Assembly (NCBI GenBank): GCA_963662175.1
Contig: OY759214.1
Span: forward strand, 98,852,115-98,916,114
Length of the DNA: 64,000 nt
Source: Aradus depressus
Lineage: Eukaryota; Arthropoda; Insecta; Hemiptera; Aradidae
Direction: 5' to 3'
Position 1 is the first letter of the stretch. Every line of letters starts with the position of its first letter. Shown one piece after another: positions 1-64,000 of the stretch. A program made the position numbers and the translations under genes. The notes below the pieces were generated by a model. It had not been told where the DNA came from. It was given only the letters and a program-made list of their open reading frames with translations, and made no database searches.

Positions 1-76
1 TCTAAATTTAAATATTGTCTTATTATATTTAATAGCACTTCTATTTCTGTTTTTATTCACAGATAGACTGGCTGAG

Positions 77-151
77 GAGCATCCACAGATCTTCTTCATG
101 TCAGCTTTGATACTCCGCTGAGTTATTCAATTGAAATCTTCGAGCATACAG
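77..151 (+). other. 75-nt phase-1 exon-like unit (family A, divergent copy)
   Basis: The segment lies between GGCTGAG at 70-76 and the donor GTATG at 152. It is exactly 75 nt. Read in phase 1 (two bases, 24 codons, one base) it has no stop and encodes the repeat with A-S-T-D-L-L-H-V-S-F at the start and D-T-P-L-S-Y-S-I-E in the middle. It differs from the main-array consensus at several codons yet stays open, which is the kind of evidence expected from a once-coding exon. No transcript evidence is available. Confidence 0.5.
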
Positions 152-226
152 GTATGTTTTTTTTCTGAATTTAGATACTGTCTTATTTTATTTATTAACA
201 CTTCTTTTTCTGTTTTTATTCGCAAT

Positions 227-238
227 CTTCGAACATAC
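227..238. repeat. 12-bp direct repeat, left flank of LINE (possible target-site duplication)
   Basis: CTTCGAACATAC is present here and again at 1491-1502, exactly bracketing the LINE. The motif is also the end of the family-A exon. The match could therefore be a target-site duplication, or it could be two neighbouring repeat units joined by the insertion. Confidence 0.55.
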
Positions 239-1490
239 TATCTATCGTGGCGCTACAACCCGGTGACGGGTCCTGGCCTCCTCCACCAACAGCCGCCAAT
301 TGTCCCGATCCTGTGCGGCTGCCATCCAGTTCCTGGTGCGGAACATGTTTCGGGCATCTTCTGCCACACCATCTGCCCATCTCAGCTTAGGTCTTCCTTG
401 CCGTCTTACTCCATGAATGGGCTCCATTAGCAGCTTCTTCGGCATTTCCTCAGCTTCCATCCTGGCGATATGTCCCGCCCATCTTAACCGCCCAATCTTC
501 ATGACTTGCAGAACATCTGGTTCTCTATAGAGTTCGTAGAGCTCCTGGTTGGTGCGTCTGCGCCATGCATGGCCTACTTGCACTCCTCCAAATATTCTGC
601 GCAGAATCTTCCTTTCGAACACCAATAGGCTCTGTTCGCTCATTTTCGAAGTTGTCCAGGTTTCTGAGCCATACAGAAGAACTGGGCGGATAAGGGTCTT
701 ATATAGAACGACATTAGTCTGCCTGGATATGTGGTTGCTTCTGAAGTGCTTGCTGAGACCATAGTAACACTTGTTTGCTGCAAAGATTCTTTTCCTTATC
801 TCAGTTTCGTTAACATTGTCTTGTGTAACTATGGAGCCCAAGTACGTAAATTCTGCGACCTTCTCAAATTTGTGGGGACCTATTTCAAGGGTCTCACCTT
901 GGGTAGGCACTTCTCCAGTGACCATGTATTTGGTTTTAGTTGCGTTCACCTCAAGACCCATTCTTCCTGCAGGGCCCATTAAAGCCCTAAATGCGTCACT
1001 GACTGCCCTTTCAGAGCGGCCCACTATGTCAATGTCGTCAGCATAGGCGAGAATCTGTACAAGCCTGTTAAAGATGGTTCCGCCCACTTGTATCCCTGAT
1101 TCCCTGATGCACTTCTCGAGAGCTATGTTGAAAAGGAGGCAGGCTAGAGCATCTCCTTGCCTCAGACCTTTCCCTGATTTAAACTCCTCTGATCTCTCTC
1201 CATTGACCTGTACCATACATCTTACCTCCCTCATCGTAAGCCTGACCAGTCTAAGAAGTTTCTCAGGTATATCAAGGTCCCTCATTGCCCTATAAAGTTC
1301 TTCACGATTAACGCTGTTGTAGGCAGCCTTGAAGTCAACGAATAGGTGGTGGGATCTCTGGTTGAACTCTCTACCTCTTTCGAGAATCGTTCGGAGGGAG
1401 AATATCTGGTCTGTTGTAGATTTAGCTTTCCTAAAACCGCACTGGTAAAAACCAATTATGTTCTCCGTGTGAGGCTGAAGTCGTTGGAAA
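239..1490 (-). mobile_element. 5'-truncated non-LTR (LINE) retrotransposon inserted in family A
   Basis: This is a single-copy block of about 1.25 kb interrupting the array. Its coding strand is minus, so the element's 3' end is at 239 and its truncated 5' end at about 1490. The stop codon (242-244) sits almost at the element edge and is followed by a short GATA-like end rather than a poly(A) tail, as in several LINE clades with very short 3' UTRs. The endonuclease domain and the first part of the RT domain are missing, which is typical of incomplete target-primed reverse transcription. The coding part has no internal stop, so the insertion looks young. The clade is not assigned. Confidence 0.85.
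242..1489 (-). CDS. LINE reverse transcriptase, C-terminal part of ORF2 (partial)
   Basis: This is a 415-codon open frame ending in TAG at 242-244. The open frame continues upstream into family-A repeat as far as 1531, but those residues are repeat-derived and there is no true start. The RT fold is clear: entry block GFRKAKSTTDQIF, motif A FVDFKAAYNSV (about 1310-1342, catalytic Asp), motif B GLRQGDALA (about 1142-1168) and motif C YADD (1034-1045). After these come the FTYLGS block and the C-terminal GHIARM and GRPKLRW blocks common in insect-type LINE ORF2 proteins. It would make cDNA at the target site. The N-terminal endonuclease and fingers are absent, so it cannot move by itself. The frame is intact, so the copy is recent. 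The product assignment is secure; the clade is not. Confidence 0.9.
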   Translation of the reverse strand, partial: FQRLQPHTENIIGFYQCGFRKAKSTTDQIFSLRTILERGREFNQRSHHLFVDFKAAYNSVNREELYRAMRDLDIPEKLLRLVRLTMREVRCMVQVNGERSEEFKSGKGLRQGDALACLLFNIALEKCIRESGIQVGGTIFNRLVQILAYADDIDIVGRSERAVSDAFRALMGPAGRMGLEVNATKTKYMVTGEVPTQGETLEIGPHKFEKVAEFTYLGSIVTQDNVNETEIRKRIFAANKCYYGLSKHFRSNHISRQTNVVLYKTLIRPVLLYGSETWTTSKMSEQSLLVFERKILRRIFGGVQVGHAWRRRTNQELYELYREPDVLQVMKIGRLRWAGHIARMEAEEMPKKLLMEPIHGVRRQGRPKLRWADGVAEDARNMFRTRNWMAAAQDRDNWRLLVEEARTRHRVVAPR

Positions 1491-1502
1491 CTTCGAACAT
1501 AC
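1491..1502. repeat. 12-bp direct repeat, right flank of LINE
   Basis: Second copy of CTTCGAACATAC, continuing directly into the family-A donor ACAG|GTATG at 1501-1509. See the left copy at 227-238. Confidence 0.55.
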
Positions 1503-1592
1503 AGGTATGTTTTTATTCTTAATTTAAACACTGTCTTATTTTATTTAATAACACTTCCTTTTCTGTTTTTATTCGCAGATAAACATTCTGAG

Positions 1593-1667
1593 TAGCACTT
1601 CAACGTCTTCTTCTAGTCAGCTTTGATACACCGCTGAATTATTCAATTGAAAACTTCGAACATACAG
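1593..1667 (+). other. 75-nt phase-1 exon-like unit, strongly divergent and open
   Basis: Lies between TTCTGAG (1586-1592) and the donor GTATG at 1668. It is exactly 75 nt with phase 1 at both ends. It differs from consensus at many positions (A-L-Q-R-L-L-L-V-S-F, then D-T-P-L-N-Y) but stays open. The frame that would follow from the upstream CGCAG acceptor hits TAG at once. This unit is therefore a good discriminator in favour of the 75-nt frame. Confidence 0.5.
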
Positions 1668-1755
1668 GTATGTTTTTGTTCTAACCTTAAATTCTGTCTT
1701 ATTATATTTTATAGCACTTCTAATTCTGTTCTTATTCGCAGATACACTGACTGCG

Positions 1756-1827
1756 GAGCATCTCAAGATCTTCTAGTTTGCTTTGATACTCCGCTGAGTT
1801 ATTCAACTGAAAATTTCGAACATACAG
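1756..1827 (+). other. 72-nt exon-like unit with a clean one-codon deletion
   Basis: Aligned with its neighbours it is 72 nt instead of 75. Three bases are missing in the middle (S-Q-D-L-L-V-C-F replaces the longer block), and the phase-1 frame stays open into the donor GTATG at 1828. The usual CTGAG acceptor is CTGCG here, so an acceptor would have to be the upstream GCAG or a nearby GGAG. Confidence 0.45.
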
Positions 1828-1915
1828 GTATGTTCTTGTTCTAAGTTTAAATACTGTCTTATTTATTTTAATAGCAATTCTGTCTCTGTTTTTATTCGCA
1901 GATAGACTGGCTGAG

Positions 1916-1990
1916 TTGTATTTCAAGATCTTTTTCATGGCGGCTTCGATACTCCGCTGAGTTCTTCAAATGGAAACTTCGAATATACAG
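1916..1990 (+). other. 75-nt phase-1 exon-like unit (GGF/SSSN type)
   Basis: Lies between CTGAG at 1911-1915 and the donor GTATG at 1991. It is 75 nt and open in phase 1. It represents the second common sequence type, with V-F-Q-D-L, H-G-G-F-D-T-P-L and S-S-S-N, then N-F-E-Y-T. Intron-like gaps to both neighbours are 85-90 nt when measured to the CTGAG acceptor. Confidence 0.5.
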
Positions 1991-2078
1991 GTATGTTTTT
2001 GTTCTAAATTTAATTACTGACTTATTTCATTCAATAGCACTCCTGTTTCTGTTTTTATTCGCAGATAGACTGGCTGAG

Positions 2079-2153
2079 GAGGATTTCAAGATCTTCTTCA
2101 TGGCAGCTTTGTTACTCCGCTGAGTTATTTAATTGAAAACTTCAAACATACAG
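2079..2153 (+). other. 75-nt phase-1 exon-like unit (GSF/SYLI type)
   Basis: Lies between GGCTGAG ending at 2078 and the donor GTATG at 2154. It is 75 nt and open in phase 1 (G-F-Q-D-L-L-H-G-S-F-V-T-P-L-S-Y-L-I-E and so on). It represents the first common sequence type of the main array. Confidence 0.5.
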
Positions 2154-3173
2154 GTATGTTTCGTTCTAAATTTAAATACTGTTTTCTTTTATTTAATAGC
2201 ACTTCTGTTCCTGTTTTTATTCGCAGAGAGATTCATACCTGAGAGATTCAATTGAAAACTTCGAACATACAGGTATGTTTTTGTTCCAAATTCAAATACT
2301 GACTTATAATATTTAATAGCACATCTGTTTCTGTTTTTATTCGCAGATAGACTGGCTGAGGTGTATTTCAAGATCTTCTTCATGGCGGCTTCGATACTCC
2401 GCTGAGTTCTTCACATGAAAACTTCGAATATACATGTATGTTTTTGTTCTAAATTTAATTACTGACTTATTTTATTCAATAGCACTCCTGTTTCTGTTTT
2501 TATTCGCAGATAGACTGGCTGAGGAGCATTTCAAGATCTTCTTCATGGCAGCTTTGATACTCCGCTGAGTTATTTAATTGAAAACTTCAAACAAACAGGT
2601 ATGTTTCGTTCTAAATTTAAATACTGTTTTATTTTATTTAATAGCACATCTGTTTCTGTTTTTATTCGCAGATAGACTGGCTGAGGTGTATTTCAAGATC
2701 TTCTTCATGGCGGCTTCGATACTCCGCTGAGTTCTTCAAATGAAGACTTCGAATATAGAGGTAAGTTTTTGTTCTAATTTTAAATAATATTTTATTTAAT
2801 TTAATAACACTTCTGTTTCTGTTTTTATTCGCAGATAGACTGGCTGAGGAGCATTTCAAGATCTTCTTCATGGCAGCTTTGATACTCCGCTGAGTTATTT
2901 AATTGAAAACTTCGAAAACACAGGTATGTTTCGTTCTAAATTTAAATACTGTTTTATATCATTTAATAACGCTTCTGTTCCTGTTTTTATTCGCAGAGAG
3001 ACTGGCTGAGGAGCATTTCAAGATCTTCTTTATGGCAGCTTCTATACTTCGCAGAGTTCTGCAAATGAAAACTTCGAATGTAGAGGTAAGTTTTTGTTCT
3101 AAATTTAAATAATATTTAATTTAATTTAATAGCACTTCTTTTTCTGTTTTTATTCGCAGATATACTGGCTGAC

Positions 3174-3248
3174 ATGTGTTTCAAGAACTTCTTCATGGCG
3201 ACTTCTATACTCCGCTGAGTTCTTCGAATGACAACTTCGAACATACAG
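3174..3248 (+). pseudogene. Exon-like unit with damaged acceptor (CTGAC)
   Basis: The distal acceptor GGCTGAG is GGCTGAC here. The 75-nt block itself remains open in phase 1 (V-F-Q-E-L-L-H-G-D-F-Y-T-P-L). This module type recurs through the array. If spliced, the exon would probably be skipped without changing frame, because both flanking introns are phase 1. Confidence 0.4.
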
Positions 3249-4912
3249 GTACGTTTTTGTTCTAAATTTAAATACTGTCTTATTTTACTTAATAGCACAT
3301 ATGTTTCTGTTTTTATTCGCAGATAGACTGGCTGAGGTGTATTTCAAGATCTTCTTCATGGCAGCTTTGTTACTCCGCTGAGTTCTTCAAATGAAAACTT
3401 TGAATATAGAGGTATGTTTCGATCTAAATTTAAATACTGTTTTCTTTTATTTAATAGCACTTCTGTTCCTGTTTTTATTCGCAGAGAGATTCATACCTGA
3501 GAGATTCAATTGAAAACTTCGAACATACAGGTATGTTTTTGTTCCAAATTCAAATACTGACTTATAATATTTAATAGCACATCTGTTTCTGTTTTTATTC
3601 GCAGATATACAGGCTGACATGTGTTTCAAGAGCTTCTTCATGGCAGCTTCGATACTCCGCTGAGTTCTTCAAATGAAAACTTTGAATATAGAGGTATGTT
3701 TCGTTCTAAATTTGAAAACTGTTTCATTTTATTTAATATCGCTTCTGTTCCTGTTTTTATTTGCAGAGAGACTGGCTGAGGAGCATTTCAAGATCTTCTT
3801 CATGGCATCTTCGATACTCCGCTGAGAGATTCAATTGAAAACTTCGAACATACAGGTATATTTTTGTTCTAAATTGAAATACTGTCCTATTTTATTTAAT
3901 AGTTTGTCTCTGTTTTTATCCGCAGCTAGCCTGGCTGAGGTGTATTTCAAGATCTTCTTCATGGCGGCTTCTATACTCCGCTGAGTTCTTCGAATGAAAA
4001 CTTCATATATACAGGTATGTTTTTGTTCTAAATTTAAATACTGTCTTATTTTACTTAATAGCACATCTGTTCCTGTTTTTATTCGCAGATAGACTGGCTG
4101 ATGAGCATTTCAAGATCTTCTTCATGGTAGCTTTGATACTCCGCTGAGTTATTTAATTGAAAACTTCGAAAACACAGGTATGTTCCGTTCTAAATTTAAA
4201 TACTGTTTTATATCATTTAATAACGGTTCTGTTCCTGTTTTTATTCGCAGATAGACTGGCTGAGGACCATTTCAAGATCTTCTTCATGGCAGCTTTGATA
4301 CTCCGCTGAGTTATTTAATTGAAAACTTCGAAAATATGGGTATGTTTCGTTCTAAATTTGAAAACTGTTTCATTTTATTTAATATCGCTTCTGTTCCTGT
4401 TTTTTTTCGCAGAGAGACTGGCTGAGGAGCATTTCAAGATCTTCTTCATGGCAGCTTATACTCCGCTGAGAGATTCAATTGAAAACTTCGAACATACAGG
4501 TATATTTTTGTTCTAAATTTAAATACTGTCTTATTTTACTTAATAGCACATCTGTTCCTGTTTTTATTCGCAGATAGACTGGCTGAGGTGTATTTCAAGA
4601 TCTTCTTCATGGCGGTTTCGATACTCCGCTGAGTTCTTCAAATGAAGACTTCGAATATAGATGTAAGTTTTTGTTCTAAATTTAAATAATATTTCATTTA
4701 ATTTAATAACACTTCTGTTTCTGTTTTTATTCGCAGATAGACTGGCTGAGGAGCATTTCAAGATCTTCTTAATGGCAGCTTTGATACTCCGCTGAGTTAT
4801 TTAATTGAAAACTTCGAAATCACAGGTATGTTTCGTTCTAAATTTAAATACTGTTTTATATCATTTAATAACGCTTCTGTTCCTGTTTTTACTCGCAGAG
4901 AGACTGGCTGAG

Positions 4913-4985
4913 GAGCATTTCAAGATCTTCTTCATGGCAGCTTCGATACTCCTGAGTTCTTCAAATGAAAACTTCGAATATAGAG
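4913..4985 (+). pseudogene. Exon-like unit with 2-nt deletion (73 nt, frameshifted)
   Basis: GATACTCCGCTGAG has become GATACTCCTGAG, so the unit is 73 nt and the phase-1 frame runs into TGA. Its donor is GAG|GTAAG. The same lesion is present in the copies at about 8111-8183, 9729-9801, 11185-11257, 16898-16970, 22127-22199 and 27356-27428. It was therefore propagated by duplication rather than arising many times. Confidence 0.5.
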
Positions 4986-5235
4986 GTAAGTTTTTGTTCT
5001 AAATTTAAATAATATTTTATTTTATTTAATAGCTTTTCTGTTTCTGTTTTTATTCGCAGATAGACTGGCTGAGGACCATTTCAAGATCTTCTTCATGGCA
5101 GCTTTGATACTCCGCTGAGTTATTTAATTGAAAACTTCGAAAATACAGGTATGTTTCGTTCTAAATTTGAAAACTGTTTCAATTTATTTAATATCGCTTC
5201 TGTTCCTGTTTTTATTCGCAGAGAGACTGGCTGAG

Positions 5236-5310
5236 GAGCATTTTAAGATCTTCTTCATGGCAGCTTCGATACTCCGCTGAGAGATTCAATTGAAAACTTC
5301 GAACATACAG
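5236..5310 (+). pseudogene. Exon-like unit with in-frame stop (TAA)
   Basis: The unit is 75 nt with normal flanking signals, but GCATTTCAAG has become GCATTTTAAG, giving TAA at 5244-5246 in the phase-1 frame. The same change is seen in the duplicated copies, for example near 8434-8508 and 17223-17297. Confidence 0.5.
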
Positions 5311-6012
5311 GTATATTTTTGTTCTAAATTGAAATACTGTCTTATTTTATTTAATAGTTTGTCTCTGTTTTTATCGGCAGCTAGCTTGGCTGAGGTGTAT
5401 TTCAAGATCTTCTTCATGGCGTCTTCTATACTCCGCTGAGTTCTTCAAATGAAAACTTCGAACATACAGGTACGTTTTTGTTCTAAATTTAAATACTGTC
5501 TTATTTTACTTAATAGCACATATGTTTCTGTTTTAATTCGCAGCTAGCTTGGCTGAGGTGTATTTCAAGATCTTCTTCATGGCGGCTTCTATACTCCGCT
5601 GAGTTCTTCAAATGAAAACTTCGAATATACTGGTATGTTTTTGTTCTAAATTTTAATACTGTCTTATTTTATTTAATAGCACTTCTGTCTTTTTGTTTAT
5701 TCGCAGATATACTGGCTGACATGTGTTTCAAGAACTTCTTCATGGCGACTTCTATACTCCGCACAGTTCTTCGAATGAAAACTTCATATATACAGGTATG
5801 TTTTTGTTCTAAATTTAAATACTGTCGTATTTTACTTAATAGCACATCTGTTTCTGTTTTTATTCGCAGATAGACTGGCTGAGGTGTATTTCAAGATCTT
5901 CTTCATGGCGGCTTCGATACTCCGCTGAGTTCTTCAAATGAAAACTTCTAATATAGAAGTAAGTTTTTGTTCTAAATTTAAATACTGTCTTATTTTATTT
6001 AATAGCACTCCT

Positions 6013-9000
6013 GTTTCTGTTTTTATTCGCAGATAGACTGGCTGAGGAGCATTTCAAGATCTTCTTCATGGCAGCTTTGATACTCCGCTGAGTTATTTAA
6101 TTGAAAACTTCGAAAACACAGGTATGTTTCGTTCTAAATTTAAATACTGTTTTATATCATTTAATAACGCTTCTGTTCCTGTTTTTATTCGCAGAGAGAC
6201 TGGCTGAGGAGCATTTCAAGATCTTCTTTATGGCAGCTTCTATACTTCGCAGAGTTCTGCAAATGAAAACTTCGAATGTAGAGGTAAGTTTTTGTTCTAA
6301 ATTTAAATAATATTTAATTTAATTTAATAGCACTTCTTTTTCTGTTTTTATTCGCAGATATACTGGCTGACATGTGTTTCAAGAACTTCTTCATGGCGAC
6401 TTCTATACTCCGCTGAGTTCTTCGAATGACAACTTCGAACATACAGGTACGTTTTTGTTCTAAATTTAAATACTGTCTTATTTTACTTAATAGCACATAT
6501 GTTTCTGTTTTTATTCGCAGATAGACTGGCTGAGGTGTATTTCAAGATCTTCTTCATGGCAGCTTTGTTACTCCGCTGAGTTATTTAATTGAAAACTTCA
6601 AACATACAGGTATGTTTCGATCTAAATTTAAATACTGTTTTCTTTTATTTAATAGCACTTCTGTTCCTGTTTTTATTCGCAGAGAGATTCATACCTGAGA
6701 GATTCAATTGAAAACTTCGAACATACAGGTATGTTTTTGTTCCAAATTCAAATACTGACTTATAATATTTAATAGCACATCTGTTTCTGGTTTTATTCGC
6801 AGATATACAGGCTGACATGTGTTTCAAGAGCTTCTTCATGGCAGCTTCGATACTCCGCTGAGTTCTTCAAATGAAAACTTTGAATATAGAGGTATGTTTC
6901 GTTCTAAATTTGAAAACTGTTTTATTTTATTTAATATCGCTTCTGTTCCTGTTTTTATTCGCAGAGAGACTGGCTGAGGAGCATTTCAAGATCTTCTTCA
7001 TGGCATCTTCGATACTCCGCTGAGAGATTCAATTGAAAACTTCGAACATACAGGTATATTTTTGTTCTAAATTGAAATACTGTCCTATTTTATTTAATAG
7101 TTTGTCTCTGTTTTTATCCGCAGCTAGCCTGGCTGAGGTGTATTTCAAGATCTTCTTCATGGCGGCTTCTATACTCCGCTGAGTTCTTCGAATGAAAACT
7201 TCATATATACAGGTATGTTTTTGTTCTAAATTTAAATACTGTCTTATTTTACTTAATAGCACATCTGTTCCTGTTTTTATTCGCAGATAGACTGGCTGAT
7301 GAGCATTTCAAGATCTTCTTCATGGTAGCTTTGATACTCCGCTGAGTTATTTAATTGAAAACTTCGAAAACACAGGTATGTTCCGTTCTAAATTTAAATA
7401 CTGTTTTATATCATTTAATAACGGTTCTGTTCCTGTTTTTATTCGCAGATAGACTGGCTGAGGACCATTTCAAGATCTTCTTCATGGCAGCTTTGATACT
7501 CCGCTGAGTTATTTAATTGAAAACTTCGAAAATATGGGTATGTTTCGTTCTAAATTTGAAAACTGTTTCATTTTATTTAATATCGCTTCTGTTCCTGTTT
7601 TTTTTCGCAGAGAGACTGGCTGAGGAGCATTTCAAGATCTTCTTCATGGCAGCTTATACTCCGCTGAGAGATTCAATTGAAAACTTCGAACATACAGGTA
7701 TATTTTTGTTCTACATTTAAATACTGTCTTATTTTACTTAATAGCACATCTGTTCCTGTTTTTATTCGCAGATAGACTGGCTGAGGTGTATTTCAAGATC
7801 TTCTTCATGGCGGTTTCGATACTCCGCTGAGTTCTTCAAATGAAGACTTCGAATATAGATGTAAGTTTTTGTTCTAAATTTAAATAATATTTCATTTAAT
7901 TTAATAACACTTCTGTTTCTGTTTTTATTCGCAGATAGACTGGCTGAGGAGCATTTCAAGATCTTCTTAATGGCAGCTTTGATACTCCGCTGAGTTATTT
8001 AATTGAAAACTTCGAAATCACAGGTATGTTTCGTTCTAAATTTAAATACTGTTTTATATCATTTAATAACGCTTCTGTTCCTGTTTTTACTCGCAGAGAG
8101 ACTGGCTGAGGAGCATTTCAAGATCTTCTTCATGGCAGCTTCGATACTCCTGAGTTCTTCAAATGAAAACTTCGAATATAGAGGTAAGTTTTTGTTCTAA
8201 ATTTAAATAATATTTTATTTTATTTAATAGCTTTTCTGTTTCTGTTTTTATTCGCAGATAGACTGGCTGAGGACCATTTCAAGATCTTCTTCATGGCAGC
8301 TTTGATACTCCGCTGAGTTATTTAATTGAAAACTTCGAAAATACAGGTATGTTTCGTTCTAAATTTGAAAACTGTTTCAATTTATTTAATATCGCTTCTG
8401 TTCCTGTTTTTATTCGCAGAGAGACTGGCTGAGGAGCATTTTAAGATCTTCTTCATGGCAGCTTCGATACTCCGCTGAGAGATTCAATTGAAAACTTCGA
8501 ACATACAGGTATATTTTTGTTCTAAATTGAAATACTGTCTTATTTTATTTAATAGTTTGTCTCTGTTTTTATCGGCAGCTAGCTTGGCTGAGGTGTATTT
8601 CAAGATCTTCTTCATGGCGTCTTCTATACTCCGCTGAGTTCTTCAAATGAAAACTTCGAACATACAGGTACGTTTTTGTTCTAAATTTAAATACTGTCTT
8701 ATTTTACTTAATAGCACATATGTTTCTGTTTTAATTCGCAGCTAGCTTGGCTGAGGTGTATTTCAAGATCTTCTTCATGGCGGCTTCTATACTCCGCTGA
8801 GTTCTTCAAATGAAAACTTCGAATATACTGGTATGTTTTTGTTCTAAATTTTAATACTGTCTTATTTTATTTAATAGCACTTCTGTCTTTTTGTTTATTC
8901 GCAGATATACTGGCTGACATGTGTTTCAAGAACTTCTTCATGGCGACTTCTATACTCCGCACAGTTCTTCGAATGAAAACTTCATATATACAGGTATGTT

Positions 9001-9203
9001 TTTGTTCTAAATTTAAATACTGTCGTATTTTACTTAATAGCACATCTGTTTCTGTTTTTATTCGCAGATAGACTGGCTGAGGTGTATTTCAAGATCTTCT
9101 TCATGGCGGCTTCGATACTCCGCTGAGTTCTTCAAATGAAAACTTCTAATATAGAAGTAAGTTTTTGTTCTAAATTTAAATACTGTCTTATTTTATTTAA
9201 TAG
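6013..9203 (+). repeat. 3198-bp higher-order unit, copy 2 (family A)
   Basis: Second copy of the block at 2815-6012. Correspondence ends at about 9203, where TTTAATAG is followed by TTTGTCTCTG instead of CACTCCTG. Confidence 0.85.
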
Positions 9204-12200
9204 TTTGTCTCTGTTTTTATCCGCAGTTAGCTTGGCTGAGGTGTGTTTCAAGTTCTTCTTCATGGCGGCTTCTATACTCCGCTGAGTTCTTCAAATGAAA
9301 ACTTCGAACATACAGGTATATTTTTGTTCTAAATTTAAATACTGTCTTATTTTACTTAATAGCACATCTGTTCCTGTTTTTATTCGCAGATAGACTGGCT
9401 GAGGTGTATTTCAAGATCTTCTTCATGGCGGTTTCGATACTCCGCTGAGTTCTTCAAATGAAGACTTCGAATATAGATGTAAGTTCTTGTTCTAAATTTA
9501 AATAATATTTCATTTAATTTAATAACACTTCTGTTTCTGTTTTTATTCGCAGATAGACTGGCTGAGGAGCATTTCAAGATCTTCTTAATGGCAGCTTTGA
9601 TACTCCGCTGAGTTATTTAATTGAAAACTTCGAAATCACAGGTATGTTTCGTTCTAAATTTAAATACTGTTTTATATCATTTAATAACGCTTCTGTTCCT
9701 GTTTTTATTCGCAGAGAGACTGGCTGAGGAGCATTTCAAGATCTTCTTCATGGCAGCTTCGATACTCCTGAGTTCTTCAAATGAAAACTTCGAATATAGA
9801 GGTAAGTTTTTGTTCTAAATTTAAATAATATTTTATTTTATTTAATAGCTTTTCTGTTTCTGTTTTTATTCGCAGATAGACTGGCTGAGGAGCATTTTAA
9901 GATCTTCTTCATGGCAGCTTCGATACTCCGCTGAGAGATTCAATTGAAAACTTCGAACATACAGGTATATTTTTGTTCTAAATTGAAATACTGTCTTATT
10001 TTATTTAATAGTTTGTCTCTGTTTTTATCGGCAGCTAGCTTGGCTGAGGTGTATTTCAAGATCTTCTTCATGGCGTCTTCTATACTCCGCTGAGTTCTTC
10101 AAATGAAAACTTCGAACATACAGGTACGTTTTTGTTCTAAATTTAAATACTGTCTTATTTTACTTAATAGCACATATGTTTCTGTTTTAATTCGCAGCTA
10201 GCTTGGCTGAGGTGTATTTCAAGATCTTCTTCATGGCGGCTTCTATACTCCGCTGAGTTCTTCAAATGAAAACTTCGAATATACTGGTATGTTTTTGTTC
10301 TAAATTTTAATACTGTCTTATTTTATTTAATAGCACTTCTGTCTTTTTGTTTATTCGCAGATATACTGGCTGACATGTGTTTCAAGAACTTCTTCATGGC
10401 GACTTCTATACTCCGCACAGTTCTTCGAATGAAAACTTCATATATACAGGTATGTTTTTGTTCTAAATTTAAATACTGTCGTATTTTACTTAATAGCACA
10501 TCTGTTTCTGTTTTTATTCGCAGATAGACTGGCTGAGGTGTATTTCAAGATCTTCTTCATGGCGGCTTCGATACTCCGCTGAGTTCTTCAAATGAAAACT
10601 TCTAATATAGAAGTAAGTTTTTGTTCTAAATTTAAATACTGTCTTATTTTATTTAATAGTTTGTCTCTGTTTTTATCCGCAGTTAGCTTGGCTGAGGTGT
10701 GTTTCAAGTTCTTCTTCATGGCGGCTTCTATACTCCGCTGAGTTCTTCAAATGAAAACTTCGAACATACAGGTATATTTTTGTTCTAAATTTAAATACTG
10801 TCTTATTTTACTTAATAGCACATCTGTTCCTGTTTTTATTCGCAGATAGACTGGCTGAGGTGTATTTCAAGATCTTCTTCATGGCGGTTTCGATACTCCG
10901 CTGAGTTCTTCAAATGAAGACTTCGAATATAGATGTAAGTTTTTGTTCTAAATTTAAATAATATTTCATTTAATTTAATAACACTTCTGTTTCTGTTTTT
11001 ATTCGCAGATAGACTGGCTGAGGAGCATTTCAAGATCTTCTTAATGGCAGCTTTGATACTCCGCTGAGTTATTTAATTGAAAACTTCGAAATCACAGGTA
11101 TGTTTCGTTCTAAATTTAAATACTGTTTTATATCATTTAATAACGCTTCTGTTCCTGTTTTTATTCGCAGAGAGACTGGCTGAGGAGCATTTCAAGATCT
11201 TCTTCATGGCAGCTTCGATACTCCTGAGTTCTTCAAATGAAAACTTCGAATATAGAGGTAAGTTTTTGTTCTAAATTTAAATAATATTTTATTTTATTTA
11301 ATAGCTTTTCTGTTTCTGTTTTTATTCGCAGATAGACTGGCTGAGGACCATTTCAAGATCTTCTTCATGGCAGCTTTGATACTCCGCTGAGTTATTTAAT
11401 TGAAAACTTCGAAAATATAGGTATGTTTCGTTCTAAATTTGAAAACTGTTTCAATTTATTTAATATCGCTTCTGTTCCTGTTTTTATTCGCAGAGAGACT
11501 GGCTGAGGAGCATTTTAAGATCTTCTTCATGGCAGCTTCGATACTCCGCTGAGAGATTCAATTGAAAACTTCGAACATACAGGTATATTTTTGTTCTAAA
11601 TTGAAATACTGTCTTATTTTATTTAATAGTTTGTCTCTGTTTTTATCGGCAGCTAGCTTGGCTGAGGTGTATTTCAAGATCTTCTTCATGGCGTCTTCTA
11701 TACTCCGCTGAGTTCTTCAAATGAAAACTTCGAACATACAGGTACGTTTTTGTTCTAAATTTAAATACTGTCTTATTTTACTTAATAGCACATATGTTTC
11801 TGTTTTAATTCGCAGCTAGCTTGGCTGAGGTGTATTTCAAGATCTTCTTCATGGCGGCTTCTATACTCCGCTGAGTTCTTCAAATGAAAACTTCGAATAT
11901 ACTGGTATGTTTTTGTTCTAAATTTTAATACTGTCTTATTTTATTTAATAGCACTTCTGTCTTTTTGTTTATTCGCAGATATACTGGCTGACATGTGTTT
12001 CAAGAACTTCTTCATGGCGACTTCTATACTCCGCACAGTTCTTCGAATGAAAACTTCATATATACAGGTATGTTTTTGTTCTAAATTTAAATACTGTCGT
12101 ATTTTACTTAATAGCACATCTGTTTCTGTTTTTATTCGCAGATAGACTGGCTGAGGTGTATTTCAAGATCTTCTTCATGGCGGCTTCGATACTCCGCTGA

Positions 12201-12458
12201 GTTCTTCAAATGAAAACTTCTAATATAGAAGTAAGTTTTTGTTCTAAATTTAAATACTGTCTTATTTTATTTAATAGTTTGTCTCTGTTTTTATCCGCAG
12301 TTAGCTTGGCTGAGGTGTGTTTCAAGTTCTTCTTCATGGCGGCTTCTATACTCCGCTGAGTTCTTCAAATGAAAACTTCGAACATACAGGTATATTTTTG
12401 TTCTAAATTTAAATACTGTCTTATTTTACTTAATAGCACATCTGTTCCTGTTTTTATT
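7767..12458 (+). repeat. Family A higher-order repeats with 1618/1456/1618-bp spacing
   Basis: The same acceptor context (CTGTTCCTGTTTTTATTCGCAG followed by the GTTTCGATACTCC exon type) occurs at CGCAG positions 7767, 9385, 10841 and 12459. The spacings are 1618, 1456 and 1618 bp. The 162-bp difference is exactly one missing module: the GGACCATTTC unit is absent between 9385 and 10841. This shows whole-module loss by unequal exchange. The block overlaps the end of the 3198-bp copy 2. Confidence 0.8.
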
Positions 12459-15210
12459 CGCAGATAGACTGGCTGAGGTGTATTTCAAGATCTTCTTCAT
12501 GGCGGTTTCGATACTCCGCTGAGTTCTTCAAATGAAGACTTCGAATATAGAGGTAAGTTTTTGTTCTAAATTTAAATAATATTTTATTTAATTTAATAGC
12601 ACTTCTGTTTCAATTTTTATTCGCAGATAGACTGGCTGAGGAGCATTTCAAGATCTTCTTCATGGCAGCTTTGATACTCCGCTGAGTTATTTAATTGAAA
12701 ACTTCGAAAACACAGGTATGTTTCGTTCTAAATTTAAATACTGTTTTATATCATTTAATAACGCTTCTGTTCCTGTTTTTATTCGCAGAGAGACTGTCTG
12801 AGGAGCATTTCAAGATCTTTTTCATGGCAGCTTCGATACTCCGCTGAGAGATTCAATTGAAAACTTCGAACATACAGGTATATTTTTGTTCTAAATTGAA
12901 ATACTGTCCTATTTTATTTAATAGTTTGTCTCTGTTTTTATCCGCAGCTAGCCTGGCTGAGGTGTATTTCAAGATCTTCTTCATGGCGGCTTCTATACTC
13001 CGCTGAGTTCTTCAAATGAAAACTTCGAATATACAGGTATGTTTTTGTTCTAAATTTAAATACTGTCTTATTTTATTTAATAGCACTTCTGTCTCTTTTT
13101 TTATTCGCAGATATACTGGCTGACATGTGTTTCAAGAACTTCTTCATGGCGACTTCTATACTCCGCTGAGTTTTTCGAATGAAAACTTCGAATATAGAGG
13201 TAAGTTTTTGTTCTAAATTTAAATACTGTCTTATTTTATTTAATAGTTTGTCTCTGTTTTTATCCGCAGTTAGCTTTGCTGAGGTGTATTTCAAGATCTT
13301 CTTCATGGCGGCTTCTATACTCCGCTGAGTTCTTCAAATGAAAACTTCGAACATACAGGTATGTTTCGTTCTTAATTTAAATACTGTTTTATATCATTTA
13401 ATAACGCTTCTGTTCCTGTTTTTATTCGCAGAGAGACTGTCTGAGGAGCATTTCAAGATCTTCTTCATGGCAGCTTCGATACTCCGCTGAGTTCTTCAAA
13501 TGAAAACTTTCAATATAGAGGTATGTTTCGTTCTAAATTTGAAAACTGTTTCATTTTATTTAATATCGCTTCTGTTCCTGTTTTTATTCGCAGAGAGACT
13601 GGCTGAGGAGCATTTCAAGATCTTCTTCATGGCAGCTTCGATACTCCGCTGAGAGATTCAATTGAAAACTTCGAACATACAGGTATATTTTTGTTCTAAA
13701 TTGAAATACTGTCCTATTTTATTTAATAGTTTGTCTCTGTTTTTATCCGCAGCTAGCCTGGCTGAGGTGTATTTCAAGATCTTCTTCATGGCGGCTTCTA
13801 TACTCCGCTGAGTTCTTCAAATGAAAACTTTGAATATAGAGGTAAGTTTTTGTTCTAAATTTAAATAATATTTTATTTAATTTAATAGCACTTCTGTTTC
13901 AATTTTTATTCTCAGATAGACTGGCTGAGGAGCATTTCAAGATCTTCTTCAAGGCAGCTTTGATACTCCGCTGAGTTATTTAATTAAAAACTTCGAAAAC
14001 ACAGGTATGTTTCGTTCTAAATTTAAATACTGTTTCATATCATTTAATAACGCTTCTGTTCCTGTTTTTATTCGCAGAGAGACTGGCTGAGGAGCATTTC
14101 AAGATCTTCTTCATGGCAGCTTCGATACTCCGCTGAGTTCTTCGAATGAAAACTTAATATATACAGGTATGTTTTTGTTCTAAATTTAAATACTGTCTTA
14201 TTTTACTTAATAGCACATCTGATTCAGTTCTTATCCGCAGATAGACTGGCTGATGACCATTTCAAGATCTTTCTTCTCTGGACTTCTTCAAGTGAGAACT
14301 TCGAACATACAGGTATGTTTTTGTTCTAAATTTAATTAATATTTTGTTTTTTTTTAATTGCACTCCTGTTTCGGTTTTTATTTGCAGAAAACTGGCTGAG
14401 GAGCCTTTCAAGATCTTCATCATGGCAGCTTCGAAACTCCGCTGAGAGATTCAATTGAAAACTTCGAACATACAGGTATGTTTTTGTTCTAAATTTAAAT
14501 ACTGTTTTATTTTATTTAATAGCACTTCTGTCTCTGTTTTTATTCGCAAAGAGATTGGCTGAGGAGCATTTCAAGATCTTCTTGAAGGCAGCTTCGATAC
14601 TCCGCTGAGAGATTCCATTGAAAACTTCGAACATACAAGTATGTTTTTGTTCTAAATTTAAATACTGTCTTATTTTACTTAATAGCACATCTGTTCCTGT
14701 TTTTATTCGCAGATAGACTGGCTGAGGTGTATTTCAAGATCTTCTTCTTGGCGGCTTCGATACTCCGCTGAGTTCTTCAAATGAAAACTTCGAATTTAGA
14801 GGTAAGTTTTTGTTCTAAATTCAAATAATATTTTGTTCAATTTAATAGCACTTCTGTTTCTGTTTTCATTCGCAGATAGACTGGCTGAGGTGTATTTCAA
14901 GATGTTCTTCATGGCGGCTTCTATACTCCGTGGACTTCTTCAAATGAAAACTTCGAACATACAGGTATGTTTTTGTTCTAAATTGAAATACTGTCTTATT
15001 TTATTTAATAGTTTATCTCTGTTTTTATTCGCAGCTAGCCTGGCTGAGGTGTATTTCAAGATCTTCTTCATGGCGGCTTCTATACTCCGCTGAGTTCTTC
15101 AAATGAAAACTTCGAATATACAGGTATGTTTTTGTTCTAAATTTAAATAATGTTTTATTTTAATTAATTGAACATCTGTTTCTGTTTTTTTCGCAGATAG
15201 ACTGGCTGAA

Positions 15211-15285
15211 GAGCATTTCAAGATCTTCTTCATGGCGGCTTCGATACTCCGTAGAGTTCTTCAAATGAAAACTTGGAACATATAG
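15211..15285 (+). pseudogene. Exon-like unit with stop and acceptor change
   Basis: The acceptor GGCTGAG is GGCTGAA, the block is 75 nt, and CCGCTGAG has become CCGTAGAG, giving TAG at 15252-15254 in the phase-1 frame. It precedes the variant A2 exon. The 5229-bp copies carry the same changes. Confidence 0.45.
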
Positions 15286-15365
15286 GTATGTTTTTGTTCT
15301 AAATTTAAATACTGTCTTATTTTATTTAATTGCACTACAACGGTTCTGTCTGTTTTTGATCCCAG

Positions 15366-15440
15366 GAGAATCAGCAGGCTTTCCTCCTGTCAGGTTGGAT
15401 ATGCCGCTGAGTTATTCATATGAAAACCTCGAACTTACAG
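15366..15440 (+). other. A2 variant exon, 75 nt, phase 1 at both ends
   Basis: Preceded by an 80-nt GT...AG spacer (15286-15365, acceptor TTGATCCCAG) and followed by an 82-nt one (15441-15522, donor CAG|GTATAG, acceptor GTTTTGTTTTGCAG). The later spacer contains TCTAATTG, a good CTAAT-type branch site. This exon has no 14-nt ATAGACTGGCTGAG leader: the acceptor CAG joins GAGAATCAGC directly. It is exactly 75 nt and open only in phase 1 (V-R-L-D-M-P-L-S-Y-S-Y-E-N-L-E-L-T at the end). Its clean structure identifies the frame and length that the main-array units share. No homologue is recognised. Confidence 0.6.
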
Positions 15441-15522
15441 GTATAGTTCCATTCTAATTTCAAATTATTTCCAATTATATCTAATTGCACTACAACTGTT
15501 CTATGTCTGTTTTGTTTTGCAG
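15441..15522 (+). other. 82-nt intron-like spacer after A2 exon
   Basis: Donor CAG|GTATAGTT, branch-like TCTAATTG at about 15479-15486, long pyrimidine stretch, acceptor TTTTGCAG. The length and signals fit a small insect-type intron. The next exon, GAGGATCTCC at 15523, runs into satellite C. Confidence 0.55.
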
Positions 15523-15560
15523 GAGGATCTCCAAGTTTTTCTCATGTCAGGTTGGATACG

Positions 15561-16555
15561 CATGGCATCTCGTCATGGCATCTCCGCATGGCATCTCTTC
15601 ATGGCATACCCGCATGGCATCTCCGCATGATATATTTTCATAGCATCTCTTCACGGCATCCCCACATGGCATCTCTGAATGGCATTTATTCAAGGCATCC
15701 CCGCATGGCGTCATTTCATGGCATCTCCGCATGGTCTCTCTTCATGGCATTCACGCATGGCATTCCCGCATGGCATCCACAAAAGGCATCCCCGCATGAC
15801 ATCTCTTGATGGCATCCCCGCATGACATCTCTTGATGGCATCCCAGCATGTCGTTTCTTGATGGCATCCCAGCATGTCGTTTCTTGTTGGCATCCCAGCA
15901 TGTCATCTCTTCATGGCATTCCCGCATGGCATCTCCAGGTTTTGTTCTTGTCAGATTGGATACGCAGCTGAGGTATGTCAGGTTGGATACGCATGGCCTC
16001 TCATCATGGCATCTCTTCATGGCATCCCCGCATGGCATCTCCGCATGACATATTTTCATAGCATCTCTTCACGGCATCCCCGCATGGCATCTCTTAATGG
16101 CATTTATTCAAGGCATCCCCGCATGGCGTCATTTCATGGCATCTCCGCATGGTCTCTCTTCATGGCATTCACGCATGGCATTCCCACATGGCATCTCCGC
16201 ATGGCATCTTTTCATGGTATTTCTCCATGGCACCCTTGCATGGCATCCTCGAATGGCATCTCTTAGTGCATCCCCGCATGGCGTCATTTCATTGCATCTC
16301 CGCATGATATCTCTTAATGGCATCCCCGCATGGCATCTTCTCATGGCATGCACAAAAGGCATCCCCGCATGACATCTCTTGATGGCATCCCAGCATGTCG
16401 TTTCTTGATGGCATCCCAGCATGTCGTTTCTTGTTGGCATCCCAGCATGTCATCTCTTCATGGCATTCCCGCATGGCATCTCCAGGTTTTTTTCTTGTCA
16501 GATTGGATACGCAGCTGAGTTATGTCAGGTTGGATACGCATGGCCTCTCATCATG
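15561..16555. repeat. Satellite C block 1 (13-nt unit, inside an A2 exon)
   Basis: Tandem CATGGCATCTCTT / CATGGCATCCCCG units of 13 nt, often as 26-nt pairs. The block begins inside an A2-type exon (GAGGATCTCC...GGTTGGATACG at 15523-15560) and has exon scraps embedded at about 15931-15990 and 16480-16545. Because 13 is not a multiple of 3, each frame reads the same 13-residue peptide in turn, such as MASPHGISAWHLF on plus. This explains the many overlapping open frames on both strands. It ends in GCA shared with the next family-A unit. Confidence 0.9.
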
Positions 16556-19500
16556 GCAGATAGACTGGCTGAGGTGTATTTCAAGATCTTCTTCATGGCG
16601 GTTTCGATACTCCGCTGAGTTCTTCAAATGAAGACTTCGAATATAGATGTAAGTTTTTGTTCTAAATTTAAATAATATTTCATTTAATTTAATAACACTT
16701 CTGTTTCTGTTTTTATTCGCAGATAGACTGGCTGAGGAGCATTTCAAGATCTTCTTAATGGCAGCTTTGATACTCCGCTGAGTTTTTTAATTGAAAACTT
16801 CGAAATCACAGGTATGTTTCGTTCTAAATTTAAATACTGTTTTATATCATTTAATAACGCTTCTGTTCCTGTTTTTATTCGCAGAGAGACTGGCTGAGGA
16901 GCATTTCAAGATCTTCTTCATGGCAGCTTCGATACTCCTGAGTTCTTCAAATGAAAACTTCGAATATAGAGGTAAGTTTTTGTTCTAAATTTAAATAATA
17001 TTTTATTTTATTTAATAGCTTTTCTGTTTCTGTTTTTATTCGCAGATAGACTGGCTGAGGACCATTTCAAGATCTTCTTCATGGCAGCTTTGATACTCCG
17101 CTGAGTTATTTAATTGAAAACTTCGAAAATATAGGTATGTTTCGTTCTAAATTTGAAAACTGTTTCAATTTATTTAATATCGCTTCTGTTCCTGTTTTTA
17201 TTCGCAGAGAGACTGGCTGAGGAGCATTTTAAGATCTTCTTCATGGCAGCTTCGATACTCCGCTGAGAGATTCAATTGAAAACTTCGAACATACAGGTAT
17301 ATTTTTGTTCTAAATTGAAATACTGTCTTATTTTATTTAATAGTTTGTCTCTGTTTTTATCGGCAGCTAGCTTGGCTGAGGTGTATTTCAAGATCTTCTT
17401 CATGGCGTCTTCTATACTCCGCTGAGTTCTTCAAATGAAAACTTCGAACATACAGGTACGTTTTTGTTCTAAATTTAAATACTGTCTTATTTTACTTAAT
17501 AGCACATATGTTCCTGTTTTTATTCGCAGAGAGACTGGCTGAGGAGCATTTCAAGATCTTCTTCATGGCGGCTTCGATACTCCGCTGAGTTCTTCAAATG
17601 AAAACTTTGAATATAGAGGTAAGTTTTTGTTCTAAATTTTAATAATATTTTATTTAATTTAATAGCACTTCTGTTTCAATTTTTATTCGCAGATAGACTG
17701 GCTGAGGAGCATTTCAAGATCTTCTTCATGGCAGCTTTGATACTCCGCTGAGTTATTTAATTGAAAACTTCGAAAACACAGGTATGTTTCGTTCTAAATT
17801 TAAATACTGTTTTATATCATTTAATAACGCTTCTGTTCCTGTTTTTATTCGCAGAGAGACTGTCTGAGGAGCATTTCAAGATCTTTTTCATGGCAGCTTC
17901 GATACTCCGCTGAGAGATTCAATTGAAAACTTCGAACATACAGGTATATTTTTGTTCTAAATTGAAATACTGTCCTATTTTATTTAATAGTTTGTCTCTG
18001 TTTTTATCCGCAGCTAGCCTGGCTGAGGTGTATTTCAAGATCTTCTTCATGGCGGCTTCTATACTCCGCTGAGTTCTTCAAATGAAAACTTCGAATATAC
18101 AGGTATGTTTTTGTTCTAAATTTAAATACTGTCTTATTTTATTTAATAGCACTTCTGTCTCTTTTTTTATTCGCAGATATACTGGCTGACATGTGTTTCA
18201 AGAACTTCTTCATGGCGACTTCTATACTCCGCTGAGTTTTTCGAATGAAAACTTCATATATACAGGTATGTTTTTGTTCTAAATTTAAATACTGTCGTAT
18301 TTTACTTAATAGCACATCTGTTTCTGTTTTAATTCGCAGATAGACTGGCTGAGGTGTATTTCAAGATCTTCTTCATGGCGGCTTCGATACTCCGCTGAGT
18401 TCTTCAAATGAAAACTTCGAATATAGAGGTAAGTTTTTGTTCTAAATTTAAATACTGTCTTATTTTATTTAATAGTTTGTCTCTGTTTTTATCCGCAGTT
18501 AGCTTTGCTGAGGTGTATTTCAAGATCTTCTTCATGGCGGCTTCTATACTCCGCTGAGTTCTTCAAATGAAAACTTCGAACATACAGGTATGTTTCGTTC
18601 TTAATTTAAATACTGTTTTATATCATTTAATAACGCTTCTGTTCCTGTTTTTATTCGCAGAGAGACTGTCTGAGGAGCATTTCAAGATCTTCTTCATGGC
18701 AGCTTCGATACTCCGCTGAGTTCTTCAAATGAAAACTTTCAATATAGAGGTATGTTTCGTTCTAAATTTGAAAACTGTTTCATTTTATTTAATATCGCTT
18801 CTGTTCCTGTTTTTATTCGCAGAGAGACTGGCTGAGGAGCATTTCAAGATCTTCTTCATGGCAGCTTCGATACTCCGCTGAGAGATTCAATTGAAAACTT
18901 CGAACATACAGGTATATTTTTGTTCTAAATTGAAATACTGTCCTATTTTATTTAATAGTTTGTCTCTGTTTTTATCCGCAGCTAGCCTGGCTGAGGTGTA
19001 TTTCAAGATCTTCTTCATGGCGGCTTCTATACTCCGCTGAGTTCTTCAAATGAAAACTTTGAATATAGAGGTAAGTTTTTGTTCTAAATTTAAATAATAT
19101 TTTATTTAATTTAATAGCACTTCTGTTTCAATTTTTATTCTCAGATAGACTGGCTGAGGAGCATTTCAAGATCTTCTTCAAGGCAGCTTTGATACTCCGC
19201 TGAGTTATTTAATTAAAAACTTCGAAAACACAGGTATGTTTCGTTCTAAATTTAAATACTGTTTTATATCATTTAATAACGCTTCTGTTCCTGTTTTTAT
19301 TCGCAGAGAGACTGGCTGAGGAGCATTTCAAGATCTTCTTCATGGCAGCTTCGATACTCCGCTGAGTTCTTCGAATGAAAACTTAATATATACAGGTATG
19401 TTTTTGTTCTAAATTTAAATACTGTCTTATTTTACTTAATAGCACATCTGATTCAGTTCTTATCCGCAGATAGACTGGCTGATGACCATTTCAAGATCTT

Positions 19501-20594
19501 TCTTCTCTGGACTTCTTCAAGTGAGAACTTCGAACATACAGGTATGTTTTTGTTCTAAATTTAATTAATATTTTGTTTTTTTTTAATTGCACTCCTGTTT
19601 CGGTTTTTATTTGCAGAAAACTGGCTGAGGAGCCTTTCAAGATCTTCATCATGGCAGCTTCGAAACTCCGCTGAGAGATTCAATTGAAAACTTCGAACAT
19701 ACAGGTATGTTTTTGTTCTAAATTTAAATACTGTTTTATTTTATTTAATAGCACTTCTGTCTCTGTTTTTATTCGCAAAGAGATTGGCTGAGGAGCATTT
19801 CAAGATCTTCTTGAAGGCAGCTTCGATACTCCGCTGAGAGATTCCATTGAAAACTTCGAACATACAAGTATGTTTTTGTTCTAAATTTAAATACTGTCTT
19901 ATTTTACTTAATAGCACATCTGTTCCTGTTTTTATTCGCAGATAGACTGGCTGAGGTGTATTTCAAGATCTTCTTCTTGGCGGCTTCGATACTCCGCTGA
20001 GTTCTTCAAATGAAAACTTCGAATTTAGAGGTAAGTTTTTGTTCTAAATTCAAATAATATTTTGTTCAATTTAATAGCACTTCTGTTTCTGTTTTCATTC
20101 GCAGATAGACTGGCTGAGGTGTATTTCAAGATGTTCTTCATGGCGGCTTCTATACTCCGTGGACTTCTTCAAATGAAAACTTCGAACATACAGGTATGTT
20201 TTTGTTCTAAATTGAAATACTGTCTTATTTTATTTAATAGTTTATCTCTGTTTTTATTCGCAGCTAGCCTGGCTGAGGTGTATTTCAAGATCTTCTTCAT
20301 GGCGGCTTCTATACTCCGCTGAGTTCTTCAAATGAAAACTTCGAATATACAGGTATGTTTTTGTTCTAAATTTAAATAATGTTTTATTTTAATTAATTGA
20401 ACATCTGTTTCTGTTTTTTTCGCAGATAGACTGGCTGAAGAGCATTTCAAGATCTTCTTCATGGCGGCTTCGATACTCCGTAGAGTTCTTCAAATGAAAA
20501 CTTGGAACATATAGGTATGTTTTTGTTCTAAATTTAAATACTGTCTTATTTTATTTAATTGCACTACAACGGTTCTGTCTGTTTTTGATCCCAG

Positions 20595-20669
20595 GAGAAT
20601 CAGCAGGCTTTCCTCCTGTCAGGTTGGATATGCCGCTGAGTTATTCATATGAAAACCTCGAACTTACAG
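20595..20669 (+). other. A2 variant exon, copy 2
   Basis: Copy of the exon at 15366-15440 at +5229, with the same 75-nt length, phase and flanking splice signals. Confidence 0.58.
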
Positions 20670-20789
20670 GTATAGTTCCATTCTAATTTCAAATTATTTC
20701 CAATTATATCTAATTGCACTACAACTGTTCTATGTCTGTTTTGTTTTGCAGGAGGATCTCCAAGTTTTTCTCATGTCAGGTTGGATACG

Positions 20790-21784
20790 CATGGCATCTC
20801 GTCATGGCATCTCCGCATGGCATCTCTTCATGGCATACCCGCATGGCATCTCCGCATGATATATTTTCATAGCATCTCTTCACGGCATCCCCACATGGCA
20901 TCTCTGAATGGCATTTATTCAAGGCATCCCCGCATGGCGTCATTTCATGGCATCTCCGCATGGTCTCTCTTCATGGCATTCACGCATGGCATTCCCGCAT
21001 GGCATCCACAAAAGGCATCCCCGCATGACATCTCTTGATGGCATCCCCGCATGACATCTCTTGATGGCATCCCAGCATGTCGTTTCTTGATGGCATCCCA
21101 GCATGTCGTTTCTTGTTGGCATCCCAGCATGTCATCTCTTCATGGCATTCCCGCATGGCATCTCCAGGTTTTGTTCTTGTCAGATTGGATACGCAGCTGA
21201 GGTATGTCAGGTTGGATACGCATGGCCTCTCATCATGGCATCTCTTCATGGCATCCCCGCATGGCATCTCCGCATGACATATTTTCATAGCATCTCTTCA
21301 CGGCATCCCCGCATGGCATCTCTTAATGGCATTTATTCAAGGCATCCCCGCATGGCGTCATTTCATGGCATCTCCGCATGGTCTCTCTTCATGGCATTCA
21401 CGCATGGCATTCCCACATGGCATCTCCGCATGGCATCTTTTCATGGTATTTCTCCATGGCACCCTTGCATGGCATCCTCGAATGGCATCTCTTAGTGCAT
21501 CCCCGCATGGCGTCATTTCATTGCATCTCCGCATGATATCTCTTAATGGCATCCCCGCATGGCATCTTCTCATGGCATGCACAAAAGGCATCCCCGCATG
21601 ACATCTCTTGATGGCATCCCAGCATGTCGTTTCTTGATGGCATCCCAGCATGTCGTTTCTTGTTGGCATCCCAGCATGTCATCTCTTCATGGCATTCCCG
21701 CATGGCATCTCCAGGTTTTTTTCTTGTCAGATTGGATACGCAGCTGAGTTATGTCAGGTTGGATACGCATGGCCTCTCATCATG
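20790..21784. repeat. Satellite C block 2
   Basis: Copy of 15561-16555 at +5229. I saw no differences from block 1 in the stretches I compared. Confidence 0.9.
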
Positions 21785-24700
21785 GCAGATAGACTGGCTG
21801 AGGTGTATTTCAAGATCTTCTTCATGGCGGTTTCGATACTCCGCTGAGTTCTTCAAATGAAGACTTCGAATATAGATGTAAGTTTTTGTTCTAAATTTAA
21901 ATAATATTTCATTTAATTTAATAACACTTCTGTTTCTGTTTTTATTCGCAGATAGACTGGCTGAGGAGCATTTCAAGATCTTCTTAATGGCAGCTTTGAT
22001 ACTCCGCTGAGTTTTTTAATTGAAAACTTCGAAATCACAGGTATGTTTCGTTCTAAATTTAAATACTGTTTTATATCATTTAATAACGCTTCTGTTCCTG
22101 TTTTTATTCGCAGAGAGACTGGCTGAGGAGCATTTCAAGATCTTCTTCATGGCAGCTTCGATACTCCTGAGTTCTTCAAATGAAAACTTCGAATATAGAG
22201 GTAAGTTTTTGTTCTAAATTTAAATAATATTTTATTTTATTTAATAGCTTTTCTGTTTCTGTTTTTATTCGCAGATAGACTGGCTGAGGACCATTTCAAG
22301 ATCTTCTTCATGGCAGCTTTGATACTCCGCTGAGTTATTTAATTGAAAACTTCGAAAATATAGGTATGTTTCGTTCTAAATTTGAAAACTGTTTCAATTT
22401 ATTTAATATCGCTTCTGTTCCTGTTTTTATTCGCAGAGAGACTGGCTGAGGAGCATTTTAAGATCTTCTTCATGGCAGCTTCGATACTCCGCTGAGAGAT
22501 TCAATTGAAAACTTCGAACATACAGGTATATTTTTGTTCTAAATTGAAATACTGTCTTATTTTATTTAATAGTTTGTCTCTGTTTTTATCGGCAGCTAGC
22601 TTGGCTGAGGTGTATTTCAAGATCTTCTTCATGGCGTCTTCTATACTCCGCTGAGTTCTTCAAATGAAAACTTCGAACATACAGGTACGTTTTTGTTCTA
22701 AATTTAAATACTGTCTTATTTTACTTAATAGCACATATGTTCCTGTTTTTATTCGCAGAGAGACTGGCTGAGGAGCATTTCAAGATCTTCTTCATGGCGG
22801 CTTCGATACTCCGCTGAGTTCTTCAAATGAAAACTTTGAATATAGAGGTAAGTTTTTGTTCTAAATTTTAATAATATTTTATTTAATTTAATAGCACTTC
22901 TGTTTCAATTTTTATTCGCAGATAGACTGGCTGAGGAGCATTTCAAGATCTTCTTCATGGCAGCTTTGATACTCCGCTGAGTTATTTAATTGAAAACTTC
23001 GAAAACACAGGTATGTTTCGTTCTAAATTTAAATACTGTTTTATATCATTTAATAACGCTTCTGTTCCTGTTTTTATTCGCAGAGAGACTGTCTGAGGAG
23101 CATTTCAAGATCTTTTTCATGGCAGCTTCGATACTCCGCTGAGAGATTCAATTGAAAACTTCGAACATACAGGTATATTTTTGTTCTAAATTGAAATACT
23201 GTCCTATTTTATTTAATAGTTTGTCTCTGTTTTTATCCGCAGCTAGCCTGGCTGAGGTGTATTTCAAGATCTTCTTCATGGCGGCTTCTATACTCCGCTG
23301 AGTTCTTCAAATGAAAACTTCGAATATACAGGTATGTTTTTGTTCTAAATTTAAATACTGTCTTATTTTATTTAATAGCACTTCTGTCTCTTTTTTTATT
23401 CGCAGATATACTGGCTGACATGTGTTTCAAGAACTTCTTCATGGCGACTTCTATACTCCGCTGAGTTTTTCGAATGAAAACTTCATATATACAGGTATGT
23501 TTTTGTTCTAAATTTAAATACTGTCGTATTTTACTTAATAGCACATCTGTTTCTGTTTTAATTCGCAGATAGACTGGCTGAGGTGTATTTCAAGATCTTC
23601 TTCATGGCGGCTTCGATACTCCGCTGAGTTCTTCAAATGAAAACTTCGAATATAGAGGTAAGTTTTTGTTCTAAATTTAAATACTGTCTTATTTTATTTA
23701 ATAGTTTGTCTCTGTTTTTATCCGCAGTTAGCTTTGCTGAGGTGTATTTCAAGATCTTCTTCATGGCGGCTTCTATACTCCGCTGAGTTCTTCAAATGAA
23801 AACTTCGAACATACAGGTATGTTTCGTTCTTAATTTAAATACTGTTTTATATCATTTAATAACGCTTCTGTTCCTGTTTTTATTCGCAGAGAGACTGTCT
23901 GAGGAGCATTTCAAGATCTTCTTCATGGCAGCTTCGATACTCCGCTGAGTTCTTCAAATGAAAACTTTCAATATAGAGGTATGTTTCGTTCTAAATTTGA
24001 AAACTGTTTCATTTTATTTAATATCGCTTCTGTTCCTGTTTTTATTCGCAGAGAGACTGGCTGAGGAGCATTTCAAGATCTTCTTCATGGCAGCTTCGAT
24101 ACTCCGCTGAGAGATTCAATTGAAAACTTCGAACATACAGGTATATTTTTGTTCTAAATTGAAATACTGTCCTATTTTATTTAATAGTTTGTCTCTGTTT
24201 TTATCCGCAGCTAGCCTGGCTGAGGTGTATTTCAAGATCTTCTTCATGGCGGCTTCTATACTCCGCTGAGTTCTTCAAATGAAAACTTTGAATATAGAGG
24301 TAAGTTTTTGTTCTAAATTTAAATAATATTTTATTTAATTTAATAGCACTTCTGTTTCAATTTTTATTCTCAGATAGACTGGCTGAGGAGCATTTCAAGA
24401 TCTTCTTCAAGGCAGCTTTGATACTCCGCTGAGTTATTTAATTAAAAACTTCGAAAACACAGGTATGTTTCGTTCTAAATTTAAATACTGTTTTATATCA
24501 TTTAATAACGCTTCTGTTCCTGTTTTTATTCGCAGAGAGACTGGCTGAGGAGCATTTCAAGATCTTCTTCATGGCAGCTTCGATACTCCGCTGAGTTCTT
24601 CGAATGAAAACTTAATATATACAGGTATGTTTTTGTTCTAAATTTAAATACTGTCTTATTTTACTTAATAGCACATCTGATTCAGTTCTTATCCGCAGAT

Positions 24701-25823
24701 AGACTGGCTGATGACCATTTCAAGATCTTTCTTCTCTGGACTTCTTCAAGTGAGAACTTCGAACATACAGGTATGTTTTTGTTCTAAATTTAATTAATAT
24801 TTTGTTTTTTTTTAATTGCACTCCTGTTTCGGTTTTTATTTGCAGAAAACTGGCTGAGGAGCCTTTCAAGATCTTCATCATGGCAGCTTCGAAACTCCGC
24901 TGAGAGATTCAATTGAAAACTTCGAACATACAGGTATGTTTTTGTTCTAAATTTAAATACTGTTTTATTTTATTTAATAGCACTTCTGTCTCTGTTTTTA
25001 TTCGCAAAGAGATTGGCTGAGGAGCATTTCAAGATCTTCTTGAAGGCAGCTTCGATACTCCGCTGAGAGATTCCATTGAAAACTTCGAACATACAAGTAT
25101 GTTTTTGTTCTAAATTTAAATACTGTCTTATTTTACTTAATAGCACATCTGTTCCTGTTTTTATTCGCAGATAGACTGGCTGAGGTGTATTTCAAGATCT
25201 TCTTCTTGGCGGCTTCGATACTCCGCTGAGTTCTTCAAATGAAAACTTCGAATTTAGAGGTAAGTTTTTGTTCTAAATTCAAATAATATTTTGTTCAATT
25301 TAATAGCACTTCTGTTTCTGTTTTCATTCGCAGATAGACTGGCTGAGGTGTATTTCAAGATGTTCTTCATGGCGGCTTCTATACTCCGTGGACTTCTTCA
25401 AATGAAAACTTCGAACATACAGGTATGTTTTTGTTCTAAATTGAAATACTGTCTTATTTTATTTAATAGTTTATCTCTGTTTTTATTCGCAGCTAGCCTG
25501 GCTGAGGTGTATTTCAAGATCTTCTTCATGGCGGCTTCTATACTCCGCTGAGTTCTTCAAATGAAAACTTCGAATATACAGGTATGTTTTTGTTCTAAAT
25601 TTAAATAATGTTTTATTTTAATTAATTGAACATCTGTTTCTGTTTTTTTCGCAGATAGACTGGCTGAAGAGCATTTCAAGATCTTCTTCATGGCGGCTTC
25701 GATACTCCGTAGAGTTCTTCAAATGAAAACTTGGAACATATAGGTATGTTTTTGTTCTAAATTTAAATACTGTCTTATTTTATTTAATTGCACTACAACG
25801 GTTCTGTCTGTTTTTGATCCCAG

Positions 25824-25898
25824 GAGAATCAGCAGGCTTTCCTCCTGTCAGGTTGGATATGCCGCTGAGTTATTCATATGAAAACCTCGAACTTACAG
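25824..25898 (+). other. A2 variant exon, copy 3
   Basis: Copy of the exon at 15366-15440 at +10458, with the same 75-nt length and flanking signals. Confidence 0.58.
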
Positions 25899-26018
25899 GT
25901 ATAGTTCCATTCTAATTTCAAATTATTTCCAATTATATCTAATTGCACTACAACTGTTCTATGGCTGTTTTGTTTTGCAGGAGGATCTCCAAGTTTTTCT
26001 CATGTCAGGTTGGATACG

Positions 26019-27013
26019 CATGGCATCTCGTTATGGCATCTCCGCATGGCATCTCTTCATGGCATACCCGCATGGCATCTCCGCATGATATATTTTCATA
26101 GCATCTCTTCACGGCATCCCCACATGGCATCTCTGAATGGCATTTATTCAAGGCATCCCCGCATGGCGTCATTTCATGGCATCTCCGCATGGTCTCTCTT
26201 CATGGCATTCACGCATGGCATTCCCGCATGGCATCCACAAAAGGCATCCCCGCATGACATCTCTTGATGGCATCCCCGCATGACATCTCTTGATGGCATC
26301 CCAGCATGTCGTTTCTTGATGGCATCCCAGCATGTCGTTTCTTGTTGGCATCCCAGCATGTCATCTCTTCATGGCATTCCCGCATGGCATCTCCAGGTTT
26401 TGTTCTTGTCAGATTGGATACGCAGCTGAGGTATGTCAGGTTGGATACGCATGGCCTCTCATCATGGCATCTCTTCATGGCATCCCCGCATGGCATCTCT
26501 GCATGACATATTTTCATAGCATCTCTTCACGGCATCCCCGCATGGCATCTCTTAATGGCATTTATTCAAGGCATCCCCGCATGGCGTCATTTCATGGCAT
26601 CTCCGCATGGTCTCTCTTCATGGCATTCACGCATGGCATTCCCACATGGCATCTCCGCATGGCATCTTTTCATGGTATTTCTCCATGGCACCCTTGCATG
26701 GCATCCTCGAATGGCATCTCTTAGTGCATCCCCGCATGGCGTCATTTCATTGCATCTCCGCATGATATCTCTTAATGGCATCCCCGCATGGCATCTTCTC
26801 ATGGCATGCACAAAAGGCATCCCCGCATGACATCTCTTGATGGCATCCCAGCATGTCGTTTCTTGATGGCATCCCAGCATGTCGTTTCTTGTTGGCATCC
26901 CAGCATGTCATCTCTTCATGGCATTCCCGCATGGCATCTCCAGGTTTTTTTCTTGTCAGATTGGATACGCAGCTGAGTTATGTCAGGTTGGATACGCATG
27001 GCCTCTCATCATG
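26019..27013. repeat. Satellite C block 3
   Basis: Copy of block 1 with a few private substitutions, for example CTCGTTATGGC near 26028-26038 and CTCTGCATG near 26496-26504. Confidence 0.9.
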
Positions 27014-28137
27014 GCAGATAGACTGGCTGAGGTGTATTTCAAGATCTTCTTCATGGCGGTTTCGATACTCCGCTGAGTTCTTCAAATGAAGACTTCGAAT
27101 ATAGATGTAAGTTTTTGTTCTAAATTTAAATAATATTTCATTTAATTTAATAACACTTCTGTTTCTGTTTTTATTCGCAGATAGACTGGCTGAGGAGCAT
27201 TTCAAGATCTTCTTAATGGCAGCTTTGATACTCCGCTGAGTTTTTTAATTGAAAACTTCGAAATCACAGGTATGTTTCGTTCTAAATTTAAATACTGTTT
27301 TATATCATTTAATAACGCTTCTGTTCCTGTTTTTATTCGCAGAGAGACTGGCTGAGGAGCATTTCAAGATCTTCTTCATGGCAGCTTCGATACTCCTGAG
27401 TTCTTCAAATGAAAACTTCGAATATAGAGGTAAGTTTTTGTTCTAAATTTAAATAATATTTTATTTTATTTAATAGCTTTTCTGTTTCTGTTTTTATTCG
27501 CAGATAGACTGGCTGAGGACCATTTCAAGATCTTCTTCATGGCAGCTTTGATACTCCGCTGAGTTATTTAATTGAAAACTTCGAAAATATAGGTATGTTT
27601 CGTTCTAAATTTGAAAACTGTTTCAATTTATTTAATATCGCTTCTGTTCCTGTTTTTATTCGCAGAGAGACTGGCTGAGGAGCATTTTAAGATCTTCTTC
27701 ATGGCAGCTTCGATACTCCGCTGAGAGATTCAATTGAAAAGTTCGAACATACAGGTATATTTTTGTTCTAAATTGAAATACTGTCTTATTTTATTTAATA
27801 GTTTGTCTCTGTTTTTATCGGCAGCTAGCTTGGCTGAGGTGTATTTCAAGATCTTCTTCATGGCGTCTTCTATACTCCGCTGAGTTCTTCAAATGAAAAC
27901 TTCGAACATACAGGTACGTTTTTGTTCTAAATTTAAATACTGTCTTATTTTACTTAATAGCACATATGTTCCTGTTTTTATTCGCAGAGAGACTGGCTGA
28001 GGAGCATTTCAAGATCTTCTTCATGGCGGCTTCGATACTCCGCTGAGTTCTTCAAATGAAAACTTTGAATATAGAGGTAAGTTTTTGTTCTAAATTTTAA
28101 TAATATTTTATTTAATTTAATAGCACTTCTGTTTCAA
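27014..28137 (+). repeat. 5229-bp higher-order unit, copy 4 (first 1124 bp only)
   Basis: Matches 21785-22908 until 28137, inside a spacer at TTCTGTTTCAAT, where it is cut and joined to satellite C. One private change (AAAAGTTCG near 27738) distinguishes it. The truncation removes the acceptor of the last family-A spacer. Confidence 0.88.
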
Positions 28138-28879
28138 TGGCCTCTCTTCAGACATCTCCACATGTCATCTTTTCATGGCCTCTCATCATGGCATCCTCGC
28201 ATGATATCTTTTCATGGCATCTCCGCTCGGCATATCTTCATGTTATCCCTGCACGGCATCTCTTCATGGCATTCCCGCATGGCATCCCCGCATTGCATCT
28301 CTTCATGGCATCCTCGCATGGCATCTCCAGGTTTTCTTCTTGTCAGATTGGATACGCAGCTGAGTTATTCATATGAAAATCTCGAACATACAGGTATGTT
28401 TTCGTGTTCGCAGGAGGATCTCCAGAGTTTTGTCATGTCAGGTTGGATACACATGGCATCCCCGCATGGCATTTTAGAATCTCGTCATGGCAGCCATGCA
28501 TGTCATCTCTTCATGGCCTCTCTTCATGTAATCTTTTCACGGCATTACCGCATAGCTTCTGCGCATGTCATCCCCACATGGCATCTCTTTATGGCAACTC
28601 CGCATGGCTTCCTCGCATTGGATGCCCCACATGGCATCACAGCATGGAATCTCTTCATGGCATCCCCGCATGGCATCTCTTCATGGCATCCCCGCCTGGT
28701 CTTAATTCATGGCCTCTCTTCAAGGCATCTTTTCATGGCATCCCCGCATGGCCTATCTTCATGGCATTCCCGCATGGCTTCTCTTCATGGACTCTCTTGA
28801 TGGCCTCTCCGCATGGCATTCCCGCATGTCATCCCTTCATATATTACCTTCATGACAGTACTTCATAGCATCCCCGCTG
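28138..28879. repeat. Satellite C block 4
   Basis: 13-nt satellite, homologous to 43287-43860 rather than to blocks 1-3 (shared GGCCTCTCTTCAGACATCTC start). It contains an A2 exon end at about 28327-28393, then a 20-nt spacer remnant and an exon start at 28414. The long open frame at 28162-28800 is a consequence of the satellite. It ends at GCTGC, shared with the first family-B unit. Confidence 0.88.
28394..28413 (+). other. 20-nt remnant of a family-A intron
   Basis: GTATGTTTTCGTGTTCGCAG lies exactly between an A2 exon end (GAACATACAG) and an A2 exon start (GAGGATCTCC). It keeps GT and AG but is far too short to be spliced. An internal deletion of about 60 nt explains it. The same remnant is at 43546-43565. 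Confidence 0.75.
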
Positions 28880-31800
28880 CATATCTACTAACATTGCTGT
28901 TTTAATGTGTTTTTCAACATATATATTCTATCGAGCTCAAGACCGCGACTTGGTTATCTTGCCGAGGCACTTAGGTCAGATGTTTTAATCGGGAAGTTAA
29001 AATATTCTTGAGGACGTCGTCCTTCGGATGGGACTTTAAGCGCGAATTCAGGGCCTTTTTGATTGTCAGGTAGTCGTTAATGAGTCGTATCTAATGTAAC
29101 TAAACCTGTGTATGTGAAATCTCACTCTAGGTTGAAAATAACCTTGAGCACGTCGTCCTTCGGATGGTACTTTCCCGATACAGCTGATTCTGTCTTTGGT
29201 TGACCATCTTCGTTTCTGGTTGCTGCCAATCTACCAACATTGCTGTTTTAATGTGTTTTTCAACATATATAGTCTATAGAGCTCAGGATCGCCACTTGGA
29301 AATCTAGCCGAGGCACTTAGGTCAGGTGTTTTTTTCGGGAAGTTAAAATAAAGTTTAGCACGTTGTCCTTGGGATGGGACTTTAAGCGATGATCCTGGGC
29401 CTTTTCGAATGTCGGTACTCGATAATAGTCGTTTCTAATGTAACTTAACCTGGGTAGGTGAAATTTCACTTCCGTTAAAAAAAAACTTGAGCACGTCGTC
29501 CTTCGGATGGGACTTTCCAATACAGCTCATTCTGTCTTTGGTTGAACATCTTCGTTTCTGGTTGCTGCCTATCTACCAACATTGCAGTTTTATGGGGTTT
29601 TCCAACATATATAGTCTATCGAGCTGAAGATCGCCATTTGGTTATCTAGCCGAGGCACTTAGGTCAGATGTTTTAATATTCTTGAGCACGTCGTTCTTCG
29701 GATGGGACCTTTAGCGTGAATTCAGGGTCTTTTTGATTGTCAGGTACTCGTTAATGAGTCGTATCTAATGTCACCAAACCTGGGTAGGTGAAATTTCACT
29801 TCGGTTAACATTAACCTTGTGCGAGTCGTCCTTCGGATGGGACTTTCCCGAAACAGCTTATTCTGTCTTTGGTTGACCATCTTCGTTTCTGGTTGCTGCC
29901 AATCTAACAACATTGCGGTTTTAATGTGTTTTTCAACATATATCGTCCATCGAACTCAAGATCGCGACTTGGTTATCCACCCGAGGCACGTAGGGTAGAT
30001 ATTCTAATCGGGAAGTTAAAATCATCTTGAACACATCGTCCTTCGGATGGGACTTTAAGCGTGAATTCAGGGCCTTTTTGAATGTCAGGTACTCCTTAAT
30101 GAGTCGTATCTAATGTCACTAAACCTGGGTAGGTGAAATATCACTCTAGATTGAAAATAACCTTGAGCACGTCGTCCTTCGGATGGGACTTGCCCGATAC
30201 AGTTGAATCTATCTTTGGTTGACCATCTTCGTTTCTGGTTGCTACCTATCTACCAACATTGCTGTTTTAATGTGTTTTTCAACATATATCGTCCATCGAG
30301 CTCAAGATCGCGACTTGGTTATCTACCCGAGGCACTTAGGGCAGATGTTCTAATCGGGAAGTTAAAATATTCTTGAGCACATCGTCCTTCGGATGGGACT
30401 TTAAGCGTGAATTCAGGGCCTTTTTGATTGTCAGGTACTCGTTAACGAGTCGTATCTAATGTCACTAAATCTGGGTAGGTGAAATCTCACTCTAGGTTGA
30501 GAATAACCTTGAGCACGTCGTCCTTCGGATGGGACTTTCCTGATACAGTTGAATCTATCATTGGTTGACCATCTTCGTTTCTGGTTGCTGCCTATGTACC
30601 AACATTGCTATTTTAATGTGTTTACTAACATATATAGTCTATCGAGCTGAAGATCGCGACTTGGTTATCTAGCCGAGGCACTTAGGTCAGATGTTTTAAT
30701 ATTCTTGAGCACGTCGTTCTTCGGATGGGACCTTTAGCGTGAATTCAGGGCCTTTTTGAGTGTCAGGTACTCGTTAATGAGTCGTATCTAATGTCACTAA
30801 ACCTGGGTAGGTGAAATCTCACTCTAGGTTAAGAATAACCTTGAGCACGTCGTCCTTCGGATGGGACTTTCCTGATACAGTTGAATCTATCATTGGTTGA
30901 CCATCATCGTTTCTGGTTGCTGCCTATCTACCAACATTGCTATTTTAATGTGTTTACCAACATATATAGTCTATCGAGCTGAAGATCGCGACTTGGTTAT
31001 CTAGCCGTGGCACTTAGGTCAGATGTTTTAATTGGGGAAGTTAAAATATTCTTGAGCACGTCGTCCTTCGGATGGGACTTTTAGCGTGAATTCAGGGCCT
31101 TTTTGATTGTCAGGTACTCCTTTATGAGTCGTATCTAATGACACCAAACCTGGGTAGGTGAAATTTCACTTCGGTGCCAATCTAACAACATTTCGGTTTT
31201 AATGTGTTTTTCAACATATATCGTTCATCGAACTCAAGATCGCGACTTGGTTATCCACCCGAGGCACGTAGGGTAGATATTCTAATCAGGAAGTTAAAAT
31301 CATCTTGAGCACATCGTCCTTCGGATGGGACTTTAAGCGTGAATTCAGGGCCTTTTTGAACGTCAGGTACTCCTTAATGAGTCGTATCTAATGTCACTAA
31401 ACCTGGGTAGGTGAAATCTCACTCTAGATTGAAAATAACCTTGAGCACGTCGTCCTTCGGATGGGACTGGCCCGATACAGTTGAATCTATCTTTGGTTGA
31501 CCATCTTCGTTTCTGGTTGCTACCTATCTACCAACATTGCTGTTTTAATGTGTTTTTCAACATATATCGTCCTTTGAGCTCAAGATCGCGACTTGGTTAT
31601 CTACCCGAGGCACTTAGGGCAGATGTTCTAATCGGGTAGTTAAAATATTCTTGAGCACATCGTCCTTCGGATGGGACTTTAAGCGTGAATTCAGGGCCTT
31701 TTTGATTGTCAGGTACTCGTTAATGAGTCGTATCTAATGTCACTAAATCTGGGTAGGTGAAATCTCACTCTAGGTTGAGAATAACCTTGAGCACGTCGTC

Positions 31801-34800
31801 CTTCGGATGGGACTTTCCTGATACAGTTGAATCTATCATTGGTTGACCATCTTCGTTTCTGGTTGCTGCCTATCTACCAACATTGCTATTTTAATGTGTT
31901 TACTAACATATATAGTCTATCGAGCTGAAGATCGCGACTTGGTTATCTAGCCGAGGCACTTAGGTCAGATGTTTTAATATTCTTGAGCACGTCGTTCTTC
32001 GGATGGGACCTTTAGCGTGAATTCAGGGCCTTTTTGAGTGTCAGGTACTCGTTAATGAGTCGTATCTAATGTCACTAAACCTGGGTAGGTGAAATCTCAC
32101 TCTAGGTTAAGAATAACCTTGAGCACGTCGTCCTTCGGATGGGACTTTCCTGATACAGTTGAATCTATCATTGGTTGACCATCATCGTTTCTGGATGCTG
32201 CCTATCTACCAACATTGCTATTTTAATGTGTTTACCAACATATATAGTCTATCGAGCTGAAGATCGCGACTTGGTTATCTAGCCGAGGCACTTAGGTCAG
32301 ATGTTTTAATTGGGGAAGTTAAAATATTCTTGAGCACGTCGTCCTTCGGATGGCACTTTTAGCGTGAATTCAGGGCCTTTTTGATTGTCAGGTACTCCTT
32401 AATGAGTCGTATCAAATGTCACCAAACCTGGGTAGGTGAAATTTCACTTCGGTTAACATTAACCTTGTGCGAGTCGTCCTTCGGATGGGACTTTCCAGAA
32501 ACAGCTTATTCTGTCCTTGGTTGATCTTCGTTTCTGGTTGCTGCCAATCTACCAACATTGCGGTTTTAATGTGTTTTTCAACATATATCGTCCGTCGAAC
32601 TCAAGATCGCGACTTGGTTATCCACCCGAGGCACGTAGGGTAGATATTCTAAACGGGAAGTTAAATTCATCTTGAGCACATCGTCCTTCGGATGGGACTT
32701 TAAGCGTGAATTCAGGGCCTTTTTGAATGTCAGGTACTCCTTAATGAGTCGTATCTAATGTCACTAAACCTGGGTAGGTGAAATCTCACTCTAGATTGAA
32801 AATAACCTTGAGCACGTCGTCCTTCGGATGGGACTTGCCCGATACAGTTGAATCTATCTTTGGTTGACCATCTTCGTTTCTGGTTGCTACCTATCTACCA
32901 ACATTGCTGTTTTAATGTGTTTTTCAACATATATCGTCCATCGAGCTCAAGATCGCGACTTGGTTATCTAGCCGAGGCACTTAGGTCAAATGTTTTAATC
33001 GCGAAGTTAAAATATTCTTGAGCACATCGTCCTTCGGATGGGACTTTAAGCGTGGATTCAGGGCCTTTTTGAATGTCAGGTACTCCTTAATGAGTCGTAT
33101 CTAATGTCACTAAACCTGGGTAGGTGAAATCTCACTCTAGGTTGAAAATAACCTTGAGCACGTCGTCCTTCGGATGGGACTTTAAGCGTGAATTCAGGGC
33201 CTTTATGATTGTCAGGTATTCGTTAATGAGTCGTATCTAATGTCACTAAACCTGGGTAGGTGAAATTTCACTTCGGAAGAAAATAACATTGAGCACTTCG
33301 TCCTTCGGATGGGACTTTCCCGATACAGCTTATTCTGTCTTTGGTTGACCATCTTCGTTTCTGGTTGCTGCCAATCTACCAACATTGCGGCTTTAATGTG
33401 TTTTTCAACATATATCGTCCATCGAGCTCAAGATCGCGATTTGGTTATCCAGCCGAGGCACTTAGGGCAGATGTTTTAATTGGGAAGTTAAAATCTTCTT
33501 GAGCACATCGTCCTTCGGATGAGACTTTGAGCGTGAATTCAGGACCTTTTTGTATGTCAGGTACTCCTTAATGAGTCGTATCTAATGTCACTAAACCTGG
33601 GTAGTTGAAATCTCACTCTAGGTTGAGAATAACCTTGAGCACGTCGTCCTTCGGATGGGACTTTCCTGATACAGTTGAATCTATCATTGGTTGACCATCT
33701 TCGTTTCTGGTTGCTGCCTATCTACCAACATTGCTGTTTTAATGTGTTTTTCAACATATATCGTCCATCGAGCTCAAGATCGCGACTTGGTTATCTACCC
33801 GAGGCACTTAGGGCAGATGTTCTAATCGGGAAGTTAAAATATTCTTGAGCACATCGTCCTTCGGATGGGACTTTAAGCGTGAATTCAGGGCCTTTTTGAT
33901 TGTCAGGTACTCGTTAACGAGTCGTATCTAATGTCACTAAATCTGGGTAGGTGAAATCTCACTCTAGGTTGAGAATAACCTTGAGCACGTCGTCCTTCGG
34001 ATGGGACTTTCCTGATACAGTTGAATCTATCATTGGTTGACCATCTTCGTTTCTGGTTGCTGCCTATCTACCAACATTGCTATTTTAATGTGTTTACTAA
34101 CATATATAGTCTATCGAGCTGAAGATCGCGACTTGGTTATCTAGCCGAGGCACTTAGGTCAGATGTTTTAATATTCTTGAGCACGTCGTTCTTCGGATGG
34201 GATCTTTAGCGTGAATTCAGGGACTTTTTGAGTGTCAGGTACTCGTTAATGAGTCGTATCTAATGTCACTAAACCTGGGTAGGTGAAATCTCACTCTAGG
34301 TTAAGAATAACCTTGAGCACGTCGTCCTTCGGATGGGACTTTCCTGATACAGTTGAATCTATCATTGGTTGACCATCATCGTTTCTGGTTGCTGCCTATC
34401 TACCAACATTGCTATTTTAATGTGTTTACCAACATATATAGTCTATCGAGCTGAAGATCGCGACTTGGTTATCTAGCCGAGGCACTTAGGTCAGATGTTT
34501 TAATTGGGGAAGTTAAAATATTCTTGAGCACGTCGTCCTTCGGATGGCACTTTTAGCGTGAATTCAGGGCCTTTTTGATTGTCAGGTACTCCTTAATGAG
34601 TCGTATCAAATGTCACCAAACCTGGGTAGGTGAAATTTCACTTCGGTTAACATTAACCTTGTGCGAGTCGTCCTTCGGATGGGACTTTCCCGAAACAGCT
34701 TATTCTGTCCTTGGTTGATCTTCGTTTCTGGTTGCTGCCAATCTACCAACATTGCGGTTTTAATGTGTTTTTCAACATATATCGTCCGTCGAACTCAAGA

Positions 34801-37800
34801 TCGCGACTTGGTTATCCACCCGAGGCACGTAGGGTAGATATTCTAAACGGGAAGTTAAAATCATCTTGAGCACATCGTCCTTCGGATGGGACTTTAAGCG
34901 TGAATTCAGGGCCTTTTTGAATGTCAGGTACTCCTTAATGAGTCGTATCTAATGTCACTAAACCTGGGTAGGTGAAATCTCACTCTAGATTGAAAATAAC
35001 CTTGAGCACGTCGTCCTTCGGATGGGACTTGCCCGATACAGTTGAATCTATCTTTGGTTGACCATCTTCGTTTCTGGTTGCTACCTATCTACCAACATTG
35101 CTGTTTTAATGTGTTTTTCAACATATATCGTCCATCGAGCTCAAGATCGCGACTTGGTTATTTACCCGAGGCACTTAGGGCAGATGTTCTAATCGGGAAG
35201 TTAAAATATTCTTGAGCACATCGTCCTTCGGATGGGACTTTAAGCGTGAATTCCGGGCCTTTTTTAATGTCATGTACTCCTTAATGAGTCGTATCTAATG
35301 GCACTAAACCTGGGTATGTGAAATCTCACTCTAGATTGAAAACAACTTTGAGCACGTCGTCCTTCGGATGGGACTTTCCCGATACAGTTGAATCTATCTT
35401 TGGTAGACCATCTTCGTTTCTGGTTGCTACCTATCTACCAACATTGCTGTTTTAATGTGTTTACTAACATATATAGTCTATCGAGCTGAAGATCGCGACT
35501 TGGTTATCTAGCCGAGGCACTTAGGTCAGATGTTTTAATATTCTTGAGCACGTCGTTCTTCGGATGGGACCTTTAGCGTGAATTCATGGCCTTTTTGATT
35601 GTCAGGTACTCGTTAATGAGTCGTATCTAATGTCACTAAACCTGGGTAGGTGAAATCTAACTCTAGGTTAAGAATAACCTTGAGCACGTCGTCCTTCGGA
35701 TGGGACTTTCCTGATACAGTTGAATCTATCTTTGGTTGACCATCTTCGTGTTTGGTTGCTGCCAATCTACCAACATTGCTATTTTAATGTGTTTACCAAC
35801 ATATATATTCTATCGAGCTGAAGATCGCGACTTGGTTATCTAGCCGAGGCACTTAGGTCAAATGTTTTAATCGCGAAGTTAAAATATTCTTGAGCACATC
35901 GTCCTTCGGATGGGACTTTAAGCGTGGATTCAGGGCCTTTTTGAATGTCAGGTACTCCTTAATGAGTCGTATCTAATGTCACTAAACCTGGGTAGGTGAA
36001 ATCTCACTCTAGGTTGAAAATAACCTTGAGCACGTCGTCCTTCGGATGGGACTTTAAGCGTGAATTCAGGGCCTTTATGATTGTCAGGTATTCGTTAATG
36101 AGTCGTATCTAATGTCACTAAACCTGGGTAGGTGAAATTTCACTTCGGAAGAAAATAACATTGAGCACTTCGTCCTTCGGATGGGACTTTCCCGATACAG
36201 CTTATTCTGTCTTTGGTTGACCATCTTCGTTTCTGGTTGCTGCCAATCTACCAACATTGCGGCTTTAATGTGTTTTTCAACATATATCGTCCATCGAGCT
36301 CAAGATCGCGATTTGGTTATCCAGCCGAGGCACTTAGGGCAGATGTTTTAATTGGGAAGTTAAAATCTTCTTGAGCACATCGTCCTTCGGATGAGACTTT
36401 GAGCGTGAATTCAGGACCTTTTTGAATGTCAGGTACTCCCTAATGAGTCGTATCTAATGTCACTAAACCTGGGTAGTTGAAATCTCACTCTAGGTTGAGA
36501 ATAACCTTGAGCACGTCGTCCTTCGGATGGGACTTTCCTGATACAGTTGAATCTATCTTGGGTTGACCATCTTCGTTTCTGGTTGCTGCCTATCTACCAA
36601 CATTGCTATTTTAATGTGTTTACCAACATATATAGTCTATCGAGCTGAAGATCGCGACTTGGTTATCTAGCCGAGACACTTAGGTCAGATGTATTAATCG
36701 GGAAGTTAAAATATTCTTGAGCACGTCGTCCTTCGGATGGGACTTTTAGCGTGAATTCAGGGCCTTTTTGATTGTCAGGTACTCGGTAATGAGTCGTATC
36801 TAATGTAACTAAACCTGGGTTGGTGAAAGCTCACTCTAGGTTGAAAATACCCTTGAGCACGTCGTCCTTCGGATGGGACTTTTTTGATACAGTTGAATCT
36901 ATCTTTGGTTGAGCATCTTCGTTTCTGGTTGTTGCCAATCTACCAACATTGCTGTTTTAATGTGTTTTTCTACATATATAGTCCACCGAGCTCAAGATCG
37001 CGACTTGGTTATCTACCCGAGGCACTTAGGTCAGATGTTTTAATCGGGAAGTTAAAATATTCTTGATTACGTCGTCCTTCGAATGGGACGTTAAGCGTGA
37101 ATTCAGGGCCTTTTTGAATGTCAGGTATTCGTTAATGAGTCGTATCTAATGTCATTAAACCTGGGTAGGTGAAATTTCACTTCTGTTAAAATTAACCTTG
37201 AGCGAGTCGTCCTTCGGATGGGACTTTCCCGATACAGGTTATTCCGTCTTTGGTTGACCATCTTCGTTTCTGGTTGCTGCCAATCTACTAACATTGCTGT
37301 TTTAATGTGTTTTTCTACATATATAGTCTATCGAGCTCAAGATCGCAACTTGGTTATCTGGCCGAGGCACGTAGGTCAGATATTTTAATCGGGAAGTTAA
37401 ATAAACTTGAGTACCTCGTCCTTCGGATGAGACGTTAAGCGTGAATTCAGGGCCATTTTGAATGTCAGGTACTCCTTAATGTGTCGTATCTAATGTCAGT
37501 AAACCTGGGTAAGTGAAATTTCACTTCGGTTAATATTAACCTTGAGCGAGTCGTCCTTCGGATGGGACTTTCCCGATACAGTTGAATCTATCTTTGGTTG
37601 ACCATCTTCGTTTCGGGTTGCTGCCTATCTACCAACATTGCTGTTTTAATGTGTTTTCCAACATATATAGTCTATCGAACTGTAGATCGCGACTTGGTTA
37701 TCTAGCCGAGGCACTTAGGTCAGATGTTTTAATCGGGAAGTTAATATATTCTTGTTTACGTCGTCCTTCGGATGGGACGTTAAGCGTGAATTCAGGGCCT

Positions 37801-38015
37801 TTTTGAATGTCAGGAATTCGTAATGAGTCGTATTTAATGTCACTAAATCTGGGTAGGTGAAATTTCACTACGATTAAAATTAACCTTGAGCGAGTCGTCC
37901 TTCGGATGGGACTTTCCCGATACAGTTGAACCTATCTTTGGTTGACCATCTTCGTTTCTGGTTGCTGCATATCTACCAACATTGCTGTTCAATGTGTTTT
38001 TCAACATATATAGTC

Positions 38016-38312
38016 TATCGAGCTCAAGATCGCGACTTGGTTATCTAGCCGAGGCACTTAGGTCAGATGTTTTAATGGGGAAGTTAAAATATTCTTGAGC
38101 GCGTCGTCCTTCGGATGGGACTTTAAGCGATGATCCTGGGCTTTTTCCAATGTCAGTTACTCGATAATGGTAGTTTCCAATGTCACTAAACCTGGGTAGG
38201 TGAAATTTCACTTCGGTTAAAAACAACCTTGAGCACGTCGTCCTTCCGATGGGACTTTTCCGATATGCCTGAATCTATCAGTGGTTGACCATACTCGTTT
38301 CTGTTTGCTGCC
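38016..38312. repeat. Family B segment duplicated at +440
   Basis: Nearly identical to 38456-38742. Landmark 38041 recurs at 38481, and there is one difference at CCTTCCGATGGG against CCTTCGGATGGG. The two copies are separated by a unique insert. Confidence 0.75.
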
Positions 38313-38346
38313 TATCAACCGTCTTTCCTGTCTTTATGTGTTTTTC

Positions 38347-38455
38347 AGAAAAAATGTCAATGCAGTACCGCAAAGCCTATCTGTATTCTAATTTCTTCCT
38401 TGACAATTTTTCCTCCATACCAAACGGTGACTTTTTTCATCTTATAAATGGTGTC
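38347..38455 (+). other. Unique ~108-bp insert in family B
   Basis: Between TATGTGTTTTTCAG and GTGTCTATCGAGC the usual AACATATATA of family B is replaced by about 108 bp found nowhere else in the window. It starts just after a TTTTTCAG acceptor-like sequence. It is open in one frame from ATG at 38354 (M-S-M-Q-Y-R-K-A-Y-L-Y-S and so on), which continues into family B and stops at 38486-38488. I do not recognise it. It may be a captured single-copy fragment or a relic of the sequence family B arose from. Confidence 0.5.
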
Positions 38456-38742
38456 TATCGAGCTCAAGATCGCGACTTGGTTATCTAGCCGAGGCACTTA
38501 GGTCAGATGTTTTAATGGGGAAGTTAAAATATTCTTGAGCGCGTCGTCCTTCGGATGGGACTTTAAGCGATGATCCTGGGCTTTTTCCAATGTCAGTTAC
38601 TCGATAATGGTAGTTTCCAATGTCACTAAACCTGGGTAGGTGAAATTTCACTTCGGTTAAAAACAACCTTGAGCACGTCGTCCTTCGGATGGGACTTTTC
38701 CGATTTGCCTGAATCTGTCAGTGGTTGACCATACTCGTTTCT
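38456..38742. repeat. Family B segment, second copy of the 440-bp duplication
   Basis: See 38016-38312. The copy ends at CTCGTTTCTGTTTT, where it is joined to another unit at TTGAGCACG. Confidence 0.75.
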
Positions 38743-39031
38743 GTTTTTTGAGCACGTCGTCCTTCGGATGCAAGTTTAACCGTGAATTCAGGGCCTTTTT
38801 GATTGTCAGGTATTCGTTAATGAGTCGAATCTAATGTAACTAAACCTGTGTAGGTAAAATCTCACTCAGGTTGAAAATAACCTTGAGCAGTTCACTACGA
38901 TACTCCGCTGAGTTATTCAATTGAAAACTTCGAACATACAGGTATGTTATTGTTTTAAAGTTGAATACTGTTTTATTTTATTTATTAGCACTCTGTATCT
39001 GTATTTATTCGCAGATAGACTGGCTGCTGAG

Positions 39032-39042
39032 CATTTCGAAAG
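39032..39042 (+). other. Collapsed exon-like unit (11-28 nt)
   Basis: Between acceptor GCAG (ending 39014) and donor GTATG (39043) only 28 nt remain. Measured from the distal CTGAG the exon would be 11 nt (CATTTCGAAAG). Most of the 75-nt exon has been deleted while both splice signals survive. Confidence 0.4.
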
Positions 39043-39130
39043 GTATGTTTTAGTTCTAAATTCAAATTCTGTCTTATTTTATTTTGAAGCACTTTTGGTT
39101 CTGTTTTAATTTGCAGATAGATTCGCTGAG

Positions 39131-39205
39131 CAGCAATTCAAGATTTTCTTCATGCCAGTTTCGATTCTCCGCTGAGTTCTTTAATTGAAAACTTCGAATA
39201 TACAG
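39131..39205 (+). other. 75-nt phase-1 exon-like unit, divergent and open
   Basis: Lies between CGCTGAG ending at 39130 and the donor GTATG at 39206. It is 75 nt and open in phase 1 (A-I-Q-D-F-L-H-A-S-F-D-S-P-L-S-S and so on) despite about seven differences from the nearest main-array type. It supports conservation of this frame in an independent part of the window. Confidence 0.5.
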
Positions 39206-39293
39206 GTATGTTTTAGTTCTAAATTTAAATACTCTCTTATTTTACTTAATAGCACATCTGTTTCTGTTTTTATTCGCAGATAGACTGGCTGAG

Positions 39294-39368
39294 GAGCATT
39301 TCAAGATCTTCTTCATGGCGGCTTCCATATTCCGCTGACTTCTTCGAATGAAAACTTCGAATATACAG
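39294..39368 (+). other. 75-nt phase-1 exon-like unit
   Basis: Lies between GGCTGAG ending at 39293 and the donor GTATG at 39369. It is 75 nt and open in phase 1 (F-Q-D-L-L-H-G-G-F-H-I-P-L-T-S-S-N-E). Confidence 0.48.
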
Positions 39369-42056
39369 GTATGTTTTTGTTCTAAATTTAAATACTGTCT
39401 TATTATAATTAGTAGCACTTCTGTCTCTGTTTTTATTCGCAGATAGACTGGCTGAGGTGTATTTCAAAATCTTCTTCATGGCGGCTTCTATACTCCGCTG
39501 AGTTCTTCGAATGAAAACTTCATATATACAGGTATGTTTTTGTTCAAAATTTAAATACTGTATTATTTCACTTAATAGCACATCTGTACCTGTTTTTATT
39601 CGCAGATAGACTGGCTGAGGTGTATTTCAAAATCTTCTTTATGGCGGCTTTGATACTCCGCTGAGAGATTCAATTGAAAACTTCGAACATACAGGTATAT
39701 TTTTGTTCTAAATTGAAATACTGTATTTTTTTATTTAATAGCACATCTGTTTCAGTTTTTATCCGCAGATAGACTGGCTGAGGTGTATTTCAAGATCTTC
39801 TTCATGGCGGCTTCGATACTCCGCTGAGTTCTTCAAATGAAAACTTCGAATTTAGAGGTACGTTTTTGTTCTATATTTAAATAATATTTTATTTAATTTA
39901 ATAGCACTTCTGTTTCTGTTTTTATTCGCAGATAGACTGGTTGAAGTGTATTTCAAGATGTTCTTCATGGCGGCTTCTATACTCCGCAGACTTCTTCAAA
40001 TGAAAACTTCGAACATACAGGTATGTTTTTGTTCTAAATTTAATTAATATTTTGTTTTTTTTTAATAGCACTCCTGTTTCGGTTTTTATTTGCAGAAAAC
40101 TGGCTGAGGAGCATTTCAAGATCTTCATCATGGCGGCTTCTATACTCCGCTGAGTTCTTCAAATGAAAACTTCGAATATACAGGTATGTTTTTGTTCTAA
40201 ATTTAAATACTGTCTTGTTTTACTTAATAGCACATCTGTTTCTGTTTTTATTCGCAGAGAGATTGGCTGAGGAGCATTTCAAGATCTTCTTGAAGGCAGC
40301 TTCGATACTCCGCTGAGAGATTCCATTGAAAACTTCGAACATACTGGTATGTTTTTCTTCCAAATTTAAAAAATATTTTTGTTTATTTAATAGCACTCCT
40401 GTTTCTGTTTTGATTCGCAGATAGACTGGCCGAGGATCATTTCAAGATCTTCTTCATGGCAGCTTCGATACTCCGCTGGGAGATTCAATTGAAAACTTCG
40501 AACATACAGGTATATTTTTGTTCTAAATTGAAATACTGTCTTATTTTATTTAATAGTTTGTCTCTGTTTTTATTCGCAGCTAGCCTGGCTGAGGTGCATT
40601 TCAAGATCTTCTTCATGGCGGCTTCTATACTCCGCTGAGTTCTTCAAATGAAAACTTCGAATATACAGGTATGTTTTTGTTCTACATTTAAATACTGTCT
40701 TTTTTTACTTAATAGCACATCTGTTTCTGTTCTTATCCGCAGAGAGATTGGCTGAGGAGCATTTTTAGATCTTCTTGAAGGCAGCTTCGATACTCCGCTG
40801 AGAGATTCAATTGAAAACTTCGAACACACAGGTATGTTTCGTTCTAAATTTAAATATTGCTTTATTTTATTTAATAGCACTTCTGTTCCTGTTTTTATTC
40901 GCAGAGAGACTGGCTGAGGAGCATTTCAAGATCTTTTTCATGGCAGCTTCGATACTCCGCTGAGAGATTCAATTGAAAACTTCGAACATACAGGTATATT
41001 TTTGTTCTAAATTGAAATACTGTCTTATTTTATTTAATAGTTCGTCTCTGTTTTTATTCGCAGCTAGCCTGGCTGAGGTGTATTTCGAGATCTTCTTCAT
41101 GGCGGCTTCTATACTCCGCAGAGTTGCTCAAATGAGAACTTCGAATATACAGGTATGTTTTTGTTCTAAATTTAAATACTGTTTTATTTTACTTAATATC
41201 ACAACTGTTTCTGTTTTTATTCGCAGATAGACTGGCTGAGGTGTATTTCAAGATCTCCTTCACGGCGGCTTCTATACTCCGCAGACTTCTTCAAATGAAA
41301 ACTTCGAACATACAGGTATGTTTTTGTTCTAAATTTAAATAATATTTTATTTTATTTAATAGCACTCCTGTTCCTGTTTTTATTCGTAGATAGACTGGCT
41401 GAGGAGCATTTCAAGATCTTCATCATGGCAGCTTCGATACTCCGCTGAGAGATTCAATTGAAAACTTCGAACATACAGGTATGTTTTTGTTCTAAATTTA
41501 AATACTGGTTTATTTTATTTAATAGCACTTCTGTCTCTGTTTTTATTCGCAGAGAGATTGGCTGAGGAGCATTTCAAGATCTTCTTCATGGCAGCTTCGA
41601 TACTCCGCAGAGTTCTTCAAATGAAAACTTCGAACATATAGGTATGTTTTTGTTCTAAATTTAAATAATGTTTTATTTTAATTAATTGAACATCTGTTTC
41701 TGTTTTTATTCGCAGATAGACTGGCTGAGGAGCATTTCAAGATCTTCTTCATGGCGGCTTCGATACTCCGCAGAGTTCTTCAAATGAAAACTTCGAACAT
41801 ATAGGTATGTTTTTGTTCTAAATTTAAATACTGTCTTATTTTATTTAATAGCACTTTTGTCTCTGTTTTTATACGCAGATAGACTGGCAGCTTCGATACT
41901 CCGCTGAGTTATTCAATTGAAAAATTATTCGAGATACTCCGCAGAGTTCTTCAAATGAAAACTTCGAACATACAGGTATGTTTTTTTTTCTTAATTTAAA
42001 TACTGTCTTATTTTATTTAATTGCACTACAACGGTTCTGTCTGTTTTTGATCCCAG

Positions 42057-42131
42057 GAGAATCAGCAGGCTTTCCTCCTGTCGGGTTGGATATGCCGCTG
42101 AGTTATTCATATGAAAACCTCGAACTTACAG
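42057..42131 (+). other. A2 variant exon, copy 4
   Basis: Same 75-nt exon as 15366-15440, with one visible change (GTCGGGTTGG for GTCAGGTTGG, R to G in frame). It is preceded by acceptor GATCCCAG. The following spacer is 82 nt (42132-42213) with TCTAATTG and TTTTGCAG. It lies outside the 5229-bp repeats, so it is an independent copy that keeps length, phase and splice signals. Confidence 0.58.
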
Positions 42132-42251
42132 GTATAGTTCCATTCTAATTTCAAATTATTTCCAATTATATCTAATTGCACTACAACTGTTCTATGTCTG
42201 TTTTGTTTTGCAGGAGGATCTCCAAGTTTTTCTCATGTCAGGTTGGATACG

Positions 42252-43845
42252 CATGGCATCTCGTCATGGCATCTCCGCATGGCATCTCTTCACGGCATCC
42301 CCGCATGGCATCTCTGAATGGCATTTATTCAAGGCATCCCCGCATGGCGTCATTTCATGGCATCTCCGCATGGTCTCTCTTCATGGCATTCACACATGGC
42401 ATTCCCGCATGGCATCTCCGCATGGCATCTTTTCATTGTATTTCTCCATGGCACCCTTGCATGGCATCCTCGAATGGCATCTCTTAGTGCATCCCCGCAT
42501 GGCATCATTTCATTGCATCTCCGCATGATACCTCTTAATGTCTTAATGGCATCCCCGCATGGCATCTTTTCATGGCATCCACAAAAGGCATCCCCGCATG
42601 ACATCTCTTGATGGCATCCCAGCATGTCGTTTCTTGATGGCATCCCAGCATGTCGTTTCTTGTTGGCATCCCAGCATGTCATCTCTTCATGGCATTCCCG
42701 CATGGCATCCCAGCATGGCATCTCTTCATGGCATCCTCGCATGGCATCTCCAGGTTTTGTTCTTGTCAGATTGGATACGCAGCTGAGTTATGTCAGGTTG
42801 GATACGCATGGCATCTCATCATGGCATCTCTTCATGGCATCCCCGCATGGCATCTCCGCATGACATATTTTCATAGCATCTCTTCACGGCATCCCCGCAT
42901 GGCATCTCTTAATGGCATTTATTGAAGGCATCCCCGCATGGCGTCATTTCATGGCATCTCCGCATGGTATCTCTTCATGGCATTCCCGCATGGCTTCTCC
43001 AGATGGCATCTTTTCATGGAATTTCTTCATGGCACCTTTGCATGGCATCCTCGAATGGCATCTCTTAGTGTCATCTATTCAAAGCAGCCCCGCATGGCGT
43101 CATTTCATTGCATCTCCGCATGGTATCCCTTAATGGCATCCCCGTATGGCATATTTTCATAGCATCCACAAAAGGCATCCCCGCATGACATCTCTTGATG
43201 GCATCCCTGCATGGCATCTCTTCATTATAACCCCTCATGGCATCTCTTCATGACATCCCCGCATGGTATCTCTACATGACATCCTTGCATGGCCTCTCTT
43301 CAGACATCTCAACATGTCATCTTTTCATGGCCTCTCATCATGGCATCCTCGCATGATATCTCTTCATGGCATCTCCGCTCGGCATATCTTCATGTTATCC
43401 CTGCACGGCATCTCTTCATGGCATCCCCGCATGGCATCCCCGCATTGCATCTCTTCATGGCATCCTCGCATGGCATCTCCAGGTTTTCTTCTTGTCAGAT
43501 TGGATACGCAGCTGAGTTATTCATATGAAAATCTCGAACATACAGGTATGTTTTCGTGCTCGCAGGAGGATCTCCAGAGTTTTGTCATGTCAGGTTGGAT
43601 ACACATGGCATCCCCGCATGGCATCTCCGCATGGCATTTTATAATGGAATCTCGTCATGGCAGCCATGCATGTCATCTCTTCATGGCCTCTCTTCATGTA
43701 ATCTCTTCACGGCATTACCGCATAGCTTCTGCGCATGGCATCTCTTTATGGCAACTATTCAAGGCATCCCCGCATGGTATCTCTTCATGGCATCTCCGCA
43801 TGGCTTCCTCGCATTGGATGCCCCACATGGCATCACAGCATGGAT
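42252..43845. repeat. Satellite C block 5 (longest)
   Basis: About 1.6 kb of 13-nt units growing out of an A2 exon start (GAGGATCTCC at 42214). The first half resembles blocks 1-3 and the second half (from about 43287) resembles block 4. It includes an A2 exon end at about 43477-43545. Open frames on both strands reflect the 13-nt periodicity. Confidence 0.9.
43546..43565 (+). other. 20-nt remnant of a family-A intron, second copy
   Basis: GTATGTTTTCGTGCTCGCAG lies between an A2 exon end and an A2 exon start, one base different from 28394-28413. The collapse therefore predates the duplication of this block. Confidence 0.75.
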
Positions 43846-43910
43846 TCTCTTCTTATTATATTTCATTGCACTATAACCGTTCTGTCTGTTTTTGATCCCA
43901 GGAGCATCAC
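43846..43910 (+). repeat. Family A2 spacer scrap at the A/C to B junction
   Basis: The end of an A2-type spacer (TTGCACTATAACCGTTCTG, then TTTTTGATCCCAG) and the first bases of an exon (GAGCATCACTTGAG) are joined to family B at TTTTAATGTG. It marks the right end of the second A-C block. Confidence 0.7.
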
Positions 43911-44189
43911 TTGAGTTTTAATGTGTTTTTCTACATATATAGTCCATCGAGCTCAAGATCGCGGCTTGTTTATCTACCCGAGGCACTTAGGTCAGATGTT
44001 TTAATCGGGAAGATAAAAATATTCTTGAGCACGTCTTCCTTCGGATGGACGTTAAGCGTGAATTCAGGGCCTTTTTGATTGTCAGGTGCTCGTTAATGAG
44101 TCGTATCTAATGTAACTAAACCTGGGTAGGTGAAATTTCACTTCGGAAGAAAATAACCTTGAGCACTTCGCCCTTCGGATGGGACTTTC

Positions 44190-45725
44190 CCGATACAGCT
44201 TATTCTGTCTTTGGTTGACCATCTTCGTTTCTGGTTGCTGCCATTCTACCAACATTGCGTTGTTAATGTGTTTTTCAACATATATAGTCTATCGAGCTTA
44301 AGATCGCGACTTGGTTATCTACCCGAGGCACTTAGGGTAGATGTTTTGATCGGTAAGTTAAAATATTCGTGAGCACGTCGTCCTTCGGATGGGACTTTAA
44401 GCGTGAATTCAGGGCATATTTGATTGTCAGGTATTCGTTAAAGAGTCATATCTTATGTAACTAAACATGGGTAGGGGAAATCTCCCTCTAGGTTGAAAAT
44501 AACCTTGAGCACGTCGTCCTTCGGATGGGACCTTCCCGATATAGTTGAATCTTTCTTTGGTTGACCATCTTCGTTTCTGGTTGCTGCCTATCTGCCAACA
44601 TTGCTGTTTTAATGTGTTTTTCAACATATATAATCTATAGAGCTCAAGATCGCGACTTGGTTATCTAGCCGAGGCACATAGGTCAGATGATTTAATCGGG
44701 AAGTTAAAATATTCGTGAGCACGTCGTCCTTCGGAGAGGACTTTAAGCGTGAATTCAGGGCCTTTTGGATTGTCAGGTATTCGTTAATGAGTCGTATCTA
44801 ATGTAACTAAACCTGGGTAGGTGAAATCTAACTCTAGGTTGAAAAGAACCTTGAGCACGTCGTCCTTCGGATGGGACGTTAAGCGTGAATTCAGGGCCTT
44901 TTTGATTGTCAGGGGCTCGGTAATGAGTCTTATCTAATGTAACTAAACCTGGGTAGGTGAAATTTCACTTCGGTTAAGATTAATCTTGAGCGAGTCGTCC
45001 TTCGGAGGACTTTCCCGATACAGCTGATTCTGTCTTTGGTTGACCATCTTCGTTTCTGGTTGCTGCCAATCTACCAACATTGCGTTTTTAATGTGTTTTT
45101 CTACATATATAGTCTATCGAGCTTAATATCGCGACTTGGTTATCTACCCGAGGCACTTAGGGTAGATGTTTTGATCGGTAAGTTAAAATATTCGAGAGCA
45201 CGTCGTCCTTCGGATGGGACTTTAAGCGTGAATTCAGGGCATATTTGATTGTCAGGTATTCGTTAAAGAGTCATATCTTATGTAACTAAACATGGGTAGG
45301 GGAAATCTCCCTCTAGGTTGAAAATAACCTTGAGCACGTCGTCCTTCGGATGGGACTTTCCCGATATAGTTGAATCTTTCTTTGGTTGACCATCTTCGTT
45401 TCTGGTTGCTGCCTATCTGCCAACATTGCTGTTTTAATGTGTTTTTAAACATATATAATCTATCGAGCTCAAGATCGCGACTTGGTTATCTAGCCGAGGC
45501 ACATAGGTCAGATGATTTAATCGGGAAGTTAAAATATTCATGAGCACGCGTCCTTCGGAGAGGACTTTAAGCGTGAATTCAGGGCCCTTTGGATTGTCAG
45601 GTATTCGTTAATGAGTCGTATCTAATGTAACTAAACCTGGGTAGGTGAAATCTAACTCTAGGTTGAAAAGAACCTTGAGCACGTCGTCCTTCGGATGGGA
45701 CGTTAAGCGTGAATTCAAGGCCTTT
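44190..45725. repeat. 825-bp tandem duplication in family B
   Basis: Landmark 44427 recurs at 45252 and 44241 at 45066. The second copy diverges after about 45725. Edges are approximate. Confidence 0.7.
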
Positions 45726-46337
45726 TTGAATGCCAGGTACTCCTTAATGAGTCGTATCTAATGTTACTAAACCTGGGTAGGTGAAAACTCACGCTAGGTT
45801 GAAAATAACCTTGAGCACGTCGTCCTTCGGATGGGAATTTCCCGATACAGTTGAATCTATCTTTGGTTGACCATCTTCGTTTCTGGTTGCTGCCAATCTA
45901 CCAACATTGCTGTTTTAATGTGTTTTTCTACATATATAGTCTATCGAGCTCAAGATCGCGACTTGGTTATCACGCCTAGGCACTTAGGTCAGATGTTTTA
46001 ATCGGGAAGTCAAAATATTCTTGAGCACGTCGTCCTTCGGATGGGACGTTAAGCGTAAATTCGGGGACTCTTTGAATGTCAGGTACTCCTTAATGATTCG
46101 TATCTAATGTCACTAAACCTGGGTAGGTGAAATTTCACTTCTCTTAAAATTAACCTTGAGCACGTCGTCCTTCGGATGGGACTTTCTTGATACAGCTGGT
46201 TCTGTCTTTGGTTGACCGACCATCTTCGTTTCTGGTTGCTGCTTATCTACCAACATTGCTGTTTTAATGTGTTTTTCTACATATATAGTCCATGGAGCTC
46301 AATATCGCGACTTGGTTATCTACCCGTGGCCATTATG

Positions 46338-48931
46338 TCAGATGTTTTAATGGGGAAGTTAAAATATTCTTGAGCGCGTCGTCCTTCGGATGGGACTTTA
46401 AGCGTGAATTCAGCGCTTTTTTGATTGTCAGGTATTCGTTATTGAGTTGTATGTAATGTAACTAAACCTGGGTAAGTGAAATCTCACTCTAGGTTGAAAA
46501 TAACCGTGAGCACGTCGTCCTTCGGATGGGACTTTTTCGATACAGCTGGTTCTGTCTTTGGTTGACCGACCATGTTCGTTTCTGGTTGCTGCCTATCTAC
46601 CAACATTGCTGTTCAATGTGTTTTTCAACATATATAGTCTATCGAGCTCAAGATCGCGACTTGGTTATCTAGCAGAGGCACTTAGGTCAGATGTTTTAAT
46701 CGGGAAGTTAGAATATTCTTGAGCACGTCGTCCTTCGGATGGGACTTTAATCGTGAATTCAGCGCCTTTTTGATTGTCAGGTATTCGTTTTTGAGTTGTA
46801 TGTAATGTAACTAAACCTGGGTAAGTGAAATCTCACTCTAGGTTGAAAATAACCGTGAGCACGTCGTCCTTCGGATGGGACTTTTTCGATACAGTTGAAT
46901 CTATCTTTGGTTGACCATCTTCGATTCTGGTTGCTGCCAATCTACCAACATTGCTGTTTTAATGTGTTCTTCTACATATATAGTCCATCGAGCTCAAGAT
47001 AGCGACTTGGTTATCTACCCGAGGCACTTATGTCAAATGTTTTAATGGAGAAGTTAAAATATTCTTGAGCGCGTCGTCCTTCGGATGGGACTTTCTCGAT
47101 ACAGCTGGTTCTGTCTTTGGTTGACCGACCATCTTCGTTTCTGGTATCTGCCAATCTACCAACATTGCTGTTTTAATGTATTTTTCTACATATATAGTTC
47201 ATCGAGCTCAAGATCGCGACTTGGTTATCTACCCGAGGCACTTAGGTCAGATGTTTTAATCGGGAAGTTAAAATATTCTGCGGGAAGTTAAAAAATACAG
47301 CTTGTTCTGTCTTTGGTTGACCATCTTCGATTCTGGTTGCTGCCAATCTACCAACATTGCTGTTTTAATGTGTTTTTCTACATATATAGTCCATGGAGCT
47401 CAATATCGCGACTTGGTTATCTACCCGAGGCACTTAGGTCAGATGTTTTAATCGGGAAGTTAAAATATTCTGCGGGAAGTTAAAAAATACAGCTGGTTCT
47501 GTCTTTGGTTGACCGACCATCTTCGTTTCTGGTTGCTGCCAATCTACCAACATTGCTGTTCTAATGTGTTTTTCTACATTTATAGTCTATCGAGCTCAAG
47601 ATCGCGACTTGGTTATCTAGCCGAGGCACTTAGGTCAGATGTTTTAATGGGGAAGTTAAAATATTCTTGAGCGCGTCGTCCTTCGGATGGGACTTTAAGC
47701 GTGAATTCAGCGCTTTTTTGATTGTCAGGTATTCGTTATTGAGTTGTATGTAATGTAACTAAACCTGGGTAAGTGAAATCTCACTCTAGGTTGAAAATAA
47801 CCGTGAGCACGTCGTCCTTCGGATGGGACTTTTTCGATACAGCTGGTTCTGTCTTTGGTTGACCGACCATCTTCGTTTCTGGTTGCTGCCTATCTACCAA
47901 CATTGCTGTTCAATGTGTTTTTCAACATATATAGTCTATCGAGCTCAAGATCGCGACTTGGTTATCTAGCAGAGGCACTTAGGTCAGATGTTTTAATCGG
48001 GAAGTTAGAATATTCTTGAGCACGTCGTCCTTCGGATGGGACTTTAATCGTGAATTCAGCGCCTTTTTGATTGTCAGGTATTCGTTATTGAGTTGTATGT
48101 AATGTAACTAAACCTGGGTAAGTGAAATCTCACTCTAGGTTGAAAATAACCGTGAGCACGTCGTCCTTCGGATGGGACTTTTTCGATACAGTTGAATCTA
48201 TCTTTGGTTGACCATCTTCGATTCTGGTTGCTGCCAATCTACCAACATTGCTGTTTTAATGTGTTCTTCTACATATATAGTCCATCGAGCTCAAGATAGC
48301 GACTTGGTTATCTACCCGAGGCACTTATGTCAAATGTTTTAATGGAGAAGTTAAAATATTCTTGAGCGCGTCGTCCTTCGGATGGGACTTTCTCGATACA
48401 GCTGGTTCTGTCTTTGGTTGACCGACCATCTTCGTTTCTGGTATCTGCCAATCTACCAACATTGCTGTTTTAATGTATTTTTCTACATATATAGTTCATC
48501 GAGCTCAAGATCGCGACTTGGTTATCTACCCGAGGCACTTAGGTCAGATGTTTTAATCGGGAAGTTAAAATATTCTGCGGGAAGTTAAAAAATACAGCTT
48601 GTTCTGTCTTTGGTTGACCATCTTCGATTCTGGTTGCTGCCAATCTACCAACATTGCTGTTTTAATGTGTTTTTCTACATATATAGTCCATGGAGCTCAA
48701 TATCGCGACTTGGTTATCTACCCGAGGCACTTAGGTCAGATGTTTTAATCGGGAAGTTAAAATATTCTGCGGGAAGTTAAAAAATACAGCTGGTTCTGTC
48801 TTTGGTTGACCGACCATCTTCGTTTCTGGTTGCTGCCAATCTACCAACATTGCTGTTCTAATGTGTTTTTCTACATTTATAGTCTATCGAGCTCAAGATC
48901 GCGACTTGGTTATCTAGCCGAGGCACTTAGG
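46338..48931. repeat. 1297-bp tandem duplication in family B
   Basis: Two copies, 46338-47634 and 47635-48931. Landmark 47085 recurs at 48382. The inside is nearly identical. Confidence 0.8.
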
Positions 48932-49269
48932 TCAGATGTTTTAATCGGGAAGTTAAAATATTCTTGAGCACGTCGTCCTTCGGATGGGACTTTAAGCGTG
49001 AATTCAGCGCCTTTTTGATTGTCAGGTATTCGTTATTGAGTTGTATGTAATGTAACTAAACCTGGGTGAGTGAAATCTCACTCTAGGTTGAAAATAACCG
49101 TGAGCACGTCGTCCTTCGGATGGGACTTCAAGCGTGAATTCAGCGCCTTTTTGATGGTCAGGTATTCGTTAATGAATTGTATCTAATGTAACTAAACCTG
49201 GGTAGGTGAAATCTCACTCTAGGTTGAAAATAACTTTGAGCACGTTGTCCTTCGGATGGGACTTTCCAG

Positions 49270-52200
49270 ATACAGTTGAATCTATCTTTGGTTGACCATC
49301 TTCGTTTCTGGTTGCTGCCTATCTACCAACATTGCTGTTCAATGTGTTTTTCAACATATATAGTCTATCGAGCTCAAGATCGCGACTTGGTTATCTAGCC
49401 GAGGCACTTAGGTCAGATGTTTTAATCGGGAAGTTAAAATATTCTTGAGCACGTCGTCCTTCGGATGGGACTTTAAGCGTGAATTCAGCGCCTTTTTGAT
49501 TGTCAGGTATACGTTAATGAGTTGTATCTAATGTAACTAAACCTGGGTAGGTGAAATCTCACTCTAGGTTGAAAATAATCTTGCGCACGTCGTCTTTCGG
49601 ATGGGACTTTTTCGATACAGTTGAATCTATCTTTGGTTGACCATCTTCGTTTCTGGTTGCTGCCAATCTACCAACATTGCTGTTCAATGTGTTTTTCAAC
49701 ATATATAGTCTATCGAGCTCAAGATCGCGACTTGGTTATCTAGCCGAGGCACTTAGGTCAGATGTTTTAATCGGGAAGTTAAAATACTCTTGAGCACGTA
49801 GTCCTTTGGATGGGACTTTAAGCGTGAATTCAGCGCCTTTTTGATTGTCAGGTTTTCGTTAATGAGTTGTATCTAATGTAACTAAACCTGGGTAGGTGAA
49901 ATCTAACTCTATGTTGAAAAGAACCTTGAACACGTCGTCCTTCGGATGGGACGTTAAGCGTGAATTCAGGGCCTTTTTGAATGCCAGGTACTCCTCATGA
50001 GTCGTATCTAATGTCACTAAACCTGGATAGGTGAAATCTCACTCTAGGTTGAAAATAACTTTGAGCACGTTGTCCTTCGGACGGGACTTTCCAGATACAG
50101 TTGAATCTATCTTTGGTTGACCATCTTCGTTTCTGGTTGCTGCCTATCTACCAACATTGCTGTTCAATGTGTTTTTCAACATATATAGTCTATCGAGCTC
50201 AAGATCGCGACTTGGTTATCTAGCCGAGGCACTTAGGTCAGATGTTTTAATCGGGAAGTTAAAATATTCTTGAGCACGTCGTCCTTCGGATGGGACTTTA
50301 AGCGTGAATTCAGCGCCTTTTTGATTGTCAGGTATTCGGTAATGAGTTGTATTTAATGTAACTAAACCTGGGTAGGTGAGATCTCACTCTAGGTTGAAAA
50401 TAATCTAGAGCACGTCGTCCTTCGGATGGGACTTTTTCGATACAGTTGAATCTATCTTAGGTTGACCATCTTCGTTTCTGGTTGCTGCCAATCTACCAAC
50501 ATTGCTGTTCAATGTGTTTTTCAACATATATAGTCTATCGAGCTCAAGATCGCGACTTGGTTATCTAGCCGAGGCACTTAGGTCAGATGTTTTAATCGGG
50601 AAGTTAAAATACTCTTGAGCACGTAGTCCTTTGGATGGGACTTTAAGCGTGAATTCAGCGCCTTTTTGATTGTCAGGTTTTCGTTAATGAGTTGTATCTA
50701 ATGTAACTAAACCTGGGTAGGTGAAATCTAACTCTATGTTGAAAAGAACCTTGAACACGTCGTCCTTCGGATGGGACGTTAAACGTGAATTCAGGGCCTT
50801 TTTGAATGCCAGGTACTCCTTATGAGTCGTATCTAATGTCACTAAACCTGGATAGGTGAAATCTCACACTAGGTTAAAAATAACTTTGAGCACGTTGTCC
50901 TTCGGATGGGACTTTCCAGATACAGTTGAATCTATCTTTGGTTGACCATCTTCGTTTCTGGTTGCTGCCTATCTACCAACATTGCTGTTCAATGTGTTTT
51001 TCAACATATATAGTCTATCGAGCTCAAGATCGCGACTTGGTTATCTAGCCGAGGCACTTAGGTCAGATGATTTAATCGGGAAGTTAAAATATTCTTGAGC
51101 ACGTCGTCCTTCGGATGGGACTTTAAGCGTGAATTCAGCGCCTTTTTGATTGTCAGGTATTCGGTAATGAGTTGTATTTAATGTAACTAAACCTGGGTAG
51201 GTGAAATCTCACTCTAGGTTGAAAATAACCTAGAGCACGTCGTCCTTCGGATGGGACTTTTTCGATACAGTTGAATCTATCTTTGGTAGACCATCTTCGT
51301 TTCTGGTTGCTGCCTATCTACCAACATTGCAGTTCAATGTGTTTTTCAACATATATAGTCTATTGAGCTGAAGATCGCGACTTGGTTATCTAGCCGAGGC
51401 ACTTAGGTCAGATGTTTTAATCGGGAAGTTAAAATATTCTTGAGCACGTCGTCCTTCGGATGGGACTTTAAGCGTGAATTCAGCGCCTTTTTGATTGTCA
51501 GGTATCCGTTAATGAGTTGTATCTAATGTAACTAAACCTGGGTAGGTGAAATCTCACTCTAGGTTGAAAATAACCTTGCGCACGTCGTCCTTCGGATGGG
51601 ACTTTTTTGATACAGTTGAATCTATCTTTGGTTGACCATCTTCGTTTCTGGTAGCTGCCAATCTACCAACATTGCTGTTTTAATGTGTTTTTCTACGTAT
51701 ATAGTCCATCGAGCTCAAGATCGCAACTTGGTTATCTACCCGAGGCACTTAGGTCAGATGTTTTAATGGGGAAGTTAAAATATTCTTGAGCGCTTCGTCC
51801 TTCGGATGGGACTTCCTCGATACAGTTGGTTCTGTCTTTGGTTGACCGACCATCTTCGTTTCTGGTTGCTGCCAGTCTACCAACATTGCTGTTTTAATGT
51901 GTTTTTCTACATATATAGTCTATCGAGCTCAAGATCGCGACTTGGTTATCTACCCGAGGCACTTATGTCAGATGTTTTAATGGTGAAGTTAAATATTCTT
52001 GAGCGCGTCGTCCTTCGGATGGGACTTTAAGCGTGAATTGAGGGCCTTTTTGATTGTCAGGTACTCGTTAATGAGTCGTATCTAATGTAACTAAACCTGG
52101 GTAAGGGAAATCTCCCTCTAGGTTGAAAATAACCTTGAGCACGTCGTCCTTCGGATGGGACTTTCTCGATACAGTTGAATCTATCTTTGGTTGACCATCT

Positions 52201-55067
52201 TCGTTTCTGGTTGCTGCCTATCTACCAACATTGCTGTTCAATGTGTTTTTCAACATATATAGTCTATCGAGCTCAAGATCGCGACTTGGTTATCTAGCCG
52301 AGGCACTTAGGTCAGATGTTTTAATCGGGAAGTTAAAATATTCTTGAGCACGTCGTCCTTCGGATGGGACTTTAAGCGTGAATTCAGCGCCTTTTTGATT
52401 GTCAGGTATACGTTAATGAGTTGTATCTAATGTAACTAAACCTGGGTAGGTGAAATCTCACTCTAGGTTGAAAATAACCTTGCGCACGTCGTCTTTCGGA
52501 TGGGACTTTTTCGATACAGTTGAATCTATCTTTGGTTGACCATCTTCGTTTCTGGTTGCTGCCAATCTACCAACATTGCTGTTCAATGTGTTTTTCAACA
52601 TATATAGTCTATCGAGCTCAAGATCGCGACTTGGTTATCTAGCCGAGGCACTTAGGTCAGATGTTTTAATCGGGAAGTTAAAATACTCTTGAGCACGTAG
52701 TCCTTTGGATGGGACTTTAAGCGTGAATTCAGCGCCTTTTTGATTGTCAGGTTTTCGTTAATGAGTTGTATCTAATGTAACTAAACCTGGGTAGGTGAAA
52801 TCTAACTCTATGTTGAAAAGAACCTTGAACACGTCGTCCTTCGGATGGGACGTTAAGCGTGAATTCAGGGCCTTTTTGAATGCCAGGTACTCCTCATGAG
52901 TCGTATCTAATGTCACTAAACCTGGATAGGTGAAATCTCACTCTAGGTTGAAAATAACTTTGAGCACGTTGTCCTTCGGACGGGACTTTCCAGATACAGT
53001 TGAATCTATCTTTGGTTGACCATCTTCGTTTCTGGTTGCTGCCTATCTACCAACATTGCTGTTCAATGTGTTTTTCAACATATATAGTCTATCGAGCTCA
53101 AGATCGCGACTTGGTTATCTAGCCGAGGCACTTAGGTCAGATGTTTTAATCGGGAAGTTAAAATATTCTTGAGCACGTCGTCCTTCGGATGGGACTTTAA
53201 GCGTGAATTCAGCGCCTTTTTGATTGTCAGGTATTCGGTAATGAGTTGTATTTAATGTAACTAAACCTGGGTAGGTGAGATCTCACTCTAGGTTGAAAAT
53301 AATCTAGAGCACGTCGTCCTTCGGATGGGACTTTTTCGATACAGTTGAATCTATCTTAGGTTGACCATCTTCGTTTCTGGTTGCTGCCAATCTACCAACA
53401 TTGCTGTTCAATGTGTTTTTCAACATATATAGTCTATCGAGCTCAAGATCGCGACTTGGTTATCTAGCCGAGGCACTTAGGTCAGATGTTTTAATCGGGA
53501 AGTTAAAATACTCTTGAGCACGTAGTCCTTTGGATGGGACTTTAAGCGTGAATTCAGCGCCTTTTTGATTGTCAGGTTTTCGTTAATGAGTTGTATCTAA
53601 TGTAACTAAACCTGGGTAGGTGAAATCTAACTCTATGTTGAAAAGAACCTTGAACACGTCGTCCTTCGGATGGGACGTTAAGCGTGAATTCAGGGCCTTT
53701 TTGAATGCCAGGTACTCCTTATGAGTCGTATCTAATGTCACTAAACCTGGATAGGTGAAATCTCACACTAGGTTAAAAATAACTTTGAGCACGTTGTCCT
53801 TCGGATGGGACTTTCCAGATACAGTTGAATCTATCTTTGGTTGACCATCTTCGTTTCTGGTTGCTGCCTATCTACCAACATTGCTGTTCAATGTGTTTTT
53901 CAACATATATAGTCTATCGAGCTCAAGATCGCGACTTGGTTATCTAGCCGAGGCACTTAGGTCAGATGATTTAATCGGGAAGTTAAAATATTCTTGAGCA
54001 CGTCGTCCTTCGGATGGGACTTTAAGCGTGAATTCAGCGCCTTTTTGATTGTCAGGTATTCGGTAATGAGTTGTATTTAATGTAACTAAACCTGGGTAGG
54101 TGAAATCTCACTCTAGGTTGAAAATAACCTAGAGCACGTCGTCCTTCGGATGGGACTTTTTCGATACAGTTGAATCTATCTTTGGTAGACCATCTTCGTT
54201 TCTGGTTGCTGCCTATCTACCAACATTGCAGTTCAATGTGTTTTTCAACATATATAGTCGATCGAGCTGAAGATCGCGACTTGGTTATCTAGCCGAGGCA
54301 CTTAGGTCAGATGTTTTAATAGGGAAGTTAAAATATTCTTGAGCACGTCGTCCTTCGGATGGGACTTTAAGCGTGAATTCAGCGCCTTTTTGATTGTCAG
54401 GTATCCGTTAATGAGTTGTATCTAATGTAACTAAACCTGGGTAGGTGAAATCTCACTCTAGGTTGAAAATAACCTTGCGCACGTCGTCCTTCGGATGGGA
54501 CTTTTTTGATACAGTTGAATCTATCTTTGGTTGACCATCTTCGTTTCTGGTAGCTGCCAATCTACCAACATTGCTGTTTTAATGTGTTTTTCTACGTATA
54601 TAGTCCATCGAGCTCAAGATCGCAACTTGGTTATCTACCCGAGGCACTTAGGTCAGATGTTTTAATGGGGAAGTTAAAATATTCTTGAGCGCTTCGTCCT
54701 TCGGATGGGACTTCCTCGATACAGTTGGTTCTGTCTTTGGTTGACCGACCATCTTCGTTTCTGGTTGCTGCCAGTCTACCAACATTGCTGTTTTAATGTG
54801 TTTTTCTACATATATAGTCTATCGAGCTCAAGATCGCGACTTGGTTATCTACCCGAGGCACTTATGTCAGATGTTTTAATGGTGAAGTTAAATATTCTTG
54901 AGCGCGTCGTCCTTCGGATGGGACTTTAAGCGTGAATTGAGGGCCTTTTTGATTGTCAGGTACTCGTTAATGAGTCGTATCTAATGTAACTAAACCTGGG
55001 TAAGGGAAATCTCCCTCTAGGTTGAAAATAACCTTGAGCACGTCGTCCTTCGGATGGGACTTTCTCG
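49270..55067. repeat. 2899-bp tandem duplication in family B
   Basis: Two copies at about 49270-52168 and 52169-55067. Landmarks 49508 to 52407 and 51806 to 54705 both give 2899. Confidence 0.8.
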
Positions 55068-57340
55068 ATACAGCTGGTTCTGTCTTTGGTTGACCGACCA
55101 TCTTCGTTTCTGGTTGCTGCCTATCTACCAACATTGCTGTTTTAATGTGTTTTTCAACATATATAGTCTATCGAGTCCAAGATCGCGACTTGGATATCTG
55201 GCCAAGGCACTTAAGTCATATGTTTTAAACGGAAAGTTAAAATATTCTTGAGCGCGTCGTCCTTCGGATGGGACTTTAAGCCTGAATTCAGAGCCTTTTT
55301 GATTGTCAGGTATTCGTAAATGAGTTGTATCTAATGTAACTAAACCTGGGTAGGTGAAATCTAACTCTATGTTGAAAAGAACCTTGAACACGTCGTCCTT
55401 CGGATGGGACGTTAAGCGTGAATTCAGGGCCTTTTTGAATGCCAGGTACTCCTTATGAGTCGTATCTAATGTCACTAAACCTGGATAGGTGAAATCTCAC
55501 ACTAGGTTAAAAATAACTTTGAGCACGTTGTCCTTCGGATGGGACTTTCCAGATACAGTTGAATCTATCTTTGGTTGACCATCTTCGTTTCTGGTTGCTG
55601 CCTATCTACCAACATTGCTGTTCAATGTGTTTTTCAACATATATAGTCTATCGAGCTCAAGATCGCGACTTGGTTATCTAGCCGAGGCACTTAGGTCAGA
55701 TGATTTAATCGGGAAGTTAAAATATTCTTGAGCACGTCGTCCTTCGGATGGGACTTTAAGCGTGAATTCAGCGCCTTTTTGATTGTCAGGTATTCGGTAA
55801 TGAGTTGTATTTAATGTAACTAAACCTGGGTAGGTGAAATCTCACTCTAGGTTGAAAATAACCTAGAGCACGTCGTCCTTCGGATGGGACTTTTTCGATA
55901 CAGTTGAATCTATCTTTGGTAGACCATCTTCGTTTCTGGTTGCTGCCTATCTACCAACATTGCAGTTCAATGTGTTTTTCAACATATATAGTCTATCGAG
56001 CTGAAGATCGCGACTTGGTTATCTAGCCGAGGCACTTAGGTCAGATGTTTTAATAGGGAAGTTAAAATATTCTTGAGCACGTCGTCCTTCGGATGGGACT
56101 TTAAGCGTGAATTCAGCGCCTTTTTGATTGTCAGGTATCCGTTAATGAGTTGTATCTAATGTAACTAAACCTGGGTAGGTGAAATCTCACTCTAGGTTGA
56201 AAATAACCTTGCGCACGTCGTCCTTCGGATGGGACTTTTTTGATACAGTTGAATCTATCTTTGGTTGACCATCTTCGTTTCTGGTAGCTGCCAATCTACC
56301 AACATTGCTGTTTTAATGTGTTTTTCTACGTATATAGTCCATCGAGCTCAAGATCGCGACTTGGTTATCTACCCGAGGCACTTAGGTCAGATGTTTTAAT
56401 GGGGAAGTTAAAATATTCTTGAGCGCTTCGTCCTTCGGATGGGACTTCCTCGATACAGTTGGTTCTGTCTTTGGTTGACCGACCATCTTCGTTTCTGGTT
56501 GCTGCCAGTCTACCAACATTGCTGTTTTAATGTGTTTTTCTACATATATAGTCTATCGAGCTCAAGATCGCGACTTGGTTATCTACCCGAGGCACTTATG
56601 TCAGATGTTTTAATGGTGAAGTTAAATATTCTTGAGCGCGTCTTCCTTCGGATGGGACTTTAAGCGTGAATTGAGGGCCTTTTTGATTGTCAGGTACTCG
56701 TTAATGAGTCGTATCTAATGTAACTAAACCTGGGTAAGGGAAATCTCCCTCTAGGTTGAAAATAACCTTGAGCACGTCGTCCTTCGGATGGGACTTTCTC
56801 GATACAGCTGGTTCTGTCTTTGGTTGACCGACCATCTTCGTTTCTGGTTGCTGCCTATCTACCAACATTGCTGTTTTAATGTGTTTTTCAACATATATAG
56901 TCTATCGAGTCCAAGATCGCGACTTGGATATCTGGCCAAGGCACTTAAGTCATATGTTTTAAACGGAAAGTTAAAATATTCTTGAGCGCGTCGTCCTTCG
57001 GATGGGACTTTAAGCCTGAATTCAGAGCCTTTTTGATTGTCAGGTATTCGTAAATGAGTCGTATCTAATGTAACTAAACCTGGGTAGGTGAAATCTAACT
57101 CTAGGTTGAAAAGATCCTTGAACACGTCGTCCTTCGGATGGGACGTTAAGCGTGAATTCAGGGCCTTTTTGAATGCCAGGTACTCCTTATGAGTCGTATC
57201 TAATGTCACTAATCCTGGATAGGTGAAATCTCACTCTAGGTTGAAAATAACTTTGAGCACGTTGTCCTTCGGATGGGACTTTCCAGATACAGTTGAATCT
57301 ATCTTTGGTTGACCATCTTCGTTTCTGGTTGCTGCCTATC
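53620..57340. repeat. 1734-bp tandem duplication in family B
   Basis: Landmarks 53645 to 55379, 54705 to 56439 and 55125 to 56859 all give 1734. It overlaps the second 2899-bp copy, so it arose after that duplication. Edges are approximate. Confidence 0.78.
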
Positions 57341-60300
57341 TACCAACATTGCTGTTCAATGGGTTTTTCAACATATATAGTCTATCGAGCTCAAGATCGC
57401 GACTTGGTTATCTAGCCGAGGCACTTAGGTCAGATGTTTAATCGGGAAGTTAAAATATTCTTGAGCGCGTCGTCCTTCGAATGGGACTTTAAGCGTGAAT
57501 TGAGGGCCTTTTTGATTGTCAGGTATTCGTAAATGAGTCGTATCTAATGTAGCTAAACCTGGGTAGGTGAAATCTAACTCTAGGTTGAAAAGAACCTTGA
57601 ACACGTCATCCTTCGGATGGGACTTTTTCGTTACAGTTGAATCTATCTTTGGTTGACCAACTTCGTTTCTGGTTGCTGCCAATCTACCAACATTGCTGTT
57701 CAATGTGTTTTTCAACATATATAGTCTATCGAGCTCAAGATCGCGACTTGGTTATCTAGCCGAGGCACTTAGGTCAGATGTTTTAATCGGGAAGTTAAAA
57801 TATTCTTGAGCGCGTCGTCCTTCGGATGGGACTTTAAGCGTGAATTCAGCGCCTATTTGATTGTCAGGTACTCCTTATGAGTCGTATCTAATGTCACTAA
57901 ACCTGGATAGGTGAAATCTCACTTTAGGTTGAAAATAACTTTGAGCACGTTGTCCTTCGGATGGGACTTTCCAGATACAGTTGAATCTATCTTTGGTTGA
58001 CCATCTTCGTTTCTGGTTGTTGCCTTTCTACCAACATTGCTGTTCAATGTGTTTTTCAACATATATAGTCTATCGAGCTCAAGATCGCGACTTGGTTATC
58101 TAGCCGAGACACTTATGTCAGATGTTTTAATGGTGAAGTTAAAATATTCTTGAGCGCGTCGTCCTTCGGATGGGACTTTAAGCGTAAATTGAGGGCCTTT
58201 TTGATTGTCAGGTACTCGTTAATGAGTCGTATCTAATGTAACTAAACCTGGGTAAGGGAAATCTCCCTCTAGGTTGAAAATAACCTTGAGCACGTCGTCC
58301 TTCGGATGGGACTTTCTCGATACAGCTGGTTCTATCTTTGGTTGACCGACCATCTTCGTTTCTGGTTGCTGCCAATCTACCAACATTGCTGTTTTAATGT
58401 GTTTTTCTACGTATATAGTCCATCGAGCTCAAGATCGAGACTTGGTTATCTACCCGTGGCACTTATGTCAGATGTTTTAATGGGGAAGTTAAAATATTCT
58501 TGAGCGCGTCGTCCTTCGGATGGGACTTCCTCGATACAGTTGGTTCTGTCTTTGGGTGACCGACCATCTTCGTTTCTGGTTGCTGCCAGTCTACCAACAC
58601 TGCTGTTTTAATGTGTTTTTCTACATATATAGTCTATCGAGCTCAAGATCGCGACTTGGTTATATACCCGAGGCACTTATGTCAGATGTTTTAATGGTGA
58701 AGTTAAAATATTCTTGAGCGCGTCGTCCTTCGGATGGGACTTTAAGCGTGAATTGAGGGCCTTTTTGATTGTCAGGTACTCGTTAATGAGTCGTATCTAA
58801 TGTAACTAAACCTGGGTAAGGGAAATCTCCCTCTAGGTTGAAAATAACCTTGAGCACGTCGTCCTTCGGATGGGACTTTCTCAATACAGCTGATTCTATC
58901 TTTGGTTGACCGACCATCTTCGTTTCTGGTTGCTGCCAATCTACCAACATTGCTGTTTTAATGTGTTTTTCTACGTATATAGTCCATCGAGCTCAAGATC
59001 GAGACTTGGTTATCTACCCGTGGCACTTATGTCAGATGTTTTAATGGGGAAGTTAAAATATTCTTGAGCGCGTCGTCCTTCGGATGGGACTTCCTCGATA
59101 CAGTTGGTTCTGTCTTTGGGTGACCGACCATCTTCGTTTCTGGTTGCTGCCAATCTACCAACATTGCTGTTTTAATGTGTTTTTCAACATATATAGTCTA
59201 TCGAGCTTAAGATCGCGACTTGGATATCTGGCCAAGGCACTTAGGTCATATGTTTTGAACGGGAAGTTAAAATATTCTTGAGCGCGTCGTCCTTCGGATG
59301 GGACTCTAAGCCTGAATTTAGAGCCTTTTTGATTGTCAGGTATTCGTAAATTAGTCGTATCTAATGTAACTAAACCTGGGTAGGTGAAATCTAACTCTAG
59401 GTTGAAAAGAACCTTGAACACGTCGTCCTTCGGATGGGACGTTAAGCGTGAATTCAGGGCCTTTTTGAATGCCAGGTACTCCTTATGAGTCGTATGTCTA
59501 ATGTCACTTAATCCTGGATATGTGAAATATCACTCTAGGTTGAAAATAACTTTGAGCACGTTGTCCTTCGGATGGGACTTTCCAGATACAGTTGAATCTA
59601 TCTTTGGTTGATCATCTTCGTTTCTGGTTGCTGCCTATCTACCAACATTGCTGTTCAATGTGTTTTTCAACATATATAGTCTATCGAGCTCAAGATCGCG
59701 ACTTGGTTATATAGCCGAGGCACTTAGGTCAGAGGTTTTAATCGGGAAGTTAAAATATTCTTAAGCACGTCGTCCTTCGGATGGGACTTTAAGCGTGAAT
59801 TCAGCGCCTTTTTGATTGTCAGGTATTCGTTAATGAGTTGTATCTAATGTAACTAAACCTGGGTAGGTGAAATCTAACTCTAGGTTGAAAAGAACCTTGA
59901 ACACGTCGTCCTTCGGATGGGACTTTAAGCGTGAATTCAGCGCCTTTTTGATTGTCAGGTATACGTTAATGAGTTGTATCTAATGTAACTAAACCTGGGT
60001 AGGTGAAATCTAACTCTAGGTTGAAAAGAACCTTGAACACGTCGTCCTTCGGATGGGACGTTAAGCGTGAATTCAGGGCCTTTTTGAATGCCAGGTACTC
60101 CTTATGAGTTGTATCTAATGTAACTAAACCTGGGTAGGTGAAATCTCACTCTAGGTTGAAAATAACTTTGAGCACGTTGTCCTTCGGATGGGACTTTCCA
60201 GATACAGTTGAATCTATCTTTGGTTGACCATCTTCGTTTCTGGTTGCTGCCTATCTACCAACATTGCTGTTCAATGGGTTTTTCAACATATATAGTCTAT

Positions 60301-63030
60301 CGAGCTCAAGATCGCGACTTGGTTATCTAGCCGAGGCACTTAGGTCAGATGTTTAATCGGGAAGTTAAAATATTCTTGAGCGCGTCGTCCTTCGAATGGG
60401 ACTTTAAGCGTGAATTGAGGGCCTTTTTGATTGTCAGGTATTCGTAAATGAGTCGTATCTAATGTAGCTAAACCTGGGTAGGTGAAATCTAACTCTAGGT
60501 TGAAAAGAACCTTGAACACGTCATCCTTCGGATGGGACTTTTTCGTTACAGTTGAATCTATCTTTGGTTGACCAACTTCGTTTCTGGTTGCTGCCAATCT
60601 ACCAACATTGCTGTTCAATGTGTTTTTCAACATATATAGTCTATCGAGCTCAAGATCGCGACTTGGTTATCTAGCCGAGGCACTTAGGTCAGATGTTTTA
60701 ATCGGGAAGTTAAAATATTCTTGAGCGCGTCGTCCTTCGGATGGGACTTTAAGCGTGAATTCAGCGCCTATTTGATTGTCAGGTACTCCTTATGAGTCGT
60801 ATCTAATGTCACTAAACCTGGATAGGTGAAATCTCACTTTAGGTTGAAAATAACTTTGAGCACGTTGTCCTTCGGATGGGACTTTCCAGATACAGTTGAA
60901 TCTATCTTTGGTTGACCATCTTCGTTTCTGGTTGTTGCCTTTCTACCAACATTGCTGTTCAATGTGTTTTTCAACATATATAGTCTATCGAGCTCAAGAT
61001 CGCGACTTGGTTATCTAGCCGAGACACTTATGTCAGATGTTTTAATGGTGAAGTTAAAATATTCTTGAGCGCGTCGTCCTTCGGATGGGACTTTAAGCGT
61101 GAATTGAGGGCCTTTTTGATTGTCAGGTACTCGTTAATGAGTCGTATCTAATGTAACTAAACCTGGGTAAGGGAAATCTCCCTCTAGGTTGAAAATAACC
61201 TTGAGCACGTCGTCCTTCGGATGGGACTTTCTCGATACAGCTGGTTCTATCTTTGGTTGACCGACCATCTTCGTTTCTGGTTGCTGCCAATCTACCAACA
61301 TTGCTGTTTTAATGTGTTTTTCTACGTATATAGTCCATCGAGCTCAAGATCGAGACTTGGTTATCTACCCGTGGCACTTATGTCAGATGTTTTAATGGGG
61401 AAGTTAAAATATTCTTGAGCGCGTCGTCCTTCGGATGGGACTTCCTCGATACAGTTGGTTCTGTCTTTGGGTGACCGACCATCTTCGTTTCTGGTTGCTG
61501 CCAGTCTACCAACACTGCTGTTTTAATGTGTTTTTCTACATATATAGTCTATCGAGCTCAAGATCGCGACTTGGTTATATACCCGAGGCACTTATGTCAG
61601 ATGTTTTAATGGTGAAGTTAAAATATTCTTGAGCGCGTCGTCCTTCGGATGGGACTTTAAGCGTGAATTGAGGGCCTTTTTGATTGTCAGGTACTCGTTA
61701 ATGAGTCGTATCTAATGTAACTAAACCTGGGTAAGGGAAATCTCCCTCTAGGTTGAAAATAACCTTGAGCACGTCGTCCTTCGGATGGGACTTTCTCAAT
61801 ACAGCTGATTCTATCTTTGGTTGACCGACCATCTTCGTTTCTGGTTGCTGCCAATCTACCAACATTGCTGTTTTAATGTGTTTTTCTACGTATATAGTCC
61901 ATCGAGCTCAAGATCGAGACTTGGTTATCTACCCGTGGCACTTATGTCAGATGTTTTAATGGGGAAGTTAAAATATTCTTGAGCGCGTCGTCCTTCGGAT
62001 GGGACTTCCTCGATACAGTTGGTTCTGTCTTTGGGTGACCGACCATCTTCGTTTCTGGTTGCTGCCAATCTACCAACATTGCTGTTTTAATGTGTTTTTC
62101 AACATATATAGTCTATCGAGCTTAAGATCGCGACTTGGATATCTGGCCAAGGCACTTAGGTCATATGTTTTGAACGGGAAGTTAAAATATTCTTGAGCGC
62201 GTCGTCCTTCGGATGGGACTCTAAGCCTGAATTTAGAGCCTTTTTGATTGTCAGGTATTCGTAAATTAGTCGTATCTAATGTAACTAAACCTGGGTAGGT
62301 GAAATCTAACTCTAGGTTGAAAAGAACCTTGAACACGTCGTCCTTCGGATGGGACGTTAAGCGTGAATTCAGGGCCTTTTTGAATGCCAGGTACTCCTTA
62401 TGAGTCGTATCTAATGTCACTTAATCCTGGATATGTGAAATCTCACTCTAGGTTGAAAATAACTTTGAGCACGTTGTCCTTCGGATGGGACTTTCCAGAT
62501 ACAGTTGAATCTATCTTTGGTTGATCATCTTCGTTTCTGGTTGCTGCCTATCTACCAACATTGCTGTTCAATGTGTTTTTCAACATATATAGTCTATCGA
62601 GCTCAAGATCGCGACTTGGTTATATAGCCGAGGCACTTAGGTCAGAGGTTTTAATCGGGAAGTTAAAATATTCTTGAGCACGTCGTCCTTCGGATGGGAC
62701 TTTAAGCGTGAATTCAGCGCCTTTTTGATTGTCAGGTATTCGTTAATGAGTTGTATCTAATGTAACTAAACCTGGGTAGGTGAAATCTAACTCTAGGTTG
62801 AAAAGAACCTTGAACACGTCGTCCTTCGGATGGGACTTTAAGCGTGAATTCAGCGCCTTTTTGATTGTCAGGTATACGTTAATGAGTTGTATCTAATGTA
62901 ACTAAACCTGGGTAGGTGAAATCTAACTCTAGGTTGAAAAGAACCTTGAACACGTCGTCCTTCGGATGGGACGTTAAGCGTGAATTCAGGGCCTTTTTGA
63001 ATGCCAGGTACTCCTTATGAGTCGTATCTA
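57270..63030. repeat. 2915-bp tandem duplication in family B
   Basis: Two copies at about 57270-60184 and 60185-63030. Landmarks 57425 to 60340, 58520 to 61435 and 59084 to 61999 all give 2915. One 4-bp insertion (near 59495) distinguishes the first copy. Confidence 0.8.
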
Positions 63031-63185
63031 ATGTCACTAATCCTGGATAGGTGAAATCTCACTCCAGGTTGAAAATAACTTTGAGCACGTTGTCCTTCGG
63101 ATGGGACTTTCTCGATACCGCTGGTTCTGTCTTTGGTTGACCGACCATCTTCGTTTCTGGTTGCTACCAACATTGCTGTTCAATT

Positions 63186-64000
63186 TCATATCTTATGCTC
63201 CCTCAGTTTTTCCTCACCCGACTTACCGTACTGATTGTCAAAATGCTGAAAGCATCGCTTACAAATTATAATTTTTCGTGTACTCTTCGTGATTTGTGTG
63301 TGTACGAGACGCTCAAAATTTTTAATGTATATATAATGCTGCTTCTCCCCTTCTGTCAAAAGAAGTAAATCACGATGGTCGGTCTTTTCCGTTTCAACAA
63401 CTTTAATAGGGTACACATCAATGTTTTCGTCCAACCCAAACACATTTATGGAAATATTGTTGGATTTTTTCAAATTTCTTTATTTCATTGAGCGGAGTCG
63501 GGAAAGAAATGTCTGAAAAGTCATACCGATGCTGAACGCCAGTATACTTAGTAACACGCTGTGGGTCTTTTTCTACAAATTTAGATAGGATGGAATACAT
63601 GAAACAGTGGTGGTTGTCGTTTTCGACATTTATACAAGCCTTCCGGGCTTCAATGTTCTTTGGTAGAGGAACGTAGGTACTTCCACGAAGGGGCCGATAT
63701 CTGTTTATTCGTAATCTCAATCCATCCATGGCAGTAAGAAACCATCCGCTCTTCTTCATTTGCGCTTTTTCCATCTCCACAGTTAATTTCTTAAAAGATA
63801 CATCTAAGTATTTGTCTATATCTGTATCCTTGAAGATAGGGCGATTTTTAGTCTTGAAAGCTTTATCCGTTAGATCGCCTAAGACATTTTCAAACAAGCA
63901 CTCTACTAGGAAAATAGCTTTTAAAGCCGAATGTATCCAAGATTTTTTTCTTTAGACAATCGCGTACATCTTCCAAAAAGCATTCTAGGTCTCCGTGTTT
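63186..64000 (-). pseudogene. Fragment of a Polinton/linear-plasmid-like (DNA polymerase B-associated) polyprotein
   Basis: Minus-strand remnant reading from beyond the window edge towards 63186. From about 63949 to 63466 one frame encodes the block INRYRPLRGSTYVPLP (63661-63708), then a C-I-N-V-E-N-D and H-H-C-F-M-Y-S-I-L segment. After a one-base frame change in the T6 run at 63465-63470, the next frame carries I-S-I-N-V-F-G, H-Y-I-Y-I-K-N and a C-x2-C pair (63261-63263 and 63252-63254) that looks like the start of a zinc finger. It stops at 63186-63188, exactly where family B begins, so the rest is missing. The stretch 64000 to about 63906 continues upstream in another frame, a second break. 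From memory, this domain order precedes a type-B DNA polymerase in insect mobile or viral-like elements. The polymerase itself is not in the window. Assignment is moderate; that it is broken is clear. Confidence 0.55.

Follow-up and report, generated by a model that had tools for sequence, protein, structure and literature searches.

Organisation of the window

The window, a stretch of 64,000 nucleotides from Aradus depressus (assembly GCA_963662175.1, contig OY759214.1, positions 98,852,115 to 98,916,114), holds three tandem-repeat families, termed A, B and C, all on the plus strand. Family A consists of 162–163 bp units arranged head to tail. Each reads from a GT donor through a spacer (mostly 70–75 nt) to an AG acceptor, followed by a 75-nt block that is mostly open in one frame. 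A profile search gave 171 matches in the window, 159 of them near full length, close to the number of about 165 modules guessed in the earlier note; 870 matches were obtained when 20 further loci were included. The unit of about 163 bases occurs at about two dozen places in the 698-million-base genome (about 23 clusters over 11 contigs by a hand count of the listed matches). Both strands carry it in loci L009–L011, at C1:50.6-50.7 and at C2:49.8-50.0. Two unit types were distinguished: the common A1, with the pyrimidine-tract acceptor TTCGCAG, and the rarer A2 (124 matches in the genome), whose layout is fully that of 75-nt phase-1 exons. A1 has 14 extra nt directly behind the CAG acceptor.

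A1 modules occupy positions 1..226, 1491..15365 and 38896..42056 (start approximate). The first two stretches are separated by a non-LTR retrotransposon fragment inserted on the minus strand in an A1 block (239..1490; ORF 242–1540 minus, RVT_1 5e-27), flanked by a 12-bp target duplication, CTTCGAACATAC, at 227–238 and 1491–1502. The named reverse transcriptase relatives were mostly from arthropods, at no more than 58% identity (120 listed of 1120). In the main array the units usually comprise an 89-nt block and a 70–75 nt spacer and form higher-order repeats of 3198, 1456 and 1618 bp. A further higher-order repeat of 5,229 bp, made of A1 array, A2 and a B block, covers 13126..28146; positions 13126–22917 are 99.8% identical to the sequence 5,229 bases further on. 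What had been described as one array from 1 to 28137 is therefore interrupted by the retrotransposon fragment and three B blocks, and a second A array follows at about 38900–42131.

Counted from a canonical acceptor preceded by a tract, only four blocks in the window are 75 nt long, and these are the A2 blocks. The one at 15366..15440 (ESAGFPPVRLDMPLSYSYENLELT) has a ...CCCAG acceptor and an ACAG/GTATAG donor and is open in phase 1; its second and third copies in the 5,229-bp repeat lie at 20595..20669 and 25824..25898, and the fourth block, also with canonical signals, lies at 42057..42131. The A2 pattern search also returned two 72-nt blocks with weak acceptors (1596–1667 and 39134–39205).

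Family B is a 13-bp minisatellite that starts within an A2 block, past the LDT codons. The A2 start at 15523 runs into B at 15561–16482 (feature 15523..16520), with a stop after 94 codons. Further B blocks lie behind the A2 starts at 20752 (20790..21711) and 25981 (26019..26940) and at 28132..28868, where the A2 start at 28414 runs into B and meets a stop after 150 codons. The interval 42214..43895 holds two more, entered from the A2 starts at 42214 (stop after 33 codons) and 43566 (stop after 102 codons). B introduced stops in the six A2-B blocks that were read.

Family C is a tandem repeat of about 346 bp with shorter sub-variants, at 28876..38893 and 43911..63180 (both ends approximate). 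It lay downstream of B at the loci where both were read, and the order A-B-C was found in the window, at the C1:98.9 Mb loci and on C5; on C53, A is followed by C in mirrored orientation. C is on the strand of A at C1:98.9, C1:88.1-88.2 and C6:38.43. Among the matches listed, C is minus and A plus near C3:5.4-5.5, and C1:93.3 and C10:7.1 have C with no A nearby.

Searches of viral contigs with a 31-base family A pattern and for tRNAs gave no matches. Rfam gave none in the whole window at gathering scores and none for 28800–39100 at E<=1. The exact repeat (TTAGG)6 occurs three times in the genome, two of these overlapping, at two places.

Splice signals and reading frame of A1

The donor GT was kept in 159/159 near-full-length window modules and ranked 8 among 158 dinucleotides by conservation, and the AG of TTCGCAG was kept in 152/159, in agreement with the module of about 162 bp with donor, spacer and acceptor that had been proposed. 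Random units of A1 composition generated by a Markov model reached the combination of donor (>=8 of 9) and tract (>=9 of 12 at 50–120 nt) in 44/5000 cases; A1 scores 8 and 10. The length of the exon block depends on the acceptor. Measured from GGCTGAG, 14 nt downstream of TTCGCAG, it was exactly 75 nt in 146/159 modules, as the earlier note had it, and both 75 nt and open in the frame given there (hereafter the proposed frame) in 132/159. Measured from the canonical TTCGCAG it was usually 89 nt (116 blocks in the window; 315 distinct blocks in the window and 20 loci). A 75-nt GGCTGAG exon was rejected as the main splice form because its AG is less conserved (134/159) and is replaced by AA in some units of locus L050, as aligned by eye.

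Frames were counted on ungapped blocks from 565 distinct aligned modules (window and 20 fetched loci). The 75-nt block was open in the proposed frame in 444/465, and in the other two in 58/466 and 6/465, which bears out the contrast between one open frame and two with stops. The consensus of the 89-nt block has stops in all three phases, and modules were open by phase in 6/452, 7/452 and 47/451. Openness of this frame is cheap, as only 5/225 single changes to the A1 consensus create a stop, few of its codons being near one.

A1 showed no coding constraint in length, rate, codon position or class. Seventy of 416 distinct A1-type blocks had a frame-breaking length difference and 11 an in-phase one; change was equal in block and spacer (13.9 vs 14.4 changes per column), and codon third positions were the least variable. 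The frame preference left among divergent modules is that stop codons are mildly depleted in the proposed frame. Three tests of it (simulation without a tree, simulation along the tree, matched control triples) disagree in strength. Stops were rarer than in 300/300 neutral simulations along the tree, which ignore recurrent change at the same columns, and 3.7% of 3151 matched control codon triples did as well as the proposed frame. The control triples were weighted most, since both simulations ignore recurrent change at subfamily columns. The depletion hints that the frame was or is kept. The earlier note had held that equal change in blocks and spacers without frame preference, together with a lack of spliced transcripts, would count against its reading; transcripts aside, the rate, length and codon-position results obtained from these alignments come close to that.

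Composition of A2 blocks

A2 blocks were sampled through the A2 intron and not through the block itself. Forty-six intron matches yielded 32 distinct blocks, the remaining matches being duplicates, partial or without AG. Fifteen were 75 nt and open, and one was 75 nt with a stop; one measured 72 nt, and three measured 74, 73 or 64 nt. Four were of A1 type, six ran into B and two had no clear exon. Five consecutive canonical 75-nt phase-1 blocks lie at C1:50736511-50737209 (locus L049). The donor/acceptor pair of A2 is unremarkable, the thresholds being reached by 1642/5000 random units. No purifying selection was seen: pN/pS was 1.87 (bootstrap 1.08–4.30) in 16 distinct hand-picked blocks, all paralogues and chosen for being open and 75 nt.

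Searches for a parent gene

Queries of 251 and 501 aa gave no relative in the protein database at E<=10 (216 and 3292 candidates), and no Pfam family scored above cut-off for the repeat. Intron-free (spliced) A1 or A2 junctions, searched with one pattern each, gave no match in the genome within 3 mismatches. The only candidate first exon seen, an exon with ATG at an end of locus L051, was rejected as one shared by the family, since its unique part is single-copy and matches nothing but itself genome-wide. Titles and abstract openings of the literature on gene-derived satellites mentioned no exon-intron satellite.

Comparison with known systems

Family A resembles satellite DNA with higher-order repeats in its head-to-tail units of about 163 bp in many copies, its homogenised multi-unit blocks, its many chromosomal sites and, judged by length and substitution pattern but not by stop codons, its lack of clear coding constraint. 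Unlike an ordinary satellite, its unit keeps an exon-with-intron layout, with minisatellite B starting in the exon-like portion and family C lying downstream of A/B at the loci read. The micro-exon genes of schistosomes are expressed genes with successive short exons, each divisible by three in length; the likeness to family A lies in this layout, and they are not known to form hundred-kilobase arrays.

According to PMC9168663, bicycle genes of aphids have many very short internal exons that start at codon position 2, a megacycle gene packs 118 exons encoding repeating protein units into about 100 kb, and bicycle proteins show rapid amino-acid change. On that description, A2 blocks are like bicycle exons (short, of one phase, starting at codon position 2), whereas A1 units, with 89 nt from the canonical acceptor and consensus stops in all phases, are not. 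Family A blocks are also near-identical tandem copies of one module, most of them not coding-like. The CYC motif was found in none of 16 distinct A2 translations, although the same paper records some bicycle homologues without it (PMC9168663). No shared counterpart of the N-terminal signal-peptide exon described there was found for family A, whose sole candidate first exon is single-copy.

Origin of family A

With a probability of roughly 0.55, we consider family A to be a satellite that goes back to a single exon of a microexon gene together with its intron, and we predict that most of it no longer codes for protein. As a tandem exon-like array it stands in outline; as a live exon array it is only partly supported. 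That it derives from a gene of many short exons is likely but unproven, with five consecutive A2 blocks on C1 as a possible trace of one; that the array itself is such a gene is not supported, since the consensus of its common units meets stops in all three phases when read from TTCGCAG, 70/416 block lengths break the frame, block and spacer change equally fast and third positions vary least. The gene origin has points against it as well: the negative searches for a protein relative, a shared first exon and a spliced copy, the unremarkable A2 splice pair, the absence of a purifying signal in A2 and the mixed orientation of A and C among loci. The hint of a kept frame speaks against the mostly non-coding part of the reading.

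An ordinary satellite that was never part of a gene, its splice-like motifs and open 75-nt stretch being accidents of the founding sequence copied everywhere, seems rather unlikely. In its favour, every unit descends from one ancestor, so that signals and frame amount to a single observation, openness is cheap, the A2 splice pair is one that random units often match, and the searches for proteins, Pfam families, a shared first exon and spliced copies gave no support for a gene. The A1 splice pair, on the other hand, is unusual (44/5000), stops are depleted in frame, and A2 blocks measure 75 nt and have matching phases at their two ends, once five in a row. Those last blocks, canonical and in phase and with a pN/pS above 1 as in fast-evolving families, together with the open A1 blocks and their stop depletion, would also fit a live microexon gene family in which A2, and perhaps A1 via GGCTGAG, is spliced into large fast-evolving repeat proteins. 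We regard this as improbable: A1-type blocks more often change length out of frame than in phase, GGCTGAG is conserved less than TTCGCAG, the six A2-B blocks read all acquire stops from B, rates of change are equal between block and spacer, and neither a shared start exon nor a database protein was found.

It is similarly doubtful that the A-B-C cassette belongs to a large transposon whose internal tandem repeats expanded. The order recurs at the loci read, C lies near A elsewhere, and retroelement and GIY-YIG ORFs adjoin the arrays; the neighbouring retroelements, however, are of several kinds and none was seen spanning a cassette. The comparison of flanks covered six loci.

On the exon-plus-intron origin, an ancestral gene would have had repeated 75-nt phase-1 exons of A2 type with introns of about 80 nt, and blocks of this layout with canonical signals still exist. 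A1 differs by its 14 extra nt and its all-frame consensus stops, and the change would have run from A2 to A1. Tandem A1 units are homogenised in blocks of about 1.5, 1.6, 3.2 and 5.2 kb, possibly by unequal exchange or segmental duplication. Family B, whose junction lies within A2 after LDT, may have grown there as a minisatellite, with family C downstream of it. As A-B-C cassettes recur in this order in the cluster of the window and on C5, the cassette was likely copied as one unit.

A more speculative picture, which we think has little chance of being right, is of living giant microexon genes with a module that is in addition propagated as a satellite. The A2 exons would then supply a fast-diversifying 25-residue repeat, and A1 arrays and in-exon minisatellites would act as a recombining reservoir that makes new exon combinations.

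The locus carries a warning, in that a hundred copies of an open frame with splice-like signals do not on their own make a gene. The origins of satellite DNA are seldom traceable, and the family A unit is still shaped like an exon with its intron. Canonical A2 versions survive beside an apparently decayed A1 majority, and a minisatellite seems to grow from the same block, so that a path from gene to satellite would be directly testable here by species comparison and transcript mapping.

Composition of the arrays

The genome assembly comprised 698 Mb in 74 contigs (labelled C1 and so on), and the window corresponded to G000:C1:98852115-98916114. Three tandem families were present in the window, with units of 162-163 bp in A, 13 bp (CATGGCATCTCTT-like) in B and about 346 bp in C. 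The family A profile gave 171 matches in the window, close to the approximately 165 modules previously estimated, and 870 in the window and 20 fetched 10-kb loci of the same genome (L-numbered). Of these 870, 823 were near full length, yielding 565 distinct aligned modules. By hand count among the matches listed, family A clusters occupied at least about 23 places on 11 contigs. A 5,229-bp block was repeated in the window: positions 13126-22917 were 99.8% identical to the sequence lying 5,229 bases further along, which marks recent amplification.

Layout and coding potential of the A1 unit

The common unit, A1, consisted on the + strand of a pyrimidine-rich stretch, TTCGCAG, an 89-nt block and GTATGT, with a spacer mostly of 70-75 nt and in a few cases of 78-82 nt. 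All 159 window modules of near full length had the donor GT; 152 had the AG of TTCGCAG, and 134 had that of GGCTGAG, from which the earlier note had counted a 75-nt phase-1 block. Among the unit's 158 dinucleotides these ranked 8th, 34th and 63rd in conservation, respectively, across distinct modules. Thresholds of at least 8/9 for the donor and 9/12 for the tract (A1 itself scored 8 and 10) were reached by 44 of 5000 random units drawn from a Markov model of similar composition, so the splice-like layout is unusual, yet not overwhelming.

Read from TTCGCAG, the A1 consensus exon contained stops in all three phases, and open blocks were found in 6/452, 7/452 and 47/451 ungapped modules per phase. 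The 75-nt block from GGCTGAG was open in the previously proposed frame in 444/465 ungapped modules, and in the other two frames in 58/466 and 6/465. Among 416 distinct blocks, which are distinct sequences and not independent events, 335 were of 75 nt, 70 were frame-breaking and 11 differed in length without breaking the frame. In a tree built from the 565 modules, changes per column were 13.9 in the block and 14.4 in the spacer, and 16.6, 13.6 and 11.7 at codon positions 1, 2 and 3, the opposite of the pattern in a conserved protein. Observed against expected changes in the block were 782 and 741.8 (non-synonymous), 196 and 231.3 (synonymous) and 25 and 32.8 (stop-making). No sign of purifying selection on amino acids was found in A1 by length, rate, codon position or class of change.

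In the proposed frame 94.5% of modules were stop-free, against an average of 84.1% for control codon triples with similar opportunity; 3.7% of 3151 control triples matched that share. A neutral simulation along the tree gave a mean of 339 open modules (range 42-519, 300 runs) and never reached the observed 534/565, and a tree-free simulation gave 75% open against 310/335 observed, both ignoring recurrent change at subfamily columns. This scarcity of stops is taken as a faint sign of a reading frame, whether former or current.

A2 units

A2 units, a minority, were without the extra 14 nt of A1; TTCGCAG or a similar acceptor was followed directly by GAGGATCTCC... or a relative thereof, and the block ran for 75 nt up to an ACAG|GT donor, with phase 1 at either side. 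Four A2 blocks were located in the window (15366-15440, 20595-20669, 25824-25898 and 42057-42131), three of them copies inside one higher-order repeat, and five consecutive blocks in locus L049. Searching by the A2 intron rather than the block recovered 32 distinct downstream blocks: 15 of 75 nt and open, one of 75 nt with a stop, one of 72 nt, three of 74, 73 or 64 nt, four of A1 type, six running into B and two without a clear exon. For the 16 distinct sequences among 17 hand-picked open 75-nt blocks, pN/pS was 1.87 (bootstrap 1.08-4.30), and distances were 0.151 in the block and 0.225 in the intron, a comparison that is biased because similarity of the block itself was used to find these sequences and disrupted A2 blocks were omitted. 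The A2 splice pair is unremarkable; its thresholds were reached by 1642 of 5000 random units.

Families B and C

Family B began within an A2 block, which opened with GGATCTCCAAG...TTGGATACG and then switched to CATGGCATC repeats; the six such blocks read met stops after 33 to 150 codons. On its far side B was joined to an A1 unit at one place (near 16550), and elsewhere B repeats surrounded an A2-like end carrying a donor (ORF 28081-28800).

Family C lay downstream of B or A, and in locus L052 an A block passed straight into C. The window, the loci at C1:98.9 Mb and C5 all showed A-B-C in that order on one strand; on C53 the order was A then C, mirrored, and at C1:88 Mb and C6:38.43 Mb C matches shared the strand of A. 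Exceptions were certain clusters with A on both strands and, among the matches listed, C3:5.4-5.5 Mb, near which C was minus and A plus; C matches at C1:93.3 and C10:7.1 had no A nearby among the matches listed. The C arrays of the window (about 28876-38893 and 43911-63180) contained units with CCTTCGGATGGGACTTT-like motifs in two contexts, and gave no match in Rfam.

Mobile elements and telomere repeat

A fragment of a non-LTR retrotransposon, bearing an RVT_1 domain and flanked by a 12-bp target duplication, lay within an A1 block (window 239-1490, - strand). Long open non-LTR retrotransposon ORFs just outside A arrays (L010 855-4061, +, 1069 codons; L015 3915-7634, -, 1240 codons) may reflect recent activity. 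A 467-codon ORF in L015 (7873-9273) had no Pfam match above cut-off. Near-identical copies of a 177-codon ORF stood at array edges (window 63418-63951, -; L009 7253-7783, -; L011 2031-2561, +), L009 and L011 being 99.1% alike over 2.5 kb. This ORF, which we take to resemble the beginning of a polymerase gene of Maverick type, gave no Pfam match in its window copy and adjoined a C2H2-like ORF below Pfam's cut-off. A GIY-YIG ORF beside arrays, of a kind typical of Penelope-like retroelements, was above the Pfam cut-off in L010 (9070-9420, -) and was assigned by similar translation in L011 (8317-8700, -) and L015 (near 9622). The usual arthropod telomere repeat is TTAGG; exact (TTAGG)6 occurred at only two internal places in the whole genome, and the repeat is therefore rare or missing in the assembly.

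Search for a possible parent gene and interpretation

Joined repeats used as protein database queries returned nothing at E<=10 among proteins about 138-877 residues long that shared 5-residue words, and the repeat had no Pfam match above the curated cut-off. A candidate first exon at one array end was unique in the genome, with no second copy. No intron-free junctions of A1 (with either acceptor) or A2 were found within 3 mismatches, using one pattern each, and therefore no retro-copied spliced transcript was seen.

The nearest published architecture found was that of the bicycle and megacycle genes (PMC9168663), which resemble the family A modules in exon phase and number; membership of family A among these genes is not supported by the present evidence. 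The structure described in the earlier note is real and unusual, and 75-nt phase-1 modules do belong to it, as that note stated. For the larger share of the array, a satellite derived from such a module, its acceptor region altered, is a better explanation than a functional series of exons.
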